Notes under the pieces: model-generated
The model's input: the letters and a program-made list of their open reading frames with translations, nothing else
Database searches by the model: none
Told to the model about the DNA's origin: nothing
Assembly: GCF_008122505.1 (NCBI RefSeq)
Contig: NZ_VSSB01000002.1
Span: 744,001 to 808,000 of the forward strand
Length of the DNA: 64,000 bases
Direction of reading: 5' to 3'
DNA from: Agromyces mariniharenae
GTDB lineage: Bacteria; Actinomycetota; Actinomycetes; Actinomycetales; Microbacteriaceae
Translations under genes and position numbers: made by a program
In this document: piece after piece, positions 1-64,000 of the stretch
Layout of the letters: the number at the start of each line of letters is the position of its first letter
Numbering within the stretch: position 1 is the first letter of the stretch

Positions 1-44
1 ATCGCACGTTCTCCGACGCGACGCCGCACCATGCGTCGCGACAT

Positions 45-56
45 CCCTTCGAAGGG
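45..56. promoter_or_regulatory. 12-bp perfect palindrome upstream of gltB
   Basis: CCCTTCGAAGGG is a perfect palindrome lying about 20 bp upstream of the presumed gltB -10 box. It could be an operator for gltBD or the end of an upstream gene's terminator. The rest of bases 1-83 shows no recognisable gene. Confidence 0.35.
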
Positions 57-75
57 CCGACGACGTCCCCCGCTG

Positions 76-81
76 TTATCT
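76..81 (+). promoter_or_regulatory. Candidate gltB -10 box (TTATCT)
   Basis: TTATCT would place transcription start near 88. That leaves a very short leader carrying GAGGAC, which fits the GTG start at 102. Confidence 0.4.
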
Positions 82-101
82 AGTTGATGAGGACGGTCCA
101 C

Positions 102-3100
102 GTGTCGCTCACTCCACCCTTCTCGAGGTTCGGTCTCGTTCCCGACGCGCAGGGCATGTACGACCCCGCCGCCGAGAAGGACGCCTGCGGCCTCGCGATG
201 GTCGCGACGCTCCGCGGCACCGCGGGGCACGACATCATCACGGCCGCGCTCGACGCGCTGCGCCACCTCGAGCACCGCGGAGCGGTGGGCTCCGACGCTG
301 GAACCGGTGACGGCGCCGGCATCATCACCCAGGTCCCCGACGCGTTCCTGCGCGCCGTCGCACCCTTCGCGCTCCCGGCCGCAGGCGCGTACGCGGTCGG
401 CAACGCGTTCCTCCCCGTCGACCCCACCACGCGGTCGAGCGTCAAGCGCCGGCTCGCCGCGCTCGCGGCATCCGAGGGGCTCGAGGTCATCGGATGGCGC
501 GAGGTCCCCGTTCGGCCCGAGGAGCTCGGCACGCTGGCCCGCGCCGCCATGCCCGTGGTGCAGCAGCTCTACGTGCAGTCCTCTGCGACCACCTCCGACG
601 GCGACCGCCTCTCTGGCATCGCCCTCGACCGGCTCGCCTTCCGGCTGCGCAAGCGCGCCGAGCGCGAGATCGAGCTCTACTTCGCGTCGCTGTCGTGCCG
701 CACGCTCGTCTACAAGGGCATGGTCACGACCCTCCAACTCGAGCCCTTCTACCCCGACCTCTCCGACGAGCGGTTCGCGTCGAAGCTCGCGCTCGTGCAC
801 TCGCGCTACTCGACCAACACGTTCCCGTCGTGGCCGCTCGCGCAGCCGTTCCGCATGATCGCGCACAACGGTGAGATCAACACGATCCAGGGCAACCGCA
901 ACTGGATGCGGGCGCGCCAGTCGCAGCTCGAGTCGGAGCTGCTCGGCGACCTCGACCCGATCCTGCCCATCGTCACGCCGGGAGCGAGCGACTCGGCCTC
1001 GTTCGACGAGGTGGTGGAGCTGCTCACGTTGGCGGGCCGCAGCCTCCCGCACGCGGTCATGATGATGGTGCCCGAGGCGTGGGAGAACCAGACCGAGATC
1101 GACGCGGCCCGCCGGGAGTTCTACGAGTACCACTCGATGCTCATGGAGCCGTGGGACGGCCCCGCCGCGATCGTCTTCACCGACGGCACGCTCGTCGGCG
1201 CGACGCTCGACCGCAATGGCCTGCGCCCCGGGCGGTACGTCGTCACCGACGACGGCCTCGTCGTGCTCGCGAGCGAGATCGGCGTGCTCGACATCGACCA
1301 GTCGCGGATCGTGCGCAAGGGCCGCCTGCAGCCGGGGCGCATGTTCCTCGTGGACACCGAGGCCGGCCGACTCATCGAGGACGACGAGATCAAGGCCGAG
1401 CTCGCGGCATCCGAGCCGTGGGGGACGTGGCTCGACGCCGGTCGCATCCGCCTCGCCGAGCTGCCGGAGCGCGAGCACATCGTGCACCCGCCGGCGTCGG
1501 TGAACCGCCGCCAGAAGACCTTCGGCTACACGGAGGAGGAGGTGAAGATCCTCCTCACGCCCATGGCGCGCACCGGGCAGGAGCCGCTCGGCGCGATGGG
1601 ATCCGACACTCCGATCGCAGTGCTCTCGAAGCGGCCGCGCCTGCTCTTCGACTACTTCACGCAGCAGTTCGCGCAGGTCACGAACCCGCCGCTCGACTCG
1701 ATCCGGGAGGCCGTCGTCACGTCGCTCGGCTCGTCGCTCGGCCCCGAGCGCAACCTGCTCGACGCCGGGCCCGAGCACGCGCGCCAGGTCGTGCTCGACT
1801 TCCCGGTCATCGACAACGACGAGCTCGCGAAGATCGTGCACATCGACCCGCGCATCGGCTCGCGCACCACCAAGACGCTGAAGGGCCTCTACCGAGTCGA
1901 CGACGGCCCCGAGGCGATGCGCGCGCGCCTCGACGAGCTGTGCGACGAGGTCGACGAGGCCATCGAGGAGGGCGCGTCGTTCATCGTCCTGAGCGACCGC
2001 GACTCCACCAAGGACCTCGCGCCGATCCCGTCGCTGCTCATGCTCTCCGCCGTGCACCACCACCTCATCCGGTCGCAGACCCGCATGAAGGTCGGCCTCG
2101 TCGTCGAGGCCGGCGACGTGCGCGAGGTGCACCACATCGCGCTGCTCGTGGGCTTCGGGGCATCCGCCGTGAACCCGTACCTCGCGATGGAGACCTGCGA
2201 GGACCTGGTGCGCTCCGGCGTCATCACGGGCGTCACGCCCGAGCAGGCGGTGCACAACGTGATCAAGGCGCTCGGCAAGGGCGTACTGAAGATCATGTCG
2301 AAGATGGGCATCTCGACCATCTCGTCGTACGCGGGCGCCCAGGCGTTCGAGGCCGTCGGCCTCTCGCAGGAGTTCATCGACGAGTACTTCACGGGCACCA
2401 CCTCGAAGCTCGGCGGCGTCGGCATCGACGTGATCGCGGCCGAGAACGTGCACCGCCACCGCGTCGCGTACCCCGAGGACGTCGCCGTGCGCGCGCACGA
2501 GCGCCTCGCGACGGGCGGCGAGTACCAGTGGCGCCGCGACGGATCGCCGCACCTGTTCAACCCCGAGACGGTGTTCCGCCTGCAGCACGCGACCCGGAAC
2601 CGCCGCTACGACGTGTTCCGCGAGTACACCTCGCTCGTCGACTCGCAGGCCGAGGATCTGATGACGCTGCGCGGCATGTTCGCGCTCCGCACGGGCTCGC
2701 GCGCGCCGGTGCCGATCGACGAGGTCGAGCCGATCGAGTCGATCGTGAAGCGGTTCTCCACCGGTGCGATGAGCTACGGCTCCATCTCGAAGGAGGCGCA
2801 CGAGACCCTCGCGATCGCCATGAACCGGCTGGGTGCGAAGTCCAACACGGGCGAGGGCGGCGAGGACCTCGACCGCCTGCTCGACCCCGAGCGCCGCAGC
2901 GCGATCAAGCAGGTCGCTTCGGGCCGCTTCGGCGTCACGAGCATGTACCTCACGCACGCCGACGACATCCAGATCAAGCTGGCCCAGGGCGCGAAGCCTG
3001 GCGAGGGCGGCCAGCTGCCGCCGACGAAGGTCTACCCGTGGGTCGCGCGCACCCGGCACGCGACCGCCGGCGTCGGGCTCATCTCGCCGCCGCCGCACCA

Positions 3101-4679
3101 CGACATCTACTCCATCGAAGACCTCAAGCAGCTCATCTTCGACCTGAAGCGGGCGAACCCGAAGGCACGCGTGCACGTGAAGCTCGTGAGCCAGTCGGGC
3201 ATCGGCGCGGTCGCGGCCGGCACGGCGAAGGCCCTCGCCGACGTGATCCTCGTCTCGGGGCACGACGGCGGCACGGGCGCGAGCCCGCTGAACTCGCTGA
3301 AGCACGCCGGCACGCCGTGGGAGCTCGGCCTCGCCGAGACGCAGCAGACGCTCATGCTGAACGGCATGCGCGACCGCGTCGTGGTGCAGGTCGACGGGCA
3401 GCTGAAGTCGGGTCGCGACGTCATCGTCGGCGCCCTGCTCGGCGCCGAGGAGTTCGGCTTCGCCACCGCGCCGCTCGTGGTCGAGGGCTGCGTCATGATG
3501 CGCGTCTGCCACCTCGACACCTGCCCGGTCGGCGTCGCCACCCAGAACCCCGAGCTGCGCAAGCGCTTCACGGGCAAGCCCGAGTTCGTGGTCAACTTCT
3601 TCGAGTTCATCGCCCAGGAGGTGCGCGAGTACCTCGCCGAGCTCGGCTACCGCTCGCTCGACGAGGTCATCGGCCGGCGCGACCTGCTCGACGTCGACCG
3701 CGCCGTCGAGCACTGGAAGGCGTCGGGCCTCGACCTCACGCCCGTGCTCGTCGGCCCCGACTTCTCGGAGTCCGAGCCGCGCCGCAACCTCCGCCAGCAG
3801 GACCACGAGCTCGACGAGCACTTCGACAACGAGCTCATCCGCCGCGGTGCGATCGTGCTCGAGCAGGGCGGCAGCGTCGAGATCACGCTGCCGATCCGCA
3901 ACACCGAGCGCGCCGTCGGCACCATGCTCGGCCACGAGGTGACCGTCCGCCACGGCGAGCACGGCCTCCCGGCGGGCTCCATCGACGTGACGCTGACCGG
4001 ATCGGCTGGCCAGTCGCTCGGCGCGTTCCTGCCGAGCGGCATCACGCTGCGCCTCGAGGGCGACTCGAACGACTACGTCGGCAAGGGACTCTCGGGCGGC
4101 CAGCTCGTGCTGCGCCCGTCGCGTGACAGCGGCTTCGTCGCCGAGCGCAACGTGATCGCCGGCAACGTGATCGGCTACGGCGCGACGCGCGGCAGCATGT
4201 TCATCCGCGGCATCGTCGGCGAGCGGTTCCTCGTGCGCAACTCAGGAGCGACCGCCGTGGTCGAGGGCGTGGGCGACCACGCGCTCGAGTACATGACGGG
4301 CGGCCTGGCGCTCATCCTCGGCGACACCGGCCGCAACCTCGGCGCCGGCATGTCGGGCGGCACCGCCTACGTGCTCGGCCTGCGCGAGGGTCGCGTGAAC
4401 CGCGAGGCGCTGAGCTCGGGCGAGCTCGAGCTGCTGCCGCTCGGCAGCGCCGACATCGAGATCGTGCGCGACCTGCTCGAGCAGCACCTCGAGCAGACCG
4501 ATTCCGCGGTCGCCGCGCAGCTGCTCGCCGAGGGCGACGTCGCGTTCGACCGCTTCACGAAGGTGCTGCCGCGCGACTACGCGGCGGTGCTCCGGACCCG
4601 CCAGAGCGCGGTCGACGAGGGCCTCGACCCCGACGGCGACGTGGTGTGGACACGAATCCTGGAGGTGACGGGTGGCTGA
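102..4679 (+). CDS. gltB: Glutamate synthase large subunit
   Basis: Large subunit of NADPH-dependent GOGAT, which turns glutamine and 2-oxoglutarate into two glutamates. I chose GTG 102 (1525 aa) because GAGGAC sits about 7 nt upstream; TTG 84 and ATG 87 are in frame but have no room for an RBS. The glutaminase nucleophile Cys29 lies in EKDACGLA, so a short propeptide is expected to be removed. The class-II amidotransferase domain fills the first ~430 residues. The FMN/synthase domain follows from about 850, with the 3Fe-4S cysteines in [15 protein letters not shown] near residue 1130, and a beta-helix GXGXG domain is C-terminal. Length is normal. The stop overlaps the first GTG of a duplicated gltD start region. 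Product call is certain; only the start is debatable. Confidence 0.97.
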
Positions 4680-4740
4680 CAGCAACGCGGTGTGGACCCG
4701 AGCTGTGCCCATGAACTGCGTGGAGGTGACGGGTGGCTGA
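4672..4740 (+). CDS. 22-residue relay ORF 1 between gltB and gltD
   Basis: GTG-started ORF created by repeat copy 1. It has a full GGAGGTGA Shine-Dalgarno. The peptide begins [10 protein letters not shown] and ends VEVTGG; its first three residues match GltD and its tail matches GltB. It overlaps the gltB stop by 8 nt and the next relay ORF by 8 nt. It may be a coupling device with no functional peptide, or a by-product of the duplication. Translation is inferred only from the signals. Confidence 0.5.
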
Positions 4741-4793
4741 CAGCAACGCGGTGTGGACCCGAGCTGTGCCCATGAACTGCGTGGAGGTGACGG

Positions 4794-4801
<8 letters not shown>
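4733..4801 (+). CDS. 22-residue relay ORF 2 between gltB and gltD
   Basis: Identical in sequence and signals to the preceding relay ORF, coming from repeat copy 2. It overlaps the preceding ORF's stop by 8 nt and the real gltD GTG (4794) by 8 nt. Ribosomes could therefore pass gltB to ORF1 to ORF2 to gltD by stop/start coupling. Expression is unproven. Confidence 0.5.
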
Positions 4802-6251
<1,450 letters not shown>

Positions 6252-6335
6252 CCCACACGGAGCGCCGTCGGCGCGACGCACGACCCACGACCACGAACCC
6301 AGCGCCTCGGCGCGGAACACGGGAGCACACACCAG

Positions 6336-7751
6336 ATGAGACGAGCGAAGATCGTCGCCACCCTCGGGCCGGCGACGTCGAGCTATGAGCAGATCCGGGC
6401 GATCATCGATGCCGGCGTCGACGTCGCGCGCATGAACCTCAGCCACGGCACCTACGACGTGCACGAGGGGGTCTACCAGAACGTCAGGAAGGCAGCGAAC
6501 GACTCCGGCCGCGCGGTCGCGGTGCTCATCGACCTCCAGGGCCCGAAGATCCGCCTCGGCAAGTTCGAGAACGGCCCCCACGAGCTCGCCGAGGGCGACA
6601 TCTTCAAGATCACCACCGAGGAGATCCTCGGCACCAAGGAGATCGTCGGCACAACCTTCAAGGGCCTGCCCCAGGACGTGAAGCCCGGCGACCACCTGCT
6701 CATCGACGACGGCAAGGTGCGCGTCGAAGTCGTCGAGACCGACGGCACCGTCGTGACGACCAAGGTCATCGTCGCCGGCCCGGTCTCGAACAACAAGGGC
6801 ATCAACCTCCCCGGCGTCGCGGTCAACGTGCCCGCGCTCTCGGAGAAGGACGAGGCCGACCTGCGCTGGGGCCTCGAGCTCGGCGCCGACCTCATCGCCC
6901 TGTCGTTCGTGCGGAACGCCGCCGACGTCGAGCGCGTGCGAGAGATCATGGACGAGGTCGGCCGCCGCGTGCCGGTCATCGCGAAGATCGAGAAGCCGCA
7001 GGCCGTCGACGCGCTCGAGGAGATCGTCGAGGCCTTCGACGCGATCATGGTCGCCCGCGGCGACCTCGGCGTCGAGCTGCCGCTCGAGGCCGTGCCCATC
7101 GTGCAGAAGCGCGCGATCGAGATCTCCCGCCGCCTCGCCAAGCCCGTCATCGTTGCGACGCAGATGCTCGAGTCGATGATCCACAGCCCGGTGCCGACGC
7201 GCGCCGAGACCTCCGACGTCGCGAACGCCATCCTCGACGGCGCCGACGCGGTCATGCTGTCGGGCGAGACGAGCGTCGGCGAGTACCCGGTGATCACCGT
7301 CAAGACCATGGCGCGCATCGTCGAGTCGACCGAGCAGCACGGCCTCGAGCGCATCCCGCCGCTCGGCACCAAGCCGCGCACGCAGGCCGGCGCGATCACG
7401 CTCGCTGCGGTCGAGGTGGCCGACTTCGTCGAGGCGAAGTACCTCTGCGTCTTCACCGAGACCGGCGAGTCCGTGCGACGGATGACCCGCATCCGATCGG
7501 TCATCCCGATCCTCGCGTTCACGCCCGACCCCGCCATCCGGCGCCGCATGGCGCTCAACTGGGGCGTCGAGTCGTTCGTCGTGGACCGCGTGACGCACAC
7601 CGACCAGATGGTCGGCCAGGTCGACGAGGTGCTCGCGAAGACCGGCATGGCGGTCAACGGCGAGAAGGTCGTCATCATCTCGGGTTCGCCTCCCGGCATC
7701 CCCGGCACCACCAACGACGTGCGCGTGCACGTCGTCGGCGAGGTGCTCTAG
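6336..7751 (+). CDS. pyk: Pyruvate kinase
   Basis: Converts phosphoenolpyruvate and ADP to pyruvate and ATP, the last step of glycolysis. The 471-aa protein starts MRRAKIVATLGPATSS and carries ARMNLSHG, the active-site stretch IAKIEKPQAV, MVARGDLGVELP and VIVATQMLESM, with a normal C-terminal allosteric domain. ATG 6336 has GGGAG about 11 nt upstream. The 84-bp gap after gltD holds two short GCGCC/GGCGC hairpins and no clear promoter, so read-through from gltBD is possible. A strong hairpin follows the stop. Confidence 0.97.
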   Translation: MRRAKIVATLGPATSSYEQIRAIIDAGVDVARMNLSHGTYDVHEGVYQNVRKAANDSGRAVAVLIDLQGPKIRLGKFENGPHELAEGDIFKITTEEILGTKEIVGTTFKGLPQDVKPGDHLLIDDGKVRVEVVETDGTVVTTKVIVAGPVSNNKGINLPGVAVNVPALSEKDEADLRWGLELGADLIALSFVRNAADVERVREIMDEVGRRVPVIAKIEKPQAVDALEEIVEAFDAIMVARGDLGVELPLEAVPIVQKRAIEISRRLAKPVIVATQMLESMIHSPVPTRAETSDVANAILDGADAVMLSGETSVGEYPVITVKTMARIVESTEQHGLERIPPLGTKPRTQAGAITLAAVEVADFVEAKYLCVFTETGESVRRMTRIRSVIPILAFTPDPAIRRRMALNWGVESFVVDRVTHTDQMVGQVDEVLAKTGMAVNGEKVVIISGSPPGIPGTTNDVRVHVVGEVL

Positions 7752-7762
7752 CCCCATCCTGC

Positions 7763-7792
7763 GAACGGCCCGGTCGGATGACCGGGTCGTTC
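7763..7792. terminator. Terminator between pyk and tRNA-Leu
   Basis: GAACGGCCCGGTC pairs with GACCGGGTCGTTC (13 bp with one G-T wobble) around a GGAT loop. It lies 11 nt after the pyk stop and also downstream of the opposing tRNA, so it can serve both. Confidence 0.75.
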
Positions 7793-7862
7793 GTCGTGCC
7801 GCGGTCGCAGCGGCCAGGATGCCGCGGGGGGCATGCGGAGCATGGGCGAGGCTGAACCGTGA

Positions 7863-7948
7863 TGGTGCCGGTGGTGGGGGTCGAACCCACACGCCCTTGC
7901 GGGCAAAGCATTTTGAGTGCTCCGCGTCTGCCATTCCGCCACACCGGC
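7863..7948 (-). tRNA. tRNA-Leu (anticodon CAA)
   Basis: The minus strand reads GCCGGTG at the 5' end, pairing with CACCGGC at the 3' end, followed by an encoded CCA (7863-7865). The anticodon loop CTCAAAA gives anticodon CAA. A long variable arm (GCCCGCAAGGGC) marks it as class II, and the T arm GTGGGTTCGACCCCCAC is intact. It decodes UUG, a rare leucine codon in this GC-rich genome. Confidence 0.96.
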
Positions 7949-7962
7949 CAGAGGCCCCGCCC

Positions 7963-7968
7963 AGAATA
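7963..7968 (-). promoter_or_regulatory. Candidate tRNA-Leu -10 box (TATTCT)
   Basis: TATTCT on the minus strand ends 14 nt before the tRNA 5' end. It lies only 3 bp from the divergent pdtaR -10 box, so polymerase cannot occupy both promoters at once. Confidence 0.45.
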
Positions 7969-7971
7969 CCG

Positions 7972-7977
7972 TAGGCT
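7972..7977 (+). promoter_or_regulatory. Leaderless pdtaR promoter -10 (TAGGCT)
   Basis: TAGGCT is followed by 7 nt and then GTG 7985, so transcription is expected to start at or within a base or two of the start codon. Confidence 0.7.
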
Positions 7978-7984
7978 TTCCTGC

Positions 7985-8590
7985 GTGACAGACAGCGAAC
8001 AGACCCAGCCGGCGCCGCGCCGCGTGGTCGTGGCGGAGGACGAGTCCCTCATCCGCCTCGACATCGTCGAGATCCTCCGCGACAACGGCTACGAGGTCGT
8101 CGGAGAGGCCGGCGACGGCGAGACGGCGGTGGCGCTCGCGACCGAGCTGCGCCCCGACCTCGTCATCATGGACGTGAAGATGCCCCAGCTCGACGGCATC
8201 TCGGCGGCCGAGCGACTCTCGAAGGGGCACATCGCCCCGGTCGTGCTCCTCACCGCGTTCAGCCAGAAGGAGCTCGTCGAGCGCGCGAGCGAGGCGGGCG
8301 CCCTCGCCTACGTCGTCAAGCCGTTCACCCCCAACGACCTGCTGCCGGCCATCGAGATCGCGCTCGCCCGGCACGCCCAGATCATCGCGCTCGAGGCCGA
8401 GGTCGGCGACCTCGTCGAGCGCTTCGAGACCCGCAAGCTCGTCGACCGCGCCAAGGGCCTGCTCAACGAGAAGATGGGCCTCACCGAGCCCGAGGCGTTC
8501 CGCTGGATCCAGAAGGCGTCGATGGACCGTCGCCTCACCATGAAGGACGTCTCCCAGGCCATCATCGAGCAGCTCGCCCCCAAGAAGTAG
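7985..8590 (+). CDS. pdtaR: ANTAR-domain response regulator (PdtaR-like)
   Basis: A 201-aa two-domain regulator. The N-terminal receiver has VVVAEDESLIR, the phospho-acceptor Asp in LVIMDVKMP, the Thr in VVLLTAF and the Lys in AYVVKPF. The C-terminal ANTAR domain (DRAKGLLNEKMGLTEPEAFRWIQKAS) is an RNA-binding antiterminator module. In mycobacteria the orthologue acts with the histidine kinase PdtaS and sits near polA, as here. GTG 7985 is chosen because a -10 box lies 7 nt upstream (leaderless). The partner kinase is not in this window. Confidence 0.93.
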   Translation: MTDSEQTQPAPRRVVVAEDESLIRLDIVEILRDNGYEVVGEAGDGETAVALATELRPDLVIMDVKMPQLDGISAAERLSKGHIAPVVLLTAFSQKELVERASEAGALAYVVKPFTPNDLLPAIEIALARHAQIIALEAEVGDLVERFETRKLVDRAKGLLNEKMGLTEPEAFRWIQKASMDRRLTMKDVSQAIIEQLAPKK

Positions 8591-8609
8591 GGCCTCAGAG
8601 CCAGAGCAT

Positions 8610-8644
8610 CGGATGCCGCGACGACCCGTTCGTCGCGGCATCCG
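8610..8644 (+). terminator. Terminator after pdtaR built from the GGATGCC motif
   Basis: CGGATGCCGCGACGA pairs perfectly with TCGTCGCGGCATCCG (15 bp) around a 5-nt loop. Each arm contains one copy, in opposite orientation, of the dispersed octamer CGGATGCC/GGCATCCG. There is no T-tract, as is common in Actinobacteria. Confidence 0.8.
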
Positions 8645-8719
8645 TCGTCTCCGCGGGCAGCCGTGGCCGCGGCATCCGTCGCCCGTCGCCGGCGGCCGAT
8701 CGGTGTCGTCGGTCGCTTG

Positions 8720-8725
8720 TAGTCT
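8720..8725 (+). promoter_or_regulatory. Leaderless polA promoter -10 (TAGTCT)
   Basis: TAGTCT plus 6 nt leads to GTG 8732, the leaderless arrangement seen repeatedly in this window. Confidence 0.65.
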
Positions 8726-8731
8726 TGGTGG

Positions 8732-11434
8732 GTGCCGGACGCAGACAAGCCCACCCTCCTCGTGATCGACGGCCATTCGCTGGCCTTCCGCGCCTTCTAC
8801 GCCCTCCCCGTCGACAGCTTCTCGACGCGCGACGGACAGCACACGAACGCCATCCACGGCTTCCTGTCGATGCTGCTCCTGCTGCTGCAGAACGAGAAGC
8901 CGACGCACCTGGCGGTCGCGTTCGACATGTCCCGCCAGTCGTTCCGCACGCGCGAGTACGCGGAGTACAAGGGCAACCGCGGCGAGACGCCGGTCGAGTT
9001 CCGGGGGCAGGTCCCGCTCCTCCAAGACGCGCTGCGCGCCATGGGCGTGCGCACGCTCGAGAAGGAGGACTTCGAGGCCGACGACATCCTCGCGACGCTC
9101 GCGGCGCGGGGCGTCGCCGAGGGGTATCGCGTGCTGCTCGTGTCGGGCGACCGCGACACCATCCAGCTCGTCAACGACGACGTCACGCTGCTCTACCCCA
9201 ACACGCAGGGCGTCTCGCAGCTCAAGCGCTACGACACCGACGCGGTCGTCGAGCGCTACGGCATCCGCCCCGAGCAGTACCCCGACGTGGCCGCGCTCGT
9301 CGGCGAGACGAGCGACAACCTGCCCGGCATCCCCAAGGTCGGCGAGAAGACCGCGGTGAAGTGGCTCGGCCTCTACGGCGACCTCGACGGCATCCTCGAG
9401 CACGCCGAGGAGATCAAGGGCGTCGTGGGGCAGAACCTGCGCGACGGGCGCGAGAACGCGGTGCGCAACCGCAAGCTCAACCAGCTCGTGCGCGACGTCG
9501 AGCTCGACGTCGAGATCGCCGAGCTCGAGTCCCGGCCGATCGACCTCGAGTCGGTCCGGCCCATCTTCGAGCGGCTCGAGTTCCGCACGCTCATGGAGCG
9601 CGTGACGAAGCTCGTCACGGGCGAGGCCAACGGCGGCGGCGGCGGCGCGGCCGCGGCATCCGCGCCCGCCCAGCCCGAGGTCGTCGAGATCGGCCCCGCA
9701 CCGACGGCGCCGACCCCGCTGCGCCTCGTCGGCGACGAGCTCGCCGGGTGGCTCGAGCGCGCCGCCGCCGCCGAGCCGGCCGGGCTCGGCCTCAGCCTCG
9801 AGGTCGTCGACGGGCGCGTGATCGGCGCCGGGATCGCGACGAACGGCGAGTCGGTGCACCTCGCATGGCGGGAGGGCGCGCCCGAGACGGCGCCGTTCGA
9901 GGCGTGGCTCGCGAGCGACGCGCCGAAGATCCTCACCGACGCGAAGCCGCAGCTGAAGGCGCTCACGCGGTCGGGTCTCGCGATCGACGGGCTCGTGCTC
10001 GACACGCTCCTCGCCGGATGGCTCGTGCGGCCGATCCTGCAGGAGAAGACGCTGGCCGACCTCGTGGCGTATCACCTCGGCGAGACCGTGCCGCAGGCCG
10101 ACCCGGCGATGCTCGTCCCCGAAGAGGGCAGCGATTCCGGCGCGCCCGAGTACGCCTGGTACACGCTCCGCCTCGCGCCCGTCGTGCTCCGCGCCCTCTC
10201 CGACGAGTCGCGACGCCTGCTCGCCGAGATCGAGATGCCGCTCGTGCACGTGCTCGCCGCCATGGAGCTCCGCGGCGTCACCGTCGACCACGGTGAGCTC
10301 GCCACCCTCTCCGGGGAGCTCGGCGCGCGCGCCGCGGCGCTGGCCGAGGCCGCCTACGCCGAGATCGGCCGCGAGATCAACCTCGGCTCGCCGAAGCAGC
10401 TCCAAGAGGTGCTCTTCGACCAGCTCGGCATGCCCAAGACCCGGGCCACGAAGACCGGCTACACCACCGACGCCAACGCCCTCGCCGACCTCCAGGAGTC
10501 GAACCCGCACCCGTTCCTCGGCTACCTGCTCGAGCATCGCGATGTCACGAAGCTCCGCCAGATCATCGAGTCGCTCGACAAGGCGATCGGCGCCGACGGG
10601 CGCATCCACACGACGTACGGCCAGATCGGCGCGGCCACTGGCCGCATGTCGTCGAACGACCCGAACCTGCAGAACATCCCCATCCGCACCGAAGACGGGC
10701 GGCGCATCCGCGAGGCGTTCCGCCACGGTCCCGAGTACGCCGAGCTGCTCACGGCCGACTACTCGCAGATCGAGATGCGCATCATGGCGCACCTCTCGGG
10801 CGACCCGGGGCTCATCGAGGCGTTCAACGCCGGTGAGGACCTGCATCGGTTCGTCGGCGCGCGGGTGTTCTCGGTCGACCCGGCCGACGTCACCAACCTC
10901 ATGCGCACGAAGGTCAAGGCGATGTCCTACGGCCTGGCCTACGGGCTCAGCGCGTTCGGCCTCTCCAAGCAGCTCCGCATCGAGCGCGCAGAGGCGCAGC
11001 AGCTCATGCGCGAGTACTTCGAGCGCTTCGGCGCCGTGCGCGACTACCTGCGCGGAGTGGTCGAGCAGGCACGCATCGACGGCTACACCGAGACGATCTT
11101 CGGCCGCCGGCGCCCGTTCCCCGACCTGTCCAGCCCCAACCGCGTGCTCCGCGAGAACGCCGAGCGCGCCGCGCTCAACTCGCCGATCCAGGGCTCGGCC
11201 GCCGACATCATCAAGATCGCGATGTCGCGCGTCGAGGCCGACATCGCCGCCCGCGGGCTCGGGAGCCGCATGCTCATGCAGGTGCACGACGAGCTCATCT
11301 TCGAGGTGGCGGCCGGCGAATCCGACGTGCTGGAGGAGATCGTCCGCGGCCGCATGGCGAGTGCCGCCGACCTCCTCGTGCCGCTCGACGTGCAGATCGG
11401 GCGGGGCGCGAACTGGGACGACGCGGCTCACTGA
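8732..11434 (+). CDS. polA: DNA polymerase I
   Basis: Repair and Okazaki-fragment polymerase (900 aa). The N-terminal 5'-3' exonuclease domain (about 1-290) has LLVIDGHSLAFRAFYALP, SGDRDTIQL and the GIPKVGEKTA helix-hairpin-helix. A linker of Gly and Ala residues follows near 298-305. The middle domain has the 3'-5' exonuclease fold position but no D-x-E metal site (LSLEVVDGRV), so proofreading is probably lost, as usual in actinobacterial Pol I. The polymerase domain carries TADYSQIEMRIMAHLSGD (motif A), the O-helix RTKVKAMSYGLAYGL and MQVHDELIFEV (motif C). It fills gaps left by UvrABC, encoded nearby. Confidence 0.97.
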   Translation: MPDADKPTLLVIDGHSLAFRAFYALPVDSFSTRDGQHTNAIHGFLSMLLLLLQNEKPTHLAVAFDMSRQSFRTREYAEYKGNRGETPVEFRGQVPLLQDALRAMGVRTLEKEDFEADDILATLAARGVAEGYRVLLVSGDRDTIQLVNDDVTLLYPNTQGVSQLKRYDTDAVVERYGIRPEQYPDVAALVGETSDNLPGIPKVGEKTAVKWLGLYGDLDGILEHAEEIKGVVGQNLRDGRENAVRNRKLNQLVRDVELDVEIAELESRPIDLESVRPIFERLEFRTLMERVTKLVTGEANGGGGGAAAASAPAQPEVVEIGPAPTAPTPLRLVGDELAGWLERAAAAEPAGLGLSLEVVDGRVIGAGIATNGESVHLAWREGAPETAPFEAWLASDAPKILTDAKPQLKALTRSGLAIDGLVLDTLLAGWLVRPILQEKTLADLVAYHLGETVPQADPAMLVPEEGSDSGAPEYAWYTLRLAPVVLRALSDESRRLLAEIEMPLVHVLAAMELRGVTVDHGELATLSGELGARAAALAEAAYAEIGREINLGSPKQLQEVLFDQLGMPKTRATKTGYTTDANALADLQESNPHPFLGYLLEHRDVTKLRQIIESLDKAIGADGRIHTTYGQIGAATGRMSSNDPNLQNIPIRTEDGRRIREAFRHGPEYAELLTADYSQIEMRIMAHLSGDPGLIEAFNAGEDLHRFVGARVFSVDPADVTNLMRTKVKAMSYGLAYGLSAFGLSKQLRIERAEAQQLMREYFERFGAVRDYLRGVVEQARIDGYTETIFGRRRPFPDLSSPNRVLRENAERAALNSPIQGSAADIIKIAMSRVEADIAARGLGSRMLMQVHDELIFEVAAGESDVLEEIVRGRMASAADLLVPLDVQIGRGANWDDAAH

Positions 11435-11445
11435 GCCGGCCGGCA

Positions 11446-11484
11446 CGGATGCCGCGCGCCGCCGCATGCGGCACGGGGCATCCG
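11446..11484 (+). terminator. Terminator after polA, GGATGCC arms
   Basis: CGGATGCC and GGCATCCG form an 8-bp outer stem enclosing the perfect palindrome GCCGCATGCGGC, giving a branched hairpin about 11 nt after the polA stop. Confidence 0.6.
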
Positions 11485-11577
11485 TCGCGGGTGCCTGCCG
11501 CCGGGTGCTCGCCGGGTGCTCGCCCGCGCCGTTCGAGCCAGTCTCCAGGGCGTCCGCAGCGCGTCGGCGGGGTGCCC

Positions 11578-11583
11578 TAGGCT
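11578..11583 (+). promoter_or_regulatory. Leaderless DUF885 gene promoter -10 (TAGGCT)
   Basis: TAGGCT plus 7 nt leads to ATG 11591. No Shine-Dalgarno sequence precedes the ATG. Confidence 0.7.
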
Positions 11584-11590
11584 CGCTCCC

Positions 11591-13264
11591 ATGGCATCGA
11601 GTGAGCGCATCCCGTCCGACGTCGACCGCATCGCCGAAGGGTGGGTCGACACCCTCGTCGAGCTGAACCCCGCCGTCGGCACGTACATCGGCCGATCCTC
11701 GGCCGACGACCGGCTCGCCGACTACTCACCCGAGGGCCACGAGCGGGTCGTCCACGAGACGCGCCGGGCACTGGCCGCCCTGCGCGCCGCCGATCCGGTC
11801 GACGACGTCGATCGCATCACGGTCGCCGACCTCGGCAGCGAGCTCGCCCTCGACCTCGAGGGCAACGAGGCGAAGCTCCACCTGCGCGACCTCAACGTGA
11901 TCGCGAGCCCCGCGCAGGAGATCCGGGACGTGTTCGACATCATGGCCACCGATTCGCGCGACGACTGGGAGCGCATCGCCTCCCGGCTCGGCGAGGTGCC
12001 GCGCGCGATCGACGGGTACGTCGCCACCCTCCGGTCGGGCATCGGCGAGGGCGTCGTCCCCGCCGTGCGGCAGGTGCGCGAGGTCGCCGCGCAGGCGCGG
12101 CGCATCGCGAAGGCCGACGGGTTCTTCGCGACCTTCGCCGAGAACGCCAAGGCCGGAGACGACGAGCTCGCCGAGCCGCTGCGCCGCGAGCTCGAGCGCG
12201 GGGCGGCCGAGGCGGCGTCTGCCTACGGTGCACTCGCCGACTTCCTCGAGGGCGAGCTCGCTCCCAAGGCAGGCGAACGCGACGCGGTCGGGCGCGAGCT
12301 GTACGCGCTCCAGTCGCGTCGGTTCCTCGGCGCGGTCATCGACCTCGACGAGACCTACGAGTGGGGCATCGAGGAGCTCGCCCGAATGGTCGCCGAACAG
12401 GAGTCCATCGCCCGCGAGATCAAGCCCGGGGCATCCGTCGCGGAGGCCATCGCGCACCTCGACGGCGACCCGGCGCGCAAGCTGCACGGCACCGACGCGC
12501 TGCAGCGGTGGATGCAGGAGACGAGCGACCGCGCCGTCGCCGAGCTCGGCGCGACGCAGTTCGACATCCCCGCCGAGATCCGCACGCTCGAGTGCCTCAT
12601 CGCGCCGACGCAGGAGGGCGGCATCTACTACACGGGTCCGAGCGACGACTTCAGCCGGCCGGGCCGCATGTGGTGGTCGGTGCCCGAGGGAGTGACCGAG
12701 TTCGACACCTGGCGCGAGCTCACCACGGTGTACCACGAGGGCGTTCCGGGCCACCACCTGCAGATCGGGCAGGCGGTCGTGAACCGCGGCAAGCTCAACA
12801 CGTGGCGGCGCCAGCTCGCCGGCACCTCGGGCCACGCCGAGGGCTGGGCGCTCTACGCCGAGCGGCTCATGGAGGGCCTCGGCTACCTCGACGATCCCGC
12901 GGACCGGCTCGGCATGCTCGACGGGCAGCGCATGCGCGCCGCTCGCGTCGTGCTCGACATCGGCGTGCACCTCGGCAAGCCGCGTCCCGACGGCGAGGGC
13001 CCGTGGAACGGGGCGTACGCGCTCGAATTCCTGTCGCAGAACGTGAACATGAACGAGGGCTTCGTCCGCTTCGAGGTGAACCGCTACCTCGGCTGGCCGG
13101 GGCAGGCTCCCTCCTACAAGGTGGGCCAGCGCATCTGGGAGCAGCTGCGCGACGAGGTCGCGCACCGCGAGGGCGACGCGTTCGACATCCGGGAGTTCCA
13201 CCGTCGTGCCCTCGACCTGGGCGGCGTCGGGCTCGACACGCTGCGCGGTGCGCTGCTGGGCTGA
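11591..13264 (+). CDS. DUF885 family protein (putative metallopeptidase)
   Basis: A 557-aa protein of the DUF885 family, often annotated as a secreted or cytosolic zinc-dependent peptidase; its substrate is unknown. The diagnostic motif YHEGVPGHHLQIGQ is present near residue 380, with GHAEGWALYAERLM downstream. Both are typical of the predicted gluzincin-like active site. No signal peptide is seen when translation starts at ATG 11591, which I prefer because of the leaderless promoter 7 nt upstream; an in-frame upstream extension lacks an RBS and family similarity. A hairpin follows the gene. Family assignment is firm, function is not. Confidence 0.88.
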   Translation: MASSERIPSDVDRIAEGWVDTLVELNPAVGTYIGRSSADDRLADYSPEGHERVVHETRRALAALRAADPVDDVDRITVADLGSELALDLEGNEAKLHLRDLNVIASPAQEIRDVFDIMATDSRDDWERIASRLGEVPRAIDGYVATLRSGIGEGVVPAVRQVREVAAQARRIAKADGFFATFAENAKAGDDELAEPLRRELERGAAEAASAYGALADFLEGELAPKAGERDAVGRELYALQSRRFLGAVIDLDETYEWGIEELARMVAEQESIAREIKPGASVAEAIAHLDGDPARKLHGTDALQRWMQETSDRAVAELGATQFDIPAEIRTLECLIAPTQEGGIYYTGPSDDFSRPGRMWWSVPEGVTEFDTWRELTTVYHEGVPGHHLQIGQAVVNRGKLNTWRRQLAGTSGHAEGWALYAERLMEGLGYLDDPADRLGMLDGQRMRAARVVLDIGVHLGKPRPDGEGPWNGAYALEFLSQNVNMNEGFVRFEVNRYLGWPGQAPSYKVGQRIWEQLRDEVAHREGDAFDIREFHRRALDLGGVGLDTLRGALLG

Positions 13265-13280
13265 CCGTCGCGAGGGGTCG

Positions 13281-13314
13281 CCACCCGCGTGACGAATCCT
13301 TCGCATGCGGGTGG
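13281..13314 (+). terminator. Hairpin after the DUF885 gene
   Basis: CCACCCGC pairs with GCGGGTGG (8 bp, extendable by three weaker pairs), 17 nt after the stop codon. Confidence 0.5.
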
Positions 13315-13380
13315 TCGGCCCAGGGCTCACGCCCTGAGTCTCGCGTCGCACGGCGACCGAGATGGCCGCCCGATGTCCGG

Positions 13381-13410
13381 TTGCCGATGGCCTCCGCCGT
13401 CGGTTAGGAT
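13381..13410 (+). promoter_or_regulatory. rpsA promoter (TTGCCG -18- TAGGAT)
   Basis: A -35-like TTGCCG (13381-13386) and -10 TAGGAT (13405-13410) are separated by 18 nt, predicting transcription start near 13417 and a leader of about 100 nt before rpsA. S1 is autoregulated through its leader in other bacteria, which fits but does not prove a similar role here. Confidence 0.6.
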
Positions 13411-13515
13411 GGAGCGTCACGCGTGTGACATCCCTGTCCGCATGCCCGCCGCGGAAATCATAAACGCTCTACTTCGCGACGGGCTCGATTCTGTCCTTTA
13501 CGGAGCATTCACTAC

Positions 13516-14964
13516 ATGACAACCGCAACGACCAAGGCGCCCAAGCAGGTCGCGATCAACGACATCGGATCTGCTGACGATTTCCTCGCCGCGGTCGAGA
13601 AGACTCTGAAGTTCTTCAACGACGGCGACCTCATCGAGGGTACCGTCGTGAAGATCGACCGCGACGAGGTCCTCCTCGACGTCGGCTACAAGACCGAGGG
13701 TGTGATCCCCTCCCGCGAGCTTTCCATCAAGCACGATGTCGACCCCAGCGAGGTCGTCGGCGTCGGCGACACCGTCGAGGCCCTCGTCCTCCAGAAGGAG
13801 GACAAGGAAGGCCGGCTCATCCTGTCGAAGAAGCGCGCCCAGTACGAGCGCGCCTGGGGCGACGTGGAGAAGATCAAGGAAGCCGACGGCGTCGTGACCG
13901 GCCAGGTCATCGAGGTCGTCAAGGGCGGCCTGATCGTCGACATCGGCCTCCGCGGCTTCCTCCCGGCCTCGCTCATCGAGCTCCGCCGCGTCCGCGACCT
14001 CACGCCGTACCTCGGCCAGGAGATCGAGGCGAAGATCCTCGAGCTCGACAAGAACCGCAACAACGTCGTGCTCTCGCGCCGCGCGCTCCTCGAGCAGACG
14101 CAGTCCGAGTCGCGTTCGACGTTCCTCGCGAACCTCCACCCGGGCCAGATCCGCAAGGGCGTCATCTCGTCGATCGTCAACTTCGGTGCGTTCGTCGACC
14201 TCGGCGGCGTCGACGGCCTCGTGCACGTCTCCGAGCTGTCGTGGAAGCACATCGAGCACGCCAGCGAGGTCGTCGAGGTCGGCCAGGAGGTCACCGTCGA
14301 GGTGCTCTCCGTCGAGCTCGACCGCGAGCGGGTCTCCCTGTCGCTCAAGGCGACGCAGGAGGACCCGTGGCAGGTCTTCGCCCGCACGCACGCGATCGGC
14401 CAGGTCACCCCGGGCAAGGTCACGAAGCTCGTCCCGTTCGGCGCATTCGTCCGCGTCGCCGACGGCATCGAGGGCCTCGTGCACATCTCGGAGCTGTCGG
14501 GTCGTCACGTCGAACTGGCCGAGCAGGTCGTGTCGGTCGGCGAGGAGGTCTTCGTCAAGGTCATCGACATCGACCTCGAGCGTCGCCGCATCTCGCTCTC
14601 GCTCAAGCAGGCCAACGAGGGCGTCGACCCCGAGGGCACCGAGTTCGACCCGGCGCTCTACGGCATGCTCACCGAGTACGACGAGCAGGGCAACTACAAG
14701 TACCCCGAGGGCTTCGACCCCGAGACGAACGAGTGGCGCGAGGGCTTCGAGGCCCAGCGCGAGAAGTGGGAGCAGGACTACGCTGCCGCCCAGGCTCGTT
14801 GGGAGGCGCACAAGAAGCAGGTCGCCCAGGCGAACGCTGCCGCTGCCGCCGACGACTCGTTCTCGGGCTCGGCGTCGTACTCGAGCGACTCCGCGGCGGC
14901 AGGCACCCTCGCCGACGACGCGTCGCTCGCTGCGCTGCGCGAGAAGCTCTCGAGCAACAACTAG
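13516..14964 (+). CDS. rpsA: 30S ribosomal protein S1
   Basis: A 482-aa S1 protein with four S1/OB repeats. Repeat 1 starts near residue 37 (EGTVVKIDRDEVLLDVGYKT), repeat 2 near 122 (GQVIEVVKGGLIVDIGLRG), repeat 3 near 212 (KGVISSIVNFGAFVDLGGVD) and repeat 4 near 297 (GKVTKLVPFGAFVRVADGIE). An acidic, Tyr/Glu-rich and then Ala/Ser-rich tail follows. This is the usual actinobacterial four-repeat form, shorter than the six-repeat E. coli protein. It helps recruit structured mRNAs to the ribosome. ATG 13516 has GGAG about 11 nt upstream. Confidence 0.97.
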   Translation: MTTATTKAPKQVAINDIGSADDFLAAVEKTLKFFNDGDLIEGTVVKIDRDEVLLDVGYKTEGVIPSRELSIKHDVDPSEVVGVGDTVEALVLQKEDKEGRLILSKKRAQYERAWGDVEKIKEADGVVTGQVIEVVKGGLIVDIGLRGFLPASLIELRRVRDLTPYLGQEIEAKILELDKNRNNVVLSRRALLEQTQSESRSTFLANLHPGQIRKGVISSIVNFGAFVDLGGVDGLVHVSELSWKHIEHASEVVEVGQEVTVEVLSVELDRERVSLSLKATQEDPWQVFARTHAIGQVTPGKVTKLVPFGAFVRVADGIEGLVHISELSGRHVELAEQVVSVGEEVFVKVIDIDLERRRISLSLKQANEGVDPEGTEFDPALYGMLTEYDEQGNYKYPEGFDPETNEWREGFEAQREKWEQDYAAAQARWEAHKKQVAQANAAAAADDSFSGSASYSSDSAAAGTLADDASLAALREKLSSNN

Positions 14965-14980
14965 TCGCACCGCGACGAAC

Positions 14981-15012
14981 GGAAGGCCGGTCCCCTCGGG
15001 GGCCGGCCTTCC
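14981..15012. terminator. Bidirectional terminator between rpsA and the DUF4126 gene
   Basis: GGAAGGCCGG pairs perfectly with CCGGCCTTCC, and the inner CCCC/GGGG extends the stem. It lies between two convergent genes. Confidence 0.85.
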
Positions 15013-15065
15013 GGCGTCTGGAGGGGCACCCGTGCCGGCTCGGTCGACCGCCGGCGGCCGACCGA

Positions 15066-15680
15066 TCAGCCGGCGACGGTGGGCGGCGGCTGCGCAGCCC
15101 GCTCGCGCCGCAGGCGGCGCCGGCGCACGAGCCACACGACGAGTGCGGCCATCACGACGATGCCGAGCAGCACGAGGACGGGCGCGAGGATGGCGGCGAA
15201 CGCGAGGGTGAAGCTGCCGGCGTCCTCCGCGGCGCTCGCGACTGGCGCGCCGACGCCGGCCGTCGACGCGTTCACGATCGGTCGCGCGGCCGCCTTCGCG
15301 AGGTGCACGCCGAGCGCGAGCACGATGCCGATCGCGATCGGCACCCACTGCTGCGAGGCGAAGAACGCCTCGGGATCGGTGACCGCGACGGTCGTCGCGC
15401 CGACGCCCGAGCCGAACGCGATGCCCCCGGCCGTCGGCCGGACGAACGTCTGCACCACGTCGTTGATGGAGTCGAGTCCGGGCACCTTGTCGGCGACGAA
15501 CTCGAACACGAGCAGCACGACGAGGATGAGGAGCACCCACTCGTTCGCGAGCCACGCCCATGCAGCCGGGAGCTCGATCAGTCCCGTGAAGCGGTCGAGG
15601 GCGCCGAGCACGACGAGCGGGATCCACGCATTGAGCCCGGCCGCGAGCGCGAGGCCCGTGCCGGTCAGCAGCTCGAGCAT
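15066..15680 (-). CDS. DUF4126 family membrane protein
   Basis: A 204-aa integral membrane protein. An N-terminal helix LTGTGLALAAGLNAW is followed by the family hallmarks VFEFVADKVPGLDSINDVVQTFVRP and AGGIAFGSG. Further hydrophobic helices lie near residues 115-130 and 165-190, and the tail is Arg-rich and cytosolic. ATG 15680 is preferred because AGGGGG lies about 6 nt upstream; GTG 15686 is an alternative. DUF4126 proteins are widespread but their function is unknown. It converges on rpsA and is divergent from coaE. Confidence 0.87.
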   Translation of the reverse strand: MLELLTGTGLALAAGLNAWIPLVVLGALDRFTGLIELPAAWAWLANEWVLLILVVLLVFEFVADKVPGLDSINDVVQTFVRPTAGGIAFGSGVGATTVAVTDPEAFFASQQWVPIAIGIVLALGVHLAKAAARPIVNASTAGVGAPVASAAEDAGSFTLAFAAILAPVLVLLGIVVMAALVVWLVRRRRLRRERAAQPPPTVAG

Positions 15681-15744
15681 CCGCACCCCCTCGGCCGTGC
15701 GGCCCGCCGACCCGGCGTCGCCGTCGGGTCGAGTGTCGCACGGA

Positions 15745-15750
15745 TAGAGT
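15745..15750 (+). promoter_or_regulatory. Leaderless coaE promoter -10 (TAGAGT)
   Basis: TAGAGT plus 7 nt leads to GTG 15758. This choice of start removes three residues from the longest reading frame. Confidence 0.6.
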
Positions 15751-15757
15751 GGTGAGC

Positions 15758-16369
15758 GTGTATCTGATCGGTCTCACGGGCGGAATCGCCTCCGGCAAGT
15801 CCACGGTCGCCAGGCGCCTCGTCGAGCACGGGGCGGTGCACATCGACGCCGACGACCTCGCGCGACGCGTCGTCGAGCCCGGCAAGCCCGCGTTCGACGC
15901 GATCGTCGCCGAGTTCGGCGAGGGCGTGGTGGGGCACGACGGCCGGCTCGACCGTCCGAAGCTCGGCGAGCTCGTGTTCGCCGACGACGCCGCGCGCACG
16001 CGGCTCAACGCGATCGTGCACCCGGCCGTCCGCGAGCTGTCGCGCAAGCTCATCGAGCGCGCCGAGGCCGAGGACCCCGACGCCGTGGTGGTCTACGACG
16101 TGCCGCTGCTCGTCGAGGCATCCGTCGACCACCCCTTCGACCTCATCGTCGTGACGAACGCGCCGCGACGCACGCAGGTCGAGCGCCTGGTGCAGGAGCG
16201 CGGATACGATCCGATCCACGCCGAGGCGCGCGTGGACGCGCAGGTGGACAACACGGCCCGGCTCTCGATCGCCGACGTGGTGATCGACACCGACGGCTCG
16301 ATGGCGCACACCATGAGCCAGACCGACGCGCTCTGGCAGCGCATCCGCCAGGAGCGCGCGCGGGCGTAG
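15758..16369 (+). CDS. coaE: Dephospho-CoA kinase
   Basis: Catalyses the last step of coenzyme A synthesis, phosphorylating the 3'-OH of dephospho-CoA with ATP. The 203-aa protein begins (V)[20 protein letters not shown], with the P-loop within the first 17 residues. [13 protein letters not shown] and the later [10 protein letters not shown] and [10 protein letters not shown] are typical CoaE motifs. GTG 15758 is chosen over the in-frame GTGs at 15749 and 15752 because the -10 box overlaps the first of these. Some actinobacteria have a longer CoaE fused to a GrpB-like domain; this copy lacks that extension. Confidence 0.95.
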
Positions 16370-16409
16370 GCGGGCTGTCGGGCGGATGCCGCCGCTCGCG
16401 TCGGCGCGC

Positions 16410-16452
16410 GTTCGCCCCTGGCGCACGCCGGGTGGAGTGTCGGCGGGCGAAC
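16410..16452. promoter_or_regulatory. Inverted repeat GTTCGCCC/GGGCGAAC at the uvrB promoter
   Basis: Perfect 8-bp arms at 16410-16417 and 16445-16452, the right arm ending one base before the -10 box. The 27-nt spacing does not match a LexA box. It could be a protein site or chance. Confidence 0.25.
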
Positions 16453-16453
16453 C

Positions 16454-16459
16454 TAGACT
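16454..16459 (+). promoter_or_regulatory. Leaderless uvrB promoter -10 (TAGACT)
   Basis: TAGACT plus 7 nt leads to ATG 16467. Confidence 0.7.
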
Positions 16460-16466
16460 TGAACGC

Positions 16467-18533
<2,067 letters not shown>

Positions 18534-18561
18534 GCCGGGGGAGTCCCCCCGATGGCGAGAA

Positions 18562-18577
18562 TCGAACGTATGTTCGC
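18562..18577. promoter_or_regulatory. LexA (SOS) box upstream of uvrA
   Basis: TCGAACGTATGTTCGC matches the actinobacterial/Gram-positive LexA palindrome (CGAAC-N4-GTTCG) with perfect five-base arms. It ends 55 nt before the uvrA start and about 43 nt before its -10 box. Confidence 0.85.
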
Positions 18578-18620
18578 TGAGAGCACGTGCCGCGGCGGAC
18601 CCGGTGTCGGTGGCGCTCTC

Positions 18621-18626
18621 TAGACT
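18621..18626 (+). promoter_or_regulatory. Leaderless uvrA promoter -10 (TAGACT)
   Basis: TAGACT plus 6 nt leads to GTG 18633. Confidence 0.7.
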
Positions 18627-18632
18627 CGGAGG

Positions 18633-21524
<2,892 letters not shown>

Positions 21525-21529
21525 CGCGG

Positions 21530-23491
21530 ATGAGCACAGCGCTGTCACGAGACACCGTCCCGTACCGGCCGAGGCCGGGCGAGATCCCCACGGGTCCCGG
21601 CGTCTACCGGTTCCGCGACGCCGACCGCCGCGTGCTCTACGTCGGCAAGGCGAAGAACCTGCGCGCGCGCCTCTCGAACTACTTCGCGCCGCTGTACAGC
21701 CTGCACGAGCGCACCCGCCGCATGGTGCTCAGCGCGGCATCCGTCGAGTGGACCGTCGTCGCGAGCGATGTCGAGGCGCTCAACCTCGAGATCACGTGGA
21801 TCAACGAGCTGAAGCCACCGTTCAACGTGCGCTTCAAGGACGACAAGTCGTACCCGTACCTCGTCGTGACGCTCGCCGACGAGGCGCCACGGGCGATGGT
21901 CTCGCGCAAGCGCGGCATCCCGGGGGCACGCTACTTCGGGCCGTACCCGAAGATGTGGGCCGTCACCGACATGCTCGAGATCCTCATCAAGCTGTTCCCG
22001 ATCCGCACGTGCAAGGACAGCGACTACCGGCGCGCGATGGCGACCGGCAAGCCGTGCTTCGCCGGGCAGATCGGCCGGTGCTTCGGGCCGTGCTCGGGCA
22101 AGGTGACCATCGAGGAGCATCGGGCCAACGTCGACCGGTTCGTCGCGTTCATGCAGAACCAGGACCCGCGCATCGTGCGCGACCTCGAGCGAGAGATGCA
22201 GGCCTCCTCGGCCGTGCAGGACTACGAGACGGCCGCCCGCAAGCGCGACCAGCTGCAGGCCGCCACGGCGTTCTTCGAGAAGAGCGCGGTGGTGCTGGGC
22301 GACCGCGTCGACCTCGACGTGTTCGGCATCGAGCACGACGAGCTCGCCGCTGCGGTGCACCTGTTCATGGTGCGCGGCGGTCGCATCCGCGGCGAGCGGT
22401 CGTGGACGGTCGACAAGGAGCTCGACGTGCCGCTCGGCGAACTCGTCGACGTGGTCGTGCAGAACGCGTACGGCGACGACCTCACGCCGGCCCGCGAGGT
22501 GGTCGTGCCCGAGCTGCCCGACGACGCCGAGGCGCTCGAGACCTGGCTCGGCGGGCTCGCGGGTCGCAACGTGCACCTGCGGGTCGCGCAGCGCGGCGCG
22601 AAGGCGCAGCTGCTCGCCACCGCGACGCAGAACGCCAAGCAGTCCCTGATGCTCTACAAGACCCGCCGCAGCGCCGACTTCACGACCCGCTCCCGCGCGC
22701 TGGAGGACATCCAGGAGGCCCTCGGCATGGCCGACGCGCCGTTGCGCATCGAGTGCTACGACGTCTCGCACCTCAGCGGAACGAACATCGTCGCGTCGAT
22801 GGTCGTCTTCGAAGACGGCCTCGCGCGCAAAGACGAGTACCGCCGGTTCACCATCCCGAGCTCCACCGACGACACGGACTCGATCCACCAGGTGCTCACG
22901 CGCCGGCTCGCCTACCTCGGGCGGCGGCCCGACGACGAGGCATCCGATACGGCTGCAGCGGGTGCGGGCACTCGCCCCGACGTGGCCGACGGCGATGCGG
23001 CGGATGCCCCGGTCGTCTCCGAGCGGCGCAGGAAGTTCGTCTACCGCCCCAACCTGCTCGTCGTCGACGGCGGTCAGCCGCAGGTGGCGGCCGCCGCGCG
23101 CGCTCTCGAGGAGTCGGGCGTGGAGGGCATCTACCTCTGCGGCATCGCCAAGCGGCTCGAGGAGATCTGGACGCCCGACGCGGACTTCCCCGTCATCCTG
23201 CCGCGCAACAGCGACGCGCTGTTCCTCTTCCAGCGCGTCCGCGACGAGGCGCACCGGTTCGCGATCACGCACCAGCGCCAGCGCCGCAAGCGCGACATCT
23301 CGACCGTGCTCTCCGAGATCCCGGGCCTCGGGCCGGCACGCGTGCGGGAGCTGCTCAAGCACTTCGGATCGGTGAAACGCCTGCGCGGCGCAGGGGAGAC
23401 GGAGATCGCCGAGGTGAAGGGCATCGGGCCGAGCCTCGCGGCCACCGTTCACGCGCACCTGCACGCTGACGGCGTGTCGGCGCCCCGGTAG
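21530..23491 (+). CDS. uvrC: Excinuclease ABC subunit C
   Basis: Dual-incision nuclease of nucleotide excision repair (653 aa). The GIY-YIG domain at the N-terminus ([25 protein letters not shown]) makes the 3' cut. A UVR motif near residue 215 contacts UvrB, the RNase-H-like domain makes the 5' cut ([22 protein letters not shown]), and helix-hairpin-helix motifs close the protein. A low-complexity Ala/Asp/Gly insert near 470-495 interrupts the C-terminal nuclease domain, as in other actinobacterial UvrC. Its TAG stop doubles as the start of the next gene's -10 box. Confidence 0.97.
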
Positions 23492-23494
23492 GCT
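23489..23494 (+). promoter_or_regulatory. rapZ-whiA promoter -10 (TAGGCT) overlapping the uvrC stop
   Basis: The first three bases are the uvrC TAG stop codon. Transcription start is expected near 23501, giving a leader of about 27 nt with AAGGGGG as Shine-Dalgarno. Confidence 0.55.
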
Positions 23495-23527
23495 GGGGTG
23501 TCGACGCGAAAAAGGGGGTTCGAGACG

Positions 23528-24406
23528 ATGGCAGCCGAGGCTGAGCACCAGCAGGAGATGCTCATCGTCACCGGGATGTCGGGCGCCGGACGATCGACCG
23601 TCGGCAACGCGCTCGAAGACCTGGGCTGGTACGTCGTCGACAACCTCCCGCCGCAGATGCTGCGTCCGCTCGTCGAGCTCGTCGAGCGCGCGGGGGCCTC
23701 GCTGCCACGCATCGCGGCCGTCGTCGACGTGCGCGGTCGCGACTTCTTCTCGGAGCTGCAGGACATCATCCAGGCGCTGCGCACGGGGGTGAACGTGCGC
23801 GTCGTGTTCCTCGACGCAACCGACGCCGTGCTCGTGCGCCGGTTCGAGTCGGTCCGCCGCCCGCACCCGCTGCAGGGCAACGGCACGCTCCTCGACGGCA
23901 TCGGCGCCGAGCGGGGGCGACTGGCCGAGCTGCGCGAGTCGAGCGACATCGTCGTCGACACCTCCGACCTCAACATCCACCAGCTCGCGACGCTCATCAC
24001 CGAGACCTTCGCTGAGGAGGGCCGAGCGGGCCTGCGTGTCACGCTGCTGAGCTTCGGCTTCAAGTACGGCCTCCCGGCCGACGCCGACCTCGTCGCCGAC
24101 GCGCGGTTCCTGCCGAACCCGTTCTGGATCCCCGAGCTCCGGCACCTCAACGGCGAGGACCCCGAGGTGGCCGAGTACGTGCTCGGCCAGCCCGGCGCGC
24201 GCGAGTTCATCGACGCCTACGCCGCCGCGCTCGAGCCGGTGCTCGCGGGCTACCAACGTGAGAACAAGCGACACGCGACCATCGCGATCGGATGCACCGG
24301 CGGCAAGCACCGCTCGGTCGCCATCGTCCGCGAGCTGGCCGACCGCCTGGGTGCGTTCCCGGGCGTGGCCGTCAGCGTGAAGCACCGCGATCGCGGCCGT
24401 GAATGA
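23528..24406 (+). CDS. rapZ: RNase adapter protein RapZ family (YvcJ-like)
   Basis: A 292-aa nucleotide-binding protein of the RapZ/YvcJ family. The P-loop reads [11 protein letters not shown] (Arg where Lys is usual, a family trait). Further motifs are [54 protein letters not shown] and the C-terminal [15 protein letters not shown]. In E. coli RapZ controls GlmS through small RNAs; in Gram-positives the role is less clear. ATG 23528 has AAGGGGG 9 nt upstream, preferred over GTG 23498, which lies at the presumed transcription start. The pairing with whiA is conserved in Gram-positive bacteria. Confidence 0.94.
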
Positions 24407-24443
24407 GCCGGCCGCACCAGATGAATGAACGAGAGGACGTGAC

Positions 24444-25421
24444 GTGGCGCTGACCGCCGACGTGAAAGAGGAACTCGCGCGGGTCGAGGTGTCGAAGACG
24501 AGCGTGCGCGCCGCCGAGCTGGCCTCGGTGCTGCGCTTCGCGGGCGGACTGCACATCATCTCGGGCCGTATCGCGATCGAGGCCGAGCTCGACTCGCCCA
24601 CGATCGCCCGTCGAGTGACCCGCGACCTCGGCGAGCTCTACGGCGTGCGACCCGACGTCTCGGTGATCTCGCCGTCGGGCATCCGCCGGCAGAACCAGTA
24701 CCTGGTGCGCGTGCTCGACGGCGGCGAGACGCTCGCCCGTCAGACCGGCCTGCTCGACGCCCGCCGCCGCCCCGTGCGCGGGCTCCCCAACAAGCTCACC
24801 ACCGGCTCGCGCGACGACGTCGCGGCCGTCTGGCGCGGCGCGTTCCTCGCACACGGCAGCCTCACCGACCCGGGCCGGTCGGCGGCGCTCGAGGTCACCT
24901 GCCCCGGCAACGAGACGGCCATGGCCCTCGTCGGCGCGGCCGGACGCCTCGGCATCTCGGCGAAGGCCCGCGAGGTGCGTGGCGTGCACCGCGTCGTGAT
25001 CCGCGACGGCGAGGCGATCAGCGCGATGCTCGCGATCATGGGCGCCACCGACACCGTGCGCAACTGGGAGGAACTGCGCCAGCGCCGCGAGGTGCGCGCC
25101 ACCGCCAACCGCCTGGTCAACTTCGACGACGCGAACCTCCGCCGGTCGGCGCAGGCCGCCGTGGCCGCGTGCGCCCGCGTCGAGCGGGCCATGGAGCTGC
25201 TCGGCGACGACATCCCCGACCACCTGAAGTACGCCGGCGAGCTGCGCCTCGCGCACCGCGACGCGAGCCTCGACGAGCTCGGCCACCACGCGGACCCGCC
25301 CATGACGAAGGACGCCGTCGCCGGGCGCATCCGGCGCCTGCTCGCCATGGCCGACAAGCGCGCCGCGGAGTTGGGCGTCCCCGGCACCGAGGCGAGCCTG
25401 CCCGCCGACCTCGACGACTGA
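24444..25421 (+). CDS. whiA: DNA-binding protein WhiA
   Basis: A 325-aa protein with a homing-endonuclease-like N-terminal fold and a C-terminal helix-turn-helix. In sporulating actinomycetes it is a developmental regulator acting with WhiB; elsewhere it affects cell division and chromosome segregation. Recognisable stretches are [56 protein letters not shown] and the C-terminal HTH including [27 protein letters not shown] 24444 has GAGAGGA about 6 nt upstream. It lies 37 nt after rapZ, probably in the same operon. Confidence 0.95.
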
Positions 25422-25440
25422 GCGGGCGAGCGGGCGCATC

Positions 25441-25509
25441 GCGGCATCCGTTGCCCGGGGGGCCGGCGCGCGGCATCCGTGTGCCCCGGGCGCCGCGTCG
25501 CGGCATCCG
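25441..25509 (+). repeat. Three-copy GCGGCATCCG direct repeat
   Basis: GCGGCATCCG occurs at 25441, 25470 and 25500, spaced 29 and 30 nt, separated by GC-rich spacers that share CCCGGG-like stretches. It sits in the 221-bp gap between whiA and sodA, which otherwise holds only the sodA promoter region. Confidence 0.85.
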
Positions 25510-25574
25510 ATGCCGATGCCCGGTCGGCCATGACCGAAAGCGTCAAGGCCCGGCAGCGCCCGCAGCGTCAGGCA

Positions 25575-25580
25575 TAGGCT
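25575..25580 (+). promoter_or_regulatory. sodA promoter -10 (TAGGCT)
   Basis: TAGGCT predicts transcription start near 25587, giving a leader of about 56 nt that ends in the strong Shine-Dalgarno AAGGAGAAG before ATG 25643. Confidence 0.55.
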
Positions 25581-25642
25581 AGGGGATGCCGCGGTCGCGC
25601 CGGGCAGAGGCCCGGTTCCCCGGCATCTGACAAGGAGAAGCA

Positions 25643-26269
25643 ATGGCTGACTACACCCTCCCCGATCTCCCGTACGACTACGCGGCCCTCGAGCCGTCGA
25701 TCAGCGGCCGGATCATGGAGCTGCACCACTCGAAGCACCACCAGGCGTACGTGACCGGTGCCAACACGGCCCTCGCGCAGCTCGCCGAGGCGCGCGACTC
25801 GGGCAATCTCGCCAACGTCAACAAGCTCGAGAAGGACCTCGCGTTCAACCTCGGCGGCCACGTCAACCACTCGATCTTCTGGACCAACCTGTCGCCCGAC
25901 GGCGGCGACGAGCCGACCGGCGAGCTCGCCGCGGCGATCGACGACGAGTTCGGCTCGTTCGACAAGTTCCAGGCGCACTTCACCGCGACCGCGCTCGGCG
26001 TGCAGGGCTCCGGCTGGGCCGTGCTCGCATGGGACTCGATCGGCCAGCGGCCCATCATCGTGCAGTTCTTCGACCAGCAGGGCAACCTGCCGGCGGGCAT
26101 CGTCCCGCTCCTGATGCTCGACGTCTGGGAGCACGCGTACTACCTCGACTACCAGAACGTGCGCGCCGATTACGTGAAGGCGTTCTGGAACATCGCCAAC
26201 TGGGACAACGCCCAGCAGCGCCTCCAGGCCGCACGCGAGAAGACCTCAGGGCTGCTGCTACTGTCATAG
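25643..26269 (+). CDS. sodA: Superoxide dismutase (Fe/Mn)
   Basis: Converts superoxide to hydrogen peroxide and oxygen in the cytosol (208 aa). The metal ligands are visible in [26 protein letters not shown] and [14 protein letters not shown], with [10 protein letters not shown] in the core. The sequence resembles Mn-type enzymes, but the metal cannot be assigned by eye with certainty. It has its own promoter and a strong terminator. Confidence 0.95.
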
Positions 26270-26274
26270 CGGAT

Positions 26275-26303
26275 GGTGTCCCCGGGCGCCGTCCGGGGAC
26301 ACC
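26275..26303 (+). terminator. sodA terminator
   Basis: GGTGTCCCCGG pairs perfectly with CCGGGGACACC (11 bp) around a 7-nt loop, 5 nt after the sodA stop. Confidence 0.8.
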
Positions 26304-26315
26304 GCCGTCCGATAG

Positions 26316-27368
<1,053 letters not shown>

Positions 27369-27379
27369 ATCGGGCCATC

Positions 27380-28594
27380 GTGACCCTGCGAACGATCGAT
27401 TCCCTCGGTCCGCTCGCCGGCAAGCGCGTCGTCGTCCGTTGCGACCTCAACGTTCCTCTCCAGGACGGGGTCATCACGGACGACGGCCGCGTGCGGGCGT
27501 CGGTGCCCACCCTCGAGGCCCTCATCGGCCAGGGGGCCCGCGTCATCGTGGTCTCCCACCTCGGTCGCCCTGACGGGGCGCCCGACGCGAAGTACAGCCT
27601 CGCGCCCGTGGCGGCCCGCCTCGACGAGCTCATCGACGCGCCCGTGGCGTTCGCGTCCGACACGGTCGGCACGGATGCCGCGGCGAAGGTCGCGGCGCTC
27701 GGCGACGGCGAGGTGCTCGTGCTCGAGAACCTCCGGTTCAACCCGGGGGAGACCTCGAAGAACGAGGCCGAGCGCACGGCGTTCGCCGGCCAGCTCGCCG
27801 AGTTCGCCGACGCGGTCGTCTCCGACGGCTTCGGCGTCGTGCACCGCAAGCAGGCGAGCGTCTACGAGCTGGAGGAGCTGCGCCCGAGCGCCGCGGGCCT
27901 CCTCATCGCCTCCGAGCTCGACGTGCTCGACCGCCTCACGGAGTCGCCCGAGCGCCCGTACACCGTGGTGCTCGGCGGCTCGAAGGTGTCCGACAAGCTC
28001 GGCGTCATCGCGCACCTGCTCCCGCGCGTCGACGCGCTGCTCATCGGCGGCGGCATGCTGTTCACGTTCCTCGCCGCACAGGGCCACAAGGTCGGCTCGA
28101 GCCTCCTCGAGGAGGACCAGATCGAGACGGTGCAGGGCTACCTGGCCGAGGCCGCCGAGCGCGGCGTCGACATCGTCCTGCCGACCGACGTGGTCGTGGC
28201 CGAGCGCTTCGCCGCGGATGCCGCGCACGAGGTCGCACCGGCCGATGCGATCGAGCAGACCGCGTTCGGGGCATCCGGACTCGGCCTCGACATCGGCCCC
28301 GACACGGCGGCGGCGTTCGCCGAGCGGATCCGCAACTCGAAGACCGTGTTCTGGAACGGTCCGATGGGCGTGTTCGAGCTGGCTCCCTTCGCCGACGGCA
28401 CGCGGGTGGTCGCGCAGGCGCTCACCGAGGTCGACGGCCTCAGCGTCGTGGGCGGCGGCGACTCCGCGGCCGCAGTACGCCAGCTCGGCTTCGCCGACGA
28501 CGCATTCGGACACATCTCGACGGGCGGAGGCGCGAGCCTCGAGTTCCTCGAGGGCAAGAAGCTCCCCGGACTGGAGGTCCTCGGATGGCAGTGA
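27380..28594 (+). CDS. pgk: Phosphoglycerate kinase
   Basis: Transfers phosphate from 1,3-bisphosphoglycerate to ADP (404 aa). Family motifs include [48 protein letters not shown] and [13 protein letters not shown] 27380 lies 11 nt after the gap stop. The 3' end overlaps the tpiA start by 10 nt, indicating translational coupling. Confidence 0.97.
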
Positions 28595-29373
28595 AGCGCA
28601 CCCCGTTCATCGCGGGCAACTGGAAGATGAACCTCGACCACCTGCAGTCGATCGCGTTCGTGCAGAAGCTCGCATGGTCGCTGGCCGACGCGAAGCACGA
28701 CTACGCCGACGCCGAGGTGGCCGTGTTCCCGCCGTTCACCGACCTCCGCTCGGTGCAGACGCTCATCGCGGCCGACTCGCTCCCGCTCGCCTACGGCGCG
28801 CAGGACCTCTCGGCGCACGACTCGGGCGCCTACACGGGCGAGGTGTCGGGCGCGTTCCTCGCGGCCCTCGACTGCGCGTACGTCATCATCGGCCACTCCG
28901 AGCGGCGCACGTACCACCACGAGACCGACGCCATCGTCAACGCGAAGGTGCTCGCGGCGCAGCGCCACGGGCTCGTCCCGGTCGTGTGCGTCGGCGAGAC
29001 CGCCGAAGACCTGGAGCGCTTCGGGGCCAGCGCGGTGCCCGTCGCGCAGCTGCGCACGGCGCTCGAGGGCGTCGACGGCGCCAAGGGCCTGGTGGTCGCG
29101 TACGAGCCGGTCTGGGCGATCGGCTCCGGCCAGGCGGCCACGCCCGAGCAGGCCGAGAAGGTCGCCGCCGCCCTGCGCGAGGTGATCGCCGAGGTGCTCG
29201 GCGACGACGTCGCGCAGGCGACGCGCATCCTCTACGGCGGGTCGGTGAAGGCCGCGAACATCGCGTCCTTCCTGCGCGAGCCGAACGTCGACGGCGCCCT
29301 CGTGGGCGGCGCGAGCCTCGACATCGACGAGTTCTCGAGCATCGCCCGGTTCAAGAAGCACGTCGGGGCCTGA
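28585..29373 (+). CDS. tpiA: Triosephosphate isomerase
   Basis: Interconverts dihydroxyacetone phosphate and glyceraldehyde-3-phosphate (262 aa). It begins [15 protein letters not shown] (catalytic Lys). [12 protein letters not shown] carries the active-site His, [12 protein letters not shown] the catalytic Glu, and [11 protein letters not shown] the phosphate grip. ATG 28585 lies inside the last codons of pgk. secG follows with its own promoter. Confidence 0.98.
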
Positions 29374-29407
29374 CGGCGGGTTCCATCGGCCCGGTCGCGG
29401 GTCCGGC

Positions 29408-29413
29408 TATACT
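29408..29413 (+). promoter_or_regulatory. secG promoter -10 (TATACT)
   Basis: TATACT is the best -10 match in this region and predicts transcription start near 29420, immediately before a perfect 8-bp hairpin. Confidence 0.65.
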
Positions 29414-29421
29414 CGATTGTC

Positions 29422-29444
29422 GGCACGACACCCTGCGTCGTGCC
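29422..29444 (+). promoter_or_regulatory. 5' stem-loop in the secG leader
   Basis: GGCACGAC pairs perfectly with GTCGTGCC around a 7-nt loop. It would sit at the very 5' end of the secG mRNA and ends 2 nt before the GGAAAGG Shine-Dalgarno. It may stabilise the transcript or tune translation. Confidence 0.6.
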
Positions 29445-29458
29445 CGGAAAGGTTCACC

Positions 29459-29710
29459 GTGGAGATTCTCCAGGTCGTCCTGCAGGTGCTGCTCGGGCTC
29501 ACGAGCCTCCTGCTGACGCTGCTCATCCTGCTGCACAAGGGCCGCGGCGGCGGTCTGTCCGACATGTTCGGCGGCGGCGTCACCTCCAGCCTCGGCGCCT
29601 CCGGCGTGGCCGAGCGGAATCTCAATCGGATCACCGTCATCCTCGGACTCGTGTGGGTGACGTGCATCGTCGTGCTCGGACTCATCACCAAGTTCGACGC
29701 CGGAATCTGA
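29459..29710 (+). CDS. secG: Preprotein translocase subunit SecG
   Basis: Small membrane partner of SecYE (83 aa). Two hydrophobic helices (about residues 3-22 and 54-76) flank the conserved HKGRGGGLSDMFGGG loop. GTG 29459 has GGAAAGG about 5 nt upstream and gives the expected N-terminus VEILQVVLQVLLGL; the longer in-frame GTG at 29417 is rejected because it begins at the promoter. Placement after tpiA is conserved in Actinobacteria. Confidence 0.94.
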   Translation: MEILQVVLQVLLGLTSLLLTLLILLHKGRGGGLSDMFGGGVTSSLGASGVAERNLNRITVILGLVWVTCIVVLGLITKFDAGI

Positions 29711-29723
29711 CGGGGGAGTCGCC

Positions 29724-30092
29724 ATGGCATCAGGCAACAGCGCCATCCGTGGGTCGCGCGTGGGCGCGGGCCCGATGGGCGAGCAGGATCGCGGCTTCCA
29801 CGCCGACCGCGTCGCCGTGAGCTACTGGGACGCCCAGGGCAACGAGACCGTGCGGTACTTCGCGGCGAACCTGCCCGAGGAGGAGATCCCCGAGATCATC
29901 GACAGCCCCTCCACGGGGCTGCCGGCCGGTCGCGACAAGGACAACCCGCCGTCGGTGTCGAAGCTCGAGCCCTACAAGACGCACCTCGCCTACGTGAAGG
30001 AGCGTCGCACCGACGAGGAGGCCGCCGCGCTGCTCGAGGAGGCGCTCACGCAGCTTCGCGCGCGCCGTGGGCAGGTCGCTCCGCAGGAGTGA
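29724..30092 (+). CDS. rbpA: RNA polymerase-binding protein RbpA
   Basis: A 122-aa actinobacterial transcription factor that binds RNA polymerase and the principal sigma factor and helps open promoters. Hallmarks are IRGSRVGAGPMGE, SYWDAQGNE, STGLPAGRDKDNPP and the C-terminal sigma-interacting helix THLAYVKERRTDEEAAALLEEAL. ATG 29724 has GGGGGAG upstream, and the gene lies 13 nt after secG, so it is probably in the same transcript. Its presence fits the extended, -35-poor promoters of this window. Confidence 0.96.
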   Translation: MASGNSAIRGSRVGAGPMGEQDRGFHADRVAVSYWDAQGNETVRYFAANLPEEEIPEIIDSPSTGLPAGRDKDNPPSVSKLEPYKTHLAYVKERRTDEEAAALLEEALTQLRARRGQVAPQE

Positions 30093-30110
30093 CGTCACCC
30101 CGCAGACATG

Positions 30111-30145
30111 CGGAAGGGGCCGGCCATGATGGCCGGCCCCTTCCG
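30111..30145. terminator. Bidirectional terminator between rbpA and pgl
   Basis: CGGAAGGGGCCGGCCA pairs perfectly with TGGCCGGCCCCTTCCG (16 bp) around a 3-nt loop, between two convergent transcription units. Confidence 0.9.
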
Positions 30146-30204
30146 TGTCTCGGGGGAGCGAATGCGGATTCGGGAGCGTGTGCTCGCGGCATCCGCCCGC
30201 TCGT

Positions 30205-30975
30205 TCAGTAGTCGCGCGCGATGAGCGACTCGGGCACCTCGGCCGCCGCGTCGGCGTCGACGAAGAACACCGTGCGTCGGCGTCCCTTGATGCCGGCGGC
30301 GGGCACCTCGTCGCGACTCGCGCCCGCGAGGGCGAGACCGAGCGCCGAGGCCTTGTCGGCGCCGGCGAGCACCATCCAGATGCGCTGCGACGAGTTGATC
30401 ACCGGCCGCGTGAGACTGAGACGCTCGGGCGGCGGCTTGGGGGAGTTGCGCACGGGGATGACCGTGCGGTCGGTCACCTGGATGCCCGAGCGGTGCGGGA
30501 AGAGCGACGCGATGTGGCCGTCGGGTCCGACGCCGAGGAACGTGATGTCGAAGATCGGGTGCGCGAGCCCGTCGACGCCGTGCTCCGACAGCTCCGCCGC
30601 ATACGCCGCCGCCGCCTCGTCGAGGTCGAGGCCGGCGTCGGACGCGGGGAACGGGTGCACGTTCTCGTCGGGGAGGTCGAGGTCGTCGAGCAGCGCCTGC
30701 TGCGCCTGCAGGTCGTTGCGATCGGCATCGCCCGCGGGCACCCAGCGCTCGTCGCCCCACCAGAAGTGCACGCGCGACCAGTCGATGGTCGTGCGCGCCG
30801 GGGAGGACGCCACCGCCTCGAGCACCGCCGAGCCCATGGACCCGCCGGTCAGCACGACGTGCGCGACGGCCTGCTCGTCGAGGATGTCGAGCATCTTGGT
30901 GATGAACCGTGCGGCCACGGATCCCGCCAGCGATGCCTTGTCGGGGTGGACGAGCACCCGCCGCTCATTCGTCAT
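30205..30975 (-). CDS. pgl: 6-phosphogluconolactonase
   Basis: Hydrolyses 6-phosphogluconolactone, the second step of the oxidative pentose-phosphate pathway (256 aa, DevB/Pgl family). Motifs are VVLTGGSMG, VHFWWGDERWVP, FLGVGPDGHIASLFP and the C-terminal ADKASALGLALAG. It is the last gene of the tkt-tal-pgi-zwf-opcA-pgl operon; its ATG overlaps the opcA TGA by 4 nt (ATGA). Confidence 0.95.
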   Translation of the reverse strand: MTNERRVLVHPDKASLAGSVAARFITKMLDILDEQAVAHVVLTGGSMGSAVLEAVASSPARTTIDWSRVHFWWGDERWVPAGDADRNDLQAQQALLDDLDLPDENVHPFPASDAGLDLDEAAAAYAAELSEHGVDGLAHPIFDITFLGVGPDGHIASLFPHRSGIQVTDRTVIPVRNSPKPPPERLSLTRPVINSSQRIWMVLAGADKASALGLALAGASRDEVPAAGIKGRRRTVFFVDADAAAEVPESLIARDY

Positions 30976-31931
30976 GCATGGACTCCTTCGGCCTCCGCGT
31001 CGCCGAGCAGCGCGAGGCCGCTCGTGATCACTTCACCGTACAACTCGTCGGGGTCGAGGCGGCGGAGTTCGTCGGCGAGGCAGTCGCGGAGGTTGCGGCG
31101 CGGCAGCGCGACGTGGTGCGTCGGCTGGCCGGGCTGGTTGAGCGTGGCGACACCGGGGATGTCGCGCACGAGCTCGACGGTGCCCCCATCGCGCTGCAGT
31201 TCCACGCCGTGGATGCCGTGCGAGCCCTCCTCGACGGGCGTGAGCTCGTACGTCGTCGGCGCGTCGAGCTGCAGGTGCAGCCAGGCCGCGAGCAGCGTGG
31301 TCGACGGCGAGTCGATCGCCCCCGTCACCTTCACGGCCGTGATCGGCGCGTACGGCGGCTGGTCGAGCACGGCCGCGAGCTGTGCGCGCCAGAGCGTGAG
31401 CCGCGTCCACGCGAAGTCGGCGTCGCCGGGCGTGTAGCTCGTGGCGCAGGCGTGCAGCGCGTGCTGCGGGTCTGGCTTCGTCGACGCATCCGTGATGCGC
31501 CGGTGGGCGATGCGGCCGAGCGGGGATTGGCCGGGCACGTCTGGCGACGCGCCGGGCCACCACGTGACGACCGGCGCATCGGGCAGGAGCAGCCCCATGA
31601 CGAGGCTCTCCTCATCGCGTGCGGCGTCGCCGTGGGCACGGAGGACGATGACCTCGCTCGCACCGGCGTCGCCGCCCACGCGGATCTCCGCGTCGAGGCG
31701 CGCATCCAGGTCGGGCGCTTCCTCGGGGTCGCTCGAGACCACGATGACGCGCATCGGATGCTCCCGTGACGCGTCGTTCGCGGCCTCGATCGCCTCCTCC
31801 TCGCTGCCGGGTGCGGTGGCGATGACGAGGGTGAGCACTCGGCCGAGGGCGACGACGCCGCCCTCCTCGCGGATCTTGACGAGGGTCTTGGAGACCTGGC
31901 TCGTCGTCGTGTCGGGCAGTTCGACGATCAC
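30972..31931 (-). CDS. opcA: Glucose-6-phosphate dehydrogenase assembly protein OpcA
   Basis: A 319-aa actinobacterial and cyanobacterial partner needed for active glucose-6-phosphate dehydrogenase. It begins VIVELPDTTTSQVSKTL and includes APVVTWWPG, RLTLWRAQLAAVLD and a Cys-containing C-terminal half (RRNLRDCLADELRRLDP). The GTG start overlaps the zwf TGA by 4 nt and its TGA overlaps the pgl ATG by 4 nt, so zwf, opcA and pgl are made in step. Unlike the enzymes around it, it has no known catalytic function. Confidence 0.94.
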   Translation of the reverse strand: MIVELPDTTTSQVSKTLVKIREEGGVVALGRVLTLVIATAPGSEEEAIEAANDASREHPMRVIVVSSDPEEAPDLDARLDAEIRVGGDAGASEVIVLRAHGDAARDEESLVMGLLLPDAPVVTWWPGASPDVPGQSPLGRIAHRRITDASTKPDPQHALHACATSYTPGDADFAWTRLTLWRAQLAAVLDQPPYAPITAVKVTGAIDSPSTTLLAAWLHLQLDAPTTYELTPVEEGSHGIHGVELQRDGGTVELVRDIPGVATLNQPGQPTHHVALPRRNLRDCLADELRRLDPDELYGEVITSGLALLGDAEAEGVHA

Positions 31932-33469
31932 GGGCGCCTCCAGCTTCGTCCGTCGCGGTGCAGGAGCTCGTCGGCGGAGCTCGGTCCCCAGGTGCCGGGG
32001 CGGTACTGCTCGGGCTGGCCCTGCGTTTCCCAGAACTCCTCGATCGGGTCGAGGATCTTCCACGAGAGCTCGACCTCCTCCTGGCGCGGGAAGAGGGGCG
32101 GGTCGCCGAGCAGCACGTCGAGGATGAGGCGCTCGTAGGCCTCGGGGCTCGCCTCGGTGAACGCGTGGCCGTAGCCGAAGTCCATCGTGACGTCGCGCAC
32201 CTGCATGCCGGCTCCCGGCACCTTCGAGCCGAACCGGATGGTGACGCCCTCGTCGGGCTGCACCCGGATCACGAGGGCGTTCTGGCCGAGCTCGGACGTC
32301 TGGCTGTCGGCGAACACCTGCTGGGGCGCGCGCTTGAAGACGACCGCGATCTCGGTGACGCGCCGGCCGAGGCGCTTGCCCGCGCGGAGGTAGAACGGCA
32401 CGCCCGCCCACCGGCGGGTGCCGATGAGCAGCTTCATGGCTGCGTACGTCTCGGTCGTCGAGTGCGGGTTCATGCCCTCCTCGTCGAGGAAGCCGACGAC
32501 CTTCTCGCCGCCCTGCCAGCCGCCCGAGTACTGGCCGCGGGCCGTGCCCGTCGCCAGGTCGTCGGGCAGGCGCACGGCCGCGAGGATCTTCTCCTTCTCG
32601 GCGCGCAGGTCGGCGGCGTCGAACGAGATCGGCTCCTCCATGGCGGTGAGCGCGAGCAGCTGCAGCAGGTGGTTCTGGATGACGTCGCGCGCCGCGCCGA
32701 TGCCGTCGTAGTACCCGGCGCGACCGCCCACGCCGATGTCCTCGGCCATGGTGATCTGCACGTGGTCGACGTAGTTCGCGTTCCAGATGGGTTCGTAGAG
32801 CTGGTTCGCGAACCGGAGCGCCAGGATGTTCTGGACGGTCTCCTTGCCGAGGTAGTGGTCGATCCGGAACACCGCGTCGGGCGGGAACACCGACGCGACG
32901 ACGTCGTTCAGCTCGCGCGCTGACGTGAGGTCGCTGCCGAATGGCTTCTCGATGACGACGCGTCGCCACTGGCCGTCCTTCTGCTCCGTCAGGCCCGAGC
33001 GCTTGAGCTGCTCGGTCACCAGCGGGAACGACTTGGGCGGGATCGACAGGTAGAACGCGTGGTTGCCCATCGTGCCGCGTTCGCGGTCGAGCTCCTCGAC
33101 GACGGCGTGCAGTCGGTCGAACGCCGCGTCGTCGTCGAAGTCGCCCTGCACGAAGCGGATGCCGCGGGCGAGCTGCTTCCACACGTCCTCGCGGAACTCG
33201 GTGCGGGCGTACTGCTGCACCGAGTCGTGCACGACCCGCTCGAAGTCCTCGTCCGCCCAGTCGCGGCGTGCGAATCCGACCAGCGCGAAGCCGGGCGGCA
33301 GGAGCCCCCGGTTCGCGAGGTCGTAGACCGCGGGCATGAGCTTCTTCCGCGAGAGGTCGCCGGTCACCCCGAAGATGATGAGGCTCGAGGGGCCGGCGAT
33401 CCGGTTGAGGCGGTAGTCCTTGGGGGAGCGCAGCGGGTTGTGCTGCGCGGAGATCTCTGCCGGAGCCAA
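31928..33469 (-). CDS. zwf: Glucose-6-phosphate 1-dehydrogenase
   Basis: First enzyme of the oxidative pentose-phosphate pathway, producing NADPH (513 aa). IIFGVTGDLSRKKLMPA is the NADP-binding motif, VVIEKPFGSDL and RIDHYLGKETVQN form the substrate site, and LIGTRRWAGVPFYLRAGKRL is C-terminal. Translation appears to start at TTG 33469, a rare choice supported by GGGAGG 7-8 nt upstream and by the family N-terminus PLRSPKDYRLNRIAGP. It lies 17 nt after pgi and overlaps opcA by 4 nt. Confidence 0.96.
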   Translation of the reverse strand: MAPAEISAQHNPLRSPKDYRLNRIAGPSSLIIFGVTGDLSRKKLMPAVYDLANRGLLPPGFALVGFARRDWADEDFERVVHDSVQQYARTEFREDVWKQLARGIRFVQGDFDDDAAFDRLHAVVEELDRERGTMGNHAFYLSIPPKSFPLVTEQLKRSGLTEQKDGQWRRVVIEKPFGSDLTSARELNDVVASVFPPDAVFRIDHYLGKETVQNILALRFANQLYEPIWNANYVDHVQITMAEDIGVGGRAGYYDGIGAARDVIQNHLLQLLALTAMEEPISFDAADLRAEKEKILAAVRLPDDLATGTARGQYSGGWQGGEKVVGFLDEEGMNPHSTTETYAAMKLLIGTRRWAGVPFYLRAGKRLGRRVTEIAVVFKRAPQQVFADSQTSELGQNALVIRVQPDEGVTIRFGSKVPGAGMQVRDVTMDFGYGHAFTEASPEAYERLILDVLLGDPPLFPRQEEVELSWKILDPIEEFWETQGQPEQYRPGTWGPSSADELLHRDGRSWRRP

Positions 33470-33486
33470 TGCGGATCCTCCCTGGA

Positions 33487-35091
33487 TCAGCCGACCGCGT
33501 CGAACAGCGTCGCGAGGTTCGCGGCGGGGTCCGTCAGCGTCAGCGTGAGCACCGGGCGGCCGTGGTCGGCGAGCACGCTCGCGTCACCGGACGCCTGCGC
33601 GGCGATGAGCTCGCCGAACGTGAACGGTCGCTCGGGGATCTCGAGGTCCTCGGCCGGCTGCTCCGTGATCTGCAGGAACACGCCGACCGCGGGGCCGCCC
33701 TTGTGGAACTGGCCGGTCGAGTGCAGGAAGCGCGGCCCCCAGCCGAAGGTGACGGGGCGTCCGGCGCGCGCCGCGAGGAGGTCGCGGATGCGGGCGACCT
33801 CGGGGTGCGCGACGCGGTCGACGTAGGCCTGGACCGAGAGGTAGCCGTTCGCGGGGAGCTCCTCGAGCAGGACCTCGATGGCCGAGGCGAGGTCGCTCGA
33901 CGCGCCGATGACCTCGGGCGTGCCGCGGACCTCGATGCCGTCGGCCACGAACGCCGCGGGAGCGGGCTCGGGGCGCGCGTCGAGCAGGCCGCGGGCGGCG
34001 ATCTTCGCCGACTCCACGTCGGGCTGGTCGAACGGGTTGATGCCGAGCAGGCGCCCGGCGACCGCGGTCGCGTACTCCCAGACGAGCAGCTGCGCACCGA
34101 GCGTGCCCGAGACGCGGATCTCGCCGTGGGTGTCGTTGCGGAAGATCTCGTCGCCCGCGTCGTCGACGAGGCGCACGACCTGCACGTCGGGGAGGTCGGC
34201 GGTGAGCTCGGGCGAGTTCACGTCGAGCACGACGGGCAGGATGCCGGTGCCCTCCTTGCCCGTGGACTCGGCGATGAGCTGCTCGGCCCAGTCGGCGAAG
34301 CCGACGATGTGGGTGCCGTCGGCCACGATCGCGAGCTTGTCGCGCAGCGGCGCCGTGGCCGCGATGGCGGCGCCGAGCACCAGGCCCGGGTTCTCGGGGC
34401 TGTCGATCGCGAGCGAGAGCTCGATGGTCTCGGCCTCGTCGAGGACCTCGGCGATGTCGACGCCCGCGAGGCCGGAGGGCACGAGGCCGAAGGCGGTCAG
34501 CGCGGAGTAGCGGCCGCCCACGTTCGGGTCGGCGTTGAAGACGCGGTAGCCGGCGGCCCGCGCCGACTCGTCGAGCGGCGAGCCGGGGTCGGTCACGACG
34601 ACGATGCGCTTCGCCGGGTCGATGCCGGCGTCGCGGAACGCCTGCTCGTAGACCCGTCGTTGGCTGTCGGTCTCGGCGGTCGAACCCGACTTCGACGAGA
34701 CGACGAGCGCGGACTCCGCGAGGCGGTCGGCGAGCGCCGCCCGCACCTGGCCGGGCTCGGTCGAGTCGAGCACGGTGAGCTCGACGCGCGCGGTGCGCGT
34801 GATGACCTCGGGCGCGAGCGAGGAGCCGCCCATGGCCGCCAGCACGATGTGCGTGACGCCGTCGGCCTCGAGCTCCTCGCGGAGCGCCTCGATCTCGGGC
34901 ACGAGCGGGCGCGAGATGGCGACCGCCTCGGTCCAGCCGAGGCGCTTCGACGCCTCCTCCTCGGCCGCCGGACCCCAGAGCTCGGGGTCCTGCGCGGTGA
35001 TGCCGCTGGCGACGAGGTCGGACACGAGGCCCGGCACGGTGCGGCGGACGGCGTCGGCGGCCGCGCCGCTGACCGAGATGCGGAAGCTCAT
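33487..35091 (-). CDS. pgi: Glucose-6-phosphate isomerase
   Basis: Interconverts glucose-6-phosphate and fructose-6-phosphate, returning pentose-pathway carbon to the cycle (534 aa). [15 protein letters not shown] and [14 protein letters not shown] are the sugar-phosphate-isomerase signatures; [14 protein letters not shown] and [15 protein letters not shown] are further active-site regions. This is the Pgi lineage found as the C-terminal half of fused Tal-Pgi proteins in some bacteria; here it is a separate gene whose ATG overlaps the tal TGA by 4 nt. Another pgi may exist elsewhere in the genome. Confidence 0.93.
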
Positions 35092-36215
35092 CGGGCCGCC
35101 TCCAGTGCGGTGCGGACGGTGTCGAGCAGCTCGTGCCAGGACACGATGAACTTCTCCACGCCCTCGCGCTCGAGCACGGCGGTGACGTCGTCGTAGTCGA
35201 CACCGACCGCAGCGAGCGCATCGAGCACGGCACCGGCCTCGGCGTACGACCCGGTCACCGTGTCGCCGCGGATCTCGCCGTGGTCGAAGGTGGCCTCGAG
35301 GGTCTTCTCGGGCATCGTGTTCACGACGCCCTGGGCGACCAGCTCGACCACGTACAGCGTGTCGGGCAGCGCCGGGTCCTTCACCCCGGTCGACGCCCAC
35401 AGGGGGCGCTGCCGGTTCGCGCCAGCCGCGAGCAGTGCGACGGCGCGGTCGGACGAGAACGCCTCCTCGTAGAGCTCGTAGGCGAGCTGCGCGTTCGCGA
35501 CGCCGGCCTTGCTCTTCAGCGCGAGGGCTTCATCGGTGCCGATCGCGGCCAGGCGCTTGTCGATCTCGGTGTCCACCCGGGACACGAAGAACGACGCGAC
35601 CGAGTGGATCGTGGACAGGTCGAGGCCCGCCGCCTTCGCCTGTTCGAGCCCGGCGAGGTACGCGTCGATGACCTCGCGGTACCGATCGAGGCTGAAGATC
35701 AGGGTGACGTTCACGCTGATGCCCGCGCCGATCGCCGCGGTGATCGCGTCCAGGCCCTCGACGGTCGCCGGGATCTTGATCATCACGTTCGGCCGGTCCA
35801 CCTTCTCCCAGAGCGCGTGCGCCTGCTCGATGGTCGCCGTCGTGTCGTGCGCGAGGTCGGGCGCGACCTCGATCGACACTCGGCCGTCGTAGCCGCCGGT
35901 GGCGTCGTAGACGGGACGCAGGATGTCGGCCGCGTCGCGCACGTCGTCGGTCGTGGTCTCGAACACGGCCGCGTCGAGGTCGGCGCCGGCCTCCGCGAGT
36001 GCGTGCAGCTGCTCGGTGTAGGCGTCGCCCTTCGAGAGCGCGCCGGCGAAGATCGTCGGGTTGGTGGTGACGCCCACGACGTTGCGGTCGGCGATCAGGC
36101 GCGCGAGGCCGCCCGAGGTGATGCGCTCGCGCGAGAGGTCGTCGAGCCAGATGCTGACGCCGGCCTGCGAGAGGGCCTCGGTGGGGGACTGGGTGGACTG
36201 GGTCTGCGTGGCCAT
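35088..36215 (-). CDS. tal: Transaldolase
   Basis: Transfers a dihydroxyacetone unit between sugar phosphates in the non-oxidative pentose-phosphate pathway (375 aa). Motifs are [27 protein letters not shown], the Schiff-base Lys in [12 protein letters not shown], and [13 protein letters not shown]. It belongs to the longer actinobacterial/cyanobacterial transaldolase class. ATG 36215 is preceded by AGAAGGAGAA. It lies 24 nt after tkt and overlaps pgi by 4 nt. Confidence 0.96.
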
Positions 36216-36239
36216 GTCGGTGATTCTCCTTCTCGCCCG

Positions 36240-38330
36240 TCAGGCGGCGAGCGTTTCCTTGGCGGCGGCGACGACGGCATCGGTGGTGATGCCGAACTCG
36301 CGGAACAGGGTCTTGTAGTCGGCGGAGGCGCCGAAGTGCTCGATCGAGACGCTCCGGCCGCGGTCGCCGACGTACGGACGCCACGTGAGGGCGATGCCCG
36401 CCTCGACGGAGACGCGTGCGGTGACCGACGACGGCAGCACGGACTCGCGGTACTCGGCGTCCTGCTCCTCGAACCACTCGAGGCTCGGCGCCGAGACGAC
36501 GCGCGCCTGGATGCCCTCCTCGGCGAGGCGCTCGCGCGCAGCGACGGCGAGCTGCACCTCGGAGCCCGTGGCGATGAGGATCACGTCGGGTTCGCCCGAC
36601 GGCGCCTCGGCGAGCACGTAGGCGCCCTTCACGAGGCCCTCGGCCGAGGCGAGCGTGTCACCGGATGCCGCGCCGTCGCCGCGCTCGAACACGGGGATGT
36701 TCTGGCGGGTCAGCGCGAGGCCGACGGGGCCGCCGCGACGCTTCAGGACCTCGAGCCAGGCGACCGCGACCTCGTTCGCGTCGGCGGGCCGCACGACCGT
36801 GAAGTTCGGGATGGCGCGGAGCGTCGCGAGCTGCTCGATCGGCTGGTGCGTGGGGCCGTCCTCGCCGAGGGCGACCGAGTCGTGGGTCCAGACGAAGATC
36901 GACGGCACGTGCATGAGCGCGGCGAGACGCACCGCGGGGCGCATGTAGTCGCTGAAGATCAGGAACGTGCCGCCGAACGGGCGCGTCGGGCCGTGCAGCA
37001 CGATGCCGTTGACGATGGCGGCCATGGCGTGCTCGCGGATGCCGAAGTGCAGCACGCGGCCGTAGGGGTTGCCGGCGAACTCGTGCGTCGACCACTCGGT
37101 CGGGATGAACGAGGCGGCGTCGTTGATGGTCGTGAGGTTCGACTCCGCGAGGTCGGCCGAGCCGCCCCAGAACTCGGGCAGCTCGCCCGCGAGGGCGTTG
37201 ATGACCTTGCCGGATGCCGCGCGGGTGGACAGCTCGGTGCCGCCCTCGAACGCCGGCAGCACGGACTCGAGGCCATCGGGCAGGTCGCCCGCCTCGAGGC
37301 GGTCGAGGAGCGCCTTGCGCTCGGGGTTCGCCTCGGCCCAGGCGTCGAACCCGACCTGCCACTCGGCGTGCGCGACGGCGCCGCGCTCGCGCGCTTCACG
37401 CGTGTGCTCGATGACGTCCTCGGCGACGACGAAGGTCTGCTCGGGGTCGAAGCCGAGCACCTCCTTCGTGGCGGCGAGCTCGGCCGCGCCGAGCGCCGAG
37501 CCGTGGATCTTGCCGGTGTTCTGCTTGCCGGGGCTCGGCCAGCCGATGATGGTCTTCAGGATGATGATCGAGGGCTTCGAGGTCTCGCCCTGGGCGGCCT
37601 CGATCGCGCGGTGCAGCTCGGCGACGTCCTCGACGTACTTGCCGGCCCTCTTCCAGTCGACGGTCTGCACGTGCCAGCCGTACGCCTCGTAGCGCTTGGC
37701 GACGTCCTCGGTGAAGGCGATGTTCGTGTCGTCCTCGATCGAGATCTGGTTCGAGTCGTAGATCACGACGAGGTTGCCCAGCTGCTGGTGGCCGGCGAGC
37801 GAGGATGCCTCGCTCGTCACGCCCTCCTGCAGGTCGCCGTCGCCGGCGACCACGTAGACGAAGTGGTCGAACGGGCTCGTGCCCGGCGCGGCATCGGGGT
37901 CGAACAGGCCGCGCTCGTAGCGGGACGCGTAGGCGAACCCGACCGCGGAGGAGAGGCCCTGGCCGAGCGGACCGGTCGTGATCTCGACGCCGTCGGTGTG
38001 GCCGTACTCGGGGTGGCCCGGGGTCTTGGAGCCCCACGTGCGCAGCGCCTTCAGGTCGTCGAGCTCGAGGCCGTCGCCCGCGAGGTACAGCTGCACGTAC
38101 TGCGTGAGCGAGCTGTGGCCCGCCGAGAGGATGAAGCGGTCGCGGCCGAGCCACCTGTGGTCGGCCGGGTCGCGACGCATGACCTTCTGGAAGAGGAGGT
38201 AGGCCGCGGGGGCCAGGCTCATCGCGGTGCCGGGGTGCCCGTTCCCGACCTTCTCGACGGCGTCGGCCGCGAGGACGCGCGCCGTGTCGACCGCGCGATC
38301 GTCGATGGGTTCCCACTGCAGAGTTGCCAC
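36240..38330 (-). CDS. tkt: Transketolase
   Basis: Thiamine-diphosphate enzyme moving two-carbon units between sugar phosphates (696 aa). It begins [20 protein letters not shown]. Substrate and ThDP regions are [29 protein letters not shown] and [15 protein letters not shown]...NQISIEDDT; the pyrimidine domain has [23 protein letters not shown] 38330 with AAGGAA about 9 nt upstream is preferred over a longer frame that would start in the promoter region. First gene of the six-gene pentose-phosphate operon, with a leader of about 146 nt. Confidence 0.97.
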
Positions 38331-38645
38331 GAGGTGATGTTCCTTCCGATCGTGACGGCGTCGGGAACCGACCGGCCCCGACCCGCCGAGGACGTTGCGG
38401 CGCGGTTCCGCCCGGGCGACGGATCCGACCGGCGGCGAGACGCCCTCTCGGTCGAACCCGCGAAGCCGGGCGCGCATTCCTCAGTATATGGATTCCGGGC
38501 CCAGTGTGACGGGCTGTGACTCACACGCGACTCCGCGTGATGTGAGGGGGAAAGCGCATTCCCCTAACCCCCGCGCGGGCATGTCCTAGAATCGATGGAG
38601 GCCGCGCGGGGAGTGGCCGAGACACCCGCGCCCAGAAGAGGAACG
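38331..38645. promoter_or_regulatory. Divergent regulatory region between tkt and ctaB
   Basis: This 315-bp non-coding stretch holds a minus-strand -10 TATACT (38483-38488) for the tkt operon and a plus-strand -10 TAGAAT (38587-38592) for ctaB. Between them are TGTGA half-sites at 38505, 38515 and 38541, with TCACA at 38521; TGTGACTCACA (38515-38525) is a palindrome around one base. CACGCG/CGCGTG is an inverted repeat at 38523-38538. A small GGGGAA/TTCCCC hairpin lies at 38547-38564. A cAMP-receptor-like or other regulator may bind here, but the half-site spacing does not match the usual TGTGA-N6-TCACA. Confidence 0.5.
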
Positions 38646-39569
38646 ATGCAGGCAGCAGCCGTACACACACGCGAGTCGCGTCCGGCGATGACGGTACGGC
38701 GGAAGCTCGCCGCGTACCTCGCCCTCACCAAGCCGCGTGTCATCGAGCTGCTGCTCGTGGTCACCGCACCCACTATGATCCTCGCCCAGAACGGGCTCCC
38801 GAACCTCTGGCTGCTCGTGGCCACCCTCATCGGCGGTGCGATGAGCGCCGGCTCGGCCGGGGCGTTCAACTGCTACATCGACCGCGACATCGACCGCGTG
38901 ATGCGGCGCACGCGCGGCCGCCCGCTCGTCACCGGCGAGCTCACCGACCGCGAGGCGCTCGTCTTCGCCTACGGGCTCGGCGCGGCATCCATCGTCTGGC
39001 TCTGGGTCTTCACCAACTGGCTCGCCGCGCTGCTCTCGCTCGCCGCGATCCTGCTCTACGTCGTCTTCTACAGCCTCATCCTCAAGCGCCGCACGTCGCA
39101 GAACATCGTCTGGGGCGGTGTCGCGGGCTGCATGCCCGTGCTCATCGGCTGGGCGGCGGTCACCGGCAGCCTGAGCTGGACCCCGTTCATCCTGTTCCTC
39201 ATCATCTTCCTCTGGACGCCGCCGCACTACTGGCCGCTCTCGATGAAGTACAAGGACGACTACGCCGCCGCCGGCGTGCCGATGCTCGCCGTCGTGCGCG
39301 GCCGGGCCCAGGTCGGCCTGCAGGTGATCCTCTACGCGTGGGCGACCGTGGCGTGCTCGCTGCTGCTCATCCCCGTCGCGGGCATGGGCCTTGTCTACTC
39401 GACGGTCGCCGTGGTGACCGGCATCTGGTTCATCTACGAGACGCACCGCCTCTACAACCTCGCGATCCGCCATGAGCAGGTCTCGCCGATGCGCGTGTTC
39501 CACGGCTCGATCGCGTACCTCTCGCTGCTGTTCCTCGCGATCGGGATCGACCCGCTGCTGCCGTTCTGA
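38646..39569 (+). CDS. ctaB: Protoheme IX farnesyltransferase (heme O synthase)
   Basis: Adds a farnesyl group to heme B to make heme O for cytochrome oxidase (307 aa). It is a polytopic membrane prenyltransferase of the UbiA superfamily. The prenyl-diphosphate site [19 protein letters not shown] is clear, with a second acidic loop near [14 protein letters not shown] and [19 protein letters not shown] in the first helix. ATG 38646 is preferred; the in-frame ATG 38595 lies only 2 nt after the -10 box and upstream of the expected transcription start. Position next to tkt matches other Actinobacteria. Confidence 0.95.
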
Positions 39570-39572
39570 GCT

Positions 39573-39596
39573 TCAGGGACGGTGCGCCGTCCCTGA
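39573..39596 (+). terminator. ctaB terminator
   Basis: TCAGGGACGG pairs perfectly with CCGTCCCTGA around a TGCG tetraloop, 3 nt after the stop. Confidence 0.8.
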
Positions 39597-39657
39597 CCCG
39601 GCGCACCGCCGTCGGATGCGCGCCACCGCCTCGCAGTGCGGCGTCGCGCCGACATGG

Positions 39658-39692
39658 GACGGGTGCGCCGGTCGACGTCCGGCGCACCCGTC
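39658..39692 (-). terminator. Terminator of the small secreted-protein gene
   Basis: GACGGGTGCGCCGG pairs perfectly with CCGGCGCACCCGTC (14 bp) around a 7-nt loop, 16 nt downstream of the minus-strand stop. Confidence 0.75.
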
Positions 39693-39708
39693 AGAAGATG
39701 CGTGCTCC

Positions 39709-39951
39709 TCAGAAGAAGCGTGCGTGCTGCTCGGGGATCCAGGACGGGGCCCTCACGCCGGCACCGGTCAGGTCGTCGCAGCGGACGAACTGGTCGTCGA
39801 TGCGCTGCAGCGGGCACTGACCGAACCCGTGCGACTGCGTGGGTGGAGCGTCGGGCGCCGCCTCGGGGCGGGCGGATGCGGGGGCGGCGATGGCCGTCGT
39901 GAGGAACGCGGCGATGAAGAGGGATGCGCCGACGGTGCGTGCAGTGGACAT
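39709..39951 (-). CDS. Small secreted protein of unknown function
   Basis: An 80-aa protein I do not recognise. It has a clear signal peptide: short basic start, hydrophobic core GASLFIAAFLTTAIAA, then a likely signal-peptidase site after APASA. The mature ~53 residues are Pro/Ala-rich at first and then carry two cysteines (Cys46 and Cys58) that could form a disulfide. They end WIPEQHARFF. AAAGG lies 8 nt upstream of ATG 39951. It is transcribed divergently from the large LuxR regulator and has its own terminator, suggesting a discrete regulated unit. No membrane anchor or lipobox is seen. Confidence 0.72.
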   Translation of the reverse strand: MSTARTVGASLFIAAFLTTAIAAPASARPEAAPDAPPTQSHGFGQCPLQRIDDQFVRCDDLTGAGVRAPSWIPEQHARFF

Positions 39952-40023
39952 GATCGTTGCCTTTCAGGGAATCGGACGGCACCACGCTCCGCCCCCGACG
40001 GGTACGCCGAATCGGGTGCGACC

Positions 40024-40052
40024 CCTGAGATGGGGGCGGAACATCCTGAGAT
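40024..40052. promoter_or_regulatory. CCTGAGAT direct repeat, 21-bp period
   Basis: CCTGAGAT occurs at 40024-40031 and 40045-40052, exactly 21 bp (two helical turns) apart, just upstream of the LuxR-gene -10 box. This is a candidate operator or activator site for the divergent promoter pair. Confidence 0.5.
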
Positions 40053-40070
40053 CTGCGCGCGCAGCGGTGC

Positions 40071-40076
40071 CAGACT
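40071..40076 (+). promoter_or_regulatory. Candidate leaderless LuxR-gene -10 (CAGACT)
   Basis: CAGACT (one base from the common TAGACT) plus 6 nt leads to GTG 40083. Confidence 0.4.
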
Positions 40077-40082
40077 GGGGTG

Positions 40083-42980
40083 GTGGCCATGCCACCCGAG
40101 CCGTCGTCGCCGGTGTTCGTCGGGCGCGAGCGTGAACTCGGGACCATCAGGGGGCTCCTCGACCGATCCGCCGCCGAGGAGGCGCAGGCTCTCGTCGTCT
40201 CCGGCGACGCCGGCGTGGGGAAGACGGCGCTGGTGGCGCATGCCTGCTCGAACGGCCGTCGGGCGCTGACGATCTTCGGGGCGTGCTTGCCCCTCACGTC
40301 GATGTCGATTCCGCTGATGCCGATCCGCGCCGCGCTGCGCGCGATGGACGAGGATGACGACGGGGGCGGGGTCGAGCTCGACGGCGACGACCGCGATCTC
40401 ACGTTGCGCTTCGACGACTGGCTGGGCCGGCGATGCCGGGAACGTCCGGTCGTGCTCGTCGTCGACGACGTGCAGTGGGCCGACCAGTCGACGCTCGATG
40501 CCCTCATGTACGTCATCGCAGGCCCTGCACGACGCCGGCTGAGCGTGATCGCCACGCTCCGCGCCGGCGAGGTGGGCCTGGGGCATCCGCTGCAGCGCTG
40601 GCTCGCGGACATCCGGCGACTGCCCCGCATGTCCGAGCTCGTACTCGACCCCCTCGACCGTGTGGGCACCGCCCAACAGCTGCAGGCGCTGCTCGGCGCG
40701 GTTCCGCACCAGTCGCTCATCGACGACGTGCACGGTCGCACCCGAGGCAACCCCTACTTCACCCGCCTCATGGTCACCGGGCTGCCCGCGGATGCGCGGG
40801 CCGCGCCCGAGACGTTCCCCGCGGACCTCAGTTCGGCGGTGCTGCAGGCATGGTTCCGCTTGACACCCGAGACGCGCCGGCTCGCCACGGTGCTGGCCGT
40901 GGGCGGCGTCGCGATGCACGCGAGCGAGCTCGCCGAGGTGGTCGATGCTCACGTGTCGGTGGACGCGATCCGCGCCCGCCTCACCGAAGCAGTCGACCTG
41001 GGAACGCTCGACCTGCTCGACGGCGGCGCGTACTGGTTCCACCACCCCATGAACGCCGAGGTGCTCGAAGCCTCGCTCGGAGAGGACGAACGGCGCGAAT
41101 GGCATCGTCGGTTCGCGAAGCTCCTGGAGGCACGACTCGCGGATCCGGCTCCTGCTGCGTCGGTGATCGCCATCGCCGACCATCGGTACCGCGCCGGCGA
41201 GACCCGGGCCGCCTTCGAGTGGACCCTGCGCGCCGCCGCGGCGGCGGGCGATGCCGCCGGTCGCGCGGAGGAACTCCGGCTGCTCCGGCGCGCGGTGAGC
41301 CTGCGCGAGGACCTCGACGACGTCACGCCGTCGCTCGACGACCTGCTCCGACGGCTCCGGCACGCGGCGGCCGATGCCGGCGCCACCGGCGACGAGCTCG
41401 ACGCCGTCGAGGCCCTGCTGGCCCGGGTGGACGAACGGGCCGAGCCGCTCGTCGCGGCCGAGCTCCGCGTCCGGCGCATGCACCTGCGGTTCATGCGCGG
41501 ACGGTCCTTCATCGAGGTCGACGAGATGCGTGAGGCCGTCGGGCTCGCGTCGGCCGACACGTCGAGTCGCGAGTACGCGATCGCGCTCGCAGAGCTGGCG
41601 CACGCGGAACTCTGGGCAGGCGACCCGGCGGCTCTCGCACACGCACGCACGGCGATCGACGTGGCCCGCGCGGCGGGAGACCCACAGGCGTTGTCACTCG
41701 CGCTCTCGGCCGGTTCGATGGCGGCGAACTTCGCGGAGGAGACGGCCGTCGCGGCCGAGCTCGGGCACGCGGCCCAGGCGCCCGCCCTCGAGGCGCGCGC
41801 ATGGTGGGCGTTCGTGCACGCGTCGATGTGGGAGGCGAACGCCATCGAGACCTGGGCGAGCGAGGCCTTCGCACTCCGCATGCGGGACCGCCGACTCGAA
41901 CTGGAGGCGCACGGCGGTCCGCACGCGTACATCGCGTGGCTCTCTGCTGCAGAGGCCAGCTCATGGTTGACCGTGGGCGGCTGGCACGAGGCCGACGAAC
42001 GACTCCGGGTGGCGCTGGGCTCCGATCCCGGGCCGCTGGGTGATCTCGAAGCCCGTCTCGCGGCAGCCCGGCTCGCCCTGCTCCAGGGGCGACAGCGGGA
42101 GGCCGAGGGACACCTGCTGCGGGTCGAGGAACTCGTCGTGGACGGGTCGGCGTTCCTCGCCGTCGAGTACGACGCGGTCCGTGCCGAGGTCCGGCTCGGC
42201 GCGGGCGACCCCGTCGCCGCCTACGACGCCGCTCTCGAGGGCGCCGTCGATCGCGGGGTCCCGCCGACCATGGCGGAGTGGCTGCTGCCGTTCGCGGCCA
42301 GGGCACTCGCCGACCGGGCGCAAGCGGCGAGGGACGGCGGTGAACCGACGGATGCGATACTCGCTACCCTCGACGCCCTCGTCGAGCGCTTCCCCCACAT
42401 CATCGAGGACTCGGGAACGTGGACGGAGCTCATGCGACACCAGGTCGACGCGCTCGACCGCATGTACGTCGCCGAGCGCGCTCGCGCGCGAGCGGATGCC
42501 GCCGCAGCGTTCTGCTGGACGGAGACGGTCGAGGCATGCGCCGATGCGCATCTCCCATGGGAGGAGGCCTACGCGCGCTGGCGCGCCGCCGAGGCACTGC
42601 TCGGCCGAGGCCACGACCGGCAGGCGGGCGCCGAGATGCTCCGCACCGGGCTCGCGCTCGCACGCCGGCTGGGCGCGAGGCCGGTCGAGGGCGAGCTGCT
42701 CGACCTCGCCGCCCGTGCACGGGTTCCGATCGAGGAGCCGGCCGGCGCGGCATCCGTTGCACCGGCGGCGCTGCCCGGCCTGACCGAACGCGAGCGGGAC
42801 GTGCTCGACCTCATCGCGGTCGGGCGCACCTACGGCGAGATCGCCCGGACGCTCATGATCAGCGAGAAGACCGTGAGCACGCATGTGTCGCACCTGCTCG
42901 CGAAGACCGGCACGGCGAACCGCGTGGAGCTCGCCCGCCTGGTGCATCGCGTCGCGGACGGCGCGGGCCCGGCCGCCTAA
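40083..42980 (+). CDS. Large ATP-binding LuxR (LAL) family transcriptional regulator
   Basis: A 965-aa regulator with an N-terminal STAND/AAA-type ATPase, a long helical (TPR-like) middle and a C-terminal LuxR helix-turn-helix. Walker A (SGDAGVGKTALV) lies near residue 40, Walker B is VVLVVDDVQWAD, and the DNA-binding domain is LTERERDVLDLIAVG...EIARTLMISEKTVSTHV, near residues 898-945. LAL proteins such as MalT respond to small ligands and often activate neighbouring genes. The obvious candidate target is the divergent secreted-protein gene, whose shared control region holds a direct repeat. GTG 40083 is taken from the -10 spacing; GTG 40080 and ATG 40089 are alternatives. The ligand is unknown. 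Confidence 0.93.
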   Translation: MAMPPEPSSPVFVGRERELGTIRGLLDRSAAEEAQALVVSGDAGVGKTALVAHACSNGRRALTIFGACLPLTSMSIPLMPIRAALRAMDEDDDGGGVELDGDDRDLTLRFDDWLGRRCRERPVVLVVDDVQWADQSTLDALMYVIAGPARRRLSVIATLRAGEVGLGHPLQRWLADIRRLPRMSELVLDPLDRVGTAQQLQALLGAVPHQSLIDDVHGRTRGNPYFTRLMVTGLPADARAAPETFPADLSSAVLQAWFRLTPETRRLATVLAVGGVAMHASELAEVVDAHVSVDAIRARLTEAVDLGTLDLLDGGAYWFHHPMNAEVLEASLGEDERREWHRRFAKLLEARLADPAPAASVIAIADHRYRAGETRAAFEWTLRAAAAAGDAAGRAEELRLLRRAVSLREDLDDVTPSLDDLLRRLRHAAADAGATGDELDAVEALLARVDERAEPLVAAELRVRRMHLRFMRGRSFIEVDEMREAVGLASADTSSREYAIALAELAHAELWAGDPAALAHARTAIDVARAAGDPQALSLALSAGSMAANFAEETAVAAELGHAAQAPALEARAWWAFVHASMWEANAIETWASEAFALRMRDRRLELEAHGGPHAYIAWLSAAEASSWLTVGGWHEADERLRVALGSDPGPLGDLEARLAAARLALLQGRQREAEGHLLRVEELVVDGSAFLAVEYDAVRAEVRLGAGDPVAAYDAALEGAVDRGVPPTMAEWLLPFAARALADRAQAARDGGEPTDAILATLDALVERFPHIIEDSGTWTELMRHQVDALDRMYVAERARARADAAAAFCWTETVEACADAHLPWEEAYARWRAAEALLGRGHDRQAGAEMLRTGLALARRLGARPVEGELLDLAARARVPIEEPAGAASVAPAALPGLTERERDVLDLIAVGRTYGEIARTLMISEKTVSTHVSHLLAKTGTANRVELARLVHRVADGAGPAA

Positions 42981-43570
42981 TCGAGTTCGCGATCGCCATC
43001 GTGGGCCGCGTAGAACGCCGACTGGCGGCGCATCAGCTCGTCCATGCCGACGGCGCGGTCGACGCCGTAGACCGTGCCCGGGAAGTCGAGCGCCTGCTGG
43101 ATCGCCCAGATCTCCTCGTGCCGGTCGGGCGACAGGATCTGCGCGGGGGAGCCGACCGCCACCCAGCCGATGGGCACCACCGCGCCCGGCTCGAGCGTCG
43201 TGTTCACCTGCACGACGCCGTTGATGCGCACCTCGGCGTCCTCGCCGACGACCGCGCCGGGGAACAGCGACGCGCCCGTCGCGATGAACGCCCGGTCGCC
43301 GACCGTGGCGCCGTTGACGTGCGCGTGCGGGCCGACCATGACGTGGTCGCCGATGACCGCCGGATGCCCCGCGCGACCGCGGATGACGGCGTGCTCGAGG
43401 ACCACGGCCTCACGGCCGATGCGCACCTCGCCGTCCTCGGCGGTGAGCACCGCGCCGTGCAGGATGCGTGCGCCGGCCTCGACCACCACGTCGCCAGACA
43501 CGATCGCCCCGGGCGCGATCGTGGCCCCGGGATCGATGCGCGGCGTGCGGCCGCGATGCTCGACGATCAT
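42977..43570 (-). CDS. Hexapeptide-repeat protein (gamma-carbonic-anhydrase-like)
   Basis: A 197-aa left-handed beta-helix protein, with hexapeptide repeats visible from IDPGATIAPGAIVSGDVVVEAGARI to about residue 130. A His-rich stretch, GHPAVIGDHVMVGPHAHVNG, resembles the metal-ligand region of gamma-type carbonic anhydrases. Related proteins are also annotated as acyltransferases, so activity is uncertain. Its ATG overlaps the ctaA TGA by 4 nt, so it is translationally coupled to heme A synthase. Its TAG overlaps the convergent LuxR-gene TAA (42978-42980), leaving no room for an intergenic terminator. Confidence 0.85.
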   Translation of the reverse strand: MIVEHRGRTPRIDPGATIAPGAIVSGDVVVEAGARILHGAVLTAEDGEVRIGREAVVLEHAVIRGRAGHPAVIGDHVMVGPHAHVNGATVGDRAFIATGASLFPGAVVGEDAEVRINGVVQVNTTLEPGAVVPIGWVAVGSPAQILSPDRHEEIWAIQQALDFPGTVYGVDRAVGMDELMRRQSAFYAAHDGDRELD

Positions 43571-44493
43571 GCGCCGACGGATGCCTCCACCGGCCGGTCG
43601 GCCGGAGCGGTGCGCTTGAGCCGCAGCACCACCACCGTCATCGCGGCGGCGGTGAGCGCGGCGAGCACCATGTGCACGCCGACTGCGAGCGGCGGGAGCC
43701 CGTTGCGGGCCTGGTAGAGGCCGATGGCGATCTGCACGAGCTCGGCGGCGAGGAGCACGATCGTCCAGCGGAGCGTCGGCAGGCGCAGGCGCCAGGCGCC
43801 GACGACCAGCGCGACGGTCAGGGCGAGCAGGGCGTAGCCCGGCCACGCGTGCACGTGCTCGAGGAGCTCGGCCTCGAAGCCGTTGCGGCCGGCCGCGGCA
43901 TCCCCGGAGTGCGGGCCCGCGCCCGTCGTGAGGATGCCGAACACGATCGTGAGGGCGAGCACGGCGGTCGTGGCGTGCGTGAGGCCGGCGTACCAGCCGG
44001 GCACGGCGAGCTCACGGGGACCGGCGATCGCGTCCATGCGCACGATGAACGCGGCGCACACGCACACGAGCAGGAGCGACGACACGTAGTGGAAGCCGAC
44101 GATGAACGGGTTGAGCCCCGTCCACACGGTGATGCCGCCGACGATCGCCTGCGCGACGACGCCGGCGCCCACGATGAACGCGAGCGTGAACAGGTCGCGC
44201 CGCTCGCGGCGGATGCGCCACACGAGCACGAAGAGCACGAGCGCGACGATGCCGACGACGCCCGTCATCATGCGGTTCCCGAACTCGATGAGCGAGTGGT
44301 AGCTGAGCTCCTCGGTGGGCACGAGCGAGTCGGCCGTGCAGGTCGGCCAGGTTGGGCATCCGAGCCCCGAACCCGTGAGGCGCACCGCGCCGCCCGTGCC
44401 GATGATGATCGTCTGCACCGCGAACGAGAGCCACGCGAACACGCGGATGCGCGTGTCGACGCGATCGGGCAGCCACTGGGCGAAGCGATTCAC
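43567..44493 (-). CDS. ctaA: Heme A synthase
   Basis: Oxidises the C8 methyl of heme O to a formyl group, giving heme A for aa3 oxidase (308 aa). It is a polytopic membrane protein with seven or eight hydrophobic helices. GTGGAVRLTGSGLGCPTWPTC contains the periplasmic cysteine pair, followed by His residues in ELSYHSLIEFGNRMMTG; later heme-ligand histidines lie in VGFHYVSSLLL, AGLTHATTAVLAL and VHAWPGYALLAL. GTG 44493 has AGGACC upstream and matches the family start; longer frames run into the promoter. It works on the product of ctaB. Confidence 0.93.
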   Translation of the reverse strand: MNRFAQWLPDRVDTRIRVFAWLSFAVQTIIIGTGGAVRLTGSGLGCPTWPTCTADSLVPTEELSYHSLIEFGNRMMTGVVGIVALVLFVLVWRIRRERRDLFTLAFIVGAGVVAQAIVGGITVWTGLNPFIVGFHYVSSLLLVCVCAAFIVRMDAIAGPRELAVPGWYAGLTHATTAVLALTIVFGILTTGAGPHSGDAAAGRNGFEAELLEHVHAWPGYALLALTVALVVGAWRLRLPTLRWTIVLLAAELVQIAIGLYQARNGLPPLAVGVHMVLAALTAAAMTVVVLRLKRTAPADRPVEASVGA

Positions 44494-44558
44494 GCTGAAG
44501 GGTCCTGATCCGGGTCGGACTGTGACGGCACTGGGAGATCGGACCAGCCGGGAGTGCG

Positions 44559-44570
44559 ACCCTATAGACT
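44559..44570. promoter_or_regulatory. Divergent -10 boxes for ctaA and the suf operon
   Basis: The plus strand has TATAGACT (44563-44570), giving TAGACT for the suf transcript. The minus strand has TATAGGGT (44566-44559) for ctaA. The two -10 elements overlap, so the promoters should compete. The suf leader is then about 165 nt and contains AACC-ATCTTA-GGTT, a small dyad near 44623-44636. Confidence 0.5.
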
Positions 44571-44742
44571 TGAGGGGTTGGAGATCCCGCGAGGCGCGCC
44601 AACGCGCGATACGGGTTGCCAACCATCTTAGGTTCGCACTGGAGCCACCCGCACATCATCGCCCTCCCGTCGAGCACCTCGACCCGCGAGGGGGCATGAG
44701 CCGGACTGATAGCCGGTCGCACGGGAGGAGAAGAGGGAGAGC

Positions 44743-46161
44743 ATGACGGACGTACTGATCGACCGCCCCGAACTGGAAGGGCTCGGCACGTACGAGTTCG
44801 GCTGGGCCGACTCCGATGTCGCCGGCGCATCGGCCCGACGCGGCATCTCGCCCGAGGTCGTCGCCGACATCTCGCGGCTGAAAGAGGAGCCCGAATGGAT
44901 GCTCCAGCGCCGCCAGCGCGCGCTGCAGCTCTTCGAGCGCAAGCCGATGCCCACCTGGGGCGCCGATCTCTCGGAGATCGACTTCGACAACATCAAGTAC
45001 TTCGTCCGCTCCACCGAGAAGCAGGCCCAGACCTGGGAAGACCTGCCCGACGACATCAAGAACACCTACGAGCGCCTCGGCATCCCCGAGGCCGAGCGCC
45101 AGCGCCTCGTCGCCGGCGTCGCCGCGCAGTACGAGTCCGAGGTGGTCTACCACCAGATCAACGAGGAGCTCGAGCGCCAGGGCGTCATCTTCATGGACAC
45201 CGACACGGCGCTGCGGGAGCACCCCGAGTTCTTCGAGGAGTACTTCGGCACGGTGATCCCGGCCGGCGACAACAAGTTCGCCGCGCTCAACACCGCGGTC
45301 TGGTCGGGCGGCTCGTTCGTCTACGTGCCGAAGGGCGTGCACGTCGAGATCCCGCTGCAGGCCTACTTCCGCATCAACACCGAGAACATGGGCCAGTTCG
45401 AGCGCACGCTCATCATCGCCGACGAGGGCTCCTATGTGCACTACATCGAGGGCTGCACGGCGCCGATCTACAAGTCGGACTCGCTGCACTCGGCAGTCGT
45501 CGAGATCATCGTGAAGAAGAACGCCCGCGTGCGCTACACGACGATCCAGAACTGGTCGAACAACGTCTACAACCTCGTCACCAAGCGGGCCACGGCCGCC
45601 GAGGGCGCCACCATGGAGTGGATCGACGGCAACATCGGCTCCAAGGTCACGATGAAGTACCCGTCGATCTTCCTCATGGGCGAGCACGCCAAGGGCGAGA
45701 CCCTGTCGGTCGCCTTCGCGGGCCCGGGCCAGCACCAGGACGCCGGCGCCAAGATGATCCACATGGCGCCGTACACGCAGTCGTCGATCGTCTCGAAGTC
45801 GATCGCGCGCGGCGGCGGTCGCGCGGGTTACCGCGGCGAGGTCCGCGTCGACGCGAACGCCCACCACGCGGCGAACACGGTGCGCTGCGACGCCCTGCTC
45901 GTCGACACCATCTCCCGCTCCGACACCTACCCGGCGATCGACATCCGCGTCGACGACGTCGTGCTCGGCCACGAGGCCACGGTCTCGAAGGTCAGCGAAG
46001 AGCAGCTCTTCTACCTGATGGCTCGGGGCATCCCCGAAGACGAGGCCATGGCGATGATCGTGCGCGGCTTCATCGAGCCCATCGCGCGCGAGCTCCCCAT
46101 GGAGTACGCGATGGAACTCAACAAGCTCATCGAGATGGGCATGGAAGGATCGGTCGGCTAG
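44743..46161 (+). CDS. sufB: Fe-S cluster assembly protein SufB
   Basis: Scaffold subunit of the SufBCD complex (472 aa), which builds Fe-S clusters for transfer to apoproteins. Typical stretches are [45 protein letters not shown], the beta-helix core [19 protein letters not shown], the conserved Cys in [14 protein letters not shown] and [18 protein letters not shown] 44743 follows a purine-rich GGAGGAGAAGAGGGAGAG. First gene of sufB-sufD-Rieske-sufC; sufS, sufU and sufR are not in the window. Confidence 0.97.
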
Positions 46162-46164
46162 AGA

Positions 46165-47349
46165 ATGACCGCCGCAACGCAGAGCACAGCCATGCCCACC
46201 GCCGAGCAGCACGGGTTCCGACCGCACTCCGACGGCGCCTTCGTGCCCGTGCAGACGCGCTCCGAGCGCTTCCGATCGGTGAACGTCGACGACTTCGCCC
46301 CGGTCACCGGCCGCGAGCACGAGTGGAAGCTCTCGCCCGTCGCCGCGTTCGCCGACCTCACCGGCGGTGAGCTCGACGGCTCGCGCGTCGAGGTCGAGTC
46401 CACGGATGCCGCGGGCGTCGACGTCGCGTGGATCGCCCGCGACGACGCCCGCGTCGGCGGCACCGGCGGGATCCCCGAGGAGCGTGCCGCCGCGAACGCG
46501 TGGTCGAGCTTCGGCGAGGCCCTCCTCGTGAACGTCGACGGCGAGGACGAGAAGACCGTCGTCGTCACCCGCCACGGGCTCGGCGAGTCGCCGCGCGCCG
46601 CGCACACGGTCATCCAGGCGGCCCCGAACAGCCGCGGCCTCATCGTGCTCCGCGGCACGGGGCCGGCCCGCCTCAGCGAGAACGTCGAGATCATCGTCGG
46701 CGAGGGCGCATCGCTCACGGTCGTGTCCCTCCAGGAGTGGGACGACGACGCCGTGCACCTCGCGAGCCACTTCGCGCGGCTCGGCCGCGACTCGTTCCTC
46801 AAGCACATCGTCGTCTCGCTCGGCGGCAAGGTCGTGCGGGTCAACCCGTCGACGCACCTCGCCGAGCAGGGCTCCGACGTCGAGGCGCTCGGCCTCTACT
46901 TCGCCGACGCCGGCCAGCACCTCGAGCAGCAGGTGTTCGTGCACCACGACGCACCGCACACCCGCAGCCGCGTGACCTACAAGGGCGCGCTGCAGGGCGA
47001 GGGCGCGCGCAGTGTCTGGATCGGCGACGTGCTCATCGGCAACGCCGCGGTCGGCACCGACAGCTACGAGCAGAACCGCAACCTCGTGCTCACCGACGGC
47101 ACCCGTGCCGACTCCGTGCCGAACCTCGAGATCGAGACCGGCGACATCGAAGGGGCCGGCCACGCGAGCGCGACCGGCCGCTTCGACGACGAGCAGCTGT
47201 TCTACCTGATGGCTCGCGGCATCCGCGAAGACGAGGCGCGCCGGCTCGTGGTGCGCGGCTTCCTCACCGAGATCGTCCAGAAGATCGGCTCGCCCGAGCT
47301 CGAGGAGCGGCTCACCGCCGCGCTCGAGGCCGAGCTGCAGGGGAGCTGA
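46165..47349 (+). CDS. sufD: Fe-S cluster assembly protein SufD
   Basis: SufB partner in the SufBCD complex (394 aa). The beta-helix core and the C-terminal [28 protein letters not shown], which contacts SufC, are well conserved. It starts 3 nt after the sufB stop. The N-terminal ~70 residues are Ser/Thr/Glu-rich and variable, as usual for SufD. Confidence 0.96.
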   Translation: MTAATQSTAMPTAEQHGFRPHSDGAFVPVQTRSERFRSVNVDDFAPVTGREHEWKLSPVAAFADLTGGELDGSRVEVESTDAAGVDVAWIARDDARVGGTGGIPEERAAANAWSSFGEALLVNVDGEDEKTVVVTRHGLGESPRAAHTVIQAAPNSRGLIVLRGTGPARLSENVEIIVGEGASLTVVSLQEWDDDAVHLASHFARLGRDSFLKHIVVSLGGKVVRVNPSTHLAEQGSDVEALGLYFADAGQHLEQQVFVHHDAPHTRSRVTYKGALQGEGARSVWIGDVLIGNAAVGTDSYEQNRNLVLTDGTRADSVPNLEIETGDIEGAGHASATGRFDDEQLFYLMARGIREDEARRLVVRGFLTEIVQKIGSPELEERLTAALEAELQGS

Positions 47350-47350
47350 C

Positions 47351-47677
47351 GTGGCATCCGTTCGAGTCTGCGCCGTCGACGACCTCGGGACCAACGAGGC
47401 CGCGCGCTTCGTGGTCGAGGGCGTGCCGATCGCCGTGGTGAAGGACGCCGCGGGCGACATCTTCGCCATCGGCGACACCTGCACGCACGGCGACATCTCG
47501 CTCGCCGAGGGCTTCGTGGAGGACGACACGCTCGAGTGCTGGGCGCACGGCTCGAAGTTCTCCCTCACGACCGGCAAGCCGCTGACCCTCCCCGCCTACG
47601 AGCCCGTCCCCGTGTTCCAGGTCGAGGTGAAGGACGGCGACGTCCACATCGACCCGTCGGTCACGCTGACCGTCTGA
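47351..47677 (+). CDS. Rieske-type [2Fe-2S] ferredoxin
   Basis: A 108-aa soluble Rieske protein. The ligands are visible as CTHGD near residue 43 and CWAHGSKF near 62 (C-x-H ... C-x2-H). It resembles non-heme oxygenase ferredoxin subunits, but its placement between sufD and sufC suggests a role in Fe-S assembly, perhaps electron supply. This placement is common in Actinobacteria. GTG 47351 is 1 nt after the sufD stop. Confidence 0.93.
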   Translation: MASVRVCAVDDLGTNEAARFVVEGVPIAVVKDAAGDIFAIGDTCTHGDISLAEGFVEDDTLECWAHGSKFSLTTGKPLTLPAYEPVPVFQVEVKDGDVHIDPSVTLTV

Positions 47678-47739
47678 CCCGCCCGACCCACCAGCTTCCG
47701 GCCCGAGCGGCCGACGAACGAAAGAGACCAACAAGAACC

Positions 47740-48510
<771 letters not shown>

Positions 48511-48518
48511 GCCGCGGC

Positions 48519-48524
48519 TAGAAT
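48519..48524 (+). promoter_or_regulatory. Leaderless sufT promoter -10 (TAGAAT)
   Basis: TAGAAT plus 6 nt leads to ATG 48531, so this last suf gene can be transcribed separately from sufBDC. Confidence 0.65.
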
Positions 48525-48530
48525 CGCATC

Positions 48531-48860
48531 ATGGTCACCACACTCGCACCCGAGCGCTACGACGCGGTCACCGAGGCGCTCAAGGACGTGATGGACCCCG
48601 AGCTCGGCGTCAACGTCGTCGACCTCGGGCTGATCTACGACCTCGGCTGGGACGATGAGCACGACGCGCTCGTGATCCACATGACGCTCACGAGCGCCGG
48701 ATGCCCCCTCACCGACGTGCTCGAGGAGCAGACCGCCGAGGCGCTCGACGGCATCGTCGACGCGTTCCGCATCAACTGGGTGTGGATGCCGCCGTGGGGC
48801 CCCGAGCGGATCACCGACGACGGCCGCGACATGATGCGCGCCCTCGGGTTCGCGATCTAG
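48531..48860 (+). CDS. sufT: Metal-sulfur cluster assembly factor (SufT / MIP18 family)
   Basis: A 109-aa DUF59/MIP18-family protein that helps mature Fe-S proteins. It has the family core ALKDVMDPELGVNVVDLGLIYDL, the conserved Cys in LTSAGCPLTDVL, and a Trp/Pro-rich end (WVWMPPWGPERITDDGRDMM). It lies 20 nt after sufC but has its own leaderless -10 box. A very stable hairpin follows. Confidence 0.92.
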   Translation: MVTTLAPERYDAVTEALKDVMDPELGVNVVDLGLIYDLGWDDEHDALVIHMTLTSAGCPLTDVLEEQTAEALDGIVDAFRINWVWMPPWGPERITDDGRDMMRALGFAI

Positions 48861-48875
48861 CCTCCGATTCGACGC

Positions 48876-48910
48876 CGACGCCCCGGATGCCGCGTGCATC
48901 CGGGGCGTCG
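48876..48910 (+). terminator. suf operon terminator
   Basis: CGACGCCCCGGATGC pairs perfectly with GCATCCGGGGCGTCG (15 bp) around a 5-nt loop. The left arm and loop edge carry one octamer CGGATGCC; the right arm repeats its GCATCCG core. Confidence 0.85.
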
Positions 48911-48934
48911 TCGCGTGCTCGGAGGTTGGGGCTC

Positions 48935-48978
48935 GGCGGCTGGTGACCGAGCGCCGTCGCACTCGGCCACCAGCCGCC
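48935..48978 (-). terminator. M3 peptidase gene terminator
   Basis: GGCGGCTGGTG pairs perfectly with CACCAGCCGCC, and after one mismatch CCGAG pairs with CTCGG. The hairpin starts 2 nt beyond the minus-strand stop. Confidence 0.8.
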
Positions 48979-48980
48979 GC

Positions 48981-51020
48981 TCAGGCGAGGCCGCGGCGCC
49001 GCAGCAGCGCGTCGATCGACGGCTCGCGCCCGAGCAGCGCGCGGATCGACTCGCCCGGGTCGCGGGAGCCGCCCGGCTCGAGCACCTCGCGGCGGTACCG
49101 GTCGCCGTTCTCGCGGGTCGCGCCGCCGTGGTGCTCGAACCATTCCATGACGTCGGCCCCCGGCACCTCGCTCCAGATGTACGAGTAGTAGCCGGCGTCG
49201 TACCCGCCCGCGAACACGTGGGCGAAGTACGCGCTCGAGTAGCGCGGCGGCACGAGCGGGTCGGCGAGGCCCGCGGCCGCGAGCGCCGCATGCTCGAAGG
49301 CGGCCACGTCGTTCACGTCATCCTCCGCGACGAGGCGGTGCCACGCCTGGTCGAGCACCGCGGCGCCGAGGTACTCCGCCGTCTCGAAGCCCTGGTTGAA
49401 GCCGCGCGCGGCGATGAGGCGGTCGGCGAGCTGCTGCGGCATCCGCTCGCCCGTCTCGTGGTGCACGGCGTAGTGCCCGAGCACCTCGGGGCGCAGCACC
49501 CACAGCTCGTTCACCTGGCTCGGCAGCTCGACGAAGTCGCGGAACACGCTCGTGCCCGCCTGCGACGGGTACCGCACGCGGGCGAGCAAGCCGTGCAGGG
49601 CGTGGCCGAACTCGTGGAAGAGCGTCTCGGTCTCGTCGAACGTGAGGAGCGTCGGCTCGCCGGCGGCGGGCTTCGGGATGTTCATGTTGTTGACGACGAC
49701 GGGCAGGTCGCCCGTGAGCTCGGACTGGTCCACGAGCGCGCTCATCCACGCCCCGCCGCGCTTCGAGTCGCGTGTGTACGGGTCGAAGAGGTACAGGCCG
49801 ACCGGGGAGCCGTCGTGCTCGAACACCTCGTAGACGCGAGTGTCGGGGTGGTAGCCGACGAGGCCGTCGCGGCGGTCGAACCGGAGGCCGTAGAGGAGGC
49901 CCGCGGCGTGGAAGACGCCGTCGACGAGCACGCGGTCGAGCTCGAAGTACGGTCGCAGCACCGCGAGGTCGACGTCGTGGCGCTCGGCGCGCACCTGCTC
50001 GGCGAGGTACGCCCAGTCGGCGGCGACGGGCGTGCGGGCGCCCGCGGCCGATGCCCGGGCGGTCAGGTCGGCGCGCTCGCGCGCGACGTTCCGCGTCGCC
50101 GCCGGCACGAGCTCGTCGAGCAGGGCCGCGACGGCCTCGGGGGAGCCGGCGGTCTCGCCCGCGGTCACGGCCGCGGCGTGGTCGGGGAACCCGAGGAGCT
50201 TCGCCCGCTCGGCGCGCAGGCGCACGATCTCGAGCAGTGTCGCCCGGGTGTCGTGCGCTCCGCCGCGGGCGCCGCGCGCCATGGACGCGGCGAGGAGGCG
50301 GTCGCGCACGTCGGGTCGGGTGAGCGCCGCGAGTGCCGGTTGCCCCGTCGGGAGCACGAGCGTGATGAGCCACCCGTCGAGATCCCGGGAGCGGGCCGCC
50401 TCACGGGCCGCGGACCGCGCACCCGCATCCAGCCCGTCGAGCTCCGCCTCGTCGGCGAGGTGCAGCGCGAGGTCGTTCGTGTCGGCGAGCAGGTCCTGCT
50501 GGAACGCCGTGGTGAGCGAGGACAGGCGTTCGTTGAGCTCGGTGAGTCGGCTCCGCCCCTCGGGGTCGAGTCCGGCGCCGGCCAGGACCGCCTCGGTGTA
50601 GCTGCGGTCGAGGAGGTACGCCTGATCGGGATCGAGGCCAAGGTCGTCGCGGAGGCCGTGCAGCACGCCGATGCGCGCGAACAGGCGCGGGTCGAGGCGG
50701 ATGGCGTCGCGGTGCGCGGCGAGCTTCGGCGCCAGCTCGGCCTCGAGGGCGTCGAGCTCGTCGCTCGCGTCGGCCGAGCTCGCGTTCGCGAACACGGGCA
50801 GCACCCGGCGGAGGAGGACCCCCGACCGCTCGAGGGCGACGAGCGTGTTCTCGAAGCTCGGCGGCGCGGCATCCGCAGCGATCGCCTCGACCTCGGCGCG
50901 CTGCTCGCGCATGCCCGCCTCGATCGCCTCGCGGTAGTGCTCGGGCCGCACGAGCCCGAACAGCGGGAGGCGATAGGGGAGCGGACTGGGTTCGAGGAAC
51001 GGGTTCGTGCGATCGTCCAT
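48981..51020 (-). CDS. M3 family zinc metallopeptidase (oligopeptidase/Dcp-like)
   Basis: A 679-aa cytosolic oligopeptidase of family M3. The zinc site is TETLFHEFGHALHGLL near residue 465, with the third ligand Glu in the following helix (RDFVELPSQVNELW). FDPYTRDSKRGGAWMS and GYDAGYYSYIWSE are conserved near the C-terminus. It probably recycles short peptides; whether it acts as dipeptidyl carboxypeptidase (Dcp) or oligopeptidase A cannot be told by eye. ATG 51020 has a leaderless -10 box 6 nt upstream. Confidence 0.94.
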   Translation of the reverse strand: MDDRTNPFLEPSPLPYRLPLFGLVRPEHYREAIEAGMREQRAEVEAIAADAAPPSFENTLVALERSGVLLRRVLPVFANASSADASDELDALEAELAPKLAAHRDAIRLDPRLFARIGVLHGLRDDLGLDPDQAYLLDRSYTEAVLAGAGLDPEGRSRLTELNERLSSLTTAFQQDLLADTNDLALHLADEAELDGLDAGARSAAREAARSRDLDGWLITLVLPTGQPALAALTRPDVRDRLLAASMARGARGGAHDTRATLLEIVRLRAERAKLLGFPDHAAAVTAGETAGSPEAVAALLDELVPAATRNVARERADLTARASAAGARTPVAADWAYLAEQVRAERHDVDLAVLRPYFELDRVLVDGVFHAAGLLYGLRFDRRDGLVGYHPDTRVYEVFEHDGSPVGLYLFDPYTRDSKRGGAWMSALVDQSELTGDLPVVVNNMNIPKPAAGEPTLLTFDETETLFHEFGHALHGLLARVRYPSQAGTSVFRDFVELPSQVNELWVLRPEVLGHYAVHHETGERMPQQLADRLIAARGFNQGFETAEYLGAAVLDQAWHRLVAEDDVNDVAAFEHAALAAAGLADPLVPPRYSSAYFAHVFAGGYDAGYYSYIWSEVPGADVMEWFEHHGGATRENGDRYRREVLEPGGSRDPGESIRALLGREPSIDALLRRRGLA

Positions 51021-51026
51021 CCGACC

Positions 51027-51068
51027 ACCCTATGGGCGAGCGCGACGGCGTCGCGACGGTCGTAGGCT
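51027..51068. promoter_or_regulatory. Divergent leaderless promoters (M3 peptidase / methyltransferase)
   Basis: TAGGGT on the minus strand (51032-51027) plus 6 nt leads to the peptidase ATG 51020. TAGGCT on the plus strand (51063-51068) plus 6 nt leads to the methyltransferase ATG 51075. Both genes lack a Shine-Dalgarno. Confidence 0.7.
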
Positions 51069-51074
51069 CGACGT

Positions 51075-51908
51075 ATGCAGCGCGACGGGGAGTCGATCGA
51101 GTCCGCACCGGCCGAGGCCTACACGCACGGCCATCACGAGAGCGTGCTCCGCGTGCACTCCTGGCGCACGGTGGAGAACTCGGCCGCCTACCTCGCGCCG
51201 CACCTCGAGGCCGGCGCCCGCGTGCTCGACGTCGGCAGCGGCCCCGGAACCATCACAATCGACCTCGCGCGCCGCGTGCGACCCGGCCTCGTGACGGGCG
51301 TCGACGCCGCCGCCGACGTCGTGGCGCGCGCGGCCGGCCTCGCTTCGAGCGAGCGCGTCGACAACGTCGACTTCCGCGTCGGCGATGCCTACGCCCTCGA
51401 GTTCGCGGATGCCGCGTTCGACGTCGTGCACGCGCACCAGGTGCTGCAGCACCTCGCCCGCCCCGTCGACGCGCTGCGCGAGTTCCGTCGGGTGCTGAAA
51501 CCCGGCGGCATCCTCGCGGTGCGCGACGTCGACTACGGCGGCGTGATCTGGAGCCCGGCCTCGTCGGGCCTCGACCGCTGGCTCGAGCTCTACCACGACG
51601 TCGCGATCGGCAACGGCGGGGAGCCCGACGCGGGCCGTCACCTCACGCGCTGGGTGCGCGAGGCGGGCTTCGTCGACGCGGATTCCACCGCGACGACCTG
51701 GGTGTTCTCGACCGCGCTCGAGCGGGAGTGGTGGGGCAACTCGTGGGCCGAGCGGGCGACGCAGTCGCAGTTCGCGGCACACGCGATCGAGTCGGGACAC
51801 TCGAACCCCGCCGAGCTCGCGCGCATCGGGCAGGCGTGGCGCGACTGGGCGACCGACGACGACGGCTGGTTGCTCATGCCGCACGCCGAGGTGCTCGCGC
51901 GGGCCTGA
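51075..51908 (+). CDS. Class I SAM-dependent methyltransferase
   Basis: A 277-aa UbiE/MenG-like methyltransferase. The SAM site VLDVGSGPGTITIDL lies near residues 50-64, the acidic loop GVDAAADVV follows, and FDVVHAHQVLQHLARP and FRRVLKPGGILAVRDVDYGG complete motifs II and III. The substrate is unknown; the C-terminal 100 residues (Trp-rich, ending in LLMPHAEVLARA) resemble small-molecule methyltransferases. Single-gene unit with a leaderless promoter. Confidence 0.9.
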   Translation: MQRDGESIESAPAEAYTHGHHESVLRVHSWRTVENSAAYLAPHLEAGARVLDVGSGPGTITIDLARRVRPGLVTGVDAAADVVARAAGLASSERVDNVDFRVGDAYALEFADAAFDVVHAHQVLQHLARPVDALREFRRVLKPGGILAVRDVDYGGVIWSPASSGLDRWLELYHDVAIGNGGEPDAGRHLTRWVREAGFVDADSTATTWVFSTALEREWWGNSWAERATQSQFAAHAIESGHSNPAELARIGQAWRDWATDDDGWLLMPHAEVLARA

Positions 51909-51912
51909 GGCG

Positions 51913-52137
51913 CTACCAGTCCTCGTCGGCGTCGTGCACGTCGATGATGGCGTCGCTGACGACGGTGCCGTCGTCGAGCTCGACGATCGGGCGCCCCTCC
52001 AGCCAGGTCAGCGTCCAGTGGCGGCCGGCGCCCTCGCCCTCGTGGGTCGCCTCCGCGGCCGCGATGCGCGGGCGCAGGTCGGCGGGCACGGATGCCGGCG
52101 GCTCGGCGCCGAACTCCCAGCGCGTGCCGAGGCGCAT
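51913..52137 (-). CDS. Hypothetical protein, 74 aa, coupled to the GNAT gene
   Basis: A short acidic protein I do not recognise. It starts MRLGTRWEFGAEPPASVP, contains HWTLTWLEGRPIVELDDGTVV and ends VHDADEDW. Predicted soluble, with no cysteine, signal peptide or membrane segment. Alternating hydrophobic residues in the second half suggest a small beta-sheet. Its ATG shares one base with the GNAT TGA (TGATG), so it should be translated by re-initiation and may work with or next to the acetyltransferase. A longer in-frame start exists inside the GNAT gene but has no support. Confidence 0.7.
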   Translation of the reverse strand: MRLGTRWEFGAEPPASVPADLRPRIAAAEATHEGEGAGRHWTLTWLEGRPIVELDDGTVVSDAIIDVHDADEDW

Positions 52138-52583
52138 CAGGCGTCCATCTCGTAGGTGACCCACGTCGTGCGGCGTGCGAGGTTGTCGTAGAGCTTCTGA
52201 GCATCGGCGTTGTCGGCCGCGGTGATCCAGCTCACGCCGCCCGCGCCGATCTCACGCGAGCGGGCGTGCACGAACTCGATGAGCGCACGCCCGACGCCCG
52301 AACCGCGCGACTCGGGATCGACGTAGAGGTCGTCGAGGTACAGGCCGCGCGTGGCCTGCAGCGTGTCGGGCACGACGCGGTACTGCGCGAGCCCCACGGG
52401 CGTGCCCTCCTCGTCGACCGCGAGCGCCGCCTCGAGCGGGTCGTGCTCGTCGCGGATCCAGTTCCAGACGATGAGCGCCTTCGCGTCGTCGAGATCGGTC
52501 TCGTAGAACCGGCAGTACGCCTCGAACAGCGGCAGCCAGCCGAAGAAGTCGTCGTCGCCCGCCATGCGGATCTCGTGTGCCAT
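52137..52583 (-). CDS. GNAT family N-acetyltransferase
   Basis: A 148-aa acetyltransferase. LYLDDLYVDPESRGSGVGRALIEFV carries the acetyl-CoA motif A (R-G-x-G-x-G/A-type loop, here RGSGVG). ITAADNADAQKLYDNLA is motif B. The substrate is unknown. ATG 52583 has a GGGGGAA stretch upstream and lies 9 nt after the valS stop, so it may be read through from valS. The next gene is coupled by a 1-nt overlap. Confidence 0.9.
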   Translation of the reverse strand: MAHEIRMAGDDDFFGWLPLFEAYCRFYETDLDDAKALIVWNWIRDEHDPLEAALAVDEEGTPVGLAQYRVVPDTLQATRGLYLDDLYVDPESRGSGVGRALIEFVHARSREIGAGGVSWITAADNADAQKLYDNLARRTTWVTYEMDA

Positions 52584-52592
52584 GCGTTCCCC

Positions 52593-55175
52593 CTACGCCT
52601 CGGGTGCGGCGAGCACGATGTCGCGCACCTCGAACTCGTCGGCCTCCACGAACGACAGCGACGCGATGCGCCCCACCGCGCGGAGGTCGGATGCCGCCGA
52701 CTCGAGCAGCGCGATCGCGGTCGCCGGGGCGGCGATCACGGCGCTCGACACCGGGGTCTTCTGCGACGCCTTCGCGTCGGTCTTGGCGCGACGGATGCCC
52801 GTGAGCGCCAGACTCGCGAGCTCGAGCAGCTCGACACCGGCCTCACCGCGGGCGGCGAGCTCGTCGGTCGTCGGCCACGCGGCGCGGTGCACCGAGCCCG
52901 CGTTCGACCAGCGCCAGGCCTCCTCGGTCGCGAACGGGATGACCGGTGCGAACAGGCGCAGCAGCACCGAGAGCGCGGTCTTCAGCGCCGCGACGGCCGA
53001 GGCCTGCTCGGGGCTGGGCTCGCCGTAGGCGCGCTCCTTCACGAGCTCGAGGTAGTCGTCGCAGAAGGTCCAGAAGAAGGTCTCGGCGACCTCGAGCGCC
53101 CGGGCGTGGTCGTAGGCGTCGAACGAACGCGTGGCGCTCGCGACGACGTCGGCGAGCTCGGCGAGCATGCTGCGGTCGATCGGCACGGTCACCGGGGCAT
53201 CCGCGCTTCCGTCGAAGCCGAGGATGAACTTCGCGGCGTTCAGCACCTTGATGCTGAGGCGACGGCCGATCTTCACCTGCGTCGGGTTCTGCGGATCGAA
53301 CGCGGCGTCGACGCCGAGGCGGCTCGACGCGGCCCAGTACCGCACCGCGTCGGAGCCGTGCTGCTCGAGGAGGCCCGCGGGGGTCACCACGTTGCCCTTC
53401 GACTTCGACATCTTCTTGCGGTCGGGGTCGACGATGAAGCCCGAGATCGCCGTGTTCGCCCACGGCCGGGTGCCGTGCTCGAGCTCGGCGCGCAGCACCG
53501 TGGAGAACAGCCACGTGCGGATGATGTCCTGCGCCTGCGGCCGCAGCGAGTACGGGAAGACGAGGTCGAACAGCTCGGGGTCGCGCTCCCAGCCGCCCGC
53601 GAGCTGCGGCGTGAGCGAGGACGTCGCCCAGGTGTCCATGATGTCGTGCTCGCCGACGAAGCCGCCCGGCTCGCCGCGCTGCGACTCCTCGTAGCCCGGC
53701 GCAGTGGCCGACGACGGGTCGACCGGCAGCAGCTCGCGCGTCGCGACGATGGGCTCGTCGAACACGGGATTCCCGTCTGCGTCGAGCGGGTACCACACCG
53801 GGATCGGCACGCCGAAGAAGCGCTGGCGGGAGATCAGCCAGTCGCCAGCGAGGCCGCCCACCCAGTTCTCGTAGCGCACGCGCATGAAGTCGGGGCGCCA
53901 GTCGATCTCACGACCGCCGTCGACGAGGCGCGACCGCAGCTCCTCGTCGCGCGCGCCGTTCACGATGTACCACTGGCGCGTGGAGACGATCTCGAGCGGG
54001 CGGTCGCCCTTCTCGAAGAACTTCACGGGGTGCGTGATGGCCTTGGGCTCGCCGAGCAGGTCGCCCGACGATCGGAGCTGCTCGACCACGGCCTGCTTGG
54101 CGGAGTAGGCGGTCTTGCCGGCGAGCTCGGCGAACGCGGCACGACCGGACTCCGACGTGATGGCGTCGGGCGCCTCCGCGACGATGCGGCCGTCGAACCC
54201 GATGATCGTGCGGTTCGGGAGGTCGAGCTCGCGCCACCACACGACGTCGGTCACATCGCCGAAGGTGCAGATCATGGCGATGCCCGTGCCCTTGTCCTTC
54301 TGGGCGAGGTGATGCGCCACGACCGGCACCTCGACGCCGAACACGGGCGTCGTCACGGTCGTGCCGAAGAGGGGCTGGTAGCGCTCGTCGTCGGGGTGCG
54401 CGACGAGGGCCACGCACGCGGGGATGAGCTCGGGGCGGCTCGTCTCGATCTCGACCGTGCCGCCGTCGGGGCGGTGGAAGGTCACGCGATGGTAGTGGCC
54501 GGCCTGCTCGCGGTCCTCGAGTTCGGCCTGGGCCACCGCGGTGCGGAACGTCACGTCCCAGAGCGTGGGCGCGAGCGCCTGGTAGGCCTCGCCGCGCTCG
54601 ACGTTGCGGATGAACGCGAGCTGCGAGGTGAACAGCGCCTCGTCGGCGATCGTGCGATAGGTCTGCGTCCAGTCGACCGACAGGCCGAGCGCGCGGAACA
54701 GCGCCTCGAACTCCTGCTCGTCCTCCACCGTCAGCTTCTCGCACAGTTCGATGAAGTTGCGGCGGCTGATCGGCAGCTGGTCGGCGGCCTTCGTGCTCTT
54801 GTTGTCGCCGCCCTCGAACGGCGGCACGAAGTCGGGGTCGTACGGCAGCGTCGGGTCGCATCGCACGCCGTAGTAGTTCTGCACGCGGCGCTCGGTGGGC
54901 AGGCCGTTGTCGTCCCAGCCCATGGGGTAGAAGACGCTGCGGCCGCGCATGCGCTGGTACCGCGCCACGAGGTCGGTGTGCGTGAACGAGAACACGTGGC
55001 CGATGTGCAGCGAGCCCGACGCGGTGGGCGGCGGCGTGTCGATCGAGTAGATCGCGTCGCGCGTGGCGGAGTCGCGGTCGAACCGGTAGGTGCCGTCCTG
55101 CTCCCAGACGCCGCCCCACTTGGCCTCGAGGCCCTCGAGTGCGGGCTTGTCGGGGATGCGCGGGGTGTCGGTCAT
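52593..55175 (-). CDS. valS: Valyl-tRNA synthetase
   Basis: Charges tRNA-Val (860 aa). Class I signatures are PTASGSLHIGHVFSF (HIGH) and RKKMSKSKGNV (KMSKS). MGWDDNGLPTERRVQNYYGVRC is typical of the actinobacterial ValRS lineage. The editing domain lies between them, followed by the anticodon-binding helices and a short C-terminal region. ATG 55175 (MTDTPRIPDKPALEGLEAKW) matches the family; an in-frame ATG at 55211 adds 12 residues of unlikely sequence. Its presumed -10 box lies in the loop of the upstream gene's terminator. Confidence 0.96.
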   Translation of the reverse strand: MTDTPRIPDKPALEGLEAKWGGVWEQDGTYRFDRDSATRDAIYSIDTPPPTASGSLHIGHVFSFTHTDLVARYQRMRGRSVFYPMGWDDNGLPTERRVQNYYGVRCDPTLPYDPDFVPPFEGGDNKSTKAADQLPISRRNFIELCEKLTVEDEQEFEALFRALGLSVDWTQTYRTIADEALFTSQLAFIRNVERGEAYQALAPTLWDVTFRTAVAQAELEDREQAGHYHRVTFHRPDGGTVEIETSRPELIPACVALVAHPDDERYQPLFGTTVTTPVFGVEVPVVAHHLAQKDKGTGIAMICTFGDVTDVVWWRELDLPNRTIIGFDGRIVAEAPDAITSESGRAAFAELAGKTAYSAKQAVVEQLRSSGDLLGEPKAITHPVKFFEKGDRPLEIVSTRQWYIVNGARDEELRSRLVDGGREIDWRPDFMRVRYENWVGGLAGDWLISRQRFFGVPIPVWYPLDADGNPVFDEPIVATRELLPVDPSSATAPGYEESQRGEPGGFVGEHDIMDTWATSSLTPQLAGGWERDPELFDLVFPYSLRPQAQDIIRTWLFSTVLRAELEHGTRPWANTAISGFIVDPDRKKMSKSKGNVVTPAGLLEQHGSDAVRYWAASSRLGVDAAFDPQNPTQVKIGRRLSIKVLNAAKFILGFDGSADAPVTVPIDRSMLAELADVVASATRSFDAYDHARALEVAETFFWTFCDDYLELVKERAYGEPSPEQASAVAALKTALSVLLRLFAPVIPFATEEAWRWSNAGSVHRAAWPTTDELAARGEAGVELLELASLALTGIRRAKTDAKASQKTPVSSAVIAAPATAIALLESAASDLRAVGRIASLSFVEADEFEVRDIVLAAPEA

Positions 55176-55225
55176 GATGCTCCGGTTCGGTATGTACGGC
55201 ACCGAGTCCATGGGGGTGCCTGAAT

Positions 55226-55261
55226 GTGCGACGCTCCAGCCTAGCGGATGGAGCGTCGCAC
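55226..55261 (-). terminator. MFS gene terminator with the valS -10 box in its loop
   Basis: GTGCGACGCTCCA pairs perfectly with TGGAGCGTCGCAC (13 bp). The 10-nt loop and adjoining base contain, on the minus strand, TAGGCT (55243-55238), a good -10 box for valS, with start expected near 55231. Confidence 0.75.
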
Positions 55262-55278
55262 CCCGCGGAGCGGGCCGC

Positions 55279-56631
55279 TCAGGCGGTGGGACCGGCCGCC
55301 TGCGGTTCGAGCTGCTGCTCGGGGTCGCCCGACTCGGGCACCACGGGCATCCGGGCGGCCGCCCACGCGGCGACGAGGGTCACGGCGGAGAGCACGGCGA
55401 GCACGATCCCCGGGTGCCACCACACGTACCCCGTCGCCTCGCCGAGCGCCACGGTCACGAGCGGCACGAAGCCGCCCACGGTGGCCGCGATCGCGTACGA
55501 GACCGAGAGCGCCGAGTACCGGAAGTGGTCGGGGAACAGGTCGTTCATGAGGCCGCCGAGCGCGGCCCACGACATGGTCGGCAGGATGCCGCCGATGATC
55601 ATGGTGCCCACGAGGATCGGGAACGTCGCGAACTGCAGCAGGAAGTACATCGGGAACGTGATGAGCAGCGTGCCGAGCGCGCCCCACGCCACGACCCGGG
55701 CCGAGCCGATGCGGTTCGCCCACGCGCCGAAGAGCGGGATGGTGACGAGCTGCAGCAGGCCGCCGATCGTGGTCGCGATCAGGAGGTCCTGGAAGCTGAA
55801 GCCGAGCTCCGCCGCGCCGTAGTTGATGGTGTACGTGTTCATCAGCGAGTACGAGCCGATGCCGAGCATCGCCGCGCCGATGGCGATGAGGATCGCGACG
55901 GGGCGCTTCTGGAACATGGTCGCGAACGGGACGCGGTCGCGGCGCCCCTCGGCGACGACCTCCTTGAACACGGGCGTCTCGTCGATCGACCAGCGCAGGT
56001 AGAGCGAGACGAGCAGGAGCGGGATCGCGAGGAGGAAGGGGATGCGCCAGCCCCACGCCGCGATCTCCTCGGCGGGGAGCACGAGGGTCATGATGATGAA
56101 CAGTGCCGCGGAGAGGATCGACCCGACGGGGGAGCCGAGCTGCGGGATCGCGGCGTAGAACGCGCGCTTCACGGGGTTCGAGTGCTCGGTCGCGAGCAGG
56201 ATCGAGCCGCCCCACTCGCCGCCGAGCGAGAGCCCCTGCACGACGCGCAGCAGCACCAGGCCGACGGCGCCGAGCCAGCCGGCCTGGGCGTAGGTCGGCA
56301 GCAGGCCGATGAGGCCGGTCGCGACGCCCATGATGCCGACGGTCCAGAGCAGCGTCGCGCGGCGTCCGAGGCGGTCGCCCATGTGGCCGAAGATCGCCGC
56401 ACCGATCGGGCGGACCACGAAGGCCAGGGCGATCGTCGAGAACGCGGCGAGGGTGCCGCCGAACTCGCCGAGCGGGTCGAAGAAGAGCGGGCCGACGAAG
56501 AACGCCGAGAAGTACGCGAAGACGTAGAAGTCGAACGATTCGAGCGAGGTGCCGACCATCGACGCCCACGCGATGCGTCGGATGTGGGGCGGGTCCGCGG
56601 GCGTGGTGGGCACGGGGGTTGCAGTGGTCAC
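55279..56631 (-). CDS. MFS transporter, metabolite:H+ symporter (MHS) family
   Basis: A 450-aa permease with 12 predicted helices. The N-terminal half has WASMVGTSLESFDFYVFAYF, GAAIFGHMGDRLGRRATLL (the cytoplasmic loop 2-3 motif), RVVQGLSLGGEWGGSILL and RRIPF-like charged turns, all typical of the MHS/ShiA-ProP subfamily that imports organic acids, shikimate or betaines with protons. The substrate cannot be assigned. GTG 56631 has AAGGA 6 nt upstream. It is divergent from a GntR-family gene that probably regulates it. Confidence 0.92.
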   Translation of the reverse strand: MTTATPVPTTPADPPHIRRIAWASMVGTSLESFDFYVFAYFSAFFVGPLFFDPLGEFGGTLAAFSTIALAFVVRPIGAAIFGHMGDRLGRRATLLWTVGIMGVATGLIGLLPTYAQAGWLGAVGLVLLRVVQGLSLGGEWGGSILLATEHSNPVKRAFYAAIPQLGSPVGSILSAALFIIMTLVLPAEEIAAWGWRIPFLLAIPLLLVSLYLRWSIDETPVFKEVVAEGRRDRVPFATMFQKRPVAILIAIGAAMLGIGSYSLMNTYTINYGAAELGFSFQDLLIATTIGGLLQLVTIPLFGAWANRIGSARVVAWGALGTLLITFPMYFLLQFATFPILVGTMIIGGILPTMSWAALGGLMNDLFPDHFRYSALSVSYAIAATVGGFVPLVTVALGEATGYVWWHPGIVLAVLSAVTLVAAWAAARMPVVPESGDPEQQLEPQAAGPTA

Positions 56632-56771
56632 GATGGGTCCTTGTGGGTTCTGGCTGCGGTGAGCCCGACGGCTCGGCGGGTGCCGGCGTCGCGCGACCGA
56701 CGGCGTGATCCGGGCCGGTCGACGGGGCGCGCTGGGGGAGCGGGGACGCCCCGACGACGCGGCTCGGACTC

Positions 56772-56834
56772 ATCATGGCAGCGGCCGATCCGACCGACAA
56801 GCGACTTGTTCGCATTCGACTAGCACAATACGAT
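56772..56834. promoter_or_regulatory. Divergent MFS/gntR promoters with a shared dyad operator
   Basis: On the plus strand TTGTTC (56806-56811), 17 nt and TACGAT (56829-56834) lead, after 6 nt, to GTG 56841. On the minus strand TTGTCG (56800-56795), 17 nt and CATGAT (56777-56772) face the MFS gene. The two -35 hexamers lie back to back, 5 bp apart, within the imperfect dyad CGACAAG-CGA-CTTGTTCG, a natural site for one regulator to control both. Confidence 0.65.
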
Positions 56835-56840
56835 CGGGAG

Positions 56841-57236
56841 GTGCTGATCCGACTCGATCCGACCCGTCCGACCCCGCTCTTCGAGCAGCTCGCGTCCGCC
56901 GTGCGTGCCGCGATCATCGACGGTCGCGTCATCGGCGGCGAGCGCCTCCCCGCCGCACGCGACCTCGCCGGCGACCTCGGCGTGAACATGCACACCGTGC
57001 TGCGCGGGTACCGCGTGCTGCGCGACGAGGGCCTCATCGAGCTGCATCCGGGCCGTGGCGCCGTCGTCGCGGTGCGCATCGGCGGTCACGCCGCCCTCGC
57101 CGGGGCGATCCACGACCTCGTCGACGAGGCCAAGCTGCACGACCTGCCCGAGAGCGCGCTGCTCGCGCTCATCAGCGAGGCGTACCGGTGGTCGCCGTCG
57201 TCGCCCGGCGTGCTCCGCACCGCGCCGACACGGTAG
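56841..57236 (+). CDS. GntR family transcriptional regulator (YtrA subfamily)
   Basis: A 131-aa regulator starting at leaderless GTG 56841 (VLIRLDPTRPTPLFEQLASAV). The winged helix is visible as AAIIDGRVIGGERLPAARDLAGDLGVNMHTVLRGYRVLRDEGLIEL, and the short C-terminal helical tail is typical of the YtrA subfamily, which lacks a large effector domain. YtrA proteins usually control a neighbouring ABC transporter; none is here, so the divergent MFS gene is the best candidate. An in-frame ATG 56775 lies upstream of the promoter and is rejected. Its TAG stop is the first half of the next -10 box. Confidence 0.9.
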   Translation: MLIRLDPTRPTPLFEQLASAVRAAIIDGRVIGGERLPAARDLAGDLGVNMHTVLRGYRVLRDEGLIELHPGRGAVVAVRIGGHAALAGAIHDLVDEAKLHDLPESALLALISEAYRWSPSSPGVLRTAPTR

Positions 57237-57239
57237 GCT
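57234..57239 (+). promoter_or_regulatory. T-box/ileS promoter -10 (TAGGCT) overlapping the gntR stop
   Basis: TAGGCT shares TAG with the gntR stop codon. Transcription is expected to start near 57246, right at the 5' side of T-box stem I. Confidence 0.6.
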
Positions 57240-57245
57240 TGAGGG

Positions 57246-57490
57246 CAACGACATCGATCCGGCCATCACCGGGGAGTCTTCGGAAGAACGCGAGTGGATG
57301 CCCCCGTGGCATCCGATCGGCAAGTAGAACCGAACGGGTCGGCCCGTCACAGCCGCAACGAGGGGCGAATCGGTCCCGGTCCCTGAGCTCGTCGAAGGGC
57401 GAAGGGTCCGATTCGCAAGCGAGGTGGTACCGCGGCGGAGCTCGATCGAGCGGCCGGCGTCCTCGCGGAAGCATCCGTCCCCGCAAGGAG
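57246..57490 (+). promoter_or_regulatory. T-box riboswitch (ultrashort stem I, translational) controlling ileS
   Basis: Senses uncharged tRNA-Ile. An ultrashort stem I hairpin CCGGCCATCACCGG (57259-57272) presents ATC (57265-57267), an Ile codon, in its loop; another ATC lies at 57253. GGGGAGTCTTCGGAAGAAC follows, typical of actinobacterial ileS leaders. Stem III is GCGAATCGG (57365-57373) with CCGATTCGC (57408-57416). The T-box GAGGTGGTACCGCGG (57421-57435) contains TGGT, complementary to the tRNA ACCA end. GCGAGG (57419-57424) can pair with CCTCGC (57461-57466) to form the antisequestrator. Alternatively TCCTCGCGG (57460-57468) pairs with CCGCAAGGA (57481-57489), hiding the Shine-Dalgarno AAGGAG. 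Control of translation is the known mode in this group. Confidence 0.93.
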
Positions 57491-57495
57491 CGAGC

Positions 57496-60400
57496 GTGTA
57501 CCCCCGTACCCCAGACGACCACTCCGTCGCCCCGTCTCCCGACTTCCCGTCGGTCGAGCGCGAGGTCCTCGCGTTCTGGAAGGCCGACGAGACCTTCCAG
57601 GCGTCGATCGACCAGCGCGAGGGCGCACCCGAGTGGGTCTTCTACGACGGCCCGCCGTTCGCCAACGGCCTGCCGCACTACGGGCACCTCCTCACGGGCT
57701 ACGCCAAGGACCTGTTCCCGCGGTTCCAGACCATGCGCGGGCACCAGGTGCACCGCCGGTTCGGCTGGGACACCCACGGCCTGCCCGCCGAGCTCGAGGC
57801 CGAGCGCCAGCTCGGCATCACCGACAAGAGCGAGATCGAGGAGATGGGCATCGCGGCCTTCAACCAGGCCGCGCGCGACGCCGTGCTGCGCTACACCGAG
57901 GAGTGGCAGGACTACGTCACCCGCCAGGCGCGCTGGGTCGACTTCGAGAACGACTACAAGACGCTCGACCTCCCGTTCATGGAGTCCGTGATCTGTGCGT
58001 TCAAGACGCTCTACGACAAGGGCCTCGCCTACGAGGGCTACCGCGTGCTGCCGTACTGCTGGCGCGACCAGACGCCGCTGTCGAACCACGAGCTGCGCAT
58101 GGACGACGACGTCTACAAGATGCGCCAGGACCAGACCGTCACGGTCACCTTCCCGCTCACGGGCGCGAAGGCGGAGTCGCTCGGGCTCACCGCCGTGCGC
58201 GCCCTCGCGTGGACGACGACGCCGTGGACGCTGCCGACGAACTTCGCGCTCGCGGTCGGCCCCGGCATCGAGTACGCCGTCGTGCCCGCCGGCCCGAACG
58301 GCACGCCCGATGCGACGGTCAACCGCGAGCACGTCGGCGCGACCGACACCGAGGTGCTCGGCGCCGAGTACCTGCTCGCCCGCGACCTCGTGGGCAGCTA
58401 CGCCAAGGAGCTCGGCTACGACTCGGCCGACGACGCCCGCGCTGCGGTCTCGCGCACGGTCACGGGTGCCGAGCTCGAGGGCGTGACCTACGACCGGCTC
58501 TTCGACTACTACGCCGACGTCGACCACTACGGGCTGCAGAACGCCTGGCAGATCCTCGTCGCCGACTACGTCACGACCGACGACGGCACCGGCATCGTGC
58601 ACCAGGCCCCCGCATACGGCGAGGAGGACCAGAAGGTGGGCGAGGCCGCCGGCATCCCGGTGATCCTCTCGCTCGACGAGGGCGGCCGGTTCCTCTCGGC
58701 GGTGACGGATGTCGCGGGCCTCCTCTGGAGCGACGCGAACAAGCCGCTCACGCAGGTGCTCAAGGCCGAGGGCCGACTGCTCCGCCAGGCGAGCTACGAG
58801 CACTCGTACCCGCACTGCTGGCGCTGCCGCAACCCGCTCATCTACAAGGCGGTGTCGAGCTGGTTCATCCGCGTGCCCGACTTCCGCGACCGCATGGGCG
58901 AGCTGAACCAGGAGATCACCTGGGTCCCCGAGAACGTCAAGGACGGCCAGTTCGGCAAGTGGGTCGCGGGCGCCCGCGACTGGTCGATCAGCCGCAACCG
59001 GTACTGGGGCTCGCCGATCCCCGTGTGGAAGAGCGACGACCCCGAGCACCCGCGCATCGACGTCTACGGCTCGCTCGAGGAGCTCGAGCGCGACTTCGGG
59101 GTGCTGCCGCGCAACTCGCACGGCGAGCCCGACCTGCACCGCCCGTTCATCGACGACCTGACCCGCCCGAACCCCGACGACCCCACCGGCAAGAGCACCA
59201 TGCGGCGCATCCCCGACGTGCTCGACGTGTGGTTCGACTCGGGCTCGATGCCGTTCGCGCAGGTGCACTACCCGTTCGAGAACCAGGAGTGGTTCGACTC
59301 GCACAACCCGGCCGACTTCATCGTCGAGTACATCGGGCAGACCCGCGGCTGGTTCTACACCCTGCACGTGCTGTCGACGGCACTGTTCGACCGGCCGGCC
59401 TTCGAGAACGTCGTCAGCCACGGCATCGTGCTCGGCAGCGACGGGCAGAAGATGTCGAAGTCGCTGCGCAACTACCCCGACGTCTCCGAGGTCTTCGACC
59501 GCGACGGCTCCGACGCCATGCGCTGGTTCCTGATGTCGAGCTCGGTGCTGCGCGGCGGCAACCTCGTCGTCACCGAGGAGGGCATCCGCGAGGGCGTCCG
59601 GCAGGTCATGCTGCCGCTGTGGAGCACGTGGTACTTCTTCTCGCTCTACGCCAACACGGCGCGCGAGGGCGGGTACGAGGCGCAGCGGCGCACCGACTCG
59701 ACCGACGTGCTCGACCGGTACCTGCTCGCGAAGCTGCGCGACCTCGTGGCCGGCGTCACGGCCGACCTCGAGGACTTCGACTCGCCGCTCGCGGCGCAGA
59801 AGCTGCGCGACTTCGCCGACGTGCTGACCAATTGGTACGTGCGCCGGTCGCGCGACCGGTTCTGGGCGGGTGTCGGTGAGGACGGCTCGGGTGCCGAGGC
59901 GTTCGACACGCTCTTCACGGTGCTCGAGACCTACACGCGCCTCGCCGCGCCGCTACTCCCGCTCGTCACCGAGCAGGTCTGGCGGGGGCTCACGGGCGGC
60001 CGCAGCGTGCACCTGGCCGACTGGCCCGACGCCGACGAGTTCCCGGCCGACCCGGCGCTCGTCGCCGCCATGGACGCCGTCCGCGAGATCAGCGGCGCCA
60101 CCCTCGCGCTGCGCAAGCAGGCTGGTCGCCGCGTGCGCCTTCCGCTCGCGAACCTCACGGTCGTGACGTCGGATGCCGCGGCGCTCGCGCCCTTCGAGGG
60201 CATCCTCCGCGACGAGCTCAACGTGAAGTCGGTCGACCTCGTGCCGCTCGACGACTCGAGCGCCGAGGCCTACGGCGTCACGAAGCGGCTCAGCGTCAAC
60301 GCGCGGGCCGCCGGACCACGCCTCGGCAAGTCCGTGCAGCAGGCGATCCAGGCCGCCCGGTCGGGCGACTGGTCGCTCAACGGCGAGGGCGTCGTGGCCG

Positions 60401-60801
60401 GCGGCATCGCGCTCGAGCCCGGCGAGTACGACCTCGTGCTCGAGGCCGGCGGCTCGGGCGACGGATCGAACGCGCTCGCACTGCTGTCCGACGGCGGCTT
60501 CGTCCTCCTCGACACCGTGACGACGCCCGAGCTCGAGGCCGAGGGCCTCGCGCGCGACGTCGTCCGCGCCGTGCAGGAGGCCCGCAAGGCCGCCGGCCTC
60601 GAGGTCGGCGACCGCATCCGCCTCGCCCTCACGCTCGACGCGATCGGCGCCGCCGCGGCATCCGCGCACCACGCGCTCATCGCCCGGGAGACGCTCGCCT
60701 CCGAGCTCGACATCGAGACGGCCGCCGACGTGGCGGGCGCCGCGGCGTCGCGTCCGGTCGGCGACGGCTCCGCCCTGCTCGTGGACCTGGAGAAGCTGTG
60801 A
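57496..60801 (+). CDS. ileS: Isoleucyl-tRNA synthetase (eukaryote-like type)
   Basis: Charges tRNA-Ile (1101 aa). Class I signatures are [16 protein letters not shown] (HIGH region) and [13 protein letters not shown] (KMSKS). [33 protein letters not shown] and the long C-terminal extension place it in the eukaryote-like IleRS2 clade found in many Actinobacteria, which is generally insensitive to mupirocin (inference for this enzyme). GTG 57496 has AAGGAG 5 nt upstream, the same Shine-Dalgarno sequestered by the T-box. The stop overlaps the folC GTG by 4 nt. Confidence 0.97.
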
Positions 60802-62174
60802 CCGACGCATCCGACGACTTCGAGGCCGCCGAGGCGCGCGACGCGGCCGACGCCGTGTACACCGCGCTCATCGCCCGCGTGGGCGAGGGCTCGCCGCGGC
60901 CGAGGCTGGCGCCGACGCGGAGGGCCGTCGAGTTGCTCGGCGACCCGCACCGCGCCGCGCCCGTGATCCACATCACCGGCACGAACGGCAAGACCTCGAC
61001 CAGCCGCATGATCGAGAGCCTGCTGCGCGCCTCGGGCCTGCGCACCGGCCTGCTCACGAGCCCGCACCTCGAGCGGTTCACCGAGCGCATCCGCATCGAC
61101 GGCGATCCCATCGCCGACGAGGCCGTCGCCCGCAACTGGGACGAGATCCTCCCGTTCATCGCGATCGTCGACGCCGAGCTCGAGGGCGCGGGCGAGGAAC
61201 CGCTGACCTTCTTCGAGGTGCTCACGGTGCTCGCGTTCGCGTGCTTCGCCGACGCCCCGGTCGACGTCGTCGTGCTCGAGGTGGGCATGGGCGGCGAGTG
61301 GGACTCCACGAACGTGGCCGACGGACAGGTGGCGGTGTTCACGCCGATCCACCTCGACCACCAGTCGCGACTCGGCTCCACGATCACCGAGATCGCGCGC
61401 ACGAAGTCGGGCATCATCAAGCCAGCGGCATCCGTCGTCAGCGCTCGCCAGCCCGACGCGGCGCTCGAGGTGCTGGAGGACGCGGCCGACCTCACCGAGT
61501 CGACGCTCGCGGTCGAGGGCGACGCCTTCGACGTGCTCGAGTCGCGCGTGGCCGTGGGCGGACAACTGGTGTCCATCCGGGGCCTCGCGGGGGAGTACCG
61601 CGACATCGCGCTGCCGCTGTTCGGCCGGCACCAGGCCGAGAACGCCGCCGTGGCGATCGCAGCGGTCGAGGCGTTCATCGGCGGCGGGGCCGTGCGCCTC
61701 GCCGACGAGGTCGTCGACGGCCTCGCGACGACCACGTCGCCCGGTCGCCTGCAGACGATCGGCACCGAGCCCACGGTCATCGTGGACGCGGCGCACAATC
61801 CGCACGGCGCCGCCTCGCTCGTGGCGGCGCTCGAGGAGTACTTCGACTTCGACGAGGTCGTGTTCGTGTTCGGCGTGCTCGCCGACAAGGACGCCGACGG
61901 CATCGCCTCGGTGCTCGCCCGCACGGGCGGGGCGTTCCTCGTGACGCGGCCCGATTCCGAGCGGGCCCGCGATGCCGGCGAGGTGGCAGCGTCGATCGCG
62001 GCCCGCATCGGGCCCGAGCGCGTGCAGGTCGTCGACCGGCTCGACGACGCGCTCGACGAGGCGCGCGAGTGGGCGTCCGAGGCCCCGAAGCGCGCGGTGG
62101 TCGTGACCGGCTCGATCGGGCTCGTCGCCGAGGCGATGGAGATCGCCGCCGACCGCGGCTGGGGTCGCGCATGA
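60798..62174 (+). CDS. folC: Folylpolyglutamate synthase / dihydrofolate synthase
   Basis: Adds glutamate residues to folates and, in the bifunctional form, makes dihydrofolate from dihydropteroate (458 aa). It belongs to the Mur ligase superfamily: P-loop [61 protein letters not shown] and [14 protein letters not shown] are all intact. The GTG overlaps the ileS stop (GTGA) and its TGA overlaps the next ATG (ATGA), so ileS, folC, the DUF4233 gene and ndk form a tightly coupled operon. Confidence 0.96.
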
Positions 62175-62668
62175 GCGGCGGCGTGGACACGCCGGCCGAG
62201 CACGAGCCCGGTGCCGACGCCCCGCGTGACCCGGCCGGCGGGCCCGACACGACGGCCGGCGCACCCGGCACCTCGCCCGCGGCCGGCGAGCCGCGCTCGG
62301 TGCAGCGCACCCTCGCCTCCATCGTGCTCGCGTTCGAGATCATCGTCGTCTTCCTCGCCGCGCTCGTGATCTGGGGCCTCGCGCCCACCGAGAACGGCAC
62401 GTTCGACCTGCCGCCGTGGATCGCGCTGGCGGCCGGCGGCGTCGTGATCCTCGGCCTCGTGGCCACCATCGGGCTCCTGCGGTTCAGGTGGGGCTACGGC
62501 GTCGGATGGGCCATCCAGGGGCTCATCCTCGCGGCGGGCCTCCTCAATCCGGCGATGTTCTTCGTCGGCGCCATCTTCGGCGGCCTGTGGGCGTACTGCA
62601 TGGTCGTCGGTGCACGGATCGACCGTGAACGGACGGCATCGGCCGATCCGGGGAAGGAACAGGAATGA
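62171..62668 (+). CDS. DUF4233 family membrane protein
   Basis: A 165-aa protein. The first ~50 residues are a disordered Pro/Ala/Gly/Asp-rich tail. Then come four hydrophobic segments, about residues 54-74, 83-103, 112-128 and 130-148, and the protein ends in a charged tail. RSVQRTLASIVLAFEIIVVFLAALVIWG is characteristic of DUF4233, regularly found between folC and ndk in Actinobacteria; its function is unknown. It overlaps folC by 4 nt and ndk by 4 nt. Confidence 0.9.
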   Translation: MSGGVDTPAEHEPGADAPRDPAGGPDTTAGAPGTSPAAGEPRSVQRTLASIVLAFEIIVVFLAALVIWGLAPTENGTFDLPPWIALAAGGVVILGLVATIGLLRFRWGYGVGWAIQGLILAAGLLNPAMFFVGAIFGGLWAYCMVVGARIDRERTASADPGKEQE

Positions 62669-63087
62669 CGACCCCCATCGAGGAGACCCTCGTGCTCGTG
62701 AAGCCCGACGGCGTCGCGCGCAACCTGACGGGCGAGATCCTCCGCCGCATCGAGGCGAAGGGCTACTCCCTCGTCGACATCCGCATGGTGCAGCCCGACC
62801 GCGACCTGCTCGCGCAGCACTACGCCGAGCACGAGGGCAAGCCCTTCTACGAGCCGCTGCTGGAGTTCATGCAGTCGGGCCCCGTCGTCGCCATGCGCGT
62901 CGCCGGCAACCGCGTCATCGAGGGCTTCCGCATCCTCGGCGGCACCACCGACCCCACGACCGCGGCGCCCGGCTCGATCCGAGGCGACTTCGGCCGCGAC
63001 TGGGGCCTCCGGGTGCAGCAGAACCTCGTGCACGGCTCCGACTCGGTGGAGTCGGCCGAGCGCGAGCTCGCCCTCTGGTTCGCCTGA
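62665..63087 (+). CDS. ndk: Nucleoside diphosphate kinase
   Basis: Transfers phosphate from ATP to nucleoside diphosphates through a phospho-histidine (140 aa). ETLVLVKPDGVARNLTGEIL, the conserved MRVAGNRVIEGFRILGGT and the active-site His123 in QQNLVHGSDSVESAERE are present. ATG overlaps the preceding TGA (ATGA). Last gene of its operon; a strong hairpin follows. Confidence 0.97.
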   Translation: MTTPIEETLVLVKPDGVARNLTGEILRRIEAKGYSLVDIRMVQPDRDLLAQHYAEHEGKPFYEPLLEFMQSGPVVAMRVAGNRVIEGFRILGGTTDPTTAAPGSIRGDFGRDWGLRVQQNLVHGSDSVESAERELALWFA

Positions 63088-63095
63088 TCGGATGC

Positions 63096-63124
63096 CGCGC
63101 CGGCCGGGTCGCCCGGCCGGCGCG
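63096..63124. terminator. Terminator between ndk and the VKOR gene
   Basis: CGCGCCGGCCGGG pairs perfectly with CCCGGCCGGCGCG (13 bp) around a TCG loop, between convergent genes. Confidence 0.85.
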
Positions 63125-63171
63125 AGCCCTGGGGGCCTGAGCGGCGGCCCAGGCGGGGTCGACCCGATCGC

Positions 63172-63798
63172 CTACCCGAAGAGGTTCTGCAGGTCGATCA
63201 TCACGCGCGGGATCGCATTCATCTGCACCTGCGCCAGCACGATGACGATCGCGTAGCAGACGACCGTGATGAGCGGGATCCACTTGAACCACTCGGCTGC
63301 GAGGCGCCGGACGCGTGCCGACGCGGGAATATGACCCTCGCGCAGGTTGTGCAGGGTCACCACCCAGAACGTCGGGATGGTCACCGCCCACGTCAGCATG
63401 CACCAGGGGCACAGCACGTCGAGCACGTAGATGCTCTGGGAGATGAGCCAGCCCACGAAGACCAGCGCCCCGGCGACGCCCACGTTGAACCCGATCCAGA
63501 ACCACCGGGCGAACTGCGCTCCGGCCAGGATCGCCACCGCGATCGTGACGACGACGGGCCAGGCCATCATGCCGATGAACGGATTCGGGAAGCCGAACAC
63601 CGAGCCCTGCCACGATGCGAGGTTCGTGCTGCAGCCCACGAGCACCCCGACGTTGCAGTTCGGGACGTGCTCGGGATCGGCCAGCACGAGGACCTTCTCG
63701 ACCGACAGCTCGAACGCGGCGAGCAGGCCCAACGCCCCGGCGATCACGAGGAACACGGCGACCGCGACGGGTCGGGACCGCGGGGGAGTGTCCGGCAT
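63172..63798 (-). CDS. Vitamin K epoxide reductase (VKOR) family membrane protein
   Basis: A 208-aa membrane protein with five predicted helices. It carries both VKOR cysteine pairs: Cys48 and Cys56 (CNVGVLVGC) in the first external loop and Cys130-Cys133 (CPWC) at the quinone site. Bacterial VKOR replaces DsbB, re-oxidising a DsbA-like partner to make disulfide bonds in exported proteins. No DsbA is fused or adjacent. ATG 63798 gives MPDTPPRSRPVAV and a normal first helix; a longer in-frame start runs into the divergent promoter region. Possible clients include exported cysteine-bearing proteins such as that at 39709-39951 (speculative). Confidence 0.93.
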   Translation of the reverse strand: MPDTPPRSRPVAVAVFLVIAGALGLLAAFELSVEKVLVLADPEHVPNCNVGVLVGCSTNLASWQGSVFGFPNPFIGMMAWPVVVTIAVAILAGAQFARWFWIGFNVGVAGALVFVGWLISQSIYVLDVLCPWCMLTWAVTIPTFWVVTLHNLREGHIPASARVRRLAAEWFKWIPLITVVCYAIVIVLAQVQMNAIPRVMIDLQNLFG

Positions 63799-63804
63799 GT
63801 TCGT

Positions 63805-63851
63805 ATTGTGGCATGCCGTTTCCACACGACCCTGTGAGAGCGTGCGATAAT
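63805..63851. promoter_or_regulatory. Divergent -10 boxes upstream of the VKOR gene and the next plus-strand gene
   Basis: The minus strand has CACAAT (63810-63805), 6 nt before the VKOR ATG (leaderless). The plus strand has GATAAT (63846-63851), a good -10 for the gene beyond the window edge. Confidence 0.5.
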
Positions 63852-64000
63852 CGAAGGAGTCGCACGGGCCGCGCCCGCCGCGACGCAGACGAAGGCTTTG
63901 AGGATGCACCGCATCCGAGTAGGCGGTGAGACGCACCGCGAGACGTGGCGACACAGGCACCCAGCCGGTCGCAGCAGTGAGAAGGATTGGCGGTTCCGCG
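63852..64000 (+). promoter_or_regulatory. Long leader of the next plus-strand gene (possibly rne), truncated by the window
   Basis: At least 140 nt of presumed leader without a confirmed start codon. It contains a small GGATGC-ACC-GCATCC hairpin near 63902-63916. An open frame from ATG 63904 runs to the window end (begins MHRIRVGGETHR) but has no recognisable family. In related genomes the gene next to ndk and VKOR here is often RNase E/G (rne), whose leaders are long; this is context only. Confidence 0.3.

Follow-up and report, generated by a model that had tools for sequence, protein, structure and literature searches.

A dispersed octamer in genome-wide excess in Agromyces is a candidate DNA uptake sequence of the Microbacteriaceae

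The octamer GGCATCCG is confirmed to be dispersed in genome-wide excess in Agromyces, and on balance we consider it probably the core of a DNA uptake sequence for natural transformation in the Microbacteriaceae, with CGCGGCATCCG as the likely full form in the Agromyces genome. The window, the whole 64-kb stretch of DNA analyzed here, holds 55 copies of GGCATCCG/CGGATGCC by exact count of the two strands (33 on the plus strand and 22 on the minus strand; Table 1), close to the roughly 50 estimated in the first-pass annotation. Dinucleotide shuffles of the window gave a mean of 6.21 copies (sd 2.30, maximum 12), and none of 100 shuffles reached 55. Under Markov models of orders 2, 3, and 4, GGCATCCG was the top over-represented 8-mer of the window (7.2, 6.6, and 17.0 copies expected, respectively) and it ranked second at order 1, such that none of orders 1 to 4 accounts for the observed count. 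At order 5 and at the maximum order it was no outlier among the window 8-mers because these models include the motif's own 6- and 7-mers.

In the whole genome of 4.08 Mb, 4707 copies of GGCATCCG were counted (1.15/kb, or 1153 per Mb) compared to 206 for the reversed control, and the window is poorer in the motif (0.86/kb) than the genome. The first-pass annotation had put the density near 0.8/kb with copies within genes and in two orientations, all of which holds. Its eleven example copies are real, with positions displaced by 0 to 3 bases (468 becomes 467, 28267 becomes 28270, and 60655 becomes 60657). Extension of the consensus yielded CGCGGCATCCG, present in 208 copies in 369.5 kb of the Agromyces genome against 3.8 expected. 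Its one-mismatch neighbors occur near chance (0.49-2.3 fold at order 1), and variants at the last base at 2.8-5.2 fold.

Table 1. Copies of GGCATCCG and inverted motif pairs in the window. Each row is a single copy unless given as a pair; gene boundaries are our own gene calls.
Location	Positions	Strand
gltB	467..474	+
gltB	1406..1413	+
gltB	2159..2166	+
Called gene 4854-6251	6167..6174	+
Intergenic, left arm of hairpin pair	8610..8617	-
Intergenic, right arm of hairpin pair	8637..8644	+
Inverted pair, 15-bp perfect hairpin, downstream of called gene 8024-8590, before polA	8610..8644	
Intergenic	8671..8678	+
polA	9260..9267	+
polA	9655..9662	+
Intergenic, left arm of pair	11446..11453	-
Intergenic, right arm of pair	11477..11484	+
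Inverted motif pair, downstream of polA	11446..11484	
Called gene 11591-13264	12430..12437	+
Called gene 15749-16369	16117..16124	+
Intergenic	16383..16390	-
uvrA	21494..21501	+
Called gene 21632-23491	21736..21743	+
Called gene 21632-23491	22939..22946	+
Called gene 21632-23491	23001..23008	-
Called gene 24444-25421	24678..24685	+
Intergenic triple	25443..25450	+
Intergenic triple	25472..25479	+
Intergenic triple	25502..25509	+
Called gene 27380-28594	27672..27679	-
Called gene 27380-28594	28215..28222	-
Called gene 27380-28594	28270..28277	+
Intergenic	30188..30195	+
zwf	33156..33163	-
tkt	36662..36669	-
tkt	37036..37043	-
tkt	37211..37218	-
Called gene 40113-42980	40582..40589	+
Called gene 40113-42980	42493..42500	-
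Called gene 40113-42980	42749..42756	+
Called gene 42977-43570	43361..43368	-
Called gene 43567-44493	43578..43585	-
Called gene 43567-44493	44355..44362	+
sufD	46403..46410	-
sufD	47218..47225	+
Called start of gene 47351-47677	47353..47360	+
Called gene 48531-48860	48698..48705	-
Intergenic	48884..48891	-
dcp-like peptidase gene	49438..49445	+
dcp-like peptidase gene	50868..50875	+
Called gene 51075-51908	51406..51413	-
Called gene 51913-52137	52089..52096	-
valS	52688..52695	-
valS	52792..52799	-
valS	53196..53203	+
MFS transporter gene	55346..55353	+
Intergenic	57308..57315	+
ileS	59581..59588	+
ileS	60170..60177	-
ileS	60657..60664	+
folC	61427..61434	+
Intergenic	63089..63096	-

Within the window, 42 of the 55 copies lie in called genes and 13 lie outside them, in 4.8 kb. 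When codons were shuffled synonymously over 364 kb of the genome, 53.7 coding copies were expected and 320 were observed, placing GGCATCCG at the top of all 8-mers; codon bias thus does not predict the count. The coding copies fall largely in two reading frames, xxG GCA TCC G (Ala-Ser, 128 of 320) and xCG GAT GCC (Asp-Ala, 102 of 320), in agreement with the codon statement of the first-pass annotation; GCA (133 of 2439 Ala codons) and GAT (97 of 1339 Asp codons) are rare in the window. In synonymous comparisons, the rare codons of the motif are retained more often inside it than outside it: GCA in 57% versus 26%, TCC in 73% versus 47%, and GAT in 67% versus 38%. Conserved genes are poorer in copies (0.26 versus 0.87/kb at a 92% conservation cut of our choosing), and copy density falls with gene conservation (Spearman -0.34, p 0.018).

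Over the same 364 kb, motif density is about threefold higher between genes (2.97/kb) than in coding sequence (0.97/kb). In the Agromyces genome it also depends on gene arrangement, with 6.7/kb between convergent genes, 2.9/kb between tandem genes, and 1.7/kb between divergent genes; four control words reached only 0 to 0.23/kb between convergent genes. Among tandem intergenic sites, 36 of 46 are closer to the 3' end of the upstream gene, and 20 inverted motif pairs no more than 45 bp apart were found in the Agromyces genome sample. The inverted pairing at terminators described in the first-pass annotation was found as regards pairs at gene ends; a T-tailed terminator, sought at both window pairs (8400-11700), was found at neither. 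The stem of the first pair is a perfect 15 bp, and the region 8591-8660 folds at -41.4 kcal/mol (z -5.07); folding of the second has a z of just -1.75. The pattern between genes and at their ends is firm for the Agromyces genome alone; small samples from several relatives do not show it clearly. In 40-kb samples of two motif-rich genomes, intergenic density did not exceed coding density: G106 had 2.33/kb in coding sequence, 0.89/kb between tandem genes, and one copy in 0.6 kb of convergent gaps, and G063 had 1.28/kb, 0, and 0, respectively. No preference of the motif for 3' ends was seen in small samples of the genomes carrying GGATCC.

A strong excess is widespread, though not universal, among Microbacteriaceae genomes, including close relatives of Agromyces, and 139 genomes of other Micrococcales families had no comparable GGCATCCG excess. 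Neither of the outcomes that the first-pass annotation had named as refuting its reading, a model predicting the same count or absence of the motif from closely related genomes, was obtained. The core differs by lineage (GGATGC, GGATCC, or GGAGGC), and the dialects found are GGCATCCG, CGCGCATCC, GAGGCATCCG, GCATCCGCT, GGATCC, and AGGAGGCGC; two members of genus g85 carry different dialects. Two genomes of the family, G051 and G121, have no GGCATCCG excess (43 copies versus 115 for the control and 44 versus 114, respectively). In three Microbacterium phages, GGCATCCG occurs 4, 8, and 4 times, and CGGCATCC 11, 9, and 7 times (2-3 fold), each against 4.0, 3.6, and 3.7 expected. Another family, f7, has an unrelated abundant motif, CCACCTCGGCG, with 79 copies in 240 kb against 1.5 expected. 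Its core, CCTCGGCG, favors gene 3' ends (13 of the 15 copies between tandem genes) and reaches 2.4/kb in convergent gaps, but across all intergenic sequence the 28 copies in 25.5 kb amount to 1.1/kb, less than the 1.4/kb of coding sequence.

If GGCATCCG is an uptake sequence, a surface DNA-binding competence component would recognize it in double-stranded DNA whichever way it is oriented, ComEC would bring a strand into the cell, and DNA shed by relatives would be imported preferentially. Copies would accumulate because motif-bearing alleles would be taken up and recombined more often, and the dialect would shift in lineages as the recognizer changes. We infer a recognizer within the uptake machinery, an import of DNA biased towards the motif, and an accumulation of copies driven by that bias. 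The structural properties expected from the first-pass annotation's uptake reading are present in the Agromyces genome; the functional claim is nevertheless an inference given the absence of a T-tail at the window pairs and a gene-end pattern that is not clear in several relatives. The competence gene comEC, which the same annotation had proposed looking for, was detected in 29 of 30 genomes tested, the single miss being an 82% complete genome. It is also present in genomes lacking the GGCATCCG excess, such as G051, so its presence does not discriminate. The TadE pilus family, examined as a possible source of a motif-binding receptor, was detected in 14 of 18 genomes and missed in G110 and G004, both of which bear dialects. 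Within the library searched, no paper united natural transformation in Microbacterium with competence and comEC.

Alternatively, an orphan DNA methyltransferase could act on the motif, with copies maintained for repair, replication, or methylation-dependent uptake, in the manner of HIP1, a palindromic octamer over-represented in many cyanobacteria (PMC1939737). Both are dispersed octamers over-represented in many members of a group, with a possible orphan methyltransferase link. For an adenine-type orphan methyltransferase, a relative of RsrI and CcrM, orthologues were found in 13 of the 14 genomes first compared, and a count by eye put the family genomes with a strong match (E 2.7e-91 or better) at 266 of 299. 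GGA is common to all dialects, and its adenine could be the modified base in each; G051 and G121 lack both the enzyme and the GGCATCCG excess. Motif density nevertheless shows no correspondence with this one near-universal enzyme. G281 has no match yet carries 1905 copies versus 131 for the control, like its genus mates, and weak matches accompany 1299 copies versus 110 in G220 and a moderate excess of 376 versus 63 in G070, again like its genus mates; such single exceptions could reflect an assembly gap or recent gene loss. Strong matches also occur in genera g11, g14, and g60, which have little GGCATCCG excess (samples too small for other dialects), and in families f6 and f20. Unlike HIP1, GGCATCCG is non-palindromic and directional, and it is concentrated at gene 3' ends in the Agromyces genome, a clustering that methylation by itself would not lead one to expect. 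We regard this explanation as unlikely, though one to be taken seriously.

A binding site for a chromosome-organizing or nucleoid protein, which we judge slightly less probable again, would suit the genome-wide spread, in which gaps of more than 60 bp between copies fit an exponential distribution (KS p 0.46), and the balance between strands. Such binding alone would not account for the lineage dialects, for the way inverted hairpin pairs sit at gene 3' ends, for the sparse copies in conserved genes, or for members of the family, G051 among them, that show no GGCATCCG excess.

Chi is an over-represented octamer in E. coli that is polar relative to replication, and the first-pass annotation listed a Chi-like motif among its alternatives. 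GGCATCCG shares the over-representation and lacks the polarity: strand balance was maintained across 16 stretches with 422 copies (chi2 10.3 on 16 df), excluding a skew of at least 60:40 (P <=0.0022), with 55:45 compatible with the data (P 0.054). A polar Chi- or KOPS-like motif with a skew of at least 60:40 is thus ruled out by the strand counts, and a Chi-like recombination signal or polar segregation motif in general, given also the intergenic and inverted-pair enrichment in the Agromyces genome, is very improbable. Codon-pair, dipeptide, or mutational bias could draw on the two reading frames holding 230 of the 320 coding copies but is hardly credible, as the motif is densest outside genes, is six times its codon-shuffle expectation inside them, shows no comparable excess in the other families sampled, which include many GC-rich ones, and lacks the strongly depleted one-step neighbor that a mutational source should leave (lowest 0.49 fold).

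Uptake sequences are described, in the portions of the reports consulted, for only two Gram-negative families, as the DUS of Neisseriaceae and the USS of Pasteurellaceae (PMC3630211, PMC7811141), and the anatomy of the Microbacteriaceae word looks like that of both. Neisseriaceae DUS, of which N. meningitidis and N. gonorrhoeae carry about 1900 AT-DUS, likewise comprise thousands of 8-12 bp copies on two strands, many of them coding, with inverted pairs at permissive intergenic places and dialects 1-2 bases apart (PMC3630211). Our candidate differs from the DUS, which has a ComP-type receptor, in its Gram-positive actinobacterial host and unrelated sequence, and in that neither of the inverted pairs in the window has a T-tailed terminator. 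Its density of 1153 per Mb is similar to the 1014 USS10 per Mb of H. influenzae (PMC7811141), and one orientation is commoner in reading frames (192 versus 128), as is also reported for Pasteurellaceae USS (PMC2346458). The word, cell envelope, and machinery differ from those of the Pasteurellaceae, and the bias towards gene termini reported there is weak in the Agromyces genome.

More broadly, sequence-specific natural transformation may be widespread in Gram-positive Micrococcales with each family using its own word (GGATGC/GGATCC/GGAGGC in Microbacteriaceae and CCACCTCGGCG in f7), a proposal that we advance tentatively and with rather less assurance than the uptake role of GGCATCCG itself. 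If true, uptake sequences would have arisen a third and a fourth time, and outside the Gram-negatives. Understanding of why uptake sequences evolve and how they are recognized so far rests, in the accounts cited, on two Gram-negative cases; an independent replicate would come from a Gram-positive family whose genomes carry such a word in thousands of copies and in several dialects. Natural dialect swaps such as that in genus g85 would help to find the receptor and to test accumulation by biased uptake alone. Many soil actinobacteria may then transform with DNA of their own relatives, which could aid their laboratory genetics.

The window carries 55 copies of the octamer GGCATCCG and its reverse complement CGGATGCC (33 plus-strand, 22 minus-strand), while 100 dinucleotide-preserving shuffles of the window gave a mean of 6.2 copies and a maximum of 12. 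GGCATCCG ranks first among window 8-mers under Markov models of orders 2 to 4; the maximum-order model was uninformative because it includes the octamer's own 7-mers. The whole genome (4.08 Mb) carries the octamer 2359 times in forward and 2348 times in reverse orientation, versus 206 for the control, the octamer read backwards, a ratio of 23. The strong over-representation on both strands claimed in the first-pass annotation is thereby confirmed. The window is core chromosome, containing gltB, pyk, polA, rpsA, uvrB, uvrA, gapA, zwf, tkt, sufBCD, valS, ileS and folC, and its rpsA is 96-98% identical to Agromyces (five loci), the closest among named relatives. Separately, a short contig of this genome (L096, G000:C3, 5529 bases, 56.7% GC), perhaps a ribosomal RNA operon, has zero motif copies.

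The window and 16 further stretches, 369.5 kb of genome in all, supplied 422 copies from which the motif was extended. Upstream of GGCATCCG the consensus is C (76%), G (85%), C (69%), with a weak C or T on the 3' side, and the full form CGCGGCATCCG was observed 208 times versus 3.8 expected. One-mismatch words lie near chance (0.49 to 2.3 fold, order 1) unless the mismatch is at the final base (2.8 to 5.2 fold), and the signal is therefore a sharp spike.

Codon use was assessed by shuffling synonymous codons within 346 genes (364 kb) predicted by a simple gene caller of our own. This codon-aware model predicted 53.7 coding copies and 320 were found, the biggest excess among all 8-mers, with 230 of the 320 falling in two reading frames. 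Together with the dinucleotide shuffles and Markov orders 2-4, it leads us to reject a codon or composition artefact. In synonymous comparisons with five Agromyces relatives, retention of three rare codons was higher inside the motif than outside it: 57% versus 26% for GCA (p 1.4e-6), 73% versus 47% for TCC (p 2.8e-5) and 67% versus 38% for GAT (p 0.0018). These p values are optimistic because the relatives share history and are not independent. This codon-matched comparison is the informative one; retention of the whole 8-mer, which was not informative, was about background in the five relatives, the nearest excepted. Among the 55 window sites, 13 are intact in none of the five relatives and 5 in all of them, unaligned sites being scored as absent. 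Motif sites thus turn over, yet more slowly than matched codons. Copy density falls as amino-acid conservation rises (Spearman -0.34, p 0.018, 47 genes); with genes split at 92% identity, the conserved ones carry 0.26/kb and the others 0.87/kb. As a separate observation, the central housekeeping genes rpsA (13516-14964), pyk (6336-7751), gapA (26364-27368) and sufB (44743-46161) of the window carry no octamer.

Octamer density in 364 kb of the genome under study is 2.97/kb in intergenic sequence versus 0.97/kb in coding sequence. Convergent gaps are densest (29 copies in 4.3 kb, 6.7/kb), followed by tandem gaps (46 in 16.0 kb, 2.9/kb), where 36 of the 46 lie closer to the 3' end of the upstream gene, and divergent gaps (22 in 12.9 kb, 1.7/kb). 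The control words CGAGCTC, GGCGTCC, GGATCC and CGCCTCC reach 0 to 0.23/kb in convergent gaps of the same sequence. Twenty inverted pairs lie at most 45 bp apart, 16 of them oriented CGGATGCC-loop-GGCATCCG. The inverted pairing at terminators described in the first-pass annotation therefore holds for the pairing; a search of 8400-11700, the interval that includes both inverted pairs in the table, detected no T-tailed terminator.

Motif arrangements in the window and the methyltransferase gene considered as a rival cause
Feature	Position	Strand	Properties
Inverted pair	8610/8637		15-bp stem; folding z -5.1
Inverted pair	11446/11477		fold less clear; folding z -1.75
Direct triple, one intergenic gap	25443-25509		spacing 29-30 bp; fold no better than shuffles
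Orphan adenine-type methyltransferase	L158:4810-5709 = G000:C1:1438810-1439709	minus	near-universal in Microbacteriaceae

A Chi-like recombination motif, one of the alternatives first proposed, did not survive the strand-bias check: counts on the two strands agreed across 16 stretches (chi2 10.3 on 16 df), so that any replication-linked skew must be weaker than 60:40, and a polar motif of the Chi/KOPS kind with a skew of that size or larger is ruled out.

Across 299 genomes of the family (85 genera, the genome under study counted), octamer counts range from below control to 4707. Matching counts under genome handles and under organism names indicate that this family is Microbacteriaceae. The octamer is also abundant in relatives: among 46 of 80 named loci, whole-genome counts are high in Agromyces sp. 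Soil535 (4584), Humibacter sp. RRB41 (4041), Leifsonia flava (3681), Microbacterium hibisci (3125) and Galbitalea sp. SE-J8 (2964), and low in Frigoribacterium (246 and 202), Curtobacterium (422 and 377) and Aurantimicrobium (68). In 139 genomes from 19 other Micrococcales families the highest octamer/control ratio, judged by eye, is about 3.8 (G409). Within the family the core varies by lineage among the dialects GGATGC, GGATCC and GGAGGC. These were drawn mainly from unrelated stretches (20-40 kb samples), because k-mer pools from conserved loci are confounded by shared protein sequence. Enriched forms include CGCGCATCC in Herbiconiux moechotypicola (26 vs 2.2 expected), GAGGCATCC in G240, of the same genus as the genome under study (17 vs 0.6), AGGATCC in G004 (28 vs 2.8), AGGAGGCGC in G110 of genus g36, which matching counts point to as Frigoribacterium (25 vs 2.2), and GGATCC in G034 (84 vs 21.9, both strands counted). 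Genome G164 has CGGATCC (72 vs 19.8), whereas G106 of the same genus has CGGCATCC instead (69 vs 9.3). GCATCC exceeds expectation 1.8-3.3 fold in groups where the motif is dense; in GGCATCCG-poor groups it stands at about 0.6-1.5 fold (pieces below 4 kb excluded). Only weak words were seen in G051 (GTGGATC, 16 vs 2.4) and G096 (CCGGATCA, 13 vs 1.2). The top word lists of G304 (7 kb sample), G340, G330 and G014 gave no clear dialect, nor did 8 of 20 further sampled genomes (G045, G120, G178, G105, G026, G119, G017, G006). Small samples can miss the motif, since G006 has 1882 octamers genome-wide versus 105 control though its sample showed no form. In G017 (genus g18, L173), GAGCCAGGC occurred 11 times vs 0.5 in 20 kb and is perhaps a local repeat.

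C5 methylases (PF00145; 5 of 14 genomes) and N6_Mtase (PF02384; 8 of 14) are scattered and supply no constant factor. A PF01555 methyltransferase related to RsrI/CcrM is nearly universal in Microbacteriaceae, with a strong match in 266 of 299 genomes by eye, and is also present in families f6 and f20. Octamer density does not track this gene: G281 has no match, yet 1905 octamers versus 131 control; G220 and G070 have weak matches, yet 1299 versus 110 and 376 versus 63; and genera g11, g14 and g60 possess the gene with small GGCATCCG excess. Genus g50, without the gene, was not counted, its excess being just 2.8-4.4 fold over control. The methyltransferase is therefore unlikely to cause the abundance, while the motif itself may be methylated.

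We lean towards the reading that the octamer serves as a DNA uptake sequence of natural transformation in Microbacteriaceae, because its abundance, sharpness, strand balance, dialects, maintenance and, in the genome under study, 3'-end hairpins match those reported for DUS and USS (PMC3630211, PMC7811141, PMC2346458). Most anatomical hallmarks of uptake sequences are present in this genome. The available excerpts of those reports name solely Neisseriaceae and Pasteurellaceae, and among the matches listed in open-licence PMC literature, none, as excerpted, linked uptake sequences with Microbacteriaceae. Micrococcus luteus, a Gram-positive relative, has comEA and comEC homologues in its genome and requires Flp/Tad-type pili for transformation, as excerpted from PMC6370729; since it transforms, DNA uptake in Micrococcales is plausible. 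ComEC is present in 29 of 30 genomes, motif-rich and motif-poor alike. In the genome under study comEC adjoins a gene of 206 residues, in what we take to be the usual comEA position. Of 18 genomes, 14 gave a TadE match, G110 and G004 not among them, leaving the Tad pilus unsupported as a universal receptor.

Beyond the genome under study, the gene-end pattern is only partly shown as a general feature. In small samples, tandem copies prefer 3' ends in Cryobacterium (10 to 2) and G110 (9 to 4), and convergent gaps contain 4 copies in 0.4 kb (Herbiconiux), 2 in 0.4 kb (Humibacter), 4 in 1.3 kb (Cryobacterium) and 5 in 1.7 kb (G110). Similarly small samples showed no tandem preference in the GGATCC genomes G164 (1 to 1), G034 (2 to 2) and G004 (3 to 2), and no intergenic enrichment in G106 (coding 2.33/kb, tandem 0.89) or G063 (coding 1.28/kb, tandem 0, convergent 0). 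These missing patterns lower our confidence in the uptake reading.

Three Microbacterium phages carry 4, 8 and 4 copies of GGCATCCG and 11, 9 and 7 of CGGCATCC, the commoner form in Microbacterium, versus 4.0, 3.6 and 3.7 expected for either word. At 0.17-0.28/kb, versus 32 in 40 kb (0.8/kb) in M. hibisci, which is not the phages' own host strain, phage DNA is below the M. hibisci motif level, yet not wholly neutral. A search for plasmids yielded a single Microbacterium record, of 465 kb.

Other words recur elsewhere in Micrococcales. In family f6, CCGCCGTCG and the palindromic CGACGTCG are over-represented in several samples (G424 L193, L194, L223-L232; others L195-L200), with no clear intergenic enrichment in G424, and GCGTCC/GGACGC occurs 31 times vs 5.9 in 20 kb of G463 (L201). 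Genome G384 of family f7 (L204, L205, L213-L222) has the unrelated word CCACCTCGGCG (79 vs 1.5 in 240 kb), whose core CCTCGGCG occurs 326 times vs 42-53 expected, with balanced strands (169/157). CCTCGGCG lacks overall intergenic enrichment (coding 1.4/kb, intergenic 1.1/kb); its density is 2.4/kb in convergent gaps vs 0.6 in divergent gaps, and its copies in tandem gaps sit mostly near gene 3' ends (13 of 15). Genome G396 of family f20 (L202, L203) has ACGATGCCG (12 vs 0.6 in 40 kb) and GCATCGTCC (9 vs 0.3), words that resemble a further dialect, GGACGATGCCG. It is possible, though we propose it only tentatively, that sequence-specific transformation is widespread in Micrococcales, each family having its own uptake word. 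If the f7 and f20 words are also uptake words, the phenomenon would be a feature of the order Micrococcales.
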